This document shows positions 1 to 64,000 of a DNA stretch of 64,000 nucleotides, piece by piece (positions within the stretch are counted from its first letter, which is position 1; every line of letters starts with the position of its first letter). Position numbers and translations under genes: made by a program. The DNA comes from Schistosoma haematobium (Eukaryota > Platyhelminthes > Trematoda > Strigeidida > Schistosomatidae): contig NC_067197.1 of NCBI RefSeq assembly GCF_000699445.3, forward strand, positions 8,128,152 through 8,192,151. Reading direction: 5' to 3'. The notes beneath the pieces are model-generated. The model ran no database searches, had not been told where the DNA came from, and saw only the letters and a program-made list of their open reading frames with translations.

Positions 1-2
1 TG

Positions 3-836
3 CAACAACAACTATTTGAAACAGTTTTGGGCAGACTTTTCATTCAACCAGAAAATAAGGAATCTATTTATGTTGCAGATAATGGTGCAGCAATGGACAA
101 TTCAGAAGCATATCCTGTGGAGGATTCACATCCCTTTATACCTGAATCAGAACGTAATATTTGTAACGTATCCGGCTCACAGCAAGAAAATACTGTTCTA
201 AATGCTCATGAAGTTGTGACAATACCAGATGATCAAGAACCAGATCCTGTAGATGAAGCCCAGAGTCCAGAATTGAATGAAACGCTACTGGTTCTGTCTA
301 GCTCTGAAAATAAACTCCAGCTCGAACAAAATTGTGATCCACGTGCTATTAGTCGAGAAAGCTGTGGGGACTCGTATTCAGAAAATAACTGGGGCAACAC
401 GATGAACCCAACTGTACCAAATGTTACTCAAAATAATTGGGAGACAAAAATTTATATTGAACTGGATTATCTAATTTCTCATGACAATGTACTAGATATG
501 GGTTCTTATAATAATGCACAGAATTTTGATGAGATTTCTTATAAAAATGAAAATATATCGGCTGTTTCAAATGATGGTCAAAAATCTAATTTAATTTTGT
601 TAGGCGTTGACTTTCTTAATGACTCATTATCTACTAACGAGATTCATAATGAATTTGGAAGTAAGGACCCCAAGTCGATGGTCGTTCATCATCATCTAGT
701 CATTTTTAGTGGATTCTCCATTCAATACGAGAAACATGGTTTAATCAAAGTCCTATTAGTTGTAATTTGGAGACATAAGGACCCAACATTATTTCGCGGA
801 GGAGGAGAATGTTGGAGTATTTATAGTTACACATAA
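3..836 (+). CDS. Array ORF, copy cut by the left window edge
   Basis: The reading frame is already open at base 3, inside the glutamine-rich N-terminal segment, and ends with TAA at 834-836. It lacks only about the first 33 residues, which lie outside the window. It matches the other array ORFs. Confidence 0.6.
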   Translation, partial: QQQLFETVLGRLFIQPENKESIYVADNGAAMDNSEAYPVEDSHPFIPESERNICNVSGSQQENTVLNAHEVVTIPDDQEPDPVDEAQSPELNETLLVLSSSENKLQLEQNCDPRAISRESCGDSYSENNWGNTMNPTVPNVTQNNWETKIYIELDYLISHDNVLDMGSYNNAQNFDEISYKNENISAVSNDGQKSNLILLGVDFLNDSLSTNEIHNEFGSKDPKSMVVHHHLVIFSGFSIQYEKHGLIKVLLVVIWRHKDPTLFRGGGECWSIYSYT

Positions 837-885
837 TTTTTTCTAAAATCAGAATCTAAACTTGGAATCTTAAAAAAAAGGGAGG

Positions 886-1403
886 TGTTATATCCGGTGA
901 AGATTAAGTTACAGGTAATTTCCGAGGACTATTCATGGACTAATATTCTATAATATCCTTATTGTATAACTACTCAACAATTACACTATGTATATTTGTA
1001 TTCCTTTTATGATAAGCTTTATTTTGACCTATAATTTATTATTGTACGATTTACGCTTCTTAAGTTATGTTCAGTTTATTAACTAATGCCTCCCACATTC
1101 ACAGCCACTTTTTGGCTTATTTGTGTACAAGTATTATTTCCTATTTTATGGTACGTTGCGGTCTGCGTGATTGATATATAAACCAAGTATGTCTGAAATA
1201 AATGATCTGCTCTGATTCGGAAGCTGGTATTGTGTTCTGTACTCAAGTGGAAGGGCTCGTAGGACATAGGACCAATAAGGACGCTAAACTGCCCACACCG
1301 GTTGAACGTCATTGGTTGGCCTAGTGTGAAGATTCGTATAAGTCGTATTCGGATTGGTAGATAAATCGTGCGATAGAAAAACCAGACATCCAAGGTCATA
1401 ACA
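886..1403 (+). mobile_element. LTR of the array element (first complete copy)
   Basis: This 518-bp LTR starts TGTTATATCC and ends GGTCATAACA, giving TG...CA termini and a 6-bp inverted tip (TGTTAT/ATAACA). It is preceded by a polypurine tract and followed by a primer binding site, the standard arrangement of an LTR element. A TATA box lies at 1175-1182 and an AATAAA at 1197-1202. The same middle region, including the TATA box, recurs in the diverged solo LTRs at 43749, 55396 and 59305. Confidence 0.9.
1175..1182 (+). promoter_or_regulatory. Putative LTR TATA box
   Basis: TATATAAA stands about 290 bp into the LTR. The three diverged related LTRs keep TATATAAA at the equivalent place, which supports it as the core promoter. 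An AATAAA follows 15 bp after its end and could serve as the poly(A) signal for transcripts ending in the same LTR. The same site is present in all 19 LTRs. Confidence 0.6.
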
Positions 1404-1405
1404 AT

Positions 1406-1423
1406 TGGCGACGGGGATTTTGG
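1406..1423 (+). promoter_or_regulatory. Primer binding site of the LTR element
   Basis: Two bases after the LTR end comes TGGCGACGGGGATTTTGG. It starts with TGG, the complement of a tRNA CCA end, as expected for a minus-strand primer site. I could not assign the tRNA. An (AAT)6 run follows at about 1430. The site recurs two bases after the LTR in all units except the last, where the array ends at the LTR boundary. Confidence 0.7.
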
Positions 1424-1536
1424 CAACAAAATAATAATAATAATAATACAACAAGTGCTGACTCAGATTTTGGAAATAAATTAGCTGTTATAATTGCCGG
1501 TGATTTTTGGCGTTAATATTATTATTGGCACAAAAA

Positions 1537-2469
1537 ATGTCGATTTCTTTAGAACAGTTGCAGTTAATATTACAGCTACAGCACCAGCAGATGTTAGCCT
1601 TCCAACAACAACAGAACCAGCAGATGTTAGTCTTGCAACAACAACTATTTGAAACAGTTTTGGGCAGACTTTTCATTCAACCAGAAAATAAGGAATCTAT
1701 TTATGTTGCAGATAATGGTGCAGCAATGGACAATTCAGAAGCATATCCTGTGGAGGATTCACATCCCTTTATACCTGAATCAGAACGTAATATTTGTAAC
1801 GTATCCGGCTCACAGCAAGAAAATACTGTTCTAAATGCTCATGAAGTTGTGACAATACCAGATGATCAAGAACCAGATCCTGTAGATGAAGCCCAGAGTC
1901 CAGAATTGAATGAAACGCTACTGGTTCTGTCTAGCTCTGAAAATAAACTCCAGCTCGAACAAAATTGTGATCCACGTGCTATTAGTCGAGAAAGCTGTGG
2001 GGACTCGTATTCAGAAAATAACTGGGGCAACACGATGAACCCAACTGTACCAAATGTTACTCAAAATAATTGGGAGACAAAAATTTATATTGAACTGGAT
2101 TATCTAATTTCTCATGACAATGTACTAGATATGGGTTCTTATAATAATGCACAGAATTTTGATGAGATTTCTTATAAAAATGAAAATATATCGGCTGTTT
2201 CAAATGATGGTCAAAAATCTAATTTAATTTTGTTAGGCGTTGACTTTCTTAATGACTCATTATCTACTAACGAGATTCATAATGAATTTGGAAGTAAGGA
2301 CCCCAAGTCGATGGTCGTTCATCATCATCTAGTCATTTTTAGTGGATTCTCCATTCAATACGAGAAACATGGTTTAATCAAAGTCCTATTAGTTGTAATT
2401 TGGAGACATAAGGACCCAACATTATTTCGCGGAGGAGGAGAATGTTGGAGTATTTATAGTTACACATAA
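1537..2469 (+). CDS. Array ORF copy 1: Q-rich 310-aa protein of a non-autonomous LTR element, possible gag stub
   Basis: The ORF starts with the ATG that opens MSISLEQLQL and encodes 310 residues. Residues 1-40 are a leucine/glutamine-rich stretch with 15 Gln in the first 36 residues, likely helical or coiled-coil, similar in style to N-termini of Ty3/gypsy Gag. Residues 55-170 are acidic and Asn/Ser rich, without any domain I know. Residues 255-310 are more hydrophobic and basic and end just before the polypurine tract, where the end of pol would lie in a complete element. There is no CCHC knuckle, no protease active site, no reverse transcriptase YxDD and no integrase HHCC. The likeliest reading is a Gag N-terminus joined by a large deletion to the 3' end of the parent element; an unrelated captured segment in the middle is an alternative. 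I chose this ATG because upstream ATGs are in frame only in some copies, depending on an A-run of 5 to 7. Here the run is 6 and an in-frame ATG at 1507 adds 10 residues. Confidence 0.6.
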   Translation: MSISLEQLQLILQLQHQQMLAFQQQQNQQMLVLQQQLFETVLGRLFIQPENKESIYVADNGAAMDNSEAYPVEDSHPFIPESERNICNVSGSQQENTVLNAHEVVTIPDDQEPDPVDEAQSPELNETLLVLSSSENKLQLEQNCDPRAISRESCGDSYSENNWGNTMNPTVPNVTQNNWETKIYIELDYLISHDNVLDMGSYNNAQNFDEISYKNENISAVSNDGQKSNLILLGVDFLNDSLSTNEIHNEFGSKDPKSMVVHHHLVIFSGFSIQYEKHGLIKVLLVVIWRHKDPTLFRGGGECWSIYSYT

Positions 2470-2509
2470 TTTTTTCTAAAATCAGAATCTAAACTTGGAA
2501 TCTTAAAAA

Positions 2510-2520
2510 AAAAAGGGAGG
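2510..2520 (+). promoter_or_regulatory. Polypurine tract of the LTR element
   Basis: An A-run followed by GGGAGG directly abuts the LTR start at 2521. This is the usual position and composition of the plus-strand priming tract. The A-run varies from about 6 to 10 between units. Confidence 0.7.
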
Positions 2521-3171
2521 TGTTATATCCGGTGAAGATTAAGTTACAGGTAATTTCCGAGGACTATTCATGGACTAATATTCTATAATATCCTTATTGT
2601 ATAACTACTCAACAATTACACTATGTATATTTGTATTCCTTTTATGATAAGCTTTATTTTGACCTATAATTTATTATTGTACGATTTACGCTTCTTAAGT
2701 TATGTTCAGTTTATTAACTAATGCCTCCCACATTCACAGCCACTTTTTGGCTTATTTGTGTACAAGTATTATTTCCTATTTTATGGTACGTTGCGGTCTG
2801 CGTGATTGATATATAAACCAAGTATGTCTGAAATAAATGATCTGCTCTGATTCGGAAGCTGGTATTGTGTTCTGTACTCAAGTGGAAGGGCTCGTAGGAC
2901 ATAGGACCAATAAGGACGCTAAACTGCCCACACCGGTTGAACGTCATTGGTTGGCCTAGTGTGAAGATTCGTATAAGTCGTATTCGGATTGGTAGATAAA
3001 TCGTGCGATAGAAAAACCAGACATCCAAGGTCATAACAATTGGCGACGGGGATTTTGGCAACAAAATAATAATAATAATAATACAACAAGTGCTGACTCA
3101 GATTTTGGAAATAAATTAGCTGTTATAATTGCCGGTGATTTTTGGCGTTAATATTATTATTGGCACAAAAA

Positions 3172-4104
3172 ATGTCGATTTCTTTAGAACAGTTGCAGTT
3201 AATATTACAGCTACAGCACCAGCAGATGTTAGCCTTCCAACAACAACAGAACCAGCAGATGTTAGTCTTGCAACAACAACTATTTGAAACAGTTTTGGGC
3301 AGACTTTTCATTCAACCAGAAAATAAGGAATCTATTTATGTTGCAGATAATGGTGCAGCAATGGACAATTCAGAAGCATATCCTGTGGAGGATTCACATC
3401 CCTTTATACCTGAATCAGAACGTAATATTTGTAACGTATCCGGCTCACAGCAAGAAAATACTGTTCTAAATGCTCATGAAGTTGTGACAATACCAGATGA
3501 TCAAGAACCAGATCCTGTAGATGAAGCCCAGAGTCCAGAATTGAATGAAACGCTACTGGTTCTGTCTAGCTCTGAAAATAAACTCCAGCTCGAACAAAAT
3601 TGTGATCCACGTGCTATTAGTCGAGAAAGCTGTGGGGACTCGTATTCAGAAAATAACTGGGGCAACACGATGAACCCAACTGTACCAAATGTTACTCAAA
3701 ATAATTGGGAGACAAAAATTTATATTGAACTGGATTATCTAATTTCTCATGACAATGTACTAGATATGGGTTCTTATAATAATGCACAGAATTTTGATGA
3801 GATTTCTTATAAAAATGAAAATATATCGGCTGTTTCAAATGATGGTCAAAAATCTAATTTAATTTTGTTAGGCGTTGACTTTCTTAATGACTCATTATCT
3901 ACTAACGAGATTCATAATGAATTTGGAAGTAAGGACCCCAAGTCGATGGTCGTTCATCATCATCTAGTCATTTTTAGTGGATTCTCCATTCAATACGAGA
4001 AACATGGTTTAATCAAAGTCCTATTAGTTGTAATTTGGAGACATAAGGACCCAACATTATTTCGCGGAGGAGGAGAATGTTGGAGTATTTATAGTTACAC
4101 ATAA
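3172..4104 (+). CDS. Array ORF copy 2
   Basis: Same 310-residue product as copy 1. The A-run before the start is 6, so the frame stays open back to an ATG at 3142. Confidence 0.55.
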   Translation: MSISLEQLQLILQLQHQQMLAFQQQQNQQMLVLQQQLFETVLGRLFIQPENKESIYVADNGAAMDNSEAYPVEDSHPFIPESERNICNVSGSQQENTVLNAHEVVTIPDDQEPDPVDEAQSPELNETLLVLSSSENKLQLEQNCDPRAISRESCGDSYSENNWGNTMNPTVPNVTQNNWETKIYIELDYLISHDNVLDMGSYNNAQNFDEISYKNENISAVSNDGQKSNLILLGVDFLNDSLSTNEIHNEFGSKDPKSMVVHHHLVIFSGFSIQYEKHGLIKVLLVVIWRHKDPTLFRGGGECWSIYSYT

Positions 4105-4805
4105 TTTTTTCTAAAATCAGAATCTAAACTTGGAATCTTAAAAAAAAGGGAGGTGTTATATCCGGTGAAGATTAAGTTACAGGTAATTTCCGAGGACTAT
4201 TCATGGACTAATATTCTATAATATCCTTATTGTATAACTACTCAACAATTACACTATGTATATTTGTATTCCTTTTATGATAAGCTTTATTTTGACCTAT
4301 AATTTATTATTGTACGATTTACGCTTCTTAAGTTATGTTCAGTTTATTAACTAATGCCTCCCACATTCACAGCCACTTTTTGGCTTATTTGTGTACAAGT
4401 ATTATTTCCTATTTTATGGTACGTTGCGGTCTGCGTGATTGATATATAAACCAAGTATGTCTGAAATAAATGATCTGCTCTGATTCGGAAGCTGGTATTG
4501 TGTTCTGTACTCAAGTGGAAGGGCTCGTAGGACATAGGACCAATAAGGACGCTAAACTGCCCACACCGGTTGAACGTCATTGGTTGGCCTAGTGTGAAGA
4601 TTCGTATAAGTCGTATTCGGATTGGTAGATAAATCGTGCGATAGAAAAACCAGACATCCAAGGTCATAACAATTGGCGACGGGGATTTTGGCAACAAAAT
4701 AATAATAATAATAATACAACAAGTGCTGACTCAGATTTTGGAAATAAATTAGCTGTTATAATTGCCGGTGATTTTTGGCGTTAATATTATTATTGGCACA
4801 AAAAA

Positions 4806-5738
4806 ATGTCGATTTCTTTAGAACAGTTGCAGTTAATATTACAGCTACAGCACCAGCAGATGTTAGCCTTCCAACAACAACAGAACCAGCAGATGTTAGT
4901 CTTGCAACAACAACTATTTGAAACAGTTTTGGGCAGACTTTTCATTCAACCAGAAAATAAGGAATCTATTTATGTTGCAGATAATGGTGCAGCAATGGAC
5001 AATTCAGAAGCATATCCTGTGGAGGATTCACATCCCTTTATACCTGAATCAGAACGTAATATTTGTAACGTATCCGGCTCACAGCAAGAAAATACTGTTC
5101 TAAATGCTCATGAAGTTGTGACAATACCAGATGATCAAGAACCAGATCCTGTAGATGAAGCCCAGAGTCCAGAATTGAATGAAACGCTACTGGTTCTGTC
5201 TAGCTCTGAAAATAAACTCCAGCTCGAACAAAATTGTGATCCACGTGCTATTAGTCGAGAAAGCTGTGGGGACTCGTATTCAGAAAATAACTGGGGCAAC
5301 ACGATGAACCCAACTGTACCAAATGTTACTCAAAATAATTGGGAGACAAAAATTTATATTGAACTGGATTATCTAATTTCTCATGACAATGTACTAGATA
5401 TGGGTTCTTATAATAATGCACAGAATTTTGATGAGATTTCTTATAAAAATGAAAATATATCGGCTGTTTCAAATGATGGTCAAAAATCTAATTTAATTTT
5501 GTTAGGCGTTGACTTTCTTAATGACTCATTATCTACTAACGAGATTCATAATGAATTTGGAAGTAAGGACCCCAAGTCGATGGTCGTTCATCATCATCTA
5601 GTCATTTTTAGTGGATTCTCCATTCAATACGAGAAACATGGTTTAATCAAAGTCCTATTAGTTGTAATTTGGAGACATAAGGACCCAACATTATTTCGCG
5701 GAGGAGGAGAATGTTGGAGTATTTATAGTTACACATAA
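4806..5738 (+). CDS. Array ORF copy 3
   Basis: Identical product. The A-run before the start is 7, which puts the upstream ATG out of frame and leaves 4806 as the first start. The A-run of the polypurine tract behind it is the shortest I saw (6). Confidence 0.55.
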   Translation: MSISLEQLQLILQLQHQQMLAFQQQQNQQMLVLQQQLFETVLGRLFIQPENKESIYVADNGAAMDNSEAYPVEDSHPFIPESERNICNVSGSQQENTVLNAHEVVTIPDDQEPDPVDEAQSPELNETLLVLSSSENKLQLEQNCDPRAISRESCGDSYSENNWGNTMNPTVPNVTQNNWETKIYIELDYLISHDNVLDMGSYNNAQNFDEISYKNENISAVSNDGQKSNLILLGVDFLNDSLSTNEIHNEFGSKDPKSMVVHHHLVIFSGFSIQYEKHGLIKVLLVVIWRHKDPTLFRGGGECWSIYSYT

Positions 5739-6436
5739 TTTTTTCTAAAATCAGAATCTAAACTTGGAATCTTAAAAAAGGGAGGTGTTATATCCGGTGA
5801 AGATTAAGTTACAGGTAATTTCCGAGGACTATTCATGGACTAATATTCTATAATATCCTTATTGTATAACTACTCAACAATTACACTATGTATATTTGTA
5901 TTCCTTTTATGATAAGCTTTATTTTGACCTATAATTTATTATTGTACGATTTACGCTTCTTAAGTTATGTTCAGTTTATTAACTAATGCCTCCCACATTC
6001 ACAGCCACTTTTTGGCTTATTTGTGTACAAGTATTATTTCCTATTTTATGGTACGTTGCGGTCTGCGTGATTGATATATAAACCAAGTATGTCTGAAATA
6101 AATGATCTGCTCTGATTCGGAAGCTGGTATTGTGTTCTGTACTCAAGTGGAAGGGCTCGTAGGACATAGGACCAATAAGGACGCTAAACTGCCCACACCG
6201 GTTGAACGTCATTGGTTGGCCTAGTGTGAAGATTCGTATAAGTCGTATTCGGATTGGTAGATAAATCGTGCGATAGAAAAACCAGACATCCAAGGTCATA
6301 ACAATTGGCGACGGGGATTTTGGCAACAAAATAATAATAATAATAATACAACAAGTGCTGACTCAGATTTTGGAAATAAATTAGCTGTTATAATTGCCGG
6401 TGATTTTTGGCGTTAATATTATTATTGGCACAAAAA

Positions 6437-7369
6437 ATGTCGATTTCTTTAGAACAGTTGCAGTTAATATTACAGCTACAGCACCAGCAGATGTTAGCCT
6501 TCCAACAACAACAGAACCAGCAGATGTTAGTCTTGCAACAACAACTATTTGAAACAGTTTTGGGCAGACTTTTCATTCAACCAGAAAATAAGGAATCTAT
6601 TTATGTTGCAGATAATGGTGCAGCAATGGACAATTCAGAAGCATATCCTGTGGAGGATTCACATCCCTTTATACCTGAATCAGAACGTAATATTTGTAAC
6701 GTATCCGGCTCACAGCAAGAAAATACTGTTCTAAATGCTCATGAAGTTGTGACAATACCAGATGATCAAGAACCAGATCCTGTAGATGAAGCCCAGAGTC
6801 CAGAATTGAATGAAACGCTACTGGTTCTGTCTAGCTCTGAAAATAAACTCCAGCTCGAACAAAATTGTGATCCACGTGCTATTAGTCGAGAAAGCTGTGG
6901 GGACTCGTATTCAGAAAATAACTGGGGCAACACGATGAACCCAACTGTACCAAATGTTACTCAAAATAATTGGGAGACAAAAATTTATATTGAACTGGAT
7001 TATCTAATTTCTCATGACAATGTACTAGATATGGGTTCTTATAATAATGCACAGAATTTTGATGAGATTTCTTATAAAAATGAAAATATATCGGCTGTTT
7101 CAAATGATGGTCAAAAATCTAATTTAATTTTGTTAGGCGTTGACTTTCTTAATGACTCATTATCTACTAACGAGATTCATAATGAATTTGGAAGTAAGGA
7201 CCCCAAGTCGATGGTCGTTCATCATCATCTAGTCATTTTTAGTGGATTCTCCATTCAATACGAGAAACATGGTTTAATCAAAGTCCTATTAGTTGTAATT
7301 TGGAGACATAAGGACCCAACATTATTTCGCGGAGGAGGAGAATGTTGGAGTATTTATAGTTACACATAA
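6437..7369 (+). CDS. Array ORF copy 4
   Basis: Identical product. A-run of 6, so an ATG at 6407 is in frame and could add 10 residues. Confidence 0.55.
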   Translation: MSISLEQLQLILQLQHQQMLAFQQQQNQQMLVLQQQLFETVLGRLFIQPENKESIYVADNGAAMDNSEAYPVEDSHPFIPESERNICNVSGSQQENTVLNAHEVVTIPDDQEPDPVDEAQSPELNETLLVLSSSENKLQLEQNCDPRAISRESCGDSYSENNWGNTMNPTVPNVTQNNWETKIYIELDYLISHDNVLDMGSYNNAQNFDEISYKNENISAVSNDGQKSNLILLGVDFLNDSLSTNEIHNEFGSKDPKSMVVHHHLVIFSGFSIQYEKHGLIKVLLVVIWRHKDPTLFRGGGECWSIYSYT

Positions 7370-8070
7370 TTTTTTCTAAAATCAGAATCTAAACTTGGAA
7401 TCTTAAAAAAAAGGGAGGTGTTATATCCGGTGAAGATTAAGTTACAGGTAATTTCCGAGGACTATTCATGGACTAATATTCTATAATATCCTTATTGTAT
7501 AACTACTCAACAATTACACTATGTATATTTGTATTCCTTTTATGATAAGCTTTATTTTGACCTATAATTTATTATTGTACGATTTACGCTTCTTAAGTTA
7601 TGTTCAGTTTATTAACTAATGCCTCCCACATTCACAGCCACTTTTTGGCTTATTTGTGTACAAGTATTATTTCCTATTTTATGGTACGTTGCGGTCTGCG
7701 TGATTGATATATAAACCAAGTATGTCTGAAATAAATGATCTGCTCTGATTCGGAAGCTGGTATTGTGTTCTGTACTCAAGTGGAAGGGCTCGTAGGACAT
7801 AGGACCAATAAGGACGCTAAACTGCCCACACCGGTTGAACGTCATTGGTTGGCCTAGTGTGAAGATTCGTATAAGTCGTATTCGGATTGGTAGATAAATC
7901 GTGCGATAGAAAAACCAGACATCCAAGGTCATAACAATTGGCGACGGGGATTTTGGCAACAAAATAATAATAATAATAATACAACAAGTGCTGACTCAGA
8001 TTTTGGAAATAAATTAGCTGTTATAATTGCCGGTGATTTTTGGCGTTAATATTATTATTGGCACAAAAAA

Positions 8071-9003
8071 ATGTCGATTTCTTTAGAACAGTTGCAGTTA
8101 ATATTACAGCTACAGCACCAGCAGATGTTAGCCTTCCAACAACAACAGAACCAGCAGATGTTAGTCTTGCAACAACAACTATTTGAAACAGTTTTGGGCA
8201 GACTTTTCATTCAACCAGAAAATAAGGAATCTATTTATGTTGCAGATAATGGTGCAGCAATGGACAATTCAGAAGCATATCCTGTGGAGGATTCACATCC
8301 CTTTATACCTGAATCAGAACGTAATATTTGTAACGTATCCGGCTCACAGCAAGAAAATACTGTTCTAAATGCTCATGAAGTTGTGACAATACCAGATGAT
8401 CAAGAACCAGATCCTGTAGATGAAGCCCAGAGTCCAGAATTGAATGAAACGCTACTGGTTCTGTCTAGCTCTGAAAATAAACTCCAGCTCGAACAAAATT
8501 GTGATCCACGTGCTATTAGTCGAGAAAGCTGTGGGGACTCGTATTCAGAAAATAACTGGGGCAACACGATGAACCCAACTGTACCAAATGTTACTCAAAA
8601 TAATTGGGAGACAAAAATTTATATTGAACTGGATTATCTAATTTCTCATGACAATGTACTAGATATGGGTTCTTATAATAATGCACAGAATTTTGATGAG
8701 ATTTCTTATAAAAATGAAAATATATCGGCTGTTTCAAATGATGGTCAAAAATCTAATTTAATTTTGTTAGGCGTTGACTTTCTTAATGACTCATTATCTA
8801 CTAACGAGATTCATAATGAATTTGGAAGTAAGGACCCCAAGTCGATGGTCGTTCATCATCATCTAGTCATTTTTAGTGGATTCTCCATTCAATACGAGAA
8901 ACATGGTTTAATCAAAGTCCTATTAGTTGTAATTTGGAGACATAAGGACCCAACATTATTTCGCGGAGGAGGAGAATGTTGGAGTATTTATAGTTACACA
9001 TAA
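8071..9003 (+). CDS. Array ORF copy 5
   Basis: Identical product. A-run of 7, so no in-frame extension. Confidence 0.55.
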   Translation: MSISLEQLQLILQLQHQQMLAFQQQQNQQMLVLQQQLFETVLGRLFIQPENKESIYVADNGAAMDNSEAYPVEDSHPFIPESERNICNVSGSQQENTVLNAHEVVTIPDDQEPDPVDEAQSPELNETLLVLSSSENKLQLEQNCDPRAISRESCGDSYSENNWGNTMNPTVPNVTQNNWETKIYIELDYLISHDNVLDMGSYNNAQNFDEISYKNENISAVSNDGQKSNLILLGVDFLNDSLSTNEIHNEFGSKDPKSMVVHHHLVIFSGFSIQYEKHGLIKVLLVVIWRHKDPTLFRGGGECWSIYSYT

Positions 9004-9705
9004 TTTTTTCTAAAATCAGAATCTAAACTTGGAATCTTAAAAAAAAAGGGAGGTGTTATATCCGGTGAAGATTAAGTTACAGGTAATTTCCGAGGACTAT
9101 TCATGGACTAATATTCTATAATATCCTTATTGTATAACTACTCAACAATTACACTATGTATATTTGTATTCCTTTTATGATAAGCTTTATTTTGACCTAT
9201 AATTTATTATTGTACGATTTACGCTTCTTAAGTTATGTTCAGTTTATTAACTAATGCCTCCCACATTCACAGCCACTTTTTGGCTTATTTGTGTACAAGT
9301 ATTATTTCCTATTTTATGGTACGTTGCGGTCTGCGTGATTGATATATAAACCAAGTATGTCTGAAATAAATGATCTGCTCTGATTCGGAAGCTGGTATTG
9401 TGTTCTGTACTCAAGTGGAAGGGCTCGTAGGACATAGGACCAATAAGGACGCTAAACTGCCCACACCGGTTGAACGTCATTGGTTGGCCTAGTGTGAAGA
9501 TTCGTATAAGTCGTATTCGGATTGGTAGATAAATCGTGCGATAGAAAAACCAGACATCCAAGGTCATAACAATTGGCGACGGGGATTTTGGCAACAAAAT
9601 AATAATAATAATAATACAACAAGTGCTGACTCAGATTTTGGAAATAAATTAGCTGTTATAATTGCCGGTGATTTTTGGCGTTAATATTATTATTGGCACA
9701 AAAAA

Positions 9706-10638
9706 ATGTCGATTTCTTTAGAACAGTTGCAGTTAATATTACAGCTACAGCACCAGCAGATGTTAGCCTTCCAACAACAACAGAACCAGCAGATGTTAGT
9801 CTTGCAACAACAACTATTTGAAACAGTTTTGGGCAGACTTTTCATTCAACCAGAAAATAAGGAATCTATTTATGTTGCAGATAATGGTGCAGCAATGGAC
9901 AATTCAGAAGCATATCCTGTGGAGGATTCACATCCCTTTATACCTGAATCAGAACGTAATATTTGTAACGTATCCGGCTCACAGCAAGAAAATACTGTTC
10001 TAAATGCTCATGAAGTTGTGACAATACCAGATGATCAAGAACCAGATCCTGTAGATGAAGCCCAGAGTCCAGAATTGAATGAAACGCTACTGGTTCTGTC
10101 TAGCTCTGAAAATAAACTCCAGCTCGAACAAAATTGTGATCCACGTGCTATTAGTCGAGAAAGCTGTGGGGACTCGTATTCAGAAAATAACTGGGGCAAC
10201 ACGATGAACCCAACTGTACCAAATGTTACTCAAAATAATTGGGAGACAAAAATTTATATTGAACTGGATTATCTAATTTCTCATGACAATGTACTAGATA
10301 TGGGTTCTTATAATAATGCACAGAATTTTGATGAGATTTCTTATAAAAATGAAAATATATCGGCTGTTTCAAATGATGGTCAAAAATCTAATTTAATTTT
10401 GTTAGGCGTTGACTTTCTTAATGACTCATTATCTACTAACGAGATTCATAATGAATTTGGAAGTAAGGACCCCAAGTCGATGGTCGTTCATCATCATCTA
10501 GTCATTTTTAGTGGATTCTCCATTCAATACGAGAAACATGGTTTAATCAAAGTCCTATTAGTTGTAATTTGGAGACATAAGGACCCAACATTATTTCGCG
10601 GAGGAGGAGAATGTTGGAGTATTTATAGTTACACATAA
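9706..10638 (+). CDS. Array ORF copy 6
   Basis: Identical product. A-run of 7. The unit running from the LTR at 9054 to the LTR at 10690 is the longest in the array (1636 bp), owing to a long polypurine A-run. Confidence 0.55.
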   Translation: MSISLEQLQLILQLQHQQMLAFQQQQNQQMLVLQQQLFETVLGRLFIQPENKESIYVADNGAAMDNSEAYPVEDSHPFIPESERNICNVSGSQQENTVLNAHEVVTIPDDQEPDPVDEAQSPELNETLLVLSSSENKLQLEQNCDPRAISRESCGDSYSENNWGNTMNPTVPNVTQNNWETKIYIELDYLISHDNVLDMGSYNNAQNFDEISYKNENISAVSNDGQKSNLILLGVDFLNDSLSTNEIHNEFGSKDPKSMVVHHHLVIFSGFSIQYEKHGLIKVLLVVIWRHKDPTLFRGGGECWSIYSYT

Positions 10639-11340
10639 TTTTTTCTAAAATCAGAATCTAAACTTGGAATCTTAAAAAAAAAAGGGAGGTGTTATATCCG
10701 GTGAAGATTAAGTTACAGGTAATTTCCGAGGACTATTCATGGACTAATATTCTATAATATCCTTATTGTATAACTACTCAACAATTACACTATGTATATT
10801 TGTATTCCTTTTATGATAAGCTTTATTTTGACCTATAATTTATTATTGTACGATTTACGCTTCTTAAGTTATGTTCAGTTTATTAACTAATGCCTCCCAC
10901 ATTCACAGCCACTTTTTGGCTTATTTGTGTACAAGTATTATTTCCTATTTTATGGTACGTTGCGGTCTGCGTGATTGATATATAAACCAAGTATGTCTGA
11001 AATAAATGATCTGCTCTGATTCGGAAGCTGGTATTGTGTTCTGTACTCAAGTGGAAGGGCTCGTAGGACATAGGACCAATAAGGACGCTAAACTGCCCAC
11101 ACCGGTTGAACGTCATTGGTTGGCCTAGTGTGAAGATTCGTATAAGTCGTATTCGGATTGGTAGATAAATCGTGCGATAGAAAAACCAGACATCCAAGGT
11201 CATAACAATTGGCGACGGGGATTTTGGCAACAAAATAATAATAATAATAATACAACAAGTGCTGACTCAGATTTTGGAAATAAATTAGCTGTTATAATTG
11301 CCGGTGATTTTTGGCGTTAATATTATTATTGGCACAAAAA

Positions 11341-12273
11341 ATGTCGATTTCTTTAGAACAGTTGCAGTTAATATTACAGCTACAGCACCAGCAGATGTTA
11401 GCCTTCCAACAACAACAGAACCAGCAGATGTTAGTCTTGCAACAACAACTATTTGAAACAGTTTTGGGCAGACTTTTCATTCAACCAGAAAATAAGGAAT
11501 CTATTTATGTTGCAGATAATGGTGCAGCAATGGACAATTCAGAAGCATATCCTGTGGAGGATTCACATCCCTTTATACCTGAATCAGAACGTAATATTTG
11601 TAACGTATCCGGCTCACAGCAAGAAAATACTGTTCTAAATGCTCATGAAGTTGTGACAATACCAGATGATCAAGAACCAGATCCTGTAGATGAAGCCCAG
11701 AGTCCAGAATTGAATGAAACGCTACTGGTTCTGTCTAGCTCTGAAAATAAACTCCAGCTCGAACAAAATTGTGATCCACGTGCTATTAGTCGAGAAAGCT
11801 GTGGGGACTCGTATTCAGAAAATAACTGGGGCAACACGATGAACCCAACTGTACCAAATGTTACTCAAAATAATTGGGAGACAAAAATTTATATTGAACT
11901 GGATTATCTAATTTCTCATGACAATGTACTAGATATGGGTTCTTATAATAATGCACAGAATTTTGATGAGATTTCTTATAAAAATGAAAATATATCGGCT
12001 GTTTCAAATGATGGTCAAAAATCTAATTTAATTTTGTTAGGCGTTGACTTTCTTAATGACTCATTATCTACTAACGAGATTCATAATGAATTTGGAAGTA
12101 AGGACCCCAAGTCGATGGTCGTTCATCATCATCTAGTCATTTTTAGTGGATTCTCCATTCAATACGAGAAACATGGTTTAATCAAAGTCCTATTAGTTGT
12201 AATTTGGAGACATAAGGACCCAACATTATTTCGCGGAGGAGGAGAATGTTGGAGTATTTATAGTTACACATAA
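11341..12273 (+). CDS. Array ORF copy 7
   Basis: Identical product. A-run of 6, with an in-frame ATG at 11311. Confidence 0.55.
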   Translation: MSISLEQLQLILQLQHQQMLAFQQQQNQQMLVLQQQLFETVLGRLFIQPENKESIYVADNGAAMDNSEAYPVEDSHPFIPESERNICNVSGSQQENTVLNAHEVVTIPDDQEPDPVDEAQSPELNETLLVLSSSENKLQLEQNCDPRAISRESCGDSYSENNWGNTMNPTVPNVTQNNWETKIYIELDYLISHDNVLDMGSYNNAQNFDEISYKNENISAVSNDGQKSNLILLGVDFLNDSLSTNEIHNEFGSKDPKSMVVHHHLVIFSGFSIQYEKHGLIKVLLVVIWRHKDPTLFRGGGECWSIYSYT

Positions 12274-12974
12274 TTTTTTCTAAAATCAGAATCTAAACTT
12301 GGAATCTTAAAAAAAAGGGAGGTGTTATATCCGGTGAAGATTAAGTTACAGGTAATTTCCGAGGACTATTCATGGACTAATATTCTATAATATCCTTATT
12401 GTATAACTACTCAACAATTACACTATGTATATTTGTATTCCTTTTATGATAAGCTTTATTTTGACCTATAATTTATTATTGTACGATTTACGCTTCTTAA
12501 GTTATGTTCAGTTTATTAACTAATGCCTCCCACATTCACAGCCACTTTTTGGCTTATTTGTGTACAAGTATTATTTCCTATTTTATGGTACGTTGCGGTC
12601 TGCGTGATTGATATATAAACCAAGTATGTCTGAAATAAATGATCTGCTCTGATTCGGAAGCTGGTATTGTGTTCTGTACTCAAGTGGAAGGGCTCGTAGG
12701 ACATAGGACCAATAAGGACGCTAAACTGCCCACACCGGTTGAACGTCATTGGTTGGCCTAGTGTGAAGATTCGTATAAGTCGTATTCGGATTGGTAGATA
12801 AATCGTGCGATAGAAAAACCAGACATCCAAGGTCATAACAATTGGCGACGGGGATTTTGGCAACAAAATAATAATAATAATAATACAACAAGTGCTGACT
12901 CAGATTTTGGAAATAAATTAGCTGTTATAATTGCCGGTGATTTTTGGCGTTAATATTATTATTGGCACAAAAAA

Positions 12975-13907
12975 ATGTCGATTTCTTTAGAACAGTTGCA
13001 GTTAATATTACAGCTACAGCACCAGCAGATGTTAGCCTTCCAACAACAACAGAACCAGCAGATGTTAGTCTTGCAACAACAACTATTTGAAACAGTTTTG
13101 GGCAGACTTTTCATTCAACCAGAAAATAAGGAATCTATTTATGTTGCAGATAATGGTGCAGCAATGGACAATTCAGAAGCATATCCTGTGGAGGATTCAC
13201 ATCCCTTTATACCTGAATCAGAACGTAATATTTGTAACGTATCCGGCTCACAGCAAGAAAATACTGTTCTAAATGCTCATGAAGTTGTGACAATACCAGA
13301 TGATCAAGAACCAGATCCTGTAGATGAAGCCCAGAGTCCAGAATTGAATGAAACGCTACTGGTTCTGTCTAGCTCTGAAAATAAACTCCAGCTCGAACAA
13401 AATTGTGATCCACGTGCTATTAGTCGAGAAAGCTGTGGGGACTCGTATTCAGAAAATAACTGGGGCAACACGATGAACCCAACTGTACCAAATGTTACTC
13501 AAAATAATTGGGAGACAAAAATTTATATTGAACTGGATTATCTAATTTCTCATGACAATGTACTAGATATGGGTTCTTATAATAATGCACAGAATTTTGA
13601 TGAGATTTCTTATAAAAATGAAAATATATCGGCTGTTTCAAATGATGGTCAAAAATCTAATTTAATTTTGTTAGGCGTTGACTTTCTTAATGACTCATTA
13701 TCTACTAACGAGATTCATAATGAATTTGGAAGTAAGGACCCCAAGTCGATGGTCGTTCATCATCATCTAGTCATTTTTAGTGGATTCTCCATTCAATACG
13801 AGAAACATGGTTTAATCAAAGTCCTATTAGTTGTAATTTGGAGACATAAGGACCCAACATTATTTCGCGGAGGAGGAGAATGTTGGAGTATTTATAGTTA
13901 CACATAA
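12975..13907 (+). CDS. Array ORF copy 8
   Basis: Identical product. A-run of 7, no extension. Confidence 0.55.
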   Translation: MSISLEQLQLILQLQHQQMLAFQQQQNQQMLVLQQQLFETVLGRLFIQPENKESIYVADNGAAMDNSEAYPVEDSHPFIPESERNICNVSGSQQENTVLNAHEVVTIPDDQEPDPVDEAQSPELNETLLVLSSSENKLQLEQNCDPRAISRESCGDSYSENNWGNTMNPTVPNVTQNNWETKIYIELDYLISHDNVLDMGSYNNAQNFDEISYKNENISAVSNDGQKSNLILLGVDFLNDSLSTNEIHNEFGSKDPKSMVVHHHLVIFSGFSIQYEKHGLIKVLLVVIWRHKDPTLFRGGGECWSIYSYT

Positions 13908-14606
13908 TTTTTTCTAAAATCAGAATCTAAACTTGGAATCTTAAAAAAAAGGGAGGTGTTATATCCGGTGAAGATTAAGTTACAGGTAATTTCCGAGGAC
14001 TATTCATGGACTAATATTCTATAATATCCTTATTGTATAACTACTCAACAATTACACTATGTATATTTGTATTCCTTTTATGATAAGCTTTATTTTGACC
14101 TATAATTTATTATTGTACGATTTACGCTTCTTAAGTTATGTTCAGTTTATTAACTAATGCCTCCCACATTCACAGCCACTTTTTGGCTTATTTGTGTACA
14201 AGTATTATTTCCTATTTTATGGTACGTTGCGGTCTGCGTGATTGATATATAAACCAAGTATGTCTGAAATAAATGATCTGCTCTGATTCGGAAGCTGGTA
14301 TTGTGTTCTGTACTCAAGTGGAAGGGCTCGTAGGACATAGGACCAATAAGGACGCTAAACTGCCCACACCGGTTGAACGTCATTGGTTGGCCTAGTGTGA
14401 AGATTCGTATAAGTCGTATTCGGATTGGTAGATAAATCGTGCGATAGAAAAACCAGACATCCAAGGTCATAACAATTGGCGACGGGGATTTTGGCAACAA
14501 AATAATAATAATAATAATACAACAAGTGCTGACTCAGATTTTGGAAATAAATTAGCTGTTATAATTGCCGGTGATTTTTGGCGTTAATATTATTATTGGC
14601 ACAAAA

Positions 14607-15539
14607 ATGTCGATTTCTTTAGAACAGTTGCAGTTAATATTACAGCTACAGCACCAGCAGATGTTAGCCTTCCAACAACAACAGAACCAGCAGATGTTAG
14701 TCTTGCAACAACAACTATTTGAAACAGTTTTGGGCAGACTTTTCATTCAACCAGAAAATAAGGAATCTATTTATGTTGCAGATAATGGTGCAGCAATGGA
14801 CAATTCAGAAGCATATCCTGTGGAGGATTCACATCCCTTTATACCTGAATCAGAACGTAATATTTGTAACGTATCCGGCTCACAGCAAGAAAATACTGTT
14901 CTAAATGCTCATGAAGTTGTGACAATACCAGATGATCAAGAACCAGATCCTGTAGATGAAGCCCAGAGTCCAGAATTGAATGAAACGCTACTGGTTCTGT
15001 CTAGCTCTGAAAATAAACTCCAGCTCGAACAAAATTGTGATCCACGTGCTATTAGTCGAGAAAGCTGTGGGGACTCGTATTCAGAAAATAACTGGGGCAA
15101 CACGATGAACCCAACTGTACCAAATGTTACTCAAAATAATTGGGAGACAAAAATTTATATTGAACTGGATTATCTAATTTCTCATGACAATGTACTAGAT
15201 ATGGGTTCTTATAATAATGCACAGAATTTTGATGAGATTTCTTATAAAAATGAAAATATATCGGCTGTTTCAAATGATGGTCAAAAATCTAATTTAATTT
15301 TGTTAGGCGTTGACTTTCTTAATGACTCATTATCTACTAACGAGATTCATAATGAATTTGGAAGTAAGGACCCCAAGTCGATGGTCGTTCATCATCATCT
15401 AGTCATTTTTAGTGGATTCTCCATTCAATACGAGAAACATGGTTTAATCAAAGTCCTATTAGTTGTAATTTGGAGACATAAGGACCCAACATTATTTCGC
15501 GGAGGAGGAGAATGTTGGAGTATTTATAGTTACACATAA
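14607..15539 (+). CDS. Array ORF copy 9
   Basis: Identical 310-residue product. The A-run before the start is only 5, which opens a third upstream frame back to an ATG at 14565 with a different 14-residue leader. The T-run after the stop is also one shorter. This is the most aberrant unit (1631 bp). Confidence 0.55.
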   Translation: MSISLEQLQLILQLQHQQMLAFQQQQNQQMLVLQQQLFETVLGRLFIQPENKESIYVADNGAAMDNSEAYPVEDSHPFIPESERNICNVSGSQQENTVLNAHEVVTIPDDQEPDPVDEAQSPELNETLLVLSSSENKLQLEQNCDPRAISRESCGDSYSENNWGNTMNPTVPNVTQNNWETKIYIELDYLISHDNVLDMGSYNNAQNFDEISYKNENISAVSNDGQKSNLILLGVDFLNDSLSTNEIHNEFGSKDPKSMVVHHHLVIFSGFSIQYEKHGLIKVLLVVIWRHKDPTLFRGGGECWSIYSYT

Positions 15540-16239
15540 TTTTTCTAAAATCAGAATCTAAACTTGGAATCTTAAAAAAAAGGGAGGTGTTATATCCGGT
15601 GAAGATTAAGTTACAGGTAATTTCCGAGGACTATTCATGGACTAATATTCTATAATATCCTTATTGTATAACTACTCAACAATTACACTATGTATATTTG
15701 TATTCCTTTTATGATAAGCTTTATTTTGACCTATAATTTATTATTGTACGATTTACGCTTCTTAAGTTATGTTCAGTTTATTAACTAATGCCTCCCACAT
15801 TCACAGCCACTTTTTGGCTTATTTGTGTACAAGTATTATTTCCTATTTTATGGTACGTTGCGGTCTGCGTGATTGATATATAAACCAAGTATGTCTGAAA
15901 TAAATGATCTGCTCTGATTCGGAAGCTGGTATTGTGTTCTGTACTCAAGTGGAAGGGCTCGTAGGACATAGGACCAATAAGGACGCTAAACTGCCCACAC
16001 CGGTTGAACGTCATTGGTTGGCCTAGTGTGAAGATTCGTATAAGTCGTATTCGGATTGGTAGATAAATCGTGCGATAGAAAAACCAGACATCCAAGGTCA
16101 TAACAATTGGCGACGGGGATTTTGGCAACAAAATAATAATAATAATAATACAACAAGTGCTGACTCAGATTTTGGAAATAAATTAGCTGTTATAATTGCC
16201 GGTGATTTTTGGCGTTAATATTATTATTGGCACAAAAAA

Positions 16240-17172
16240 ATGTCGATTTCTTTAGAACAGTTGCAGTTAATATTACAGCTACAGCACCAGCAGATGTTAG
16301 CCTTCCAACAACAACAGAACCAGCAGATGTTAGTCTTGCAACAACAACTATTTGAAACAGTTTTGGGCAGACTTTTCATTCAACCAGAAAATAAGGAATC
16401 TATTTATGTTGCAGATAATGGTGCAGCAATGGACAATTCAGAAGCATATCCTGTGGAGGATTCACATCCCTTTATACCTGAATCAGAACGTAATATTTGT
16501 AACGTATCCGGCTCACAGCAAGAAAATACTGTTCTAAATGCTCATGAAGTTGTGACAATACCAGATGATCAAGAACCAGATCCTGTAGATGAAGCCCAGA
16601 GTCCAGAATTGAATGAAACGCTACTGGTTCTGTCTAGCTCTGAAAATAAACTCCAGCTCGAACAAAATTGTGATCCACGTGCTATTAGTCGAGAAAGCTG
16701 TGGGGACTCGTATTCAGAAAATAACTGGGGCAACACGATGAACCCAACTGTACCAAATGTTACTCAAAATAATTGGGAGACAAAAATTTATATTGAACTG
16801 GATTATCTAATTTCTCATGACAATGTACTAGATATGGGTTCTTATAATAATGCACAGAATTTTGATGAGATTTCTTATAAAAATGAAAATATATCGGCTG
16901 TTTCAAATGATGGTCAAAAATCTAATTTAATTTTGTTAGGCGTTGACTTTCTTAATGACTCATTATCTACTAACGAGATTCATAATGAATTTGGAAGTAA
17001 GGACCCCAAGTCGATGGTCGTTCATCATCATCTAGTCATTTTTAGTGGATTCTCCATTCAATACGAGAAACATGGTTTAATCAAAGTCCTATTAGTTGTA
17101 ATTTGGAGACATAAGGACCCAACATTATTTCGCGGAGGAGGAGAATGTTGGAGTATTTATAGTTACACATAA
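16240..17172 (+). CDS. Array ORF copy 10
   Basis: Identical product. A-run of 7, no extension. Confidence 0.55.
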   Translation: MSISLEQLQLILQLQHQQMLAFQQQQNQQMLVLQQQLFETVLGRLFIQPENKESIYVADNGAAMDNSEAYPVEDSHPFIPESERNICNVSGSQQENTVLNAHEVVTIPDDQEPDPVDEAQSPELNETLLVLSSSENKLQLEQNCDPRAISRESCGDSYSENNWGNTMNPTVPNVTQNNWETKIYIELDYLISHDNVLDMGSYNNAQNFDEISYKNENISAVSNDGQKSNLILLGVDFLNDSLSTNEIHNEFGSKDPKSMVVHHHLVIFSGFSIQYEKHGLIKVLLVVIWRHKDPTLFRGGGECWSIYSYT

Positions 17173-17873
17173 TTTTTTCTAAAATCAGAATCTAAACTTG
17201 GAATCTTAAAAAAAAGGGAGGTGTTATATCCGGTGAAGATTAAGTTACAGGTAATTTCCGAGGACTATTCATGGACTAATATTCTATAATATCCTTATTG
17301 TATAACTACTCAACAATTACACTATGTATATTTGTATTCCTTTTATGATAAGCTTTATTTTGACCTATAATTTATTATTGTACGATTTACGCTTCTTAAG
17401 TTATGTTCAGTTTATTAACTAATGCCTCCCACATTCACAGCCACTTTTTGGCTTATTTGTGTACAAGTATTATTTCCTATTTTATGGTACGTTGCGGTCT
17501 GCGTGATTGATATATAAACCAAGTATGTCTGAAATAAATGATCTGCTCTGATTCGGAAGCTGGTATTGTGTTCTGTACTCAAGTGGAAGGGCTCGTAGGA
17601 CATAGGACCAATAAGGACGCTAAACTGCCCACACCGGTTGAACGTCATTGGTTGGCCTAGTGTGAAGATTCGTATAAGTCGTATTCGGATTGGTAGATAA
17701 ATCGTGCGATAGAAAAACCAGACATCCAAGGTCATAACAATTGGCGACGGGGATTTTGGCAACAAAATAATAATAATAATAATACAACAAGTGCTGACTC
17801 AGATTTTGGAAATAAATTAGCTGTTATAATTGCCGGTGATTTTTGGCGTTAATATTATTATTGGCACAAAAAA

Positions 17874-18806
17874 ATGTCGATTTCTTTAGAACAGTTGCAG
17901 TTAATATTACAGCTACAGCACCAGCAGATGTTAGCCTTCCAACAACAACAGAACCAGCAGATGTTAGTCTTGCAACAACAACTATTTGAAACAGTTTTGG
18001 GCAGACTTTTCATTCAACCAGAAAATAAGGAATCTATTTATGTTGCAGATAATGGTGCAGCAATGGACAATTCAGAAGCATATCCTGTGGAGGATTCACA
18101 TCCCTTTATACCTGAATCAGAACGTAATATTTGTAACGTATCCGGCTCACAGCAAGAAAATACTGTTCTAAATGCTCATGAAGTTGTGACAATACCAGAT
18201 GATCAAGAACCAGATCCTGTAGATGAAGCCCAGAGTCCAGAATTGAATGAAACGCTACTGGTTCTGTCTAGCTCTGAAAATAAACTCCAGCTCGAACAAA
18301 ATTGTGATCCACGTGCTATTAGTCGAGAAAGCTGTGGGGACTCGTATTCAGAAAATAACTGGGGCAACACGATGAACCCAACTGTACCAAATGTTACTCA
18401 AAATAATTGGGAGACAAAAATTTATATTGAACTGGATTATCTAATTTCTCATGACAATGTACTAGATATGGGTTCTTATAATAATGCACAGAATTTTGAT
18501 GAGATTTCTTATAAAAATGAAAATATATCGGCTGTTTCAAATGATGGTCAAAAATCTAATTTAATTTTGTTAGGCGTTGACTTTCTTAATGACTCATTAT
18601 CTACTAACGAGATTCATAATGAATTTGGAAGTAAGGACCCCAAGTCGATGGTCGTTCATCATCATCTAGTCATTTTTAGTGGATTCTCCATTCAATACGA
18701 GAAACATGGTTTAATCAAAGTCCTATTAGTTGTAATTTGGAGACATAAGGACCCAACATTATTTCGCGGAGGAGGAGAATGTTGGAGTATTTATAGTTAC
18801 ACATAA
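17874..18806 (+). CDS. Array ORF copy 11
   Basis: Identical product. A-run of 7; T-run after the stop one base shorter than in most copies. Confidence 0.55.
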   Translation: MSISLEQLQLILQLQHQQMLAFQQQQNQQMLVLQQQLFETVLGRLFIQPENKESIYVADNGAAMDNSEAYPVEDSHPFIPESERNICNVSGSQQENTVLNAHEVVTIPDDQEPDPVDEAQSPELNETLLVLSSSENKLQLEQNCDPRAISRESCGDSYSENNWGNTMNPTVPNVTQNNWETKIYIELDYLISHDNVLDMGSYNNAQNFDEISYKNENISAVSNDGQKSNLILLGVDFLNDSLSTNEIHNEFGSKDPKSMVVHHHLVIFSGFSIQYEKHGLIKVLLVVIWRHKDPTLFRGGGECWSIYSYT

Positions 18807-19506
18807 TTTTTCTAAAATCAGAATCTAAACTTGGAATCTTAAAAAAAAGGGAGGTGTTATATCCGGTGAAGATTAAGTTACAGGTAATTTCCGAGGACTA
18901 TTCATGGACTAATATTCTATAATATCCTTATTGTATAACTACTCAACAATTACACTATGTATATTTGTATTCCTTTTATGATAAGCTTTATTTTGACCTA
19001 TAATTTATTATTGTACGATTTACGCTTCTTAAGTTATGTTCAGTTTATTAACTAATGCCTCCCACATTCACAGCCACTTTTTGGCTTATTTGTGTACAAG
19101 TATTATTTCCTATTTTATGGTACGTTGCGGTCTGCGTGATTGATATATAAACCAAGTATGTCTGAAATAAATGATCTGCTCTGATTCGGAAGCTGGTATT
19201 GTGTTCTGTACTCAAGTGGAAGGGCTCGTAGGACATAGGACCAATAAGGACGCTAAACTGCCCACACCGGTTGAACGTCATTGGTTGGCCTAGTGTGAAG
19301 ATTCGTATAAGTCGTATTCGGATTGGTAGATAAATCGTGCGATAGAAAAACCAGACATCCAAGGTCATAACAATTGGCGACGGGGATTTTGGCAACAAAA
19401 TAATAATAATAATAATACAACAAGTGCTGACTCAGATTTTGGAAATAAATTAGCTGTTATAATTGCCGGTGATTTTTGGCGTTAATATTATTATTGGCAC
19501 AAAAAA

Positions 19507-20439
19507 ATGTCGATTTCTTTAGAACAGTTGCAGTTAATATTACAGCTACAGCACCAGCAGATGTTAGCCTTCCAACAACAACAGAACCAGCAGATGTTAG
19601 TCTTGCAACAACAACTATTTGAAACAGTTTTGGGCAGACTTTTCATTCAACCAGAAAATAAGGAATCTATTTATGTTGCAGATAATGGTGCAGCAATGGA
19701 CAATTCAGAAGCATATCCTGTGGAGGATTCACATCCCTTTATACCTGAATCAGAACGTAATATTTGTAACGTATCCGGCTCACAGCAAGAAAATACTGTT
19801 CTAAATGCTCATGAAGTTGTGACAATACCAGATGATCAAGAACCAGATCCTGTAGATGAAGCCCAGAGTCCAGAATTGAATGAAACGCTACTGGTTCTGT
19901 CTAGCTCTGAAAATAAACTCCAGCTCGAACAAAATTGTGATCCACGTGCTATTAGTCGAGAAAGCTGTGGGGACTCGTATTCAGAAAATAACTGGGGCAA
20001 CACGATGAACCCAACTGTACCAAATGTTACTCAAAATAATTGGGAGACAAAAATTTATATTGAACTGGATTATCTAATTTCTCATGACAATGTACTAGAT
20101 ATGGGTTCTTATAATAATGCACAGAATTTTGATGAGATTTCTTATAAAAATGAAAATATATCGGCTGTTTCAAATGATGGTCAAAAATCTAATTTAATTT
20201 TGTTAGGCGTTGACTTTCTTAATGACTCATTATCTACTAACGAGATTCATAATGAATTTGGAAGTAAGGACCCCAAGTCGATGGTCGTTCATCATCATCT
20301 AGTCATTTTTAGTGGATTCTCCATTCAATACGAGAAACATGGTTTAATCAAAGTCCTATTAGTTGTAATTTGGAGACATAAGGACCCAACATTATTTCGC
20401 GGAGGAGGAGAATGTTGGAGTATTTATAGTTACACATAA
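19507..20439 (+). CDS. Array ORF copy 12
   Basis: Identical product. A-run of 7, no extension. Confidence 0.55.
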   Translation: MSISLEQLQLILQLQHQQMLAFQQQQNQQMLVLQQQLFETVLGRLFIQPENKESIYVADNGAAMDNSEAYPVEDSHPFIPESERNICNVSGSQQENTVLNAHEVVTIPDDQEPDPVDEAQSPELNETLLVLSSSENKLQLEQNCDPRAISRESCGDSYSENNWGNTMNPTVPNVTQNNWETKIYIELDYLISHDNVLDMGSYNNAQNFDEISYKNENISAVSNDGQKSNLILLGVDFLNDSLSTNEIHNEFGSKDPKSMVVHHHLVIFSGFSIQYEKHGLIKVLLVVIWRHKDPTLFRGGGECWSIYSYT

Positions 20440-21140
20440 TTTTTTCTAAAATCAGAATCTAAACTTGGAATCTTAAAAAAAAGGGAGGTGTTATATCCGG
20501 TGAAGATTAAGTTACAGGTAATTTCCGAGGACTATTCATGGACTAATATTCTATAATATCCTTATTGTATAACTACTCAACAATTACACTATGTATATTT
20601 GTATTCCTTTTATGATAAGCTTTATTTTGACCTATAATTTATTATTGTACGATTTACGCTTCTTAAGTTATGTTCAGTTTATTAACTAATGCCTCCCACA
20701 TTCACAGCCACTTTTTGGCTTATTTGTGTACAAGTATTATTTCCTATTTTATGGTACGTTGCGGTCTGCGTGATTGATATATAAACCAAGTATGTCTGAA
20801 ATAAATGATCTGCTCTGATTCGGAAGCTGGTATTGTGTTCTGTACTCAAGTGGAAGGGCTCGTAGGACATAGGACCAATAAGGACGCTAAACTGCCCACA
20901 CCGGTTGAACGTCATTGGTTGGCCTAGTGTGAAGATTCGTATAAGTCGTATTCGGATTGGTAGATAAATCGTGCGATAGAAAAACCAGACATCCAAGGTC
21001 ATAACAATTGGCGACGGGGATTTTGGCAACAAAATAATAATAATAATAATACAACAAGTGCTGACTCAGATTTTGGAAATAAATTAGCTGTTATAATTGC
21101 CGGTGATTTTTGGCGTTAATATTATTATTGGCACAAAAAA

Positions 21141-22073
21141 ATGTCGATTTCTTTAGAACAGTTGCAGTTAATATTACAGCTACAGCACCAGCAGATGTTA
21201 GCCTTCCAACAACAACAGAACCAGCAGATGTTAGTCTTGCAACAACAACTATTTGAAACAGTTTTGGGCAGACTTTTCATTCAACCAGAAAATAAGGAAT
21301 CTATTTATGTTGCAGATAATGGTGCAGCAATGGACAATTCAGAAGCATATCCTGTGGAGGATTCACATCCCTTTATACCTGAATCAGAACGTAATATTTG
21401 TAACGTATCCGGCTCACAGCAAGAAAATACTGTTCTAAATGCTCATGAAGTTGTGACAATACCAGATGATCAAGAACCAGATCCTGTAGATGAAGCCCAG
21501 AGTCCAGAATTGAATGAAACGCTACTGGTTCTGTCTAGCTCTGAAAATAAACTCCAGCTCGAACAAAATTGTGATCCACGTGCTATTAGTCGAGAAAGCT
21601 GTGGGGACTCGTATTCAGAAAATAACTGGGGCAACACGATGAACCCAACTGTACCAAATGTTACTCAAAATAATTGGGAGACAAAAATTTATATTGAACT
21701 GGATTATCTAATTTCTCATGACAATGTACTAGATATGGGTTCTTATAATAATGCACAGAATTTTGATGAGATTTCTTATAAAAATGAAAATATATCGGCT
21801 GTTTCAAATGATGGTCAAAAATCTAATTTAATTTTGTTAGGCGTTGACTTTCTTAATGACTCATTATCTACTAACGAGATTCATAATGAATTTGGAAGTA
21901 AGGACCCCAAGTCGATGGTCGTTCATCATCATCTAGTCATTTTTAGTGGATTCTCCATTCAATACGAGAAACATGGTTTAATCAAAGTCCTATTAGTTGT
22001 AATTTGGAGACATAAGGACCCAACATTATTTCGCGGAGGAGGAGAATGTTGGAGTATTTATAGTTACACATAA
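21141..22073 (+). CDS. Array ORF copy 13
   Basis: Identical product. A-run of 7, no extension. Confidence 0.55.
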   Translation: MSISLEQLQLILQLQHQQMLAFQQQQNQQMLVLQQQLFETVLGRLFIQPENKESIYVADNGAAMDNSEAYPVEDSHPFIPESERNICNVSGSQQENTVLNAHEVVTIPDDQEPDPVDEAQSPELNETLLVLSSSENKLQLEQNCDPRAISRESCGDSYSENNWGNTMNPTVPNVTQNNWETKIYIELDYLISHDNVLDMGSYNNAQNFDEISYKNENISAVSNDGQKSNLILLGVDFLNDSLSTNEIHNEFGSKDPKSMVVHHHLVIFSGFSIQYEKHGLIKVLLVVIWRHKDPTLFRGGGECWSIYSYT

Positions 22074-22774
22074 TTTTTTCTAAAATCAGAATCTAAACTT
22101 GGAATCTTAAAAAAAAAGGGAGGTGTTATATCCGGTGAAGATTAAGTTACAGGTAATTTCCGAGGACTATTCATGGACTAATATTCTATAATATCCTTAT
22201 TGTATAACTACTCAACAATTACACTATGTATATTTGTATTCCTTTTATGATAAGCTTTATTTTGACCTATAATTTATTATTGTACGATTTACGCTTCTTA
22301 AGTTATGTTCAGTTTATTAACTAATGCCTCCCACATTCACAGCCACTTTTTGGCTTATTTGTGTACAAGTATTATTTCCTATTTTATGGTACGTTGCGGT
22401 CTGCGTGATTGATATATAAACCAAGTATGTCTGAAATAAATGATCTGCTCTGATTCGGAAGCTGGTATTGTGTTCTGTACTCAAGTGGAAGGGCTCGTAG
22501 GACATAGGACCAATAAGGACGCTAAACTGCCCACACCGGTTGAACGTCATTGGTTGGCCTAGTGTGAAGATTCGTATAAGTCGTATTCGGATTGGTAGAT
22601 AAATCGTGCGATAGAAAAACCAGACATCCAAGGTCATAACAATTGGCGACGGGGATTTTGGCAACAAAATAATAATAATAATAATACAACAAGTGCTGAC
22701 TCAGATTTTGGAAATAAATTAGCTGTTATAATTGCCGGTGATTTTTGGCGTTAATATTATTATTGGCACAAAAA

Positions 22775-23707
22775 ATGTCGATTTCTTTAGAACAGTTGCA
22801 GTTAATATTACAGCTACAGCACCAGCAGATGTTAGCCTTCCAACAACAACAGAACCAGCAGATGTTAGTCTTGCAACAACAACTATTTGAAACAGTTTTG
22901 GGCAGACTTTTCATTCAACCAGAAAATAAGGAATCTATTTATGTTGCAGATAATGGTGCAGCAATGGACAATTCAGAAGCATATCCTGTGGAGGATTCAC
23001 ATCCCTTTATACCTGAATCAGAACGTAATATTTGTAACGTATCCGGCTCACAGCAAGAAAATACTGTTCTAAATGCTCATGAAGTTGTGACAATACCAGA
23101 TGATCAAGAACCAGATCCTGTAGATGAAGCCCAGAGTCCAGAATTGAATGAAACGCTACTGGTTCTGTCTAGCTCTGAAAATAAACTCCAGCTCGAACAA
23201 AATTGTGATCCACGTGCTATTAGTCGAGAAAGCTGTGGGGACTCGTATTCAGAAAATAACTGGGGCAACACGATGAACCCAACTGTACCAAATGTTACTC
23301 AAAATAATTGGGAGACAAAAATTTATATTGAACTGGATTATCTAATTTCTCATGACAATGTACTAGATATGGGTTCTTATAATAATGCACAGAATTTTGA
23401 TGAGATTTCTTATAAAAATGAAAATATATCGGCTGTTTCAAATGATGGTCAAAAATCTAATTTAATTTTGTTAGGCGTTGACTTTCTTAATGACTCATTA
23501 TCTACTAACGAGATTCATAATGAATTTGGAAGTAAGGACCCCAAGTCGATGGTCGTTCATCATCATCTAGTCATTTTTAGTGGATTCTCCATTCAATACG
23601 AGAAACATGGTTTAATCAAAGTCCTATTAGTTGTAATTTGGAGACATAAGGACCCAACATTATTTCGCGGAGGAGGAGAATGTTGGAGTATTTATAGTTA
23701 CACATAA
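22775..23707 (+). CDS. Array ORF copy 14
   Basis: Identical product. A-run of 6, with an in-frame ATG at 22745. Confidence 0.55.
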   Translation: MSISLEQLQLILQLQHQQMLAFQQQQNQQMLVLQQQLFETVLGRLFIQPENKESIYVADNGAAMDNSEAYPVEDSHPFIPESERNICNVSGSQQENTVLNAHEVVTIPDDQEPDPVDEAQSPELNETLLVLSSSENKLQLEQNCDPRAISRESCGDSYSENNWGNTMNPTVPNVTQNNWETKIYIELDYLISHDNVLDMGSYNNAQNFDEISYKNENISAVSNDGQKSNLILLGVDFLNDSLSTNEIHNEFGSKDPKSMVVHHHLVIFSGFSIQYEKHGLIKVLLVVIWRHKDPTLFRGGGECWSIYSYT

Positions 23708-24407
23708 TTTTTTCTAAAATCAGAATCTAAACTTGGAATCTTAAAAAAAAGGGAGGTGTTATATCCGGTGAAGATTAAGTTACAGGTAATTTCCGAGGAC
23801 TATTCATGGACTAATATTCTATAATATCCTTATTGTATAACTACTCAACAATTACACTATGTATATTTGTATTCCTTTTATGATAAGCTTTATTTTGACC
23901 TATAATTTATTATTGTACGATTTACGCTTCTTAAGTTATGTTCAGTTTATTAACTAATGCCTCCCACATTCACAGCCACTTTTTGGCTTATTTGTGTACA
24001 AGTATTATTTCCTATTTTATGGTACGTTGCGGTCTGCGTGATTGATATATAAACCAAGTATGTCTGAAATAAATGATCTGCTCTGATTCGGAAGCTGGTA
24101 TTGTGTTCTGTACTCAAGTGGAAGGGCTCGTAGGACATAGGACCAATAAGGACGCTAAACTGCCCACACCGGTTGAACGTCATTGGTTGGCCTAGTGTGA
24201 AGATTCGTATAAGTCGTATTCGGATTGGTAGATAAATCGTGCGATAGAAAAACCAGACATCCAAGGTCATAACAATTGGCGACGGGGATTTTGGCAACAA
24301 AATAATAATAATAATAATACAACAAGTGCTGACTCAGATTTTGGAAATAAATTAGCTGTTATAATTGCCGGTGATTTTTGGCGTTAATATTATTATTGGC
24401 ACAAAAA

Positions 24408-25340
24408 ATGTCGATTTCTTTAGAACAGTTGCAGTTAATATTACAGCTACAGCACCAGCAGATGTTAGCCTTCCAACAACAACAGAACCAGCAGATGTTA
24501 GTCTTGCAACAACAACTATTTGAAACAGTTTTGGGCAGACTTTTCATTCAACCAGAAAATAAGGAATCTATTTATGTTGCAGATAATGGTGCAGCAATGG
24601 ACAATTCAGAAGCATATCCTGTGGAGGATTCACATCCCTTTATACCTGAATCAGAACGTAATATTTGTAACGTATCCGGCTCACAGCAAGAAAATACTGT
24701 TCTAAATGCTCATGAAGTTGTGACAATACCAGATGATCAAGAACCAGATCCTGTAGATGAAGCCCAGAGTCCAGAATTGAATGAAACGCTACTGGTTCTG
24801 TCTAGCTCTGAAAATAAACTCCAGCTCGAACAAAATTGTGATCCACGTGCTATTAGTCGAGAAAGCTGTGGGGACTCGTATTCAGAAAATAACTGGGGCA
24901 ACACGATGAACCCAACTGTACCAAATGTTACTCAAAATAATTGGGAGACAAAAATTTATATTGAACTGGATTATCTAATTTCTCATGACAATGTACTAGA
25001 TATGGGTTCTTATAATAATGCACAGAATTTTGATGAGATTTCTTATAAAAATGAAAATATATCGGCTGTTTCAAATGATGGTCAAAAATCTAATTTAATT
25101 TTGTTAGGCGTTGACTTTCTTAATGACTCATTATCTACTAACGAGATTCATAATGAATTTGGAAGTAAGGACCCCAAGTCGATGGTCGTTCATCATCATC
25201 TAGTCATTTTTAGTGGATTCTCCATTCAATACGAGAAACATGGTTTAATCAAAGTCCTATTAGTTGTAATTTGGAGACATAAGGACCCAACATTATTTCG
25301 CGGAGGAGGAGAATGTTGGAGTATTTATAGTTACACATAA
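24408..25340 (+). CDS. Array ORF copy 15
   Basis: Identical product. A-run of 6, with an in-frame ATG at 24378. Confidence 0.55.
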   Translation: MSISLEQLQLILQLQHQQMLAFQQQQNQQMLVLQQQLFETVLGRLFIQPENKESIYVADNGAAMDNSEAYPVEDSHPFIPESERNICNVSGSQQENTVLNAHEVVTIPDDQEPDPVDEAQSPELNETLLVLSSSENKLQLEQNCDPRAISRESCGDSYSENNWGNTMNPTVPNVTQNNWETKIYIELDYLISHDNVLDMGSYNNAQNFDEISYKNENISAVSNDGQKSNLILLGVDFLNDSLSTNEIHNEFGSKDPKSMVVHHHLVIFSGFSIQYEKHGLIKVLLVVIWRHKDPTLFRGGGECWSIYSYT

Positions 25341-26040
25341 TTTTTTCTAAAATCAGAATCTAAACTTGGAATCTTAAAAAAAAGGGAGGTGTTATATCCG
25401 GTGAAGATTAAGTTACAGGTAATTTCCGAGGACTATTCATGGACTAATATTCTATAATATCCTTATTGTATAACTACTCAACAATTACACTATGTATATT
25501 TGTATTCCTTTTATGATAAGCTTTATTTTGACCTATAATTTATTATTGTACGATTTACGCTTCTTAAGTTATGTTCAGTTTATTAACTAATGCCTCCCAC
25601 ATTCACAGCCACTTTTTGGCTTATTTGTGTACAAGTATTATTTCCTATTTTATGGTACGTTGCGGTCTGCGTGATTGATATATAAACCAAGTATGTCTGA
25701 AATAAATGATCTGCTCTGATTCGGAAGCTGGTATTGTGTTCTGTACTCAAGTGGAAGGGCTCGTAGGACATAGGACCAATAAGGACGCTAAACTGCCCAC
25801 ACCGGTTGAACGTCATTGGTTGGCCTAGTGTGAAGATTCGTATAAGTCGTATTCGGATTGGTAGATAAATCGTGCGATAGAAAAACCAGACATCCAAGGT
25901 CATAACAATTGGCGACGGGGATTTTGGCAACAAAATAATAATAATAATAATACAACAAGTGCTGACTCAGATTTTGGAAATAAATTAGCTGTTATAATTG
26001 CCGGTGATTTTTGGCGTTAATATTATTATTGGCACAAAAA

Positions 26041-26973
26041 ATGTCGATTTCTTTAGAACAGTTGCAGTTAATATTACAGCTACAGCACCAGCAGATGTTA
26101 GCCTTCCAACAACAACAGAACCAGCAGATGTTAGTCTTGCAACAACAACTATTTGAAACAGTTTTGGGCAGACTTTTCATTCAACCAGAAAATAAGGAAT
26201 CTATTTATGTTGCAGATAATGGTGCAGCAATGGACAATTCAGAAGCATATCCTGTGGAGGATTCACATCCCTTTATACCTGAATCAGAACGTAATATTTG
26301 TAACGTATCCGGCTCACAGCAAGAAAATACTGTTCTAAATGCTCATGAAGTTGTGACAATACCAGATGATCAAGAACCAGATCCTGTAGATGAAGCCCAG
26401 AGTCCAGAATTGAATGAAACGCTACTGGTTCTGTCTAGCTCTGAAAATAAACTCCAGCTCGAACAAAATTGTGATCCACGTGCTATTAGTCGAGAAAGCT
26501 GTGGGGACTCGTATTCAGAAAATAACTGGGGCAACACGATGAACCCAACTGTACCAAATGTTACTCAAAATAATTGGGAGACAAAAATTTATATTGAACT
26601 GGATTATCTAATTTCTCATGACAATGTACTAGATATGGGTTCTTATAATAATGCACAGAATTTTGATGAGATTTCTTATAAAAATGAAAATATATCGGCT
26701 GTTTCAAATGATGGTCAAAAATCTAATTTAATTTTGTTAGGCGTTGACTTTCTTAATGACTCATTATCTACTAACGAGATTCATAATGAATTTGGAAGTA
26801 AGGACCCCAAGTCGATGGTCGTTCATCATCATCTAGTCATTTTTAGTGGATTCTCCATTCAATACGAGAAACATGGTTTAATCAAAGTCCTATTAGTTGT
26901 AATTTGGAGACATAAGGACCCAACATTATTTCGCGGAGGAGGAGAATGTTGGAGTATTTATAGTTACACATAA
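26041..26973 (+). CDS. Array ORF copy 16
   Basis: Identical product. A-run of 6, with an in-frame ATG at 26011. Confidence 0.55.
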   Translation: MSISLEQLQLILQLQHQQMLAFQQQQNQQMLVLQQQLFETVLGRLFIQPENKESIYVADNGAAMDNSEAYPVEDSHPFIPESERNICNVSGSQQENTVLNAHEVVTIPDDQEPDPVDEAQSPELNETLLVLSSSENKLQLEQNCDPRAISRESCGDSYSENNWGNTMNPTVPNVTQNNWETKIYIELDYLISHDNVLDMGSYNNAQNFDEISYKNENISAVSNDGQKSNLILLGVDFLNDSLSTNEIHNEFGSKDPKSMVVHHHLVIFSGFSIQYEKHGLIKVLLVVIWRHKDPTLFRGGGECWSIYSYT

Positions 26974-27674
26974 TTTTTTCTAAAATCAGAATCTAAACTT
27001 GGAATCTTAAAAAAAAAGGGAGGTGTTATATCCGGTGAAGATTAAGTTACAGGTAATTTCCGAGGACTATTCATGGACTAATATTCTATAATATCCTTAT
27101 TGTATAACTACTCAACAATTACACTATGTATATTTGTATTCCTTTTATGATAAGCTTTATTTTGACCTATAATTTATTATTGTACGATTTACGCTTCTTA
27201 AGTTATGTTCAGTTTATTAACTAATGCCTCCCACATTCACAGCCACTTTTTGGCTTATTTGTGTACAAGTATTATTTCCTATTTTATGGTACGTTGCGGT
27301 CTGCGTGATTGATATATAAACCAAGTATGTCTGAAATAAATGATCTGCTCTGATTCGGAAGCTGGTATTGTGTTCTGTACTCAAGTGGAAGGGCTCGTAG
27401 GACATAGGACCAATAAGGACGCTAAACTGCCCACACCGGTTGAACGTCATTGGTTGGCCTAGTGTGAAGATTCGTATAAGTCGTATTCGGATTGGTAGAT
27501 AAATCGTGCGATAGAAAAACCAGACATCCAAGGTCATAACAATTGGCGACGGGGATTTTGGCAACAAAATAATAATAATAATAATACAACAAGTGCTGAC
27601 TCAGATTTTGGAAATAAATTAGCTGTTATAATTGCCGGTGATTTTTGGCGTTAATATTATTATTGGCACAAAAA

Positions 27675-28607
27675 ATGTCGATTTCTTTAGAACAGTTGCA
27701 GTTAATATTACAGCTACAGCACCAGCAGATGTTAGCCTTCCAACAACAACAGAACCAGCAGATGTTAGTCTTGCAACAACAACTATTTGAAACAGTTTTG
27801 GGCAGACTTTTCATTCAACCAGAAAATAAGGAATCTATTTATGTTGCAGATAATGGTGCAGCAATGGACAATTCAGAAGCATATCCTGTGGAGGATTCAC
27901 ATCCCTTTATACCTGAATCAGAACGTAATATTTGTAACGTATCCGGCTCACAGCAAGAAAATACTGTTCTAAATGCTCATGAAGTTGTGACAATACCAGA
28001 TGATCAAGAACCAGATCCTGTAGATGAAGCCCAGAGTCCAGAATTGAATGAAACGCTACTGGTTCTGTCTAGCTCTGAAAATAAACTCCAGCTCGAACAA
28101 AATTGTGATCCACGTGCTATTAGTCGAGAAAGCTGTGGGGACTCGTATTCAGAAAATAACTGGGGCAACACGATGAACCCAACTGTACCAAATGTTACTC
28201 AAAATAATTGGGAGACAAAAATTTATATTGAACTGGATTATCTAATTTCTCATGACAATGTACTAGATATGGGTTCTTATAATAATGCACAGAATTTTGA
28301 TGAGATTTCTTATAAAAATGAAAATATATCGGCTGTTTCAAATGATGGTCAAAAATCTAATTTAATTTTGTTAGGCGTTGACTTTCTTAATGACTCATTA
28401 TCTACTAACGAGATTCATAATGAATTTGGAAGTAAGGACCCCAAGTCGATGGTCGTTCATCATCATCTAGTCATTTTTAGTGGATTCTCCATTCAATACG
28501 AGAAACATGGTTTAATCAAAGTCCTATTAGTTGTAATTTGGAGACATAAGGACCCAACATTATTTCGCGGAGGAGGAGAATGTTGGAGTATTTATAGTTA
28601 CACATAA
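27675..28607 (+). CDS. Array ORF copy 17
   Basis: Identical product. A-run of 6, with an in-frame ATG at 27645. Confidence 0.55.
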   Translation: MSISLEQLQLILQLQHQQMLAFQQQQNQQMLVLQQQLFETVLGRLFIQPENKESIYVADNGAAMDNSEAYPVEDSHPFIPESERNICNVSGSQQENTVLNAHEVVTIPDDQEPDPVDEAQSPELNETLLVLSSSENKLQLEQNCDPRAISRESCGDSYSENNWGNTMNPTVPNVTQNNWETKIYIELDYLISHDNVLDMGSYNNAQNFDEISYKNENISAVSNDGQKSNLILLGVDFLNDSLSTNEIHNEFGSKDPKSMVVHHHLVIFSGFSIQYEKHGLIKVLLVVIWRHKDPTLFRGGGECWSIYSYT

Positions 28608-29309
28608 TTTTTTCTAAAATCAGAATCTAAACTTGGAATCTTAAAAAAAAAGGGAGGTGTTATATCCGGTGAAGATTAAGTTACAGGTAATTTCCGAGGA
28701 CTATTCATGGACTAATATTCTATAATATCCTTATTGTATAACTACTCAACAATTACACTATGTATATTTGTATTCCTTTTATGATAAGCTTTATTTTGAC
28801 CTATAATTTATTATTGTACGATTTACGCTTCTTAAGTTATGTTCAGTTTATTAACTAATGCCTCCCACATTCACAGCCACTTTTTGGCTTATTTGTGTAC
28901 AAGTATTATTTCCTATTTTATGGTACGTTGCGGTCTGCGTGATTGATATATAAACCAAGTATGTCTGAAATAAATGATCTGCTCTGATTCGGAAGCTGGT
29001 ATTGTGTTCTGTACTCAAGTGGAAGGGCTCGTAGGACATAGGACCAATAAGGACGCTAAACTGCCCACACCGGTTGAACGTCATTGGTTGGCCTAGTGTG
29101 AAGATTCGTATAAGTCGTATTCGGATTGGTAGATAAATCGTGCGATAGAAAAACCAGACATCCAAGGTCATAACAATTGGCGACGGGGATTTTGGCAACA
29201 AAATAATAATAATAATAATACAACAAGTGCTGACTCAGATTTTGGAAATAAATTAGCTGTTATAATTGCCGGTGATTTTTGGCGTTAATATTATTATTGG
29301 CACAAAAAA

Positions 29310-30242
29310 ATGTCGATTTCTTTAGAACAGTTGCAGTTAATATTACAGCTACAGCACCAGCAGATGTTAGCCTTCCAACAACAACAGAACCAGCAGATGT
29401 TAGTCTTGCAACAACAACTATTTGAAACAGTTTTGGGCAGACTTTTCATTCAACCAGAAAATAAGGAATCTATTTATGTTGCAGATAATGGTGCAGCAAT
29501 GGACAATTCAGAAGCATATCCTGTGGAGGATTCACATCCCTTTATACCTGAATCAGAACGTAATATTTGTAACGTATCCGGCTCACAGCAAGAAAATACT
29601 GTTCTAAATGCTCATGAAGTTGTGACAATACCAGATGATCAAGAACCAGATCCTGTAGATGAAGCCCAGAGTCCAGAATTGAATGAAACGCTACTGGTTC
29701 TGTCTAGCTCTGAAAATAAACTCCAGCTCGAACAAAATTGTGATCCACGTGCTATTAGTCGAGAAAGCTGTGGGGACTCGTATTCAGAAAATAACTGGGG
29801 CAACACGATGAACCCAACTGTACCAAATGTTACTCAAAATAATTGGGAGACAAAAATTTATATTGAACTGGATTATCTAATTTCTCATGACAATGTACTA
29901 GATATGGGTTCTTATAATAATGCACAGAATTTTGATGAGATTTCTTATAAAAATGAAAATATATCGGCTGTTTCAAATGATGGTCAAAAATCTAATTTAA
30001 TTTTGTTAGGCGTTGACTTTCTTAATGACTCATTATCTACTAACGAGATTCATAATGAATTTGGAAGTAAGGACCCCAAGTCGATGGTCGTTCATCATCA
30101 TCTAGTCATTTTTAGTGGATTCTCCATTCAATACGAGAAACATGGTTTAATCAAAGTCCTATTAGTTGTAATTTGGAGACATAAGGACCCAACATTATTT
30201 CGCGGAGGAGGAGAATGTTGGAGTATTTATAGTTACACATAA
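29310..30242 (+). CDS. Array ORF copy 18, last in the array
   Basis: Identical product. A-run of 7; shortened T-run after the stop. Only one LTR follows before the array ends, so this internal region is flanked on both sides by complete LTRs. Confidence 0.55.
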   Translation: MSISLEQLQLILQLQHQQMLAFQQQQNQQMLVLQQQLFETVLGRLFIQPENKESIYVADNGAAMDNSEAYPVEDSHPFIPESERNICNVSGSQQENTVLNAHEVVTIPDDQEPDPVDEAQSPELNETLLVLSSSENKLQLEQNCDPRAISRESCGDSYSENNWGNTMNPTVPNVTQNNWETKIYIELDYLISHDNVLDMGSYNNAQNFDEISYKNENISAVSNDGQKSNLILLGVDFLNDSLSTNEIHNEFGSKDPKSMVVHHHLVIFSGFSIQYEKHGLIKVLLVVIWRHKDPTLFRGGGECWSIYSYT

Positions 30243-30290
30243 TTTTTCTAAAATCAGAATCTAAACTTGGAATCTTAAAAAAAAGGGAGG

Positions 30291-30808
30291 TGTTATATCC
30301 GGTGAAGATTAAGTTACAGGTAATTTCCGAGGACTATTCATGGACTAATATTCTATAATATCCTTATTGTATAACTACTCAACAATTACACTATGTATAT
30401 TTGTATTCCTTTTATGATAAGCTTTATTTTGACCTATAATTTATTATTGTACGATTTACGCTTCTTAAGTTATGTTCAGTTTATTAACTAATGCCTCCCA
30501 CATTCACAGCCACTTTTTGGCTTATTTGTGTACAAGTATTATTTCCTATTTTATGGTACGTTGCGGTCTGCGTGATTGATATATAAACCAAGTATGTCTG
30601 AAATAAATGATCTGCTCTGATTCGGAAGCTGGTATTGTGTTCTGTACTCAAGTGGAAGGGCTCGTAGGACATAGGACCAATAAGGACGCTAAACTGCCCA
30701 CACCGGTTGAACGTCATTGGTTGGCCTAGTGTGAAGATTCGTATAAGTCGTATTCGGATTGGTAGATAAATCGTGCGATAGAAAAACCAGACATCCAAGG
30801 TCATAACA
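30291..30808 (+). mobile_element. Terminal LTR closing the array
   Basis: A complete 518-bp LTR ending ATAACA at 30808. The next bases (TTTAG) are unrelated to the internal region, so the array stops at a genuine element end and not at a random break. TTTAG would be the 3' target duplication if the array inserted as one piece; the matching left copy lies outside the window. Confidence 0.85.
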
Positions 30809-30844
30809 TTTAGACAGACAGTTTATAAAATGATTAAGTTAACA

Positions 30845-31290
30845 TAAATTCCTCCTCCACGATCCCACCTCGCAATATTGGAATCAAGAACCTACCAGTC
30901 TCGTGCGCGAACTCTTAACCTCTACACCATTGAGCCGGCCGGCATCCGACGGTGTTAATGTCTAACCTTAACCAATCTACGAAGTTGCGCCACCGTCCAC
31001 CATTGTCATCAGTGAATTACTATCTCACAACAGACCCGGTTAAACTCCACTGGTCTTTGCTTCTCACTAGAACTCTAGGAAGTACCTCTTGAAGCAGTCA
31101 TTAGTGAGCATATGATGATTATAATCAGAGACGGGTTTTGTGGATATTATATCAATTTTAATAGTTGAACTCATGAATTAATTGAAGGACTACCATATTA
31201 AGACGAAACGGCCGTCCGTTGCTTCCAGGTTTTTCATGGTGACCTAGCTTCAATTGACTCATCACTTCGACAATTGAAATTTATTTATCA
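30845..31290. repeat. Broken hammerhead-SINE family A copies next to the array
   Basis: Two fragments of the family described at 56385. At 30850-30980 there is a minus-oriented tRNA-like part with a decayed B box. At 31130-31290 a plus-oriented copy has its 5' tip joined directly to the 3' half of the hammerhead (GACGAAACGGCCGTC at about 31203), with CUGAnGA lost. No intact ribozyme. Confidence 0.6.
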
Positions 31291-32525
31291 CATGGGACTG
31301 AAATCTACTTAATTAATTTCATATTACCAATTTTCATACATTTAGATATTATCATTTGATAAGTTCAAGTTAACAGAGAAGTTTTATGTGAAGTATTCAT
31401 GATTGACAACAGCTGGTCACTAATAACAAAGAATTATAATGTCAAAGTATTGTATACTGAATGAAGTTAAACAGAATAATAGTGAACAGTATTGTGATCA
31501 ATTGGATTCCATTCAATTTAAGGTTTTAACATATGCCTTAAAATTATTATAAAGACATCAGAGGGTGTGTTGCTCTCTAGACGAATTAGAATAACAGTCA
31601 ATTACTTTGTCTAGTCAGTACCTATCTTCATTAAAATACCATATCAGGATTGGTGGTAAGTGCATATAGCTTAAATATTTAAAAAACCCTTCAGTTAGCA
31701 AATGTCCACCAAGTCAAACGGTTCATTGATTCACTAACTTAACATAACTCCTTTGGTGGTTGAAAAATATTCGGGTAATGCTTAAAGATGACTATTATAA
31801 ATATCTCAAATCTAGATATGTCCACTAACTTAAAAAGTAGATACATGAGTGTCGAGTGAACTGGTACTTTCTGATAGACTGACAGGCACTCCACACACAC
31901 CAAAAACTGTATTAATGATTAGGAATATGTATGAAATTTACTGTATTCATCCTGTATTCTAGACAGCTCCATTCTGACTGGTGTTGATAATAACATCCAA
32001 GATCGGTAAATCGGCCAACGTATTCGATAGTGAAACTGACAATTAAAATGAATGAAACGAAATTTATCACATTACTTATTAAAACCTCTTTAAAACACTA
32101 AATTTACAAATGTAATTCCGACGGCCAGTGACGTAACCAATAAACCGTTAGAACCTCAATGGGGTGTCCTGTAAAAACGAAATATTTACAATCGATTGAT
32201 TATTGACTAGTGACCATACCCTGTTTACGTGAACCTTAATGCTGATCAAATTCTATAGATCAAGTTGCAGTTAATTCTCTAATTTAAGCAACCTGACATC
32301 GTGTGCACTATGTCCACTTAGTAGGGAGTTGGTGGTAGTTAGGAGAAAACTGTGGATCTAGATTTCATACTAGTTATCTATTCAGCTGTTAGTATCTCAT
32401 TCCTACAGGACAATCAGTTTAAGGTCGAATAATTCACTAGTAGCATCTAAAAGTATGAAGCTGAATGGATAGGTTTGAATCCTATTGTCTGAATCAGATA
32501 CATCAACATTGAATGTATGTCACAG
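31291..32525. other. No gene or clear repeat seen
   Basis: AT-rich sequence without a convincing ORF, RNA gene or copy of another segment in the window. Confidence 0.5.
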
Positions 32526-33050
32526 GTTTATTTTATTTTAACACATAGATATTGGTACAAGGAGGCACCAAATACATATGCGCCACACAAATCTCATTTG
32601 ATATGTGTGAGGGCTGTGATACTGCCCAGGTGCCGAAACCGAAGCAGGTGGTTTTCTTAGGAGGCCACACCCGGAGCCTTCGACCTAAAGGTCTGATTCA
32701 CAAGGCAGTGTAGCAACGTCAAGAGATGCAGTCCCATGGTAGCCGGTGACCAACGATAGGTTTGTACACTATTTGTCCCTTCAGGATACTGGAACGCATG
32801 TTCACCATTGGTTTGGAATCAGGGTTTTCCAACTCCCCTAGGTGGACTCTCCATGTCCACCAACCCAGTTAGAGTGCCGGACATTCGCTTTACGTCCTCT
32901 CAATTTCGTAAACAACAGTAATGCCACAAGAAGGCAGTGAGTAGGACTTCCCTGACAGAAGCTATATACGAGTGTCCATGTGAGAGCATTTGGAGAGGGA
33001 GAGCGGACTATGCCCACTCTCGGCCGTACCAGGGCATTTAGGGGCGTATG
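32525..33050 (-). repeat. Dispersed repeat, probable non-LTR retrotransposon 3' end
   Basis: The segment matches 53385-53795 over most of its length in the same orientation (shared landmarks: a GTACAAGGAGGCA block near the left end, GATGCAGTCCCATGGTAGCC in the middle, GAGAGCATTTGGAGAG near the right). Read on the minus strand it ends in an A/T-rich AAATAAAATAAA-like tail, as non-LTR elements do. No ORF survives. The clade is not determined. Confidence 0.5.
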
Positions 33051-33958
33051 TTACAGTGATAAGTATCAAATGAACTACTGATAACCATCAAACATCTAAA
33101 AAGTATACACAATATCAAATCACTTAGAATAGTCGAAACATTACAAATATCCACCAATAAGGTATAGGCATTAATTAGATTAAAAGCGTTACCCTATAAA
33201 AATGAATCCTAAAGAAAACATCATATAAACGTCAATTTGTTTCGAACAAAATGTAACGCATCTAACACAATGAAAATAAACAGTCAATAAGCAACTAAAC
33301 TACATATATATTTATATTGTTCACATGAATAATTAAACCTTGTTAAATATTCACTTGAGAATTAAATAAAACAAAACTATGTGAATAAATCATTAATTGA
33401 ACAGATTTCCAATGGAAATTAACGTAACTTTTTATTTCCATAGACACAATTTTTTTTTCTTTCGAAACAACGAAATTTAAAACTTGTACCATTATTTACT
33501 GCCAATTTTAAAACATCAAATCACATCTATAATTTATCGATCACAATGTTACGATCTATATTGTGTATGTTGAGATCATTTGAATACTGATTAAATGAAT
33601 GTAATTTAGTTACTAATGTAAATGACTCTATTTTATATGTACTATTCATCTAGATCACCACAGAAATCCTGAAAGCACTGGACGACCATTTCGTTCTATT
33701 GCAGGAATCCTCAGCAATGGAATATTGATTGTGATTGCTAAAATGTGAGAAGATGGCTACTAGATTATCTGTCTACAAAAAAAAGCATAGTTCATTTCTA
33801 AATCTTTTAGAATTTTTATAATTTTTAAATCATGAACTGATCTTAGTTAGATCATCATTGGAAAGTTGGAAGTATTAGATAGTTAGTTATACGAATATTC
33901 GTCAAGATTAGAACGAATAGTTTGACAGTAATTGAGCGCCGAGTATAGAGAAGTCATT
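33051..33958. other. No gene seen apart from the short hammerhead
   Basis: AT-rich sequence with homopolymer runs; no ORF or further repeat could be supported. Confidence 0.45.
33675..33720 (-). ncRNA. Hammerhead ribozyme, family A copy with intact core
   Basis: On the minus strand the order is CTGAGGA, a degraded stem II, GAAA, a very short stem III with loop GGTC, cleavage triplet GTC, then CAGTGC pairing back with the bases before CTGA. CUGA-N-GA tolerates any base at position 7, so the core is complete. Stem II has only two pairs left, so activity is doubtful. The rest of the parent SINE is barely recognisable. Confidence 0.45.
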
Positions 33959-34103
33959 ATATGTGAAAATTATATTTGAAATATTCTCAGCGATTGAAAT
34001 TTAACTAATTCCAACGTTTCGTCCAGACAAGTTAGCTGGACGAAACGTTGGAATTAGTTAAATTTCAATCGCTGAGAATATTTCAAATATAATTTTCACA
34101 TAT
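33959..34103. repeat. Perfect palindrome, 68-bp arms around a 9-base loop
   Basis: Arms 33959-34026 and 34036-34103 are exact reverse complements, separated by ACAAGTTAG. The right arm starts CTGGACGAAACGTTGG. A diverged single copy of this arm appears after the (TA)n run at 38616-38670, so the arm is a dispersed repeat that has been duplicated in inverted form. A transcript would fold into a long uninterrupted hairpin. Confidence 0.9.
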
Positions 34104-34555
34104 TAGATAGTTAGTTATTTCATTCTAGTTTGGAGCTCTACTACATAGAGTTAAACGTAGGCCTTCCGGTCTTGCACATGAATTCCTAACTTCTAAACCA
34201 ATGAACCAAGATCCACTGGTGTTATCATTTGAAGTTCATCAATTCATGAAATTTCTCAACCCTCTTTCTTTGACTATGACCCCAGATATTGTTGAAATCC
34301 ACCAGTCACGGTTTCTCAATAGAATAATTATTCCTCAAATATTGTTTTTATGGATTTTTTTTCGCATTGCTATTCTCTGTTTTAAACCATGGTGATGATT
34401 TCCTGGCCAAAACACTTGAGACGAAAATACATAACTGTAGAATCGTCACGGTCCAATTAACGGTATGTACATATAAGCCTACTATTGCCCATAAAAGCCA
34501 TAGTGAATCAGTAATAAAATGACCTTGAACATTATTCAACCAATAGGTTTGTAGT
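34104..34555. other. No gene seen
   Basis: Short ORFs on both strands lack any recognisable domain. Nothing else stands out. Confidence 0.45.
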
Positions 34556-34559
34556 GTCA

Positions 34560-34945
34560 GTTATTATGGCAAGCCCATATACCTTATTCTAACTTCCGGA
34601 CATCCTATTTTATTCATTTTACTTGAACCATATTTTGACCTTGTCAATTATTCGCTTGTCAGTCTTGACTGTTTTTATATGAGCGCGTATATGTGTATGC
34701 CCTTCTTATCGCATTAATCACATGTCTGTAGCTTTATTTTGTCTGACTATAAATATTGAGTAACGCTTGACAAAGATGGAGTTGGCTTCCCAGCCATCTT
34801 CCATACGCGTCATTTTTGCTTTGCTATGTTTCATTCGCTTCATGTACGAAATATATGTATTCTCAAGTCAATTCTCGTTATTCGACTTATTTAATTCCGT
34901 TATTGGATAACGCGATTTAAGTCGACGATGATATGACGAGAATAA
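34560..34945 (+). repeat. LTR-like dispersed repeat
   Basis: The segment is a diverged match, in inverse orientation, to 60240-60740. Shared marks include a TATGAGCG...TATGTG block, a CTATAAA TATA-like box and a closing AACGCGAT motif. The size and central TATA box suggest a solo LTR of a second LTR family, but I could not fix clean TG...CA ends. Confidence 0.4.
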
Positions 34946-35227
34946 GCAATAACAAACATTCGAACAATCTAAATAGTAGTCTGATCAAACGGGCCATTAC
35001 AGGTTAAAATAACTGATTACGTAAGTATTGTTGTAATATAAAAAACGTTTATTATTTTGAAATATACCATGATGAACAACAGAAAGCTGCCTATGAGATT
35101 AACTGTCATAATCGGGAGAAACTTCGAGACAACTGAATGTGAGGTTGAAGAAAAGCAAACAATCTTTGAAAAATTTCTCCAAATCCTCGGTTGATCTAAA
35201 GAAACTTGAGAATTACTTTACTTTTTT

Positions 35228-38200
35228 TTACTTACACCTGTTACTCCTCGTGAAGGAGCATACGTCGCTCACCAGCATTCTCCATCCAACCCTGTCCTGG
35301 GCAATCCTTTCCAGCTCCTTCCAGTTGTAATTCATCCTTTTCATATCTGCTTCTATTATCCGACGTAATGTGTTCTTTGGCCTTCCTCTTTTCCGCTTCC
35401 CTTCAGGATTCCAAGTTAGAGCTTGCCTCGTGATGCAGTTTGACGATTTGCGTAATGTATATCCTATCCATTTCCATCGTCTTTTCCTAATTTCCTCTTC
35501 AGCTGGAAGTTGGTTTGTTCTCTCCCACAGAATGCTATTGCTGATGGTATCCGGCCAATGGATGTTGAGTATCTTGCGTAGACAGCTATTTATAAATACT
35601 TGTACTTTCTTGATTGTGGTTGTTGTAGTTCTCCAAGTTTCAGCTCCACACAGTAGAATTGCCTTGACGTTCGTATTGAAGATTCTCACTTTGATATTGG
35701 TTGAAAGTTGTTTTGAGTTCCATATGTTCTTCAATTGTAGGAATGCGACCCTTGCTTTGCCAATCCTCGCCTTTACGTCTGCATCTGAACCTCCATGTCT
35801 ATCGACGATGCTTCCCAGATATGTGAAGGATTCTACATCTTCCAGAGTTTCGCCATCAAGGGTGATTGGATTGCTGTTCTCCGCTTTGAATTTGAGGACC
35901 TTGGTTTTCCCTTTGTGTATGCTGAGGCCTACTGATGCAGAGACTCCTGCTACATTGGCTGTCTTTATCTGAATCTGTTCACGTGTACGTGATAGGAGGG
36001 CTAGGTCATCTGCGAAGTCCAGATCGTCTAATTGGTTCTGAGCTGTCCATTGTATTCCGTGTTTTCCTTCAGATGTCGAGGTCTTCATAATCCAGTCGAC
36101 CACCAGAAGAAAGAGGAAGGGAGAGAGTGAACAGCCTTGTCTGACTCCGGTCCTTACTTGGAATGCATCTGTCAGCTGTCCTCCATGCACGACTTTGCAC
36201 TGTAGTCCGTCGTATGAGTTCCGGATAATATTGACAATCTTCTCAGGAACTCCGTAGTGTCGAAGAAGTTTCCATAATGTCCTCCTATCTACACTGTCGA
36301 ATGCCTTTTCATAATCAATGAAGTTGATGTATAGTGACGAGTTCCACTCAACTGATTGTTCGACGATGATCCGTAGTGTTGCAATTTGGTCTGTGCACGA
36401 CCGATCCTTTCGGAATCCAGCTTGTTGATCTCGAAGTTGGGCATCTACTGCATCCTTCATCCGGTTCAGCAACACCCTGTTGAAGACCTTCCCTGGTATT
36501 GACAGTAGTGTAATGCCTCTGTAGTTTTCACATTTGCTCAGATCTCCTTTCTTTGGAATCTTGATGAGGTGTCCTTCTTTCCAGTCCATCGGCACTTGTT
36601 CCTCCTCCCAAATCTTTTTGAATAGAGGGTAAAGCATGCTTGTGGTTACTTCGACGTCTGATTTCAGTGCTTCAGCTGGTATGTTGTCGGGTCCTGCTGC
36701 TTTCCCGTTCTTGATTTGTCTGACGGCCATTCTAATTTCTTCCGTCGTTGGTGGGTTGACATCTATAGGAAGATCTGTGTGTGCTGCTTCGATGTTCGGT
36801 GGATTCATTGGAGCCGGCCTATTCAGGAGTTCCTCGAAGTATTCTACCCATCTGTTTCGCTGTTGTTGAATTTCAGTGATTGGCTTGCCTTCTTTGTCTT
36901 TGACCGGCCTCTCTGGTTTACTGTATTTCCCTGATAGTTTCTTCGTTGTATCGTAGAGCTGTTTCATATTTCCTTCTCTAGCAGCTTTTTCTGCCGTCGT
37001 TGCTAATTCTTCTACGTATTTCTTCCTGTCGGCTCTAATGCTCCTCTTCACTTGCTTGTTTGCTTCTATGTATTCAGCTTGTGCTTGGACTTTCTCTGCT
37101 CGTGTTCGGCTGTTGTTAATTGCTGTCTTCTTGTTCTTCCTTTCTTTGATCTTGTCCAATGTTTCTATAGAGATCCATTCCTTATGATGGTGTTTCTTTA
37201 GGCCCAGAACCTCTTGACACGTTGAAGTCAATGTTTCTTTGATGCCTTTCCAGTTGTCCTCCATGGTGGTTTCTTCTTCCTTCAGTAGATCTTGAAAGAC
37301 TTGGAATCTGTTGTTGAGAGCTATCTTGAATTCATTGAGTTTGTCAGTATCTCGAAGGAAGGCTGTATTGAACCTTTGTATTGCTGTTTGTCCACTTGTC
37401 CAGTTCTTTTTTAGCTTCAGTTTTAAATTGGCTACAACTAGGTGGTGATCTGAAGCTACGTCAGCTCCTCTCCTGGTTCTCACATCTTCCATTGTCCTTC
37501 GGAATTTTTTTTTGATGCAAATATGGTCTATTTGGTTCTCTGTAGTGTGGTCCGGTAAGATCCATGTAGCCTTGTGTATACGTTTGTGTGGAAATATTGT
37601 GCCTCCTATGACTAATTTGTTGAATGCACACAAATTTGCAAATCTTTCTCCATTTTCGTTCCTCTCTCCCAGTCCATGTCGTCCCATAATATCTTCATAT
37701 CCAGTGTTGTCTATTCCGACCTTGGCATTTAGATCTCCCATCAGAATGGTGAGGTCCTTTCTTGAGCATTTCTCTATGATTGACTGCAGCCGCTCGTAGA
37801 ATTGATCTTTAATGTCGTCGTTGCTATCATTGGTGGGTGCATAACATTGGATAATATTCATTAAGATCCCCTCCTTATTTGTTTTGAATGATGCTTTGAT
37901 GATTCTGGATCCGTGGGATTCCCATCCTACAAGTGCATTTCGTGCTACTTTGGACAGCATTAGAGCAACTCCCTGAGTGTGTGGAGCATTTTCCTCTTCG
38001 TGACCGGAGTATAGCAGCATCTCTCCCGTAGCTAGCCTTTTCTGTCCAGCTTGAGTCCAGTGAGTTTCGCTGATTCCCAGTACTGCCAAGTTGTTTCTCC
38101 TCATTTCCGTTGCTATTTGGCTGGTCTTCCCGGTTTCCCACATTGTTCTAACGTTCCATGTACCTATAAATATTTTTGCTCTAGTTGTTAGAAGGGGCAT

Positions 38201-38248
38201 CGGCCTCGTGGCTTCCGAAGGAATTCGGCTTTCACCATGAAGCGTCAT
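35228..38248 (-). CDS. RTE-type endonuclease/reverse transcriptase polyprotein
   Basis: The 1006-residue protein nicks target DNA and copies the element RNA onto it. An apurinic-type endonuclease occupies residues 25-280: GTWNVRTM (29-36), E61 in SETHW, GDLNAK (171-176), D241 and the SDHH motif (266-269) are all present. A lysine/arginine-rich linker follows. The reverse transcriptase spans about 500-830 with YRGI (576-579), QAGFR (609-613), catalytic D645 in [17 protein letters not shown] (703-710) and FADD (745-748). The C-terminus (870-1006) holds the RTE-typical tail with W899, RGRPK (954-958) and scattered cysteines. All catalytic residues expected are intact and there is no frameshift. 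The TAA stop lies inside the tandem-repeat tail, so there is almost no 3' UTR. The ATG at 38248 is the first in frame and gives a normal family length. Many ORFs on the plus strand here are shadows. Confidence 0.92.
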
Positions 38249-38435
38249 AATTCTTCTAAATGAAGACCTTCTAACTCTCAGGGCAGAGTTAAAATGGTTT
38301 GAATTATTTTTTCTGGTAAGCGTTTTTTAGCGAGTTAGTTTTCTACGGGATGGGGACGCTAACCCCATGCCCAACCCTCCTCCTTTACCCGGGCTTGGGA
38401 CCGGCAGTAACTCTAGAAGAGCTACAGGCGGAGTT
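38249..38435 (-). promoter_or_regulatory. RTE 5' UTR, structured
   Basis: On the minus strand it starts AACTCCGCCTG. Several hairpins can be drawn, the clearest being ATGGGG/CCCCAT with GTTAGCG in the loop. That loop can pair with a downstream CGCTAA, forming a possible pseudoknot. Copies of the same region occur at 41806, 57520 and 61890. RTE elements in other animals can carry HDV-like self-cleaving ribozymes at this position; I could not fit the full HDV fold here. Confidence 0.5.
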
Positions 38436-38561
38436 AAACTTGAGAATAGGTCGGCGATAACGTTATAGGCGTTGAAAACAGAACACTTGATAAATTTCAA
38501 TAGGATCAAAACACTTCAGAAAGGTTTTAGTGCGCATATAGCAAAATTGACATTAGATGCG

Positions 38562-38616
<55 letters not shown>
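38562..38616. repeat. (TA)n microsatellite
   Basis: About 27 TA dinucleotides without interruption. It directly precedes a copy of the palindrome arm repeat (38617-38670). Confidence 0.9.
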
Positions 38617-38618
<2 letters not shown>

Positions 38619-38699
38619 TTCGCTGAACGAAATGTTGGAATTATTTCACATATAGTTCTCACATATAACATACCAGATAGTCATAGACTGTTAGATCTT

Positions 38700-38985
38700 G
38701 AGGTGATGAAGAAGATTTATAGCTCAGATGGATGATTTTGATGAAGTTTTGTTCTCTGAACTGAATAGTTTAGTCATGGAGCTTTCATTATTCTTTTGAA
38801 CGACATCATCAGTACAAACTTCAAGTAGAGGTGAAGTGTTCTGTCAACAGGATAAGCTGTGATCTATATATTGGAAAAATTCAAACAATTCACTTCTACA
38901 TGAAGTTTGTACTAATGATATTGTTCAGAAGAATGATGAAAGCTCCATTTAGTTCAAAGAACAAAACTTTATCAAAAACTCTTAA
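38700..38985. repeat. Fold-back element copy 1
   Basis: The left arm (about 38735-38845) and right arm (about 38885-38975) are imperfect inverted repeats sharing GGAGCTTTCAT and AAACTTCA blocks. This is the family whose longest member is at 62609-63029. The unpaired spacer is only about 40 bp. Confidence 0.65.
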
Positions 38986-39850
38986 ATCTCTCATTAAACC
39001 TGTTACCAACTAAGAGCTAAAGTACTCAAATATTCACTTTACTATACTTATCAATTACAAATGATTAAACATTTTCTGCAAAAAGATATTTATATTTCGT
39101 GCTATGCAATAAATGCATAATTCTTTTATTCTATTTTTTTTTTGTCTTGGTAACTATTATTCACTGTCGTCTGTACTTTCTATCAGATATTATGTGTGTT
39201 ATTACACTACAATGAGAATCATGTTCAATCTATCTGAACTGATTAACGGGACAAGTTGTGTTTTATTTTTTTTTGTTTGGAGAAAATTTTGTTTGTTTGT
39301 TGTGAATTGTGGTTGATTTTCTCTTTTTTTTCGGTTTCTGTTTTTCTTTTAAATTAATTTATTATTACTACATCATCATCATCATCATCATTAGATTATA
39401 ATTTTAAGCTGGATTTTATTCCCTTATATAGAGTTTCCGATCATTTATCCTGTACTACATGTGTACATAGACTGATGTATGTATCTCTAAAATATGGATT
39501 AGGATTAAATACAGTACGCTGAATTTGAAATCGGTAAAGAATGTTAAATGTAATGTGTGTGAGAGTGTGTAACTGTGTGTGTGTGTGACTGTGTTTAGGT
39601 ATGTATGTGTGATATCTGATATTTACGAATAAGAGGAAACATGATAAGATAGAACATGAATCTTATTATTAGACAATCAATAACGACTGAGCTTATCTAA
39701 TAGTGTATTCAATATTCAATAAAATTTATTATAACCATCACTTTTGGCAGCTTTTTCATACATTTTCAGAAACGATTTCGCTTTAAGACTTACATTTCAA
39801 TAGATTTGTGTATATCCATCGATACATATTGAATGTACCAGACTAAAATG
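38986..39850. other. Simple-sequence-rich stretch, no gene
   Basis: Contains poly-T runs near 39128 and 39330, a (CAT)n run at 39372-39390 and GT-rich runs at 39555-39600. No ORF with recognisable content. Confidence 0.5.
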
Positions 39851-39851
39851 T

Positions 39852-40085
39852 TTCTGAGATGGTGGAGAAGATTTGTAGCTCATGTGAATGATTTTGATGG
39901 AGTTTTGTTCTCAGAGCTGGATGGTACAATCAAAACAAAGAAGTAAACAATGACAGGTTGTAAACCACATGTGGAGAAATTCGTACACTTCACTTCTACC
40001 TGAAGTTTGTGCTGACGATGTCATACAGAAGAACTATGAAAGCTCCACGACCAAACCATCCAGCTCAGAGAACAAAATCCAATTT
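39852..40085. repeat. Fold-back element copy 2, deleted left arm
   Basis: The outer left arm (39856-39928) and complete right arm (39950-40080) of the fold-back family are present; the inner left arm is missing. Left end and right end still pair (GAGTTTTGTTCTCAGAGCTGGATG against CATCCAGCTCAGAGAACAAAAT at the other end). Confidence 0.6.
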
Positions 40086-40725
40086 AATATGTTTCTATTA
40101 GACAGTCGCAAATAACTGAAGATGCTTGAAGGGTAATATGCAGTGAAAATTACATGTCCATATCCAGAACACTATCAGAACTAAGCATAAACTAGGCTAC
40201 TAGCAAACCCTTCAATACATATTTAAAATGTTCATTTGGTTTTGAATTATACAGTTTTTAGTAATTACAATAAGAATTCGCATGAATTAAACACTGATTA
40301 TTAACTAATGAAGTTTGTTTATTACATATGATTGTTCGTATTCTGTGAAACAATGTCAGCATCAGTTTTATTGACTCAGTATTCGGTTCACTGTGCTATT
40401 CAGCAGTATTCCACGGAGGTGAGTCATGTGTTAATCTGCACTCGTCAGTTGGGAGGAGCTTTGGTCATATGGGAATTGATTATCTCTATGAAATCCAAAC
40501 CTGCGTCACATAGCTTTACAATTTCCGACGTTCATACGAACCTATTAAGCCGAAACCCCATGTGCAGTTAGATCAAAACATTTGAATCAAATGATCACTG
40601 TGCAATAACCAACATCATATTTGTTCATTGCGTGTTATGTTATTCCATTATCGTTGCTGTTGATCATTTTTCTCATTTCTTATAATCTAATCAACGTTCG
40701 TAGTTTAATGCCAAACATCGAGATA
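40086..40725. other. No gene seen
   Basis: AT-rich; short ORFs only, without family resemblance. Confidence 0.45.
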
Positions 40726-40728
40726 ATA

Positions 40729-40911
40729 CAGTGTTTGGAGTTAATCGACAGGGAACCCTGGACCAGGGTTTCGTGTAATTTGACACTCGTCAGCAAGGTG
40801 CACCTGTACTCTTGAGGGAACCGGTTCTCCCTGACGGATTCGATTCCGTGTCACCTAACTTCACAGTCAGAGACTTTACCACTGGGCTATACGGGCCGCG
40901 ACTGACCAGAT
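40729..40911 (-). repeat. Hammerhead SINE family C, minus copy with tRNA-like head
   Basis: Read on the minus strand, the 5' end carries a tRNA-like A box (TAGCCCAGTGG, 40879-40889) and B box (GGAATCGAATCC, 40836-40847), followed by a hammerhead ribozyme (40749-40806). RNA polymerase III transcription is therefore plausible. The 3' half of the family consensus is missing here, but appears in opposite orientation immediately to the right (40912-41112). Confidence 0.75.
40749..40806 (-). ncRNA. Complete type I hammerhead ribozyme, family C
   Basis: Minus strand: CTGACGA, stem II GTGT-CAAATT-ACAC (four pairs), GAAA, two-pair stem III with loop CCTG, cleavage triplet GTC, then CAGGG closing stem I against CCTTG (one G-T pair). 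All invariant core bases are present. Relative to other family C copies (GTGC/GCAC) the last stem II pair has changed on both strands to GTGT/ACAC, a compensatory change. This is the best hammerhead in the window. Confidence 0.8.
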
Positions 40912-41112
40912 CTAGTGCCAAGTAGCACGTAACCCGGGCCCAGGGTTTCCTGTTGACTACCTCCAACAACCATCTCATCTCAACATGGTGCACGCAATGT
41001 CGAGTCACCTAGACTAGTGGCCATATTTCAACTTGATCGATAGCATTCAATCTACACCAAGAAGGACCCGACACACATGACATTGATCACCACCTAGTGA
41101 TCAATCAATTGT
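40912..41112 (+). repeat. Hammerhead SINE family C, plus-oriented 3' half
   Basis: Matches 44880-45070 closely through to a common end near TGATCAATCAATT. The ribozyme is incomplete: CUGAnGA is missing and GAAA has become GTAA. Together with 40729-40911 it forms a head-to-head pair. Confidence 0.65.
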
Positions 41113-41454
41113 GAATGTCAAACACCGTTTAAACATTCAAATAAACACCAAACTATCAAGATATATTAATATGTAACTGAAAAGTTCCCGAGAGAATGAA
41201 TTGCGAGAATTCATTAGTATAATACTGTAGTATATTTTATTATCAATGATTTGCTTGAGTTAACTATTTACCACTTAAATAAAGTGATAAGAACAAGATT
41301 CACTGAATGACATGAATTCATTATATTTCAATGCTTCTCACCAGATGCAGATGGTTCAAAGTTGCAATTTTTAATATTATTAAAGATGTTTTTCAATATC
41401 ATAATCAATGAAGTTTAGTTGGAAATGATATAAGAGACAACAACTTTATTTAAG
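41113..41454. other. No gene seen
   Basis: AT-rich, no supported feature. Confidence 0.45.
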
Positions 41455-41575
41455 ACATTATCGAGTCAATCCGCACAGGATAAACATATACCAACAAAAG
41501 ACTGATCAATTACAGTCCTAAATAACAATGGGAAGATACAAGCAAACAATCCCAAGTGAATTAATATATAAGATT
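41455..41575 (+). repeat. SM-alpha-like (family B) 5' fragment
   Basis: Shares with 54225-54320 and 47970-48085 the blocks ATACCAACA..GACTGATCAATT, CAGTCCTAAATAACAATGG and AAGTGAATT. It stops before the tRNA-like and ribozyme parts. Confidence 0.6.
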
Positions 41576-41684
41576 GATCAGTATATCTGTGGTGAAAATG
41601 AAGTCATTTACAGAAGAGGTTAAAGTCACAAATGATAATGAATAAATACAAATTGTTAACAAATAGGTGGTTATCAAGGCACCT

Positions 41685-41935
41685 TACTTACTTACGCCTG
41701 TTACTCTTCGTGGAGGAGCATAGGCCGAGCATCAGCACTCGCCATCGAACCCTGTCCTGGGTAATGCCTTTCAGTTGTTATTCATCATTTTTATATCTGC
41801 TTCTATTTCCCGCCTGCAGCTCTTCCAGATTTACTGCTGGTCCTAAGCCCGGGTAGAGGAGGAGGGTCGGGCATGGGGTTAGCGACCACATCCCGTAGAA
41901 AACTAACTCGCTAAAACACGCTGATCAGAAAAAAT
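41685..41935. pseudogene. RTE remnant with inverted 5' end
   Basis: 41685-41805 corresponds to the 3' end of the RTE at 35225-35345 in the same minus orientation, including the TTACTTACTTAC tail. It is joined at about 41806 to the RTE 5' UTR in plus orientation, ending in CAGAAAAAAT near 41935. Nearly all of the coding region is missing. A 5' inversion during insertion (twin priming) would explain the layout. Confidence 0.7.
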
Positions 41936-42880
41936 CAAGGAAACTAATTGATATAAAATTTAAATTAACATTGCAAGCGAAATATTTTGGTTTAAGTTAT
42001 AAACTGCAAAAAAAAGTAGATAGAGTAACCAACAAATACTAAAATAGTTTAATTATCTTACCATGACAACAAAAGGTTAACCATAGTTTCTTTCTGTATA
42101 CAAATGTTAGATCGAAAGTGTTTGATGGTTACAGAGTAAAATTGGTATTTACTGCTCGTTAGTTATATTAAACTCTTCCATGATGTTCACCTTATGTTCA
42201 TTATTCATTTAATTCGTAGTGATCGCACTTGTGAAAACCTTTCAGATAGAATTTTTCAGGCAATATGTTAGAAAAACATTGTAGATATTCTTTTTTCAAT
42301 CCTTCCTATGTACTTGTCTACAGAGTGGAGTTTAATCTCCCTCCAACCTGAATTGTTTAGAAGAACAATGAAACCTTCACAATTAAGTAATCCTACTAAG
42401 AGAACGAACCTTCTCCAAATCATCTACCTGAAGTATGATGCTGCATTTTGAAAAAAACAAACATACAATAACATTTTACAATTTTTGTAATTAGTACCTA
42501 CTAATGTAGTATGCAAGTAGTTGAAAGTTATTCTCAAAATATTAATACTTCACATTTGTTACCGCAAAGGTTAACTTAATTAACAAATATCAATCAATTC
42601 TTGAGTAATTACATTTATTCAATATTATAATAGAGTAGAGAAACAATCACATCATTAAATGTTACTCTAGTCAATAAGTAGTCTATCTGATAGTAGTATA
42701 AGAGAGACAGAAAGAATTTTCAAATGTTATTTTTAGTTAAAGCAATCTATGGTTGCCTCTACTAGGGTTCTTATCTCAGATGAAGGATTGGAATATATGT
42801 ATTTACTGTACTATACCTTGTCATTTACTTATTAATTAGTCATTTATTTGTCCACGTTAACTAAGTGAAAGATGTAGTGG
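41936..42880. other. No gene seen
   Basis: AT-rich. A weak resemblance to the fold-back family at 42300-42430 is too degraded to call. Confidence 0.4.
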
Positions 42881-42884
42881 CTGT

Positions 42885-43280
42885 ACTTCGTACACCAATC
42901 ACCCTCGTAGCCGTTATCAGATAATCCTCAACGGTGTTTGAAATCAGAACGCAAAGAGAAGCAGCGACTACAGTTTTATTAGCAGATAACTCAGATCACA
43001 AAGCAGAGATGCAAATGAGTGAGTCAGCGAACCGAGGGTGTAGAGTGTGTAGGATTAAATGTACATGTATATATATATATATAGGGAAATGAATGGATCA
43101 TCGAGTCAATTAAGCAGTTAATAATAAAGCTAGCAGAATGAATATATGCGTAGGCGGTAAACAATGCTCAAGCATACATATTTCATACAAGCACAATAAT
43201 AATAAAGGTACAATAAGTTGTTATAGTATGGATGACTTTGTTCGCTAAATAATAAGTTAACAAAAGGGTTTAACTGAGTT
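42885..43280 (-). repeat. LTR-like dispersed repeat with (TA)n box
   Basis: In reverse complement it matches 47160-47410 in several blocks (AACTGTAGTCGCTGC, ATAACGGTTATCGAGGTG-like, a CCTACACG/CCTACGC block and a TATA-rich box, here TATATATATATATA at 43070-43082). Probably a solo LTR of another element; ends not fixed. Confidence 0.35.
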
Positions 43281-43748
43281 AAATGAGAACACACTCAATA
43301 GCATGTGAGTTGCTATAGTGATAAAGATCTTGATATTTATTGATTAATTGGATCGAGATCATGTATATATTATCATTTTGTAAATCTTCATCGTTGTTTC
43401 ACTACTTTCTACTGTTGTACAGTATTAATATACATTTGATAAAACGATAAAAGTTCTACTCATGATTCCCATCTATTAAAAGAATTTTTAGTATTAGGTA
43501 AGAATGGTTATATCAAAGTATCCATGTTGTTTGCAGTTTTGAAGATTTATTTGTAAAATTCAAAAAAATAAGATGTTTTCTTAGATTCTCTGATTACATA
43601 CTTTACAAGTAAAAGTAATGTTAACCTAGATACTTCAATATCACCAGTATTTGTAACTCTTAGATATATCTGTTTGAGTTTTTAAATGACTTAAGTAAGT
43701 TTGTAGATAGAACTTCTTAATAATTTCCAACAATTAGGCAAACCAAAT

Positions 43749-44230
43749 TGATATATCCCGATGAGAATTATGAATGGTAACTTTTGAGAATTATTATTTA
43801 TGAACAAATATCATACGTATATTCTTAATGTATAATTATTCAGTAACTAGATGGTGTATATCTATACTTCTCATATTACAAGCTTTATTTTGATCTATAG
43901 ACTATTATTATACGATTTACTAGTCTTAAATTATACTCAGTTTATTGATTATAGTCTCCCACATTCACAGCCACTTTTGGCTAGATCTTGTACAAATGTT
44001 ATTTTCTATTTATGGTGTGATGTGATCTGTTCGGTTTGTATATAAACCCAGTATGTTTGAAATGCATGATTCATATCACGGAGGCTGAGAATAGTGTTCT
44101 GGACTCAACAGACAGGGCTAGGCAGCAAGAAGGACTGGTAAGGAGTTTAGACTGCTAGTACTGGTTTATGAGTCACTGGTCCTGTCATTACGTTGTATAT
44201 TAATAGGGCATAAGGTCACAAGTTATAACA
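43749..44230 (+). mobile_element. Solo LTR related to the array LTR
   Basis: Starts TGATATATCC and ends GTTATAACA. The central part aligns with the array LTR: the AAGCTTTATTTTGA block, CCCACATTCACAGCCACTTT and a TATATAAA box. No internal region follows. Flanks CAAAT (left) and CAGAT (right) look like a target duplication with one substitution. Diverged, hence older than the array units. Confidence 0.8.
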
Positions 44231-44690
44231 CAGATTCAGAACTATTTACTAATTACCTACAACCAGTGACAATAGCATAGACATCGATTGATAGCAGTTA
44301 TTTACTTATTGATTGTTCTATGGTAGTTGAGAGACAATCCAAAAACATAGATTTCATATTTACAGGCTAAAATCATTCTAAACTTTAAAGAAATGCATGA
44401 TAATTCCATACTTGATCAACACAAAATATCCTTACACCATAAAACTAGTTATAATTTCTCAATATAATAATGGTCACTCTCAGTTTTGGTGAACACATCA
44501 TTTGTGATTGTTTTGCTTAAGTCGAATTAATCATAACATTTATGATCGTGATCGATTTAAAATGCTGATAATTACTGATATGCACGCAAGTCAATAAATG
44601 AACCTTAATGTTAATCCTGATTTATAAATGACCTAAGAAATCCAAATTAGATAATCATTAATGTTTTAAACGAATTTGAATCATGTTTGT
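44231..44690. other. No gene seen
   Basis: AT-rich, no supported feature. Confidence 0.45.
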
Positions 44691-44835
44691 AGGTAAGTTT
44701 ACTTGGATCTTCCGATTGATGTTTAAAACTGCAATCGATCAGTCTCTTATTGACATATGTGCATAATGTGCGTATTGCCTCGATATTGCCTTAATTCACA
44801 AGCATTATTAGCAAAGATGGATGATGGCTAGTACG
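44690..44835 (-). repeat. SM-alpha-like (family B) fragment
   Basis: Minus-oriented 5' part of family B (CTGCAATCGATCAGTCTCTTATTG block), joined to a CAAAGATGG end fragment. No ribozyme core remains. Confidence 0.5.
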
Positions 44836-45070
44836 GGATTAAATCCGTCAGAGAGCTTCAGTTCCATCACGACTACAGGTAGCACGAAACTTAGGCCCAG
44901 GGTCTCCTGCTGACTACCTCCAACAACCATCTCATCTCAACATAGTTCATGCAATGTCGAGTCACCTACACTAGTGGCCACATTGCACCTTGGTCGATAG
45001 CTTTCAATCCACACTAAGAAGGACCCGACACACATGACATTGATCACCACCTAATGATCAATCAATTCTA
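44836..45070 (+). repeat. Hammerhead SINE family C copy with ribozyme deletion
   Basis: The B-box region and the full 3' half are present, but the 5' half of the ribozyme has been deleted between CTACAGGTA and GCACGAAAC, removing CUGAnGA. The 3' half matches 40930-41105 almost base for base. An imperfect (ACT)n-like stretch follows at 45075-45145. Confidence 0.65.
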
Positions 45071-45145
45071 ACTACTATAACAACAACAACTACTACAACT
45101 ACTAATACTACTACTAATAATAAAAGTATTAATAAAAATATTAAT

Positions 45146-45705
45146 AATATGAAACCTCCTGAAACTCTCGAAACATTGATCAGTTTGTTGATTTAACTAA
45201 CTTTTCCAAGTCTTTATTTATATGTTACAATCACTAGCTAAGTATCTAATGTACTGAATCCCACTGTGATATATTCTTAATTAACAAAAATATCACAATA
45301 AACATGAATATTTTCTCATTTTACCCGTTTGATAAAATAGACAGTTGATTAACTAAATGACAATACAAATCTATCCACTTATCTACAAAATAATCACGCA
45401 ACTAATTATGTAATATTGACGGTCTCTTTAAACGAGTTGCGGTAGGGCAATTGATTTTTTTTCGCTTCAAGTTTCACTTTTTCAATCAACTGTGCAATAT
45501 GTTTTGTAAAATTAATTACAGATTGATTATGGTGGTCTATATGGTGAATTCCTACTTCAAAAAAAAACAAAATAACATAGTTGTTACATGGATTCCAGTA
45601 TCGAAAAAGTTTTGTAAAATTTATTTGTACTATTTTAGATTGAATTAGTACATTTAGTATTATGTTTGAAGCGTTAATCAATATCAAGTGATAGATTTAT
45701 CAATG
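45146..45705. other. No gene seen
   Basis: AT-rich; a 93-codon minus-strand ORF at 45406-45687 has no recognisable content and is probably chance. Confidence 0.4.
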
Positions 45706-45710
45706 AAAAT

Positions 45711-46625
45711 TACTTACTTACACCTGTTACTCCAAATGGAGCATAGGCCACCGACCAGCATTCTTCAACAAACTCTGTCCGCAGCCTTCCTTTCTAGTTC
45801 TATCCAACGTTTGTTCATTCTTCTCATATCTGTCTCCATTTCTTGGTGTAATGTGTTCTTTGGTCTTCCTCTCCTCCTTTGGCCTTGAAGATTCCATGTG
45901 AGGGCTTGCGTTGTGACGCAGTTCGGTGCTTTCCTCAATGTGTGTCCTATACACTTCCAGTGCTTCTTCCTGATTTCTTCATCCTCTGGAATCTGGTTTG
46001 TTCTCTCCCACAGTTGGTTGTTGCTAATAGTGTCTGTCCAATGGATCTGAAGTATTTTGCGTAGACAGCTGTTAATAAACACCTGTAACTTCTGGATGAT
46101 GGCTTTCGTAGTTCTTCACGTTTCCACCCTATTAAGTAGAACTGTCTTGACATTTATATTGAAAATCCTGACTTTGGTGTTGGTTGACAGCTGTTTTGAG
46201 TTCCAGATGTTTTTCAGTTTTAGATATGCTGCTTTTTCTTTGCCGATCCACGCCTTCACATCTGCACCAGATCCACTGTGTCCATCAATGATGCTGCCAA
46301 AATATGTGAAGGTTTTTACATCTTCCAAATCTTCTCTGTCAATTGTGATTCGCTTGGTGCATGCTGTGTTGTATCGGAGAATCTTGCTTTTCCCTTTGTG
46401 TATGTTGAGACCTACTGCTACTGAGGCTGCTGCTACACTGTTCGTCTTCTCCTGCATTTGTTGTTGCGTGTGCGATAGAAGAGCCAGATCATCTGAGAAG
46501 TCTAGATCGTACAGCTGCATTCTAGCTGTCTACTCTACCCCATGTTTCCCCTACCCAGAATTTGACGTTTTCATAATCCAGTCGATCATCAGGAGAAAGA
46601 GGAAGAGTAAGAGTAAGCAGTCTTG
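45711..46625 (-). pseudogene. RTE retrotransposon 3' fragment, second subfamily
   Basis: Minus strand, 5' truncated in the reverse transcriptase and ending in the TTACTTACTTACACCTGTTACTC tail region. Pieces of the reading frame survive at 46116-46520 (includes FSDD where the intact copy has FADD, and the IHKGK, TYFGSI and ADVKAWIGK blocks) and 45765-46082 ([19 protein letters not shown]). A stop and a frame disturbance separate them near 46085-46115. Differs from the full-length copy at many positions and shares wording with 60945-61420. Confidence 0.85.
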
Positions 46626-46644
46626 CTTAACATCAATGAAAATA

Positions 46645-47100
46645 CCGATCATAATATCTCCACTATGCTTAGAGAGAGAGAGAGAGCCCAGAGTTCAATA
46701 ATGCATTCCGACTGACGCAGTTAATCATAACCTAAACACTTAGTGGTCAACATTGAGTTCGAATACAAGAAGACAATGGCTAAACTTCTATCATTATATT
46801 TTAACTACTTAGTATATCTATCTCAGACTTCCGTTAGTATGTATACATTATATATATGACTGTAACGCAAATTCCAAAAAATAGTCCCATAAGTAGCAGA
46901 GAAGTCAACAAATGGTACATAATTTATCTAACAATAATCAACGAATATCAAATTTTATAACAGTAGTAAGTAGATGCAATGGAAGTTTACAATAGAGAGA
47001 TTGTACAAAAACAATGACCCTAGTATGACTTATAGCAACTCCTCTACAGTCAATTTTGTTTTCGGTTAATTTTATCGAGCCTTTTTATTCATATATTTAA
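46645..47100. other. No gene seen
   Basis: Begins with an (AG)n run at 46671-46686; the rest is AT-rich and featureless. Confidence 0.45.
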
Positions 47101-47159
47101 CAGACAATGTCGTTCAGACAGTCAAAATTCGTTGATTACTTTGTACAATTATGATCACT

Positions 47160-47420
47160 AACATTTATGTATAAACAACTACGCTTGATCACATGTGACA
47201 GCCTACACGTACAATCCTCACCTTGATTCTATTTGACTATAAATTCGTCTCTGTATTCGCACACTCACACACATTATAGTCTTTGCTCCAGTTTACTCGA
47301 TGTGATTGTAAACTGTAGTCGCTGCATCGTATTGCCTTCTGAATTCATATACCATTGTGCTTTATTAATAACGGTTATCGAGGTGGTCGATTAACGAAAC
47401 GTAAGGAACTATCTCGAAGC
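47160..47420 (+). repeat. LTR-like dispersed repeat
   Basis: Partner of 42885-43280 in opposite orientation. Contains a CTATAAA box near 47239. Confidence 0.35.
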
Positions 47421-47559
47421 CAAGACACTACAGACTAATAATAAATAAAATAATCTAATTAATTTCGTCGTCGTCGAATTACGCCGCATTATGATATTAA
47501 AAGTAACTAAAACAAGAAAAACATAAAATTCTTATACAATATATAAATTTATGTGCAAA

Positions 47560-47720
47560 GATGGCTAGCGGCTAACAGTGGAATCCAGGACAAGCATTTC
47601 GTCCGATTTGGGACTCGTCAGCTGCATGTACCTGCATCTCAGAATTGATGTTCACTCTGGGACTCGAACCCAGTACCATCCGCTTTGAACGCCATCGCGT
47701 TATGCTAATCATGAATGGGA
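47560..47720 (-). repeat. SM-alpha-like hammerhead SINE (family B), minus copy
   Basis: On the minus strand a GGTTCGAGTCCC B box (about 47660-47671) precedes a hammerhead ribozyme. The copy ends with the AGCCATCTTTGC block. The 5' region up to about 47720 runs into the start of an oppositely oriented copy. Confidence 0.7.
47578..47634 (-). ncRNA. Type I hammerhead ribozyme, SM-alpha-like, intact core
   Basis: Minus strand: CTGACGA, stem II GTCC-CAAATC-GGAC (four pairs), GAAA, minimal stem III with loop GCTT, triplet GTC, then CTGGATTCC. Stem I closes with three pairs before a G-G mismatch. Layout and wording closely follow the published S. mansoni satellite hammerhead as I remember it. Predicted cleavage-competent, with a weakened stem I. 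Confidence 0.75.
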
Positions 47721-48085
47721 AGATTCAAACAAACAATAATGAGTGAATTTAAACTTCACCCGATTGTACAAGCTAGTGGCTATCAGCATTCAACAACTAA
47801 GTGGATAACCTGATGGTGTTTGAAGCGAACAGTACTGGATTCGAGTTCTAGAGTGAACATTAACTCTGCGATACAGGTACATTCAGCTGAGGAGTCCGAA
47901 ATTGTACGAAAAGCACGTCCTGGATTCCACTGCTAGCCACTACCCATCTTTGTATATAATGCTTGTGAATTAAGGCTATATCAAAGCAATGCTCACAGTA
48001 TGCATATATGTCAATAAGAGACTGATCGATCGCAGTTCTAAAGATCAATGTTAAGATTTAAACAAACAACACCAAGTGAATTATG
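47705..48085 (+). repeat. SM-alpha-like family B, plus copy followed by a second partial unit
   Basis: Starts at the GGGAAGATTCAAACAAACAA block, passes a decayed B box (GGATTCGAGTTC, about 47837) and a ribozyme, ends at the CCATCTTTG block (47944-47952) and then runs into the beginning of the next unit (ATATGTCAATAAGAGACTGATCG), i.e. a head-to-tail dimer remnant. Confidence 0.65.
47874..47931 (+). ncRNA. Hammerhead ribozyme, family B, core present, stems weakened
   Basis: CTGAGGA and GAAA are present with triplet GTC and CTGGATTCC after it. Stem II (GTCC/GTAC) has one mismatch and stem III has lost its second pair (A against G), so activity is uncertain. Confidence 0.6.
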
Positions 48086-48394
48086 GATTTATGGTTTAAT
48101 ATTTTAAGTGTTTGTAATGTTTTCGATGTTTAATAAAATAACTTTTGCGAAAATTCAGCATTTCCGCAGATCAAAGGCTACTTTTCGGAGTTTACAAATG
48201 ATAATACAATAAAGGATGTTTAATTGAATTTTTTTATTTATCAGCTTTAAACAGTCATTGAGTAGTAACCATTCCTGTGTTTTTAATAATCCTCAATACC
48301 AGTGGAAGTTGTATTGAGGTCATTGGTTTACATGATTTAACATCATGTTTTCTGAGTTTTGATTTCTGTAGGGTTAGATGATTCGGTACGATTT

Positions 48395-48600
48395 CTGGGA
48401 CTTAGGTTTAAGTAAGTTCACACTTGTCAGCAAGGCAAGTCTACAATCTTCATTACGTTAATATCCTGTTTGTGATACTGTATGGTAATTGTTTAAATAT
48501 CAAGGATGGTATTATTTATCTCACCCATGATGATAAATACTACCTACCATGAAACCTGAGTCTAGGGTTTTCTCCTGATTACAGTTTGCCACCTAACACA
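48395..48600. repeat. Hammerhead SINE family C fragments
   Basis: A minus fragment at 48400-48470 has the core mutated to CTGACAA. A plus fragment near 48545-48590 keeps only the GAAACCTGAGTCTAGGGTTT part. Confidence 0.45.
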
Positions 48601-49230
48601 ATATTATATATGGATAAGGAAAGAAAATCTATCATTGAAGAATAATATGGATTATTTTATTTCGTCGGTTTTCGTCAGCTGCTTACAACCTAAAACTGTA
48701 GTATTAATAATCAAAAAAAGGAACAATTGTACATACTTTATATCAGAAATGTATAGAAAGAGTTAAGTCAGTATATGGAGACAGAATGATTTTGATGGCA
48801 ATAATAAGAAAAGAAACAACATTCTTCAAACGTTACATAATTCATAGGTTAAATACGTGAATATTCTACGTCATGAAAACATAACGTTTTTTTTTAAATC
48901 AAAGATTACGTAATATAAACTAGTTGAGTAAAGCTCAAAATTAATTAGAGTTTATGGGAACAAAAAAGAGTCTTATGTAACAATTTCACGAAAATCAAGT
49001 TGATATGGTTAACCAGAATTGACAACTATTTCCTTTTGGATTCTTAAGTTTAGTTTCAATCGTTTTATTTCAACAAGTTCGGCAAACTGTAACAATTTTG
49101 ACTTCATATTATTCCGCTAATATATTTGTTCTTTATTTAAGTTTATGAATGGGAAAAACTGTATGAAATTTGTAGACAATATCATATAATCACAATTGAT
49201 TGATCACTGGGTGGCGATTAATTTGATGTC
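48601..49230. other. No gene seen
   Basis: AT-rich, no supported feature. Confidence 0.45.
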
Positions 49231-49234
49231 TGTA

Positions 49235-49425
49235 AAGTCCTTATTTAGTGCAGATCAGATGCTATCAGTGGTAACGTCGCTGACTGTAAAGCTGGATGAC
49301 ACGGGATCGAGTCCGCCAGGGAGCACCAGTTCCCTCAAGACTACAGGCACACCTTGCTGACGAGTGCCAAGTAGCACGAAACCCTAATCCAGGGTTTCCT
49401 CCAACCACCATCTAATAACAATGTC
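49235..49425 (+). repeat. Hammerhead SINE family C, plus copy
   Basis: tRNA-like B box GGGATCGAGTCCG (about 49291-49303) followed by the family C ribozyme and the start of the 3' region; the distal 3' half is missing. Confidence 0.7.
49344..49400 (+). ncRNA. Hammerhead ribozyme, family C, intact core
   Basis: CTGACGA, stem II GTGC-CAAGTA-GCAC (four pairs), GAAA, triplet ATC, then CAGGG pairing with CCTTG. The second stem III pair is a C-A mismatch, otherwise everything needed is present. Confidence 0.7.
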
Positions 49426-49639
49426 ATACATTTTTACTTGAAATAACATGACATCGAACAAAGCGGATACCCCCCCCTTCATCTTCGCCTTGATAAACAT
49501 CAAATAGCAGTCAAATTTCATAACATGTCCTCACCTATATGAATGCATGTGGATAACTATGAACATACATTTGACTGAAAAAAACATTGAGATCTTAGAT
49601 TATTAAAAGCACCGTAGAATTTTTAGAAGATAGGTACTC

Positions 49640-49915
49640 AGGTCAATCAACAAACACATTGAAATCGAATCCAATTTATTAACCAATCAGAAAATTTATG
49701 GACAAATATAGGACTATGAATCAATGGGAGATACAATTAAAATAAAGCAGTAAACAAATGACAGGTTAAAATTCAACAATAGCCAATCAAGATTGAGGTC
49801 TACAGGGCAAGTTTTGAGGCGCATGTGGAGAAATTCGAACACATTACTTCTACCTGAAGTTTGTGCTGAGGATGTCGTTCACAAAAACAATGGAAGCTTC
49901 ACGACCGAATATTAA
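49640..49915. repeat. Fold-back element copy 3, right arm and spacer only
   Basis: Spacer (CAATGGGAGATAC, AAGCAGTAAACAA) and right arm (TGTGGAGAAATTCGAACAC, CTGAAGTTTGTGCTGA) of the 62609 family. The left arm is missing. Confidence 0.55.
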
Positions 49916-50455
49916 CATACTGACTACATTATCTGTGTTGTGGTCAAACAGTTTATCATTTATTTCACAGTATTCGAATAAACATATGTGAAATATATTA
50001 AACTAGACTGAGAGCCATTTACATGACTATGAATGAACTTACTGTAATATGCACCATTCTGACTTTCTTCGGCTTCAATATAAATAAATAAGTGTTATCA
50101 AAAGGGAGAACATACAAAGAATTACACTAACTCCAATAATGTCTTTTTTAAATTCCACCTTTAACGTGGTTTCAAGTAGTATGTAGGACATCTTGAACCT
50201 AGACTTCATGCTATTTAACATGTACATGCAGTCTTGATGAAAATGTTATTCCCTACGTGATTTAAATAAACGACATAAGATATTTATTCTCAGATGTTAT
50301 CACATGATGTCGAATTACTTAAACTATCATCTACATTTTAATTTGATCCATAGAATTCTATTAACACTGAGAACTAAATAAACATGACATTGGTGACTAT
50401 ACAATCAGTAATCAATGAATTAATATTTTATCTAATTTAACATCTTAATAAAATA
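49916..50455. other. No gene seen
   Basis: AT-rich, no supported feature. Confidence 0.4.
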
Positions 50456-50457
50456 TA

Positions 50458-50562
50458 GGTAGTGGAGAAGATTTTTAGCTGAGGTGGATGATTTTGATGT
50501 GGTTTTGTTTTCTGAGCTCCACGACTAAAACATCCAGCTCAAAGAACAAAACTATAAATATT
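50458..50562. repeat. Fold-back element copy 4, tips only
   Basis: The outer left tip (GTGGAGAAGATTTTTAGCT...GGTTTTGTTTTCTGAGCT) is joined directly to the outer right tip (CCACGACTAAAACATCCAGCTCAAAGAACAAAAC region). Everything between has been deleted, leaving a short near-palindrome. Confidence 0.6.
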
Positions 50563-50814
50563 TTGACAAACATTTATTAAAGAATAACATATGGCCAATA
50601 AACATGATCAGTCATTTTGAACGAATATCTGTAATTATCCCATGATCTTTGTGGTTGAAAAAGTAATAAGTCTATATATTTAAGTAACTGTAATCAACGA
50701 CCTTCGGTTTATTATAGAGGCATGTGGAGGTTGTTGGATATGATAGTTTATTTTATGAACTGAATTCCGTTAAACAACCATTAAAAAACAGGAAGGAATT
50801 ATAAGCTGTTAAGT

Positions 50815-50950
50815 TCTATTCCCGTCCTGTTCCAAGTGGGGTCACGGGTGCTCACCGATTAGGAGTTCGACACCAGGACGAAGCAGTTTTCCAGTGCTTC
50901 CTGTTTATCAATGTTTGTCTGATTGAGATCAATTCATGATGTAAACCATA
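50815..50950 (+). repeat. Degenerate hammerhead-SINE-like sequence
   Basis: GGACGAAGCA followed by TCCAGTGCTTCC recalls the 3' half of the family A ribozyme, and TAGGAGTTCGACACC its stem II, but the core is broken on both sides. Confidence 0.35.
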
Positions 50951-50984
50951 AGATATTAGGTGGTTGGAGGTTGTTGACAGGATA

Positions 50985-51125
50985 CCATCGACTTAGGTTT
51001 GCGTCTACTTGGCACCCGTCAGTAAGTTCTAATTGTAATCTTGAAGGGACTGATGTCCCTTAGCAGATCATACTCCATGTCACCCAGCTTCACAGTTTGA
51101 GATGTTAACAAAGAGTTAATTAGGC
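50985..51125 (-). repeat. Hammerhead SINE family C, decayed minus copy
   Basis: The ribozyme core reads CTGACGG with GCAAA in place of GAAA, so two invariant positions are lost. The tRNA-like head (AGCTGGGTGACATGG on the minus strand) is recognisable. Confidence 0.5.
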
Positions 51126-51550
51126 GGAGACTAACACTGATCAATATCCAGTGACTAGTCAATTGTAAACTATGAAATACATGTATTTATTCGAATAGAT
51201 CACTAGAGCAGAGTAACCACTGTTTCTTAAAAATAACGCAGGTTGTTTGCAATTTTTCTGACACTAGATTTTAGAAATCAAAGATATGAAACAACGCCAT
51301 TTGATACTGTAGAATTTCCTTGAATCCAAACCGACGTAACAAACCACAGAATTATTCCCAAAAAATCAATATTGAGTTTAATAAATGGTACATAAAAATA
51401 TTATCGATTTAGTTTTGTGCAACGATTTATATGACACATTAAACATTTCGATTTTATCAGCAATCAACATTAATAATCGATAGAAATATGTTTCTGCATA
51501 ATTGGCAATATCTTATGAGGAAAATGCATATATACTTTCACGGTTGAATT
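51126..51550. other. No gene seen
   Basis: AT-rich, no supported feature. Confidence 0.4.
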
Positions 51551-51559
51551 CACGAGTCG

Positions 51560-52030
51560 ATCTAAGTTAGACTACCATTTAAAAACTGGAAGCACTGGAC
51601 GATCGTTTCGTGCTAGTATAGGACTCCTCAGCGGCGCGCATCCATAATTCCACGTGTGGGACTTGAACCAACGACTGATGGGATGGCATCTAACAGTGTT
51701 AATATCTAACTTCTATCGAGAAGCCATGACCATTGGAGTTCAATTCGTGTCAGGTGTGAGACATTTATCCACCTCAGACAATGAATGATTGCGTAATATC
51801 ATGGATTGATTAACACCACTGAATGCCGGCTCAAGGACCTAGAGGTTGATCGTCCGTGCGTGAAACTGAAGGTCCTGGGTTCGAGTCCCACGTATGGAAT
51901 CATAGATTTGAGCCTCTGAGGAGTCCCACATTAGCATAAAACGGCCATTCAAGGCTTCCAGGTATTCACTGGTGGTCTAGTTAGTATCGACCCGTGAATT
52001 CAACTATGAAAATACTACAATCCCCACAAT
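51560..52030. repeat. Hammerhead SINE family A, two copies in opposite orientation
   Basis: A minus-oriented copy (about 51560-51730) and a plus-oriented copy (about 51820-52030) face each other. The plus copy has an exact B box GGTTCGAGTCC (51878-51888) but a ribozyme with GAAA changed to AAAA. The minus copy keeps an intact ribozyme core. Confidence 0.7.
51592..51639 (-). ncRNA. Hammerhead ribozyme, family A, intact core
   Basis: Minus strand: CTGAGGA, stem II GTCC-TATACTA-GCAC with one mismatch, GAAA, two-pair stem III with loop GATC, triplet GTC, then CAGTGC pairing with GCGCCG apart from one mismatch and one wobble. All invariant core bases present. Confidence 0.7.
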
Positions 52031-52685
52031 AACCGATATAGTTTTCGATAAAATGAACGATGTGTTCAGTGAAGTTGTAAAGTTCAACTGATCCAACTCC
52101 ATAATCATTCTCGCTAACGAATGACATCAACATAAAATCTATGGAAAAGAAAAGGGTACTAGAAAGTTGTTATTACCTATTTGGAATTTGGAGCAATGAA
52201 TACATACAACATTAGAATCAGTCCTTATAAACACCAGTATGCTAGTGAATCAACAACCTGAAGCCTAACGGTCGATATTCGAAACTTTGTTTAAGTGACA
52301 CTATAACGCAACAATTACCCAATAGTATCACCGACCTTTAAATCACTCTTGGTATGTATACAAGCTGTTATTTGAAATTTATTGTTAGAAACTTATAAAT
52401 CTCTCATGTCTAAAATAAGACTGGTATCATAGGTACTAATTGAGTATGGAAACGGTGATCGTCTACACAAACTACCGATCCAAATAAAAAAATATATTCT
52501 TTATTAATTAATGACAAGCTCTGTAATAGATTTCATAAAGTTTTACTAAGAAATTCTATATGGTTATTTCACACATCTCACATGATGTTTAACTCTTCAC
52601 AAATCAATGACTAAATACTTATCTGAATCACACGAATATTACATACATATTGTATAACAATGTATCAATATGCCTGGTAATTTCA
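52031..52685. other. No gene seen
   Basis: AT-rich, no supported feature. Confidence 0.4.
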
Positions 52686-52691
52686 CGTTAG

Positions 52692-52901
52692 ACATTGACT
52701 TCTGAAGACTTCTTCGTTCCCCAGAATTCGTTTAAACTTAAACTTGAGATGGAAGAGAAAGATAAAAAAAAATATGAAAGGAGCCTTACTTCCAAGATTA
52801 TTGGTCGATTTATACATAAACTTGATGTTGTAGATCCTCCTGAAGATATACAAAAATTAATAACAGAGTCCGTTTCCGTTTTATCAGCACTTGACAAATA
52901 A
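52692..52901 (+). CDS. Possible terminal exon of an unrecognised gene
   Basis: An open frame of about 69 codons follows an AG at 52690-52691 (a possible splice acceptor, with a weak pyrimidine tract) and ends with TAA. It has no ATG near its start, which fits an exon better than a complete gene. The peptide is charged and amphipathic: KLKLEMEEKDKKKYERS is lysine/glutamate rich, then SKIIGRFIHKLDVVDPPEDI and a hydrophobic SVSVLSALDK end. Composition looks more protein-like than the surrounding AT-rich noise. I do not recognise the family. It could also be a retrocopy fragment or chance. Confidence 0.3.
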   Translation, partial: TLTSEDFFVPQNSFKLKLEMEEKDKKKYERSLTSKIIGRFIHKLDVVDPPEDIQKLITESVSVLSALDK

Positions 52902-52904
52902 TTA

Positions 52905-53384
52905 ATGTTTCGCTGAGAAACTCTCTAAGAAGTTTATATTTAACACTAATTTGACAAAGCCCTTACAACATTTTACAAGAAAGTATCAATAGCTTAAAAC
53001 ATGTTTCGCTTAAAAGACAAACATTAAGTTCGTATAAAAGTTAGCTAAAAAAAAAATATCAAGTTTGAATAAATTAATTTGTTGATACTGTCTATAAGTC
53101 GAATGACTGTTGATATTGTTCATACTAAACAGGCTTTGTTGAGCTGAACATCACTAAAATAGCGGATACTTTCAATTCATTTGTAAAGAGGTGGATCTCA
53201 CTGCTTATCCATCTGTTGATAACAACTGAAACTTTCAATTTGTCCATTTTCTTCACCGGTTTCATTATATCAGTCTTCACAAATTTATAGAAACTTATTG
53301 TCCGTGGACTGTGTGTCACAAGTAAATTGGTTCATTATTTCAAGAGTTTCTACATTGTTCAGTTTGAATGTATTTACATATTAT
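52905..53384. other. No gene seen
   Basis: Downstream of the possible exon; no poly(A) signal close to the stop and no further coding sequence could be supported. Confidence 0.4.
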
Positions 53385-53795
53385 TCATTTATTTTATTTA
53401 AACATATAAATATTAGTACAAGGAGGCATCAAATATATATCGCCACACTTCATAATTCGATTTGTTTGAGGGCTGAGATACTAATTGGGTGCCCAAACCA
53501 AAGCAGATGGTTTTTTTTAGAAGGTCACACCCCGATCCTTTAACTTAGAGGTTTGATCCACAAGGCAGTGGAACAACTTCAGGAGATGCAGTCCCATGGT
53601 AGCCAGTGACCAACGATTGGTTCACACGCCATTTGTCCCTTCAGTATGTTGGAGCCCATGTGCGCCATTGGTCGGTTTCTCAAACTCCTCTAAGAGGGGA
53701 CTTCCCTAACGATGGCTGTATACGCGTGTCCATTTGAGAGCATTTGGAGAGCGAGAGCTTACTTCTCCCACTCTCGACCTTACGAGGACATTCGG
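53385..53795 (-). repeat. Dispersed repeat, second copy of the 32525 family
   Basis: Same family and orientation as 32525-33050, with an internal deletion of about 100 bp relative to it (the segment around the CATGTCCACCAACC part is missing). Confidence 0.5.
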
Positions 53796-54113
53796 TATTT
53801 ACATACAATTAATTAGCATAGTTTACTAACTTGAGTATAAAAGTATTCACTACTCCTAAATCTCAAATTTAATGGACTATTACCAACTGTCAAACTTTTT
53901 AGGGCTATTTCCAATTATCTTTCAGTTATCAACTTCTTCATTATAATATTACTTGAAACATATATTCTATCTATCATAATCTGCAGGCTTATGCTACGTT
54001 GATGATTACAAATTATTCATTTTAGGTTTAAATAAACAATTCCAAAAACATTTGTACACTATTTTACCCACTCGTTTACTTGTACGCATAAGGAATTCAA
54101 TAAAATAAAGTTT

Positions 54114-54321
54114 AGTTTAAATTCACTTGGTGTTACTTCACTTGTATCTTCCCATTGTTATTTAGGACTGCAATTGATCAATCTCTTGTTGGCGTATGTG
54201 CATCCTGGCTATATCGAGATAATACGCACAGGATTCACATATACCAACACGAGACTGATCAATTGCAGTCCTAAATAACGATGGGAAGATACAAGTGAAA
54301 CAACACCAAGTGAATTTAAAC
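54114..54321. repeat. Inverted pair of SM-alpha-like 5' ends
   Basis: Left arm 54114-54212 and right arm 54225-54321 are imperfect reverse complements about 97 bp long (landmarks AATTCACTTGGTGTT, ATCTTCCCATTGTTATTTAG, CTGCAATTGATCA and their complements). The right arm continues as the family B copy below. Confidence 0.75.
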
Positions 54322-54510
54322 TTCACACCATTGCACAAGCAGGTGATTATCAGGACTCAGTAGCTAAGTGGATAATGCAAGGGCGTTTGAAGCGAATGGT
54401 ATTGAGTTCGAGTCCCAGAGTGAGATACAGGTACATCCATCTGACGAGTTCGAAACTGAACGGAACGCGCGTCCTGGATTCCACTGCTAACCACTATCCA
54501 TCTTTGCTTA
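54225..54510 (+). repeat. SM-alpha-like hammerhead SINE (family B), near-complete unit
   Basis: The longest family B unit in the window. Order: 5' region, tRNA-like B box GAGTTCGAGTCCC (about 54404-54416), ribozyme (54428-54486) and closing CCATCTTTGC. Confidence 0.75.
54428..54486 (+). ncRNA. Hammerhead ribozyme, family B, one core mutation
   Basis: CTGACGA, a perfect stem II GTTC-GAAACT-GAAC, CGCGCG stem III and GTC triplet are present, but GAAA reads GGAA. This change in an invariant A predicts loss of activity. Stem II differs from GTCC/GGAC by a paired change, so it covaried before the core broke. Confidence 0.65.
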
Positions 54511-55000
54511 AAAAAATTATTTTAATTTTGAAACTTAATGAGCATAATTGAGTTTCTTTTTATCCAGAATATATTTAAAGCAAAACCCGTATATGATATT
54601 GTTATGCTTCAAATAACAGTGACTTACACCTTAAATAATCTGAAATGTAATGTGTTTTTTAAATTTTTATTGTACCTCAGTTATCAATCATAAAATACTT
54701 TGACGGAAACCATCTCATTAGTGATCACTCTGGACTGTTGGCTTTATTGAATACTAATGTGCTTAGTTGATTAAGTCAGTAATTATGTTAATTAGTCATA
54801 AACGTAAATTACAAAATTCATGTGACAACAAGAATAATGTAATACATGACTGATGATTGACATTGTCAAAAAAAGAAATTTAAAAATGCAAAATGTTTCT
54901 GATTACACATGCTGTTTTGCTTTACAGATGAATTCCGATAATCGCTCATATTGATTTGCCTAAACATGGGAATAAAGTTATTCAGAGAAGGGTTTTTGTA
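54511..55000. other. No gene seen
   Basis: AT-rich, no supported feature. Confidence 0.4.
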
Positions 55001-55260
55001 GATATTATAGTAATTTTATAATAGTTGAATTCATGAGTCAATTGAAGCTAAACCACCATGGAAAATCTGGAAGCAACAGAAGTCTATTTCGTTCAAGTAT
55101 GAGACTCTTCAGCATTATGCATCCACGATCGAGATTCGAATCCAAGACCTTCGGTCTCGTGAATGCGCATTGCTGAGAAGTCGCATACTAGAACGAAACG
55201 GCCGTCCAGTGTTTCCAGGTTTTCCATTGTGGTCTCGATTCAACTAATAAATCAATAAAA
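55000..55260. repeat. Hammerhead SINE family A, fused minus and plus copies
   Basis: 55010-55160 is a minus-oriented 3' half with a ribozyme (CTGAAGA and GAAA present, stems II and III poor, triplet TTC). 55160-55255 is a plus-oriented 3' half whose core reads CTGAGAA, a broken invariant G. The two ribozymes face each other, with a B-box-like GATTCGAATCC between them (55132-55142). Confidence 0.65.
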
Positions 55261-55395
55261 TTAATGTTTAATCAGATTAGTCGATATTCTTCAAACAATT
55301 AATGATCCCAAGGTCGTGGGTCACTAATTTTTGAAATATGAAGTGCAAGTAACTGCAGACTACTTGGTTGAGCTTACAATGGTTCAGGTTCATTT

Positions 55396-55874
55396 TGTTA
55401 TGTCCCGACAAGAATAATGAATGGTAACTTTTGGGATCGATTGATGGACCAATACTAAACGTATATTTCAATGGCGTAATTATTAAGTAACTAAACTATG
55501 CATATTCATATTCCTCCTATAAGTTTTATTTTGACCCATAAACTATTATTATACATTTTACCATTATTGCGTTATACCCAGTATATTAATTACTACCTCC
55601 CTCATTCACAGCCACATTTGGCTAATTCTTGTACAAATGTTGTTTCATATTTTATGGTATGATGTGGTCTGTCTGGTTGGTATATAAACTCAGTATGTTT
55701 GAAATATAAGGATTCATATTGCAGAGGCTGAGACTGGTGTTCTAGACTTAACTGGATGGGCTAGGTGGAAAAACAGGACCAGTCAAGACTCTAGACTGCT
55801 CGCACGTGTTTTACGCGTCCTTGGTCCGATCGATAACTCGCTGCTTTTGATTGGCGGCTTTGGGCCATAACACA
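55396..55874 (+). mobile_element. Solo LTR related to the array LTR, with target duplication
   Basis: Starts TGTTATGTCC and ends GGCCATAACA. CATTT directly flanks it on both sides (55391-55395 and 55875-55879), a perfect 5-bp target duplication. TATATAAA at about 55681 and the CATTCACAGCCAC block match the array LTR. No internal sequence: a solo LTR left by recombination between two LTRs. Confidence 0.9.
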
Positions 55875-55879
55875 TTTAT

Positions 55880-56380
55880 TCTTTATCTTCCCTTAAATCT
55901 TGAGTTTTTTTAATTTTTAAAAAATGGTTTTTATTCACTGAGTTTATTCTATGACTAATTTTTCCTACTATCACAAATACTGTTAGTAATTACACTACTT
56001 CGACACCTTTCTGTGTCGATAAGGTGTGGCAACTTCAACTCATGAAAATGTGTCAGGTTCTACGTTGCTTACAACTAACTAACCGACAACGTATTCAGTC
56101 GTAAATTCTTCAAAAATGGAATGAAGACAAAAACAGAAAAAACGAATGAATGAATAATATTTTCCTTCTTTTCACCATTCTTATGAAAACCAAATTGACT
56201 TGAATATATTGCCAAGATTAAGATCACAGAAACGAATTCATAGGTACACGCAAGCTTGGTTGTTCAATCTTTTTTCAAACAGTGATTGGGATATTTTAAA
56301 AAAGTTGTACGGTTTTTATTCAATAAATTAAATTCGTCAACCAAAGGTTTAACCCTAATACAAGCCATCAAATAAGTAGA
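55880..56380. other. No gene seen
   Basis: AT-rich, no supported feature. Confidence 0.4.
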
Positions 56381-56384
56381 TAAT

Positions 56385-56661
56385 TATTTCAATAATTGAA
56401 ATCATGAGTCAATTGAAGCTAGACCACCATGGAAAACCTGGAAGCATCAGAAGGCCATTTTGTCCTATCGTGAAGCTCCTCAGAAGTGCGCATCCACGAC
56501 CTCGCCTCGCGGGACTCGAACCCCAGGACCTATCAGTCTTGCACGCGAGCGCTTAACCACCCGAACACTGAGCCGGCATCCAACGGTATTATTGTCTAAT
56601 TTCAACCAATTGACTCATGATCTCAACTATTGAAATTACTACAATCTCCACAAAACCCCTT
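56385..56661 (-). repeat. Hammerhead SINE family A, near full-length minus copy
   Basis: On the minus strand: GGGGTTTTGTGGAG start, a block containing TCATGAGTCAATTG, a tRNA-like head with GGTTCGAGTCC (56512-56522), a ribozyme, the CCAGGTTTTCCATGGTGGTCT block and a closing inverted repeat of TCATGAGTCAATTG. Both ends therefore carry short inverted repeats. The ribozyme (about 56438-56491) has CTGAGGA but AAAA instead of GAAA. Confidence 0.8.
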
Positions 56662-56664
56662 CTG

Positions 56665-57100
56665 ATGATACAAATTTATTGATGTTTATTCGTAAATATA
56701 CTGTGTATTTATCGATCCATGAGAATTTCATTACAATTTTAATACCTGACTGATACAAATTCAATAGTTGTTTGCGGTTTATTCAACTTAATTGATACAT
56801 AACATTCTTCGTATGTATTCATAATTAACCTGAAAAGGTTTATAGAAAATTAAAGTATATATTCATCATTTCAAATGAACAATATGAGAATGATTTCTAC
56901 GCTTAATAGATACATACAAACAGTTAGAAATTATCTAAGATCTAGAACTGTTATGAAGTCATCAATCAATCAGAAGAAACGTTGAACCGAGAACATCTAT
57001 TTAATTTGAAATACCATATTAACATTGAGGGATGAAATTAATAAGACAAATGCTAAAACAGTAGAAATACTAATAATTTTAGTAGTTGGTGGCCTGTTTG
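56665..57100. other. No gene seen
   Basis: AT-rich, no supported feature. Confidence 0.4.
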
Positions 57101-57105
57101 AATAT

Positions 57106-57712
57106 CTAGGCTACCTGTTGCTTCTCGTGAAGGAGCATAGGACGCTCTGATTTGAAGCTATGTCAGCTCACCTCCTGGTTCTCAGATCCTCCATTGTCCT
57201 TCGGATCTGTGAGATTCCCATTCTACAAGTGCATTTTGTGGTACTTTGGATAGCATTAGAGCAACTCCTTGAGTGTGTGGAGCATTTTTATCTTCGTGGC
57301 CGCAGTGTAGCAGCATCTCTCCCGTATTTAGCCTTTGTTCTCCAGCTTGGGTCCAATGGGTTTCGCTGATTCACAGTACTGCCAATTTGTATCTCCTCAT
57401 TTTCGTTGCTATTTAACTGGTCTTCTTGGTCTCCCACATTGTCCGGACGTTCCATGTACCTATAAAAATTTTTGCTCTGGTTGGTAAAAGGGGCATCGGC
57501 CTCGTGGCTTTCACTATGAGGCGTCATAACTCTTCTAAATGAAGATCTAACTCCCAAGGCAGAGTTAAAATGGCTTGAATTATTTTTTCTGGTAAGCGTT
57601 TTTTTAGCGAGTTAGTTTTCTACGAGATGAGGTCGCTAAACACATGCCCAACCATCCTCCTTTACTCGGGCTTTGGACCGACAGTAACTCTAGAAGAGCT
57701 ACAGGCGGAGTT
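57106..57712 (-). pseudogene. Internally deleted RTE copy keeping both ends
   Basis: Minus strand. The left end has about 40 bp of the RTE 3' end (CCTGTTGCTTCTCGTGAAGG), then jumps to a short endonuclease piece (57150-57207), then to the N-terminal endonuclease coding region and the complete 5' UTR ending at 57712. The whole reverse transcriptase is gone. Part of the frame is open at 57288-57557. AATAT occurs at both outer edges and could be a short target duplication. Confidence 0.75.
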
Positions 57713-58160
57713 AATATGATATTGAATAAAGCCAGTATTATTATTAATAATAATAATAGAAAAGATCAGGTATAGATTATATGATTCAAAATATAAAATG
57801 AATTTTTAAAATAAAATATTTCCAGCCATCAATGACAATAATCGAAAGGACCTTAACCAAACAATCTGAAATATCAAGGTTTACACGAATCTTTGTGATG
57901 TTTTCGATTTTTTGGTCATTCCTGACTTTCTTCAAACCTAATCCTACACTACCAAATATCACATATCAAGTTAGGCGTTAGTTGAACATACGTAATAAAT
58001 GTCACAAACCCCCTAGATTTACTACTTCACAAACAGATCCATCATTTTCATATATTATTTTACGTGTAAACACAGTGTTACTGTCACAATACACATAAAA
58101 TATAACCGGGCCTTAATTATTAAGTTCGCAAATGAAAGCACACACTCAGAAAGTTGAATT
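57713..58160. other. Retrotransposon tail-like stretch, then no gene
   Basis: TTGAATAAAGCC followed by (ATT)n/(AAT)n at 57720-57760 resembles the tail at 58763 and may be a non-LTR 3' end. The rest shows nothing. Confidence 0.35.
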
Positions 58161-58164
58161 TAAA

Positions 58165-58395
58165 CGGATATCTTTATAATAGTTGAATTCATGAGTCGAT
58201 TTAAGCTAAACCACCACTGAAAACCAGAAAGTATCAGATGGCCATTTCGTCCTAGTATGGGACTCCTCAGTAGTGCGCATCCACGATCTTGCACCAAAAC
58301 GACTCGAACCCAGGACCTTCAGTCTCGCACGCGCGGACGCTTAACATCTAGACTCCTGAGCCGGCATTCAATGGTGTTAATCGATCCGTGATCTT
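58165..58395 (-). repeat. Hammerhead SINE family A, minus copy
   Basis: Contains the 3' inverted tip, ribozyme, B box GGTTCGAGTCG (58300-58310 region) and tRNA-like head down to the GCCGGC block. The 5' tip is missing. Confidence 0.75.
58231..58278 (-). ncRNA. Hammerhead ribozyme, family A, intact core and stem II
   Basis: Minus strand: CTGAGGA, stem II GTCC-CATACTA-GGAC (four pairs), GAAA, two-pair stem III with loop GGCC, triplet ATC. Stem I is weak (one Watson-Crick and one wobble pair next to the core). The family A copy with the best core. Confidence 0.7.
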
Positions 58396-58760
58396 GTGCA
58401 ACACTTCATCCATTGTCTGAATTGAATAACTGCCTCACATTTGACATGTAATGAACTTCACTAAATACCTTCACTATTTTCAATCTTATTTTGTTAAGAT
58501 CAGTAAGAATTCGATTTACCATTTTGCTGTTATAGTTTATCGATTATCTTTCCAAATAGATTTAGTTTCAACAATATCACTTTTCATTTGTTGATTAAAT
58601 TTGTTTTACTACACAAACCATATTTCCTGTTATGTAACAGATTATTCAATAAACTTTCAATATTGAAGATATTTACTCTATTGTTTACTTAAGTGAGTTC
58701 TATTTGAATCCAATCACCATATTTGTATCCATAGTAAAACAGCATTAGTGAAGGGAAGGT
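58396..58760. other. No gene seen
   Basis: AT-rich, no supported feature. Confidence 0.4.
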
Positions 58761-58762
58761 AG

Positions 58763-59080
58763 TATTATTATTATTATTATTATTAGAAGCTTTATTCAAC
58801 ATTATATTTTTGGTACAACATAGAATTCTCAGCATAAAGTATTTCAACAAGTTTCCTTTTCTTATACCTTGATCGATTGTGACGATAAATTTTGAATGAT
58901 GACCAGTTAGATGTTAGAAGTTCGGTAATCCACATTTGATTACTGTTCATTTGTTTCAATGCATATTGCCAGCAACCATGATGTCGCTGATTGTACCTTT
59001 TTGTATCCCGTATAGCGAAAGGTTGTAAACTTTTCATAAACGCGCCTGAATAGGTTGTGCGCTTAATAGTCATAGTGATG
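58763..59080 (-). pseudogene. 3' end of a CR1/Perere-like non-LTR retrotransposon
   Basis: On the minus strand an open stretch (58792-59073, 93 codons) runs straight into AATAAAGCTTC and a (TAA)n tail. A trinucleotide-repeat tail behind AATAAA is typical of CR1-type elements. The encoded piece has conserved-looking Trp and His residues but no catalytic motif, so it would be the extreme C-terminus. Family assignment is from the tail, not from the protein. Confidence 0.45.
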
Positions 59081-59304
59081 TGCTAAAACAAACAACAAAA
59101 CAGATAACTTGATGAAATATATAGATCGGAGGAACAGGTAGCCCAGATATTCAAGCAGGCCGCCGGTTGTAACGACAAAACACATGATCCAGAGTTTTAA
59201 CTCAAGATAATAAACAATATAGAATGGTTAATATTCAACAAAATAATCAATTTGTATTATACATCATCAAAATGTATTTAGAACTATATTCTGAAAAATA
59301 AAAC

Positions 59305-59662
59305 TGTTGTAACGGGTTGGACTGCAGATTTTGGAGCAGCGTATTATCGATCGATTCAGTGACACGTAAACACGTAATGAACGACCTAGAGTCCCCATTT
59401 GGCCCTGCTTCGCTGTCTAGCCTAGCCAGTTGAGTCCAGAACACAAGTCAGCCTCTGAGATATGAATCATTATATTTCAGACATACTCTATTTATATACC
59501 AATCAACCAGACCACAACGTACCATAAAATAGAAAACAACATTTGTACAATATTTAACAAGTGAAACAAATATCGACCAATAGGGAGTGTACATTTAAAG
59601 TCCAAGGCCACCATTAGACTTAACAGGATAATTACTGGGATATTTTTCTGAATATCCCAACA
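59305..59662 (-). mobile_element. Solo LTR, minus strand, distant relative of the array LTR
   Basis: Read on the minus strand it starts TGTTGGGATATTC and ends CCCGTTACAACA, 358 bp. It shares the TATATAAA box, the GTTTGAAATATAATG-like block and the AGGCTGA/GACTCAACTGG region with the LTR at 55396. Flanks AAAAC and AAGAC could be a target duplication with one change. Confidence 0.75.
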
Positions 59663-59734
59663 AAGACAATAAGTAATCATGTATTCATATGAAATGAATT
59701 CCTAAATGTACCGAAGCTAATATAGATTTTACTC

Positions 59735-59830
59735 AACTAACTTACATACTTACTTACACCTGTTAACCCTTGTGGAGAAGTATAGGTCGTTCAGAGAACA
59801 AAACTTCATCAATAACTAAACAGTAAATGA
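59735..59830 (-). repeat. RTE 3' tip joined to a fold-back tip
   Basis: 59745-59790 is the RTE tail and last about 30 bp (TTACTTACACCTGTTAACCCTTGTGG). 59793-59820 matches the outer right tip of the fold-back family (CAGAGAACAAAACTTCATCAA). Confidence 0.5.
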
Positions 59831-60235
59831 TAAAGTTTCTTGAAACCATAGAAATATGAAAGTTCAAATCTTATGTTCTATCTAAAAAAAATAGAACAGT
59901 TAAACCTCTTTGACTAATGATATTGATTTATATTAGGTTTTTCTTCAAATTACCTTTGTTGATTTTGTCGCTTTTTCTTTTATCTCGTTTAATTATTTTA
60001 TTTCTTATATAAACATCACAATATAAAATGTGTTTAGATTAGTTGAAATGTATTTCAAGAATATACAAAGTATGCCTGTGATAAAGATCAACTATACAAA
60101 ATAAAGTTGATCAAGTAGACTTGTTTTAAACATAGTAAATATGAAAACAGATTGTAGGGCTCTTCATTTTGACGTCGATTAGATCGGACAATACTGTCGA
60201 TAGGCTCACCACTTTAGTATGGCCCTAGATTTGAC
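59831..60235. other. No gene seen
   Basis: AT-rich, no supported feature. Confidence 0.4.
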
Positions 60236-60239
60236 TTCA

Positions 60240-60740
60240 GTTTGGTCGTTTGAATGACTGTTGTCGAAATATATATATAGTCAATTCTTGTATTGAATTA
60301 TTGACTTAGATCGCGTTAGTGAATAAAAGAATTAAATAACTCAAATGTGAGTATGGATTTTTGAATCCGTATATTTTGTACAATCATTTATCAGAACAGA
60401 TAATCAGAGAGACGTAATGAAACAAGCGAATAAGAGAGAGAGAAGCGAAACAAAATGACTCGCAGTGGAGATCGCATGTAAGCCAAATTGATTTAATCAT
60501 TCGTTAATCGATGTTTATAGCCGAACAAAAATAGGTTACAGGCATGTGATGAATAGGATAAGAAGTGTGCACACACATACGCTCATATTAAAACAGTCAG
60601 GGTTGATAAGTGAATAATTAACAGGGTCAAATCGTGACCCAAAAAGAATAAATAAATTGACCTGTCCAGAAGCTACAAAAAAAATGGGTTCAACATAGTA
60701 TCCGACATTACAAGATCGTAAAAAAAGATGCAAACGTAAT
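60240..60740 (-). repeat. LTR-like dispersed repeat, inverse copy of the 34560 family
   Basis: On the minus strand: TTTGACCCTGTTAATTATTC, CCTGACTGTTTTAATATGAGCG, CTATAAACATCG and a terminal ACTAACGCGAT block, each matching 34630-34930 with substitutions. Confidence 0.4.
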
Positions 60741-60862
60741 CTGATGATATTATCAAAACAGTTTATACTGACAAATTTCATTTTTGATTCAGTATGTCAA
60801 TTAGAAAATAAAAGGTTATTAATTATCAGAAGTGGTTTTGCAGAGATTTTAAAAATTTCACT

Positions 60863-60950
60863 GGTTGAAATCATGAGTCAATTGAAGCTAGACCAACTGG
60901 ACGGCCGATTCGTCATATTCAGGACTCTTCAGCAGTGCGCATTCACGATC
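60863..60950 (-). repeat. Hammerhead SINE family A 3' fragment fused to an RTE remnant
   Basis: Minus strand ribozyme with CTGAAGA and a GTC triplet, but GAAA reads GAAT. At about 60955 the sequence passes directly into an RTE fragment. Confidence 0.6.
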
Positions 60951-60954
60951 CCGC

Positions 60955-61420
60955 ACCCAGCGGGATTCCATGTGAAGGCTTGCCCTGTGACGCAGTTCGG
61001 TGCTGTCCTCAATGTGTGTCCTATCCACTTCCAGTGCTTCTTCCTGATTTCTTCATTCTCTAAAATCTGGTTTGTTCTCTCCCACAGTTGGTTGTTGCTA
61101 ATAGTGTCTGTCCAATGGATCTGAAGTATTTTGCGTAGACAGCTGTTAATAAACACCTGTAACTTCAGGTTGATGGCTTTCGTAGTTCTCGAGGTTTCCA
61201 CCTCATACAGTAGAACTGTTTTGACATTTGTATTGAAAATTCTGACTTTGGTGTTGGTTGACAGTTGTTTTGAGTTCCAGATGTTTTTCAGTTGTAGATA
61301 TGCTGCTTTTTCTTTGCCGATCCACGCCTTCACATCTGCATTGGATCTACCGTGTTTATCAATGATATAAAGGGTTTTACATCTTCCAGATTTTCTCCAT
61401 TAAGTGTGATTCGATTGATA
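60955..61420 (-). pseudogene. RTE retrotransposon fragment, second subfamily
   Basis: Corresponds to the same part of the protein as 45880-46320 ([13 protein letters not shown] start, [32 protein letters not shown]). The frame is open for 134 codons at 60929-61333 but lacks both the catalytic FADD region and the C-terminus. Confidence 0.8.
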
Positions 61421-61424
61421 AAAT

Positions 61425-61885
61425 AAAAACGTATTTCTGACATCATCAATGCACTATTATACTAACATACAAAGTTGACTAAAAATACCAAAACCCAGGT
61501 TCATTTTTATTGAAAAAAAAAATCAATAAATGCAGAATAACTGCTCTTTCTTTGACCAAGATACCTAAATTGATCACAATTATTTTTAGCAGTTTTTTTT
61601 TTTCACAGGACTCATGAAAAGAATTCAAGAACTTAGTGACAAATTACTATTTTTGTTAAATTCGTTTGTTTGAAAAAAAAACATTCAATATACCGTACTT
61701 GTTTGCGTCATCCATTTGATATGACGTTTTACTAGATTGAAATAACTATTTTATTTAGGTACCAGATATAGAATGAATTTTATACGTAAACAATTACAGT
61801 TTAAGTATTGAGCTATATTATGTTATTCTAGTCATCAGTACTGATCGAATTCTATCAATCAAGTTAAAACGTGGCAACTAGTCTA
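61425..61885. other. No gene seen
   Basis: Several A and T homopolymers of 8-10; otherwise no supported feature. Confidence 0.4.
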
Positions 61886-61888
61886 AAT

Positions 61889-62024
61889 AACTCCGCCTGT
61901 AGCTCTTCTAGAGTTACTGTCGGTCCCAAGCCCGAGTAAAGGAGGAGGGTTGGGCATGGGGTTAGCGACCCCATCCCGTAGAAAACTAACTCACTAAGAA
62001 AAACGCTAACCAGAATTAGTCTAA
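61889..62024 (+). mobile_element. RTE 5'-UTR-only mini-copy with target duplication
   Basis: A segment of about 135 bp equal to the first part of the RTE 5' UTR (ACTCCGCCTGTAGCTC through CGCTAACCAGAA). TAGTCTAAAT occurs immediately on both sides (about 61879-61888 and 62018-62027), as after a target-primed insertion. It stops at the same place as the 5' UTR piece at 41935 (after CAGAA plus A-rich). No protein-coding content. Confidence 0.65.
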
Positions 62025-62029
62025 ATGAA

Positions 62030-62605
62030 ACGACATTACGTAGTTGAAGGAAGTCAACAGGAAACTCTGCTTTATCTTGGCTCCCTAATGATTAGTACAA
62101 ATCAGCAAAGCGTAACTAAAATCTAAAGGAAACTGATTCTTCCTGTGAACTTGAACTTGCACCGCTTAACCACACTATTTGAGATATTGCCAGTTAGCTT
62201 TTCAAATTATCCAAAGTGAGATGTTGATATATTCTAAGTTAAGTATAAAATCGTCAATCCATTATTGGTTAAAGAGTAAACCAAAAGATAGAGTATTAAA
62301 GATCATAAAGTCAATTAAGAAGTTATGGCAGCGAGACTATAACTTATGGACGAACCAATCCAATATAAGATTACGATTCTTGGATTTTAGCGTGAAATTC
62401 ATTCACTCACTAGGCTAAACAGCGTTTTGGCATTATAGCTGATATTAGTTTGTGATGAAAACTTTAAATCAATTCCTAACTTTAACCATTAACTGTAAAT
62501 TATAATTCTAGTTCCCAACACTAGTTTATAACCATCATTTAGTTCTAGTTATTGAATAGATACTCTCAAGACATATTACCGTTGCTCTGAAGTTGTTCAT
62601 AAATT
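62030..62605. other. No gene seen
   Basis: AT-rich; a 79-codon ORF at 62179-62418 has no recognisable content. Confidence 0.4.
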
Positions 62606-62608
62606 TTT

Positions 62609-63029
62609 ATGGAGTTTTGTTCTATGAGCTGAATGATTTGGTCATGGAGCTTTCATCATTCTTCTGAACGACCTCATCAGTACAAACTTCAGATAGATGT
62701 GAAGCGTTCGGATTTCGCCATATGTGGTTCACAGCTTGTCTTTTACACCTCGATGTTGTTAATTGATCAACCAATCAGGAAAATTATGCACAAACATAGG
62801 AACAAATATCAAACCAATGGGAGATACCACCAAAACAAAGAAGTAAACAATGACATGTTTAAGGTCAACAAGAACCAATCAACATCGAGGTGTACAGGAC
62901 AAGCTGTAAACCACATATGGAGAAATCCGAACGCTTCACATCTATCTGAAGTTTATACTGATGATGTCATACAGAAGAATAATGAAAGCTCCATAACCAA
63001 ATCATCCAGCTCAGAAAATAAAACTCCAT
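62609..63029. repeat. Fold-back element copy 5, longest member
   Basis: Left arm 62609-62757 and right arm 62880-63029 are about 150-bp inverted repeats with scattered mismatches, around a spacer of about 120 bp. Shared landmarks are GGAGCTTTCAT, AACTTCAGATAGATGTGAAGC and ACACCTCGATGTTG. A 149-codon ORF crossing the right arm appears to be chance. No transposase, so a MITE-like or fold-back element. Confidence 0.8.
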
Positions 63030-63074
63030 CAAAATCATCCACTCAAGCAAAAAATCTCCACCATCTCGTTCATA

Positions 63075-63520
63075 AATTATAGTCTCAACATTATGGCTAT
63101 TGATATTCAATATCTAGATATTGCTAAAATAATCAATGTTGTAACAGATTTATTAACCCATTATCACATTAAATAGATTGGATAATGAAATCTAGATAGA
63201 TTTGATATGATACTTAGAAAGAACGAGAACAAACAATGAAAATATATTAAATTTCACTTAATGTAATAACAAGGTCATACATTTAATGAGATTTCTGAAA
63301 TCCTAAACAAACAACCAAACAAATTAATAATCATAGAAACAATATGAAGTTTTCACTGAAAAAAGAAGAAGTTTTAAATAGAGAAAAAAAGTAATGATAA
63401 TTAACTATGAAAAAAACACAACAATTAATAATTGAACAGATAAGGTCAACTCAATAAAATAAAAGGGGAGAATAAAAATCAGTTGTTTTTTGGGGGGAAA
63501 TGTATTAAAGAATGACAATA
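63075..63520. other. No gene seen
   Basis: A-rich, no supported feature. Confidence 0.4.
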
Positions 63521-63524
63521 GGAA

Positions 63525-63936
63525 ACATTAGGACAATTCTACTATACAGAGCTGAAACTTGGAAAACTACTATAATTATCATCAAAAAAAGGTACAAGTA
63601 TTTAAAAATAGTTGTCTACGCAAGATTATTCAACATCCATTGACCGGATACCATCAGCAACAGTCTACTATGGGAAAGAATAAACCAGCTTCCAGCTGAA
63701 GAGGAAATTAGGAAAAGGTGTTGTAAGTGAATAGGACATGCATTACGGAAATCATCAAACTGTATAACGAGGTAAGCACTAACTTGGAATCCTGAGGGGA
63801 AGTGGAAAAGTGGAAGGCAAAAGAACACATTACGTCGGGAAATAGAAGCAGATATGGAAAGAATGAATAACAAGTGGGAAGGATTTCCCAGGATGAAGTT
63901 GGATGGCGAGTGCTGGTGGGCGGCTTGAGTAAGTAA
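63525..63936 (+). pseudogene. RTE retrotransposon 3' end fragment, plus strand
   Basis: Corresponds to about the last 145 residues of the RTE protein (starting at the AETWRTT part) and the GAGTAAGTAA tail, but the frame is interrupted by stops and small indels. It is the only plus-strand RTE coding remnant in the window. The 114-codon minus ORF here is its shadow. Confidence 0.8.
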
Positions 63937-64000
63937 ATGTTTACATAAGTTTGACATCATGTTTGATTAGTAGAAGTATCCAGAACGAGCATTTAGTACT

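What the first reader, a model, noticed from the sequence alone, without database searches (positions are those of the whole stretch)
1..30808. LTR retrotransposon turned into a >30-kb tandem array with shared LTRs
Nineteen LTRs alternate with internal regions in strict head-to-tail order, each LTR serving as the 3' LTR of one unit and the 5' LTR of the next. Unequal LTR recombination of known retrotransposons usually leaves solo LTRs or two or three tandem units, not about 19 or more. Unit uniformity implies recent amplification or ongoing homogenisation. The result behaves like a satellite but keeps a promoter, priming sites and an ORF in every unit.
Basis: partly seen in the sequence, partly recalled or inferred. 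Interest (0 to 1): 0.88.

Follow-up and report, generated by a model that had tools for sequence, protein, structure and literature searches.

The report
Blood-fluke retrotransposon in tandem array
A small jumping gene of a schistosome blood fluke is repeated head to tail at least eighteen times in the assembled sequence, with shared ends and no base substitution between copies, a large and very young-looking example of a structure already known from plants, clams and kangaroos.

Summary
Window 1-30808 contains 19 direct LTRs of 518 bp alternating with internal regions of 1113-1118 bp, period 1631-1636. All 19 LTRs are identical to the base; the 18 complete internals and the partial first one differ only in the length of three homopolymers. 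The array ends exactly at an LTR end; its left end lies outside the window.

The unit is a non-autonomous, Ty3/gypsy-related LTR element of Schistosoma: PBS-like and PPT-like sites and a 310-aa ORF without Pfam domains, with relatives in 10 named Schistosoma species. The ORF's tail is shared with a gag-like family, whose gag-like part is fused elsewhere to RT, RNase H or integrase.

New member of a known kind, unusual for length in bp and zero substitutions. Recent LTR-LTR recombination is the likeliest cause. Perfect identity makes the assembled copy number unsafe; no reads or genome could be consulted (genome search did not complete).

The parts
1..30808 (+). tandem array: 19 LTRs, 18 complete and 1 partial internal region; reaches the window's left edge
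1..885 (+). partial internal region
   Evidence: suffix of the complete internals after masking three runs
886..1403 (+). LTR 1
2521..3038 (+). LTR 2
4154..4671 (+). LTR 3
5786..6303 (+). LTR 4
7419..7936 (+). LTR 5
9054..9571 (+). LTR 6
10690..11207 (+). LTR 7
12323..12840 (+). LTR 8
13957..14474 (+). LTR 9
15588..16105 (+). LTR 10
17222..17739 (+). LTR 11
18855..19372 (+). LTR 12
20489..21006 (+). LTR 13
22124..22641 (+). LTR 14
23757..24274 (+). LTR 15
25390..25907 (+). LTR 16
27024..27541 (+). LTR 17
28658..29175 (+). LTR 18
30291..30808 (+). LTR 19, abuts the right flank (next five bases TTTAG, the expected half of a 5-bp target-site duplication)
1175..1182 (+). TATA-like box in LTR 1 (LTR position 290); all LTRs are identical
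   Evidence: function inferred
1197..1202 (+). AATAAA in LTR 1 (LTR position 312); all LTRs are identical
   Evidence: function inferred
1406..1416 (+). primer-binding-site-like stretch starting TGG two bases after the LTR; primer tRNA not identified
   Evidence: role inferred
1537..2469 (+). ORF of the first complete unit, 310 aa plus stop; identical protein in all 18 complete units
872..885 (+). polypurine tract (A-run + GGGAGG) directly before LTR 1; A-run length 6-10 among units
55396..55872 (+). related solo LTR (69% identical to the array LTR over aligned sites) with 5/5 flanking duplication CATTT
43749..44230 (+). related solo LTR (68% identical) with 4/5 flanking duplication
59387..59549 (-). 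fragment of a related LTR

Best explanation
The array is made of one small non-autonomous, Ty3/gypsy-related LTR retrotransposon (518-bp LTR, about 1.1-kb internal region, 310-aa ORF, no recognised enzyme domain) of a Schistosoma species, mobilised in trans by an autonomous relative (inferred). One element inserted. Very soon afterwards homologous recombination between its identical LTRs multiplied it into LTR-internal-LTR-internal...LTR. The exchange was either unequal sister-chromatid exchange or recombination with one-LTR circles or cDNA of the same element. Shown: anatomy, identity of units, exact right LTR boundary, solo LTRs of related families nearby. Inferred: the recombination route, and that every unit can still be transcribed from its LTR to the next as a complete element RNA.
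For: 19 of 19 LTRs identical and 18 of 18 complete internals identical outside three homopolymers. LTR and internal abut without extra bases at every junction, so no target-site duplication or foreign DNA lies between units. The array ends exactly at the LTR end. LTR ends carry TGTTAT...ATAACA, with a PBS-like TGG two bases inside and an A-run+GGGAGG PPT. Two related LTRs in the flank look like solo LTRs: one has TSD CATTT/CATTT, the only 5/5 match among the 12 candidate end pairs of the flank, the other 4/5. This suggests 5-bp TSDs and LTR-LTR recombination in these families. ORF relatives: 39 proteins, all 36 named ones Schistosoma. The ORF tail is shared with a family whose N-terminal part carries a zinc knuckle just below Pfam's cut-off. 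Proteins related to that part carry RT, RNase H or integrase: 6 of 65 hits by precomputed Pfam, 3 of the 4 I scanned.
Against: The outer right LTR is as identical as the inner ones, so stepwise growth over time left no trace and a one-step event fits equally well. The run lengths show no neighbour similarity and no clear period, as repeated block duplication might give. No array of this family elsewhere could be examined. The autonomous partner was not shown to share LTRs or PBS, and its link to the unit is indirect. The left end and its TSD half were not seen. The copy number is that of an assembly.
Confidence: 0.6

Rival explanations
1. One-step event: a multimer was integrated as a whole. 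It could come from read-through RNA or template switching during reverse transcription, or from rolling-circle copying of a one-LTR circle.
For: Outer and inner LTRs are equally identical, and there are no substitutions in about 29.9 kb of compared sites. The only differences are homopolymer lengths, which reverse transcriptase or polymerase slippage could give. Concatenated transcripts and template switching are proposed for Cassandra (PMC7215508 discussion), and circle-derived tandem transcripts for plant tandems (PMC11899658 discussion).
Against: 31 kb or more is long for one cDNA; no step of this route was observed. Recombination after insertion gives the same anatomy.
Confidence: 0.22
2. 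Assembly expansion: the chromosome has fewer (or a different number of) units and the assembler unrolled a repeat loop.
For: Units identical to the base apart from homopolymers cannot be placed by reads shorter than the array (reasoning, no reads seen). Homopolymer-only differences, with neither spatial order nor neighbour similarity, are what consensus error gives.
Against: A tandem of at least two units with a clean right junction is needed even for a loop to form. Long shared-LTR arrays are documented elsewhere.
Confidence: 0.15
3. Retrozyme-type element multiplied through self-cleaved circular RNA (hammerhead in the LTR).
For: Hammerhead and twister ribozymes lie in other repeats of the right flank; retrozymes are non-autonomous LTR elements with hammerheads (title and abstract start of PMC4918200 in the listings).
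Against: No Rfam match in window 1-3100, which holds LTRs 1 and 2 and a whole internal, at E up to 1; none in the array at gathering thresholds.
Confidence: 0.01

Closest known systems
biv-TRIM arrays of Ruditapes philippinarum (PMC6934838; passages and section 6 seen)
   Same: Animal, non-autonomous LTR element, alternating LTR and internal region in the form TDRx_I(x-1); longest TDR58_I57
   Different: The longest biv-TRIM locus is given as 16,618 bp, so its unit must be far smaller; here the unit has a 518-bp LTR and a 310-aa ORF, and the array is at least 30.8 kb
Cassandra TRIM long tandem arrays in plants (PMC7215508; abstract and discussion read)
   Same: Head-to-tail, almost identical units with shared LTRs, up to 12 repeats per array
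   Different: Cassandra LTRs carry 5S RNA sequence and the element has no coding capacity; the unit here matches no Rfam family and has an ORF
Kangaroo KERV megasatellite (Koga 2023, seen only as cited in PMC11899658)
   Same: Provirus structure kept in a tandem array with shared LTRs
   Different: In centromeres, an endogenous retrovirus; here a small element, chromosomal place unknown
Tandem LTR-retrotransposons of rice and other plants (PMC11899658; abstract, results, discussion read)
   Same: Shared internal LTRs, gypsy-type predominating, high identity, 5-bp duplications at some loci
   Different: The two loci described in detail have three LTRs and two internals, and the 28 selected structures all encode conserved retrotransposon domains
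Nonaut elements of Schistosoma mansoni (only the names seen, in a passage of review PMC8293314) and ta-TRIMs of taeniid tapeworms (PMC4558846, passages)
   Same: Non-autonomous LTR elements of flatworms (Nonaut: by name and grouping); ta-TRIMs form a few tandem repeats and many solo LTRs

Membership tests
LTR retrotransposon | Direct terminal repeats starting TG and ending CA, with PBS after the 5' LTR and PPT before the 3' LTR | tested here: met
   TGTTAT...ATAACA; TGGCGACGGGG two bases after; A-run GGGAGG before. The primer tRNA itself was not identified
LTR retrotransposon | Target-site duplication flanking the insertion | tested here: inconclusive
   Only the right flank (TTTAG) is in the window. 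A related solo LTR has a 5/5 duplication, another 4/5
Ty3/gypsy superfamily | Pol with RT, RNase H, integrase in gypsy order | tested here: not met
   The unit has no Pfam domain. The link to pol is only through a shared ORF tail and a third family's gag-like part; that this pol is gypsy-type is recalled from its domain order, not tested by a tree. Filed as non-autonomous and gypsy-related
TRIM | Very small element with short LTRs and no coding capacity | tested here: not met
   LTR 518 bp, LTR-internal-LTR about 2.15 kb, 310-aa ORF; size limits recalled. It may work like a TRIM but is larger and coding
Tandem shared-LTR array (TDRx_I(x-1) / TA-TRIM / megasatellite) | Alternating LTRs and internals, same orientation, one LTR shared by neighbours, LTR at the end | tested here: met
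   the left end was not seen
Retrozyme | Hammerhead ribozyme in the LTR | tested here: not met
Schistosoma W-chromosome satellites | Location on W, female-specific | not testable with these tools
   No read depth or chromosome assignment; own-genome search unanswered

The most novel reading that the evidence does not exclude
The array arose in one step from a single circular or concatemeric intermediate of a gag-less retrotransposon in an animal germline. It now acts as a multi-promoter factory in which each of 18 or more units yields a complete, identical element RNA, so the array is both a newborn satellite and the family's main source copy.
Probability: 0.15. Interest if true: 0.65.

Novelty: new member of a known kind. 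Interest (0 to 1): 0.4.

Why it matters
It would catch the birth of a satellite from an LTR element before any substitution has accumulated, with all units still carrying promoter-like and priming sites and an ORF. That makes the open question of the route (unequal exchange versus multimer insertion) testable by comparing individuals. It also suggests a layered dependence in schistosomes: coding gypsy-like elements, gag-only derivatives, and gag-less elements that keep a conserved ORF of unknown role.

Tried and rejected
Retrozyme: no ribozyme in the unit. 5S- or tRNA-derived LTR as in Cassandra, Helenus and Ajax: no Rfam hit in 1-3100 at E up to 1, no tRNA in the window (bacterial settings). 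Higher-order repeat or block duplication: no neighbour similarity of run lengths (fraction of 20,000 shuffles as similar or more: 0.62, 0.56, 0.35) and no preferred lag among 1-8. Empty target site elsewhere in the window: self-comparison at E 1e-5 found no second copy of about the first 310 bases of the right flank. The primer tRNA was not identified: one fluke paper held no such term, another gives tRNA-Trp for CsRn1-like elements without letters that I could compare, and a third was not held. A schistosome mutation rate was not found in a listing of 4 papers, so the age bound rests on a recalled value. One viral-collection scan for the LTR start gave 0 matches.
Full report
Observation. The window from 1 to 30808 is one array. 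The LTR start occurs 19 times on the + strand and never on the other; the starts are 1631-1636 bp apart. All 19 LTRs are 518 bp and are one and the same sequence. The 18 complete internal regions are 1113-1118 bp. Once three homopolymers are masked they are one sequence, and the partial first internal is a suffix of it. So no substitution was seen in 9,842 LTR bases and 20,081 bases of the 18 complete internals, runs included. MAFFT showed some apparent A/G changes at the PPT; they are shifts caused by the run length and vanish when the run is masked. The last LTR ends at 30808 exactly at its CA, and other sequence, TTTAGACAG..., follows. The left end is outside the window.

Variation. The only differences are the lengths of an A-run before the ATG (5-7), a T-run after the stop (5-6) and the PPT A-run (6-10). 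These are the only three homopolymers of six or more bases in the unit examined. The seven 5-base runs and the AAT x 6 stretch do not vary. The run lengths show no neighbour similarity and no period. They may be slippage or consensus error; this cannot be told apart here. All 18 complete units encode one identical 310-aa protein.

Anatomy. LTR ends are TGTTAT...ATAACA. A TATA-like box lies at LTR position 290 and AATAAA at 312. Two bases after the LTR a TGGCGACGGGG stretch looks like a primer-binding site (tRNA not identified). An A-run plus GGGAGG lies directly before the next LTR. From this I infer that transcription from any LTR into the next would give a complete element RNA, so the 19 LTRs make 18 overlapping complete elements. 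Transcription itself is not shown.

Family. The ORF has no Pfam match at E up to 1. A protein search found 39 relatives, all 36 named ones from Schistosoma, in 10 named species (S. japonicum is not among them). Apart from the unnamed P0001, the closest are S. mattheei (88% identity over 86% of the ORF) and S. intercalatum (85% over 89%), which points to a species of the S. haematobium group (grouping recalled); the species is not established. P0001, on a 47.4-Mb contig, differs from the array's protein at one residue, so a second near-identical variant is on record. In an alignment of 13 of the 39 relatives with the ORF the longest constant stretch is C-terminal, DPTLFRGGG. In an S. rodhaini and an S. 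spindalis relative the reading runs on into residues that look like the PPT and LTR start (P0029, P0020, read by eye).

Partners. P0039 (543 aa, S. rodhaini) shares two stretches with the ORF (residues 173-251 and 261-307) but begins with a different part that carries a zinc knuckle below Pfam's cut-off (a related one in P0057 is also just below). I call that part gag-like by its zinc knuckle and its fusion to pol; Pfam does not name it. Searching with P0039 gave 65 proteins. Its N-terminal part matches P0092 (RT and RNase H) and P0099 (RNase H and integrase); P0098 (RT) was also among the hits. Neither P0092 nor P0099 matched the tail of P0039 significantly. So three layers are visible: coding gypsy-like elements, gag-like-only elements, and gag-less elements such as this one. 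That the first mobilises the third is inference. Shared LTRs were not tested, because no schistosome genome could be searched.

Flank. Related LTRs, 68-69% identical to the array LTR over aligned sites, stand as apparent solo LTRs at 55396-55872 with CATTT/CATTT and at 43749-44230 with CAAAT/CAGAT; of 12 candidate end pairs in the flank only the first has a 5/5 duplication. A reversed fragment is at 59387-59549. They support the LTR boundaries, a 5-bp TSD and LTR-LTR recombination in this genome.

Mechanism. Identity of all units, absence of anything between LTR and internal, and the exact right boundary fit LTR-LTR recombination after one insertion, or one-step insertion of a multimer. Both routes are proposed in the literature and were left open there (PMC11899658 discussion; PMC7215508 discussion). 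The identical outer LTR means multiplication happened before the LTRs could diverge, or that homogenisation reaches the edge. With a recalled rate of about 8e-9 per site per generation (not found) and no homogenisation, zero changes in about 29,900 sites bounds the age at roughly 12,500 generations (arithmetic). Ongoing homogenisation would remove that bound. The opposite worry is that perfect identity is also what makes copy number in an assembly unsafe.

Known or new. Plant TRIM arrays are common: 129 subfamilies in 35 of 43 genomes, with L5I4 among the maize examples of the section read (PMC4717578). Cassandra arrays have up to 12 repeats. Clam biv-TRIM goes to 58 terminal repeats and 57 internals, loci up to 16.6 kb. 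Kangaroo KERV forms a megasatellite (cited). Tapeworm ta-TRIMs include a few tandem repeats. For schistosomes, two searches (3 papers; 3 papers) showed no title or abstract start about such an array; of these six only passages of PMC4558846 were seen. The passages seen of the W-element paper and the TE review do not describe one, though the former reports W satellites with partial similarity to LTR retrotransposons. The library lacks most subscription papers, so this is weak evidence of absence. Verdict: new member of a known kind, with unusual length in bp and perfect identity.

Noticed in passing
window 35228-38326, minus strand: Long open frame (1032 aa, stop to stop) with endonuclease and reverse transcriptase domains, probably a nearly whole coding region of a non-LTR retrotransposon; diverged copies of its 3' part at 45714-46625, 60963-61417 and, inverted, 63516-63922.
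   Followed up: partly
window 61884-61953 (+), 38371-38440 (-), 57648-57717 (-): Three type-P1 twister ribozymes above Rfam gathering score, inside a dispersed repeat.
   Followed up: no
window 54435-54479 (+), 47583-47627 (-), 40755-40799 (-), 58231-58276 (-), 47881-47925 (+): Five type-I hammerhead ribozymes above gathering score; schistosome SINE-like repeats are known to carry this type (passages of PMC8490949).
   Followed up: no
proteins P0039 and P0057: Multi-member proteins (35 and 30 cluster members) with a gag-like start and a tail that ends like the array ORF: a second non-autonomous-looking layer without pol.
   Followed up: partly
window 33959-34103: Perfect inverted repeat: two 68-nt arms, 100% complementary, 9 nt apart.
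   Followed up: no
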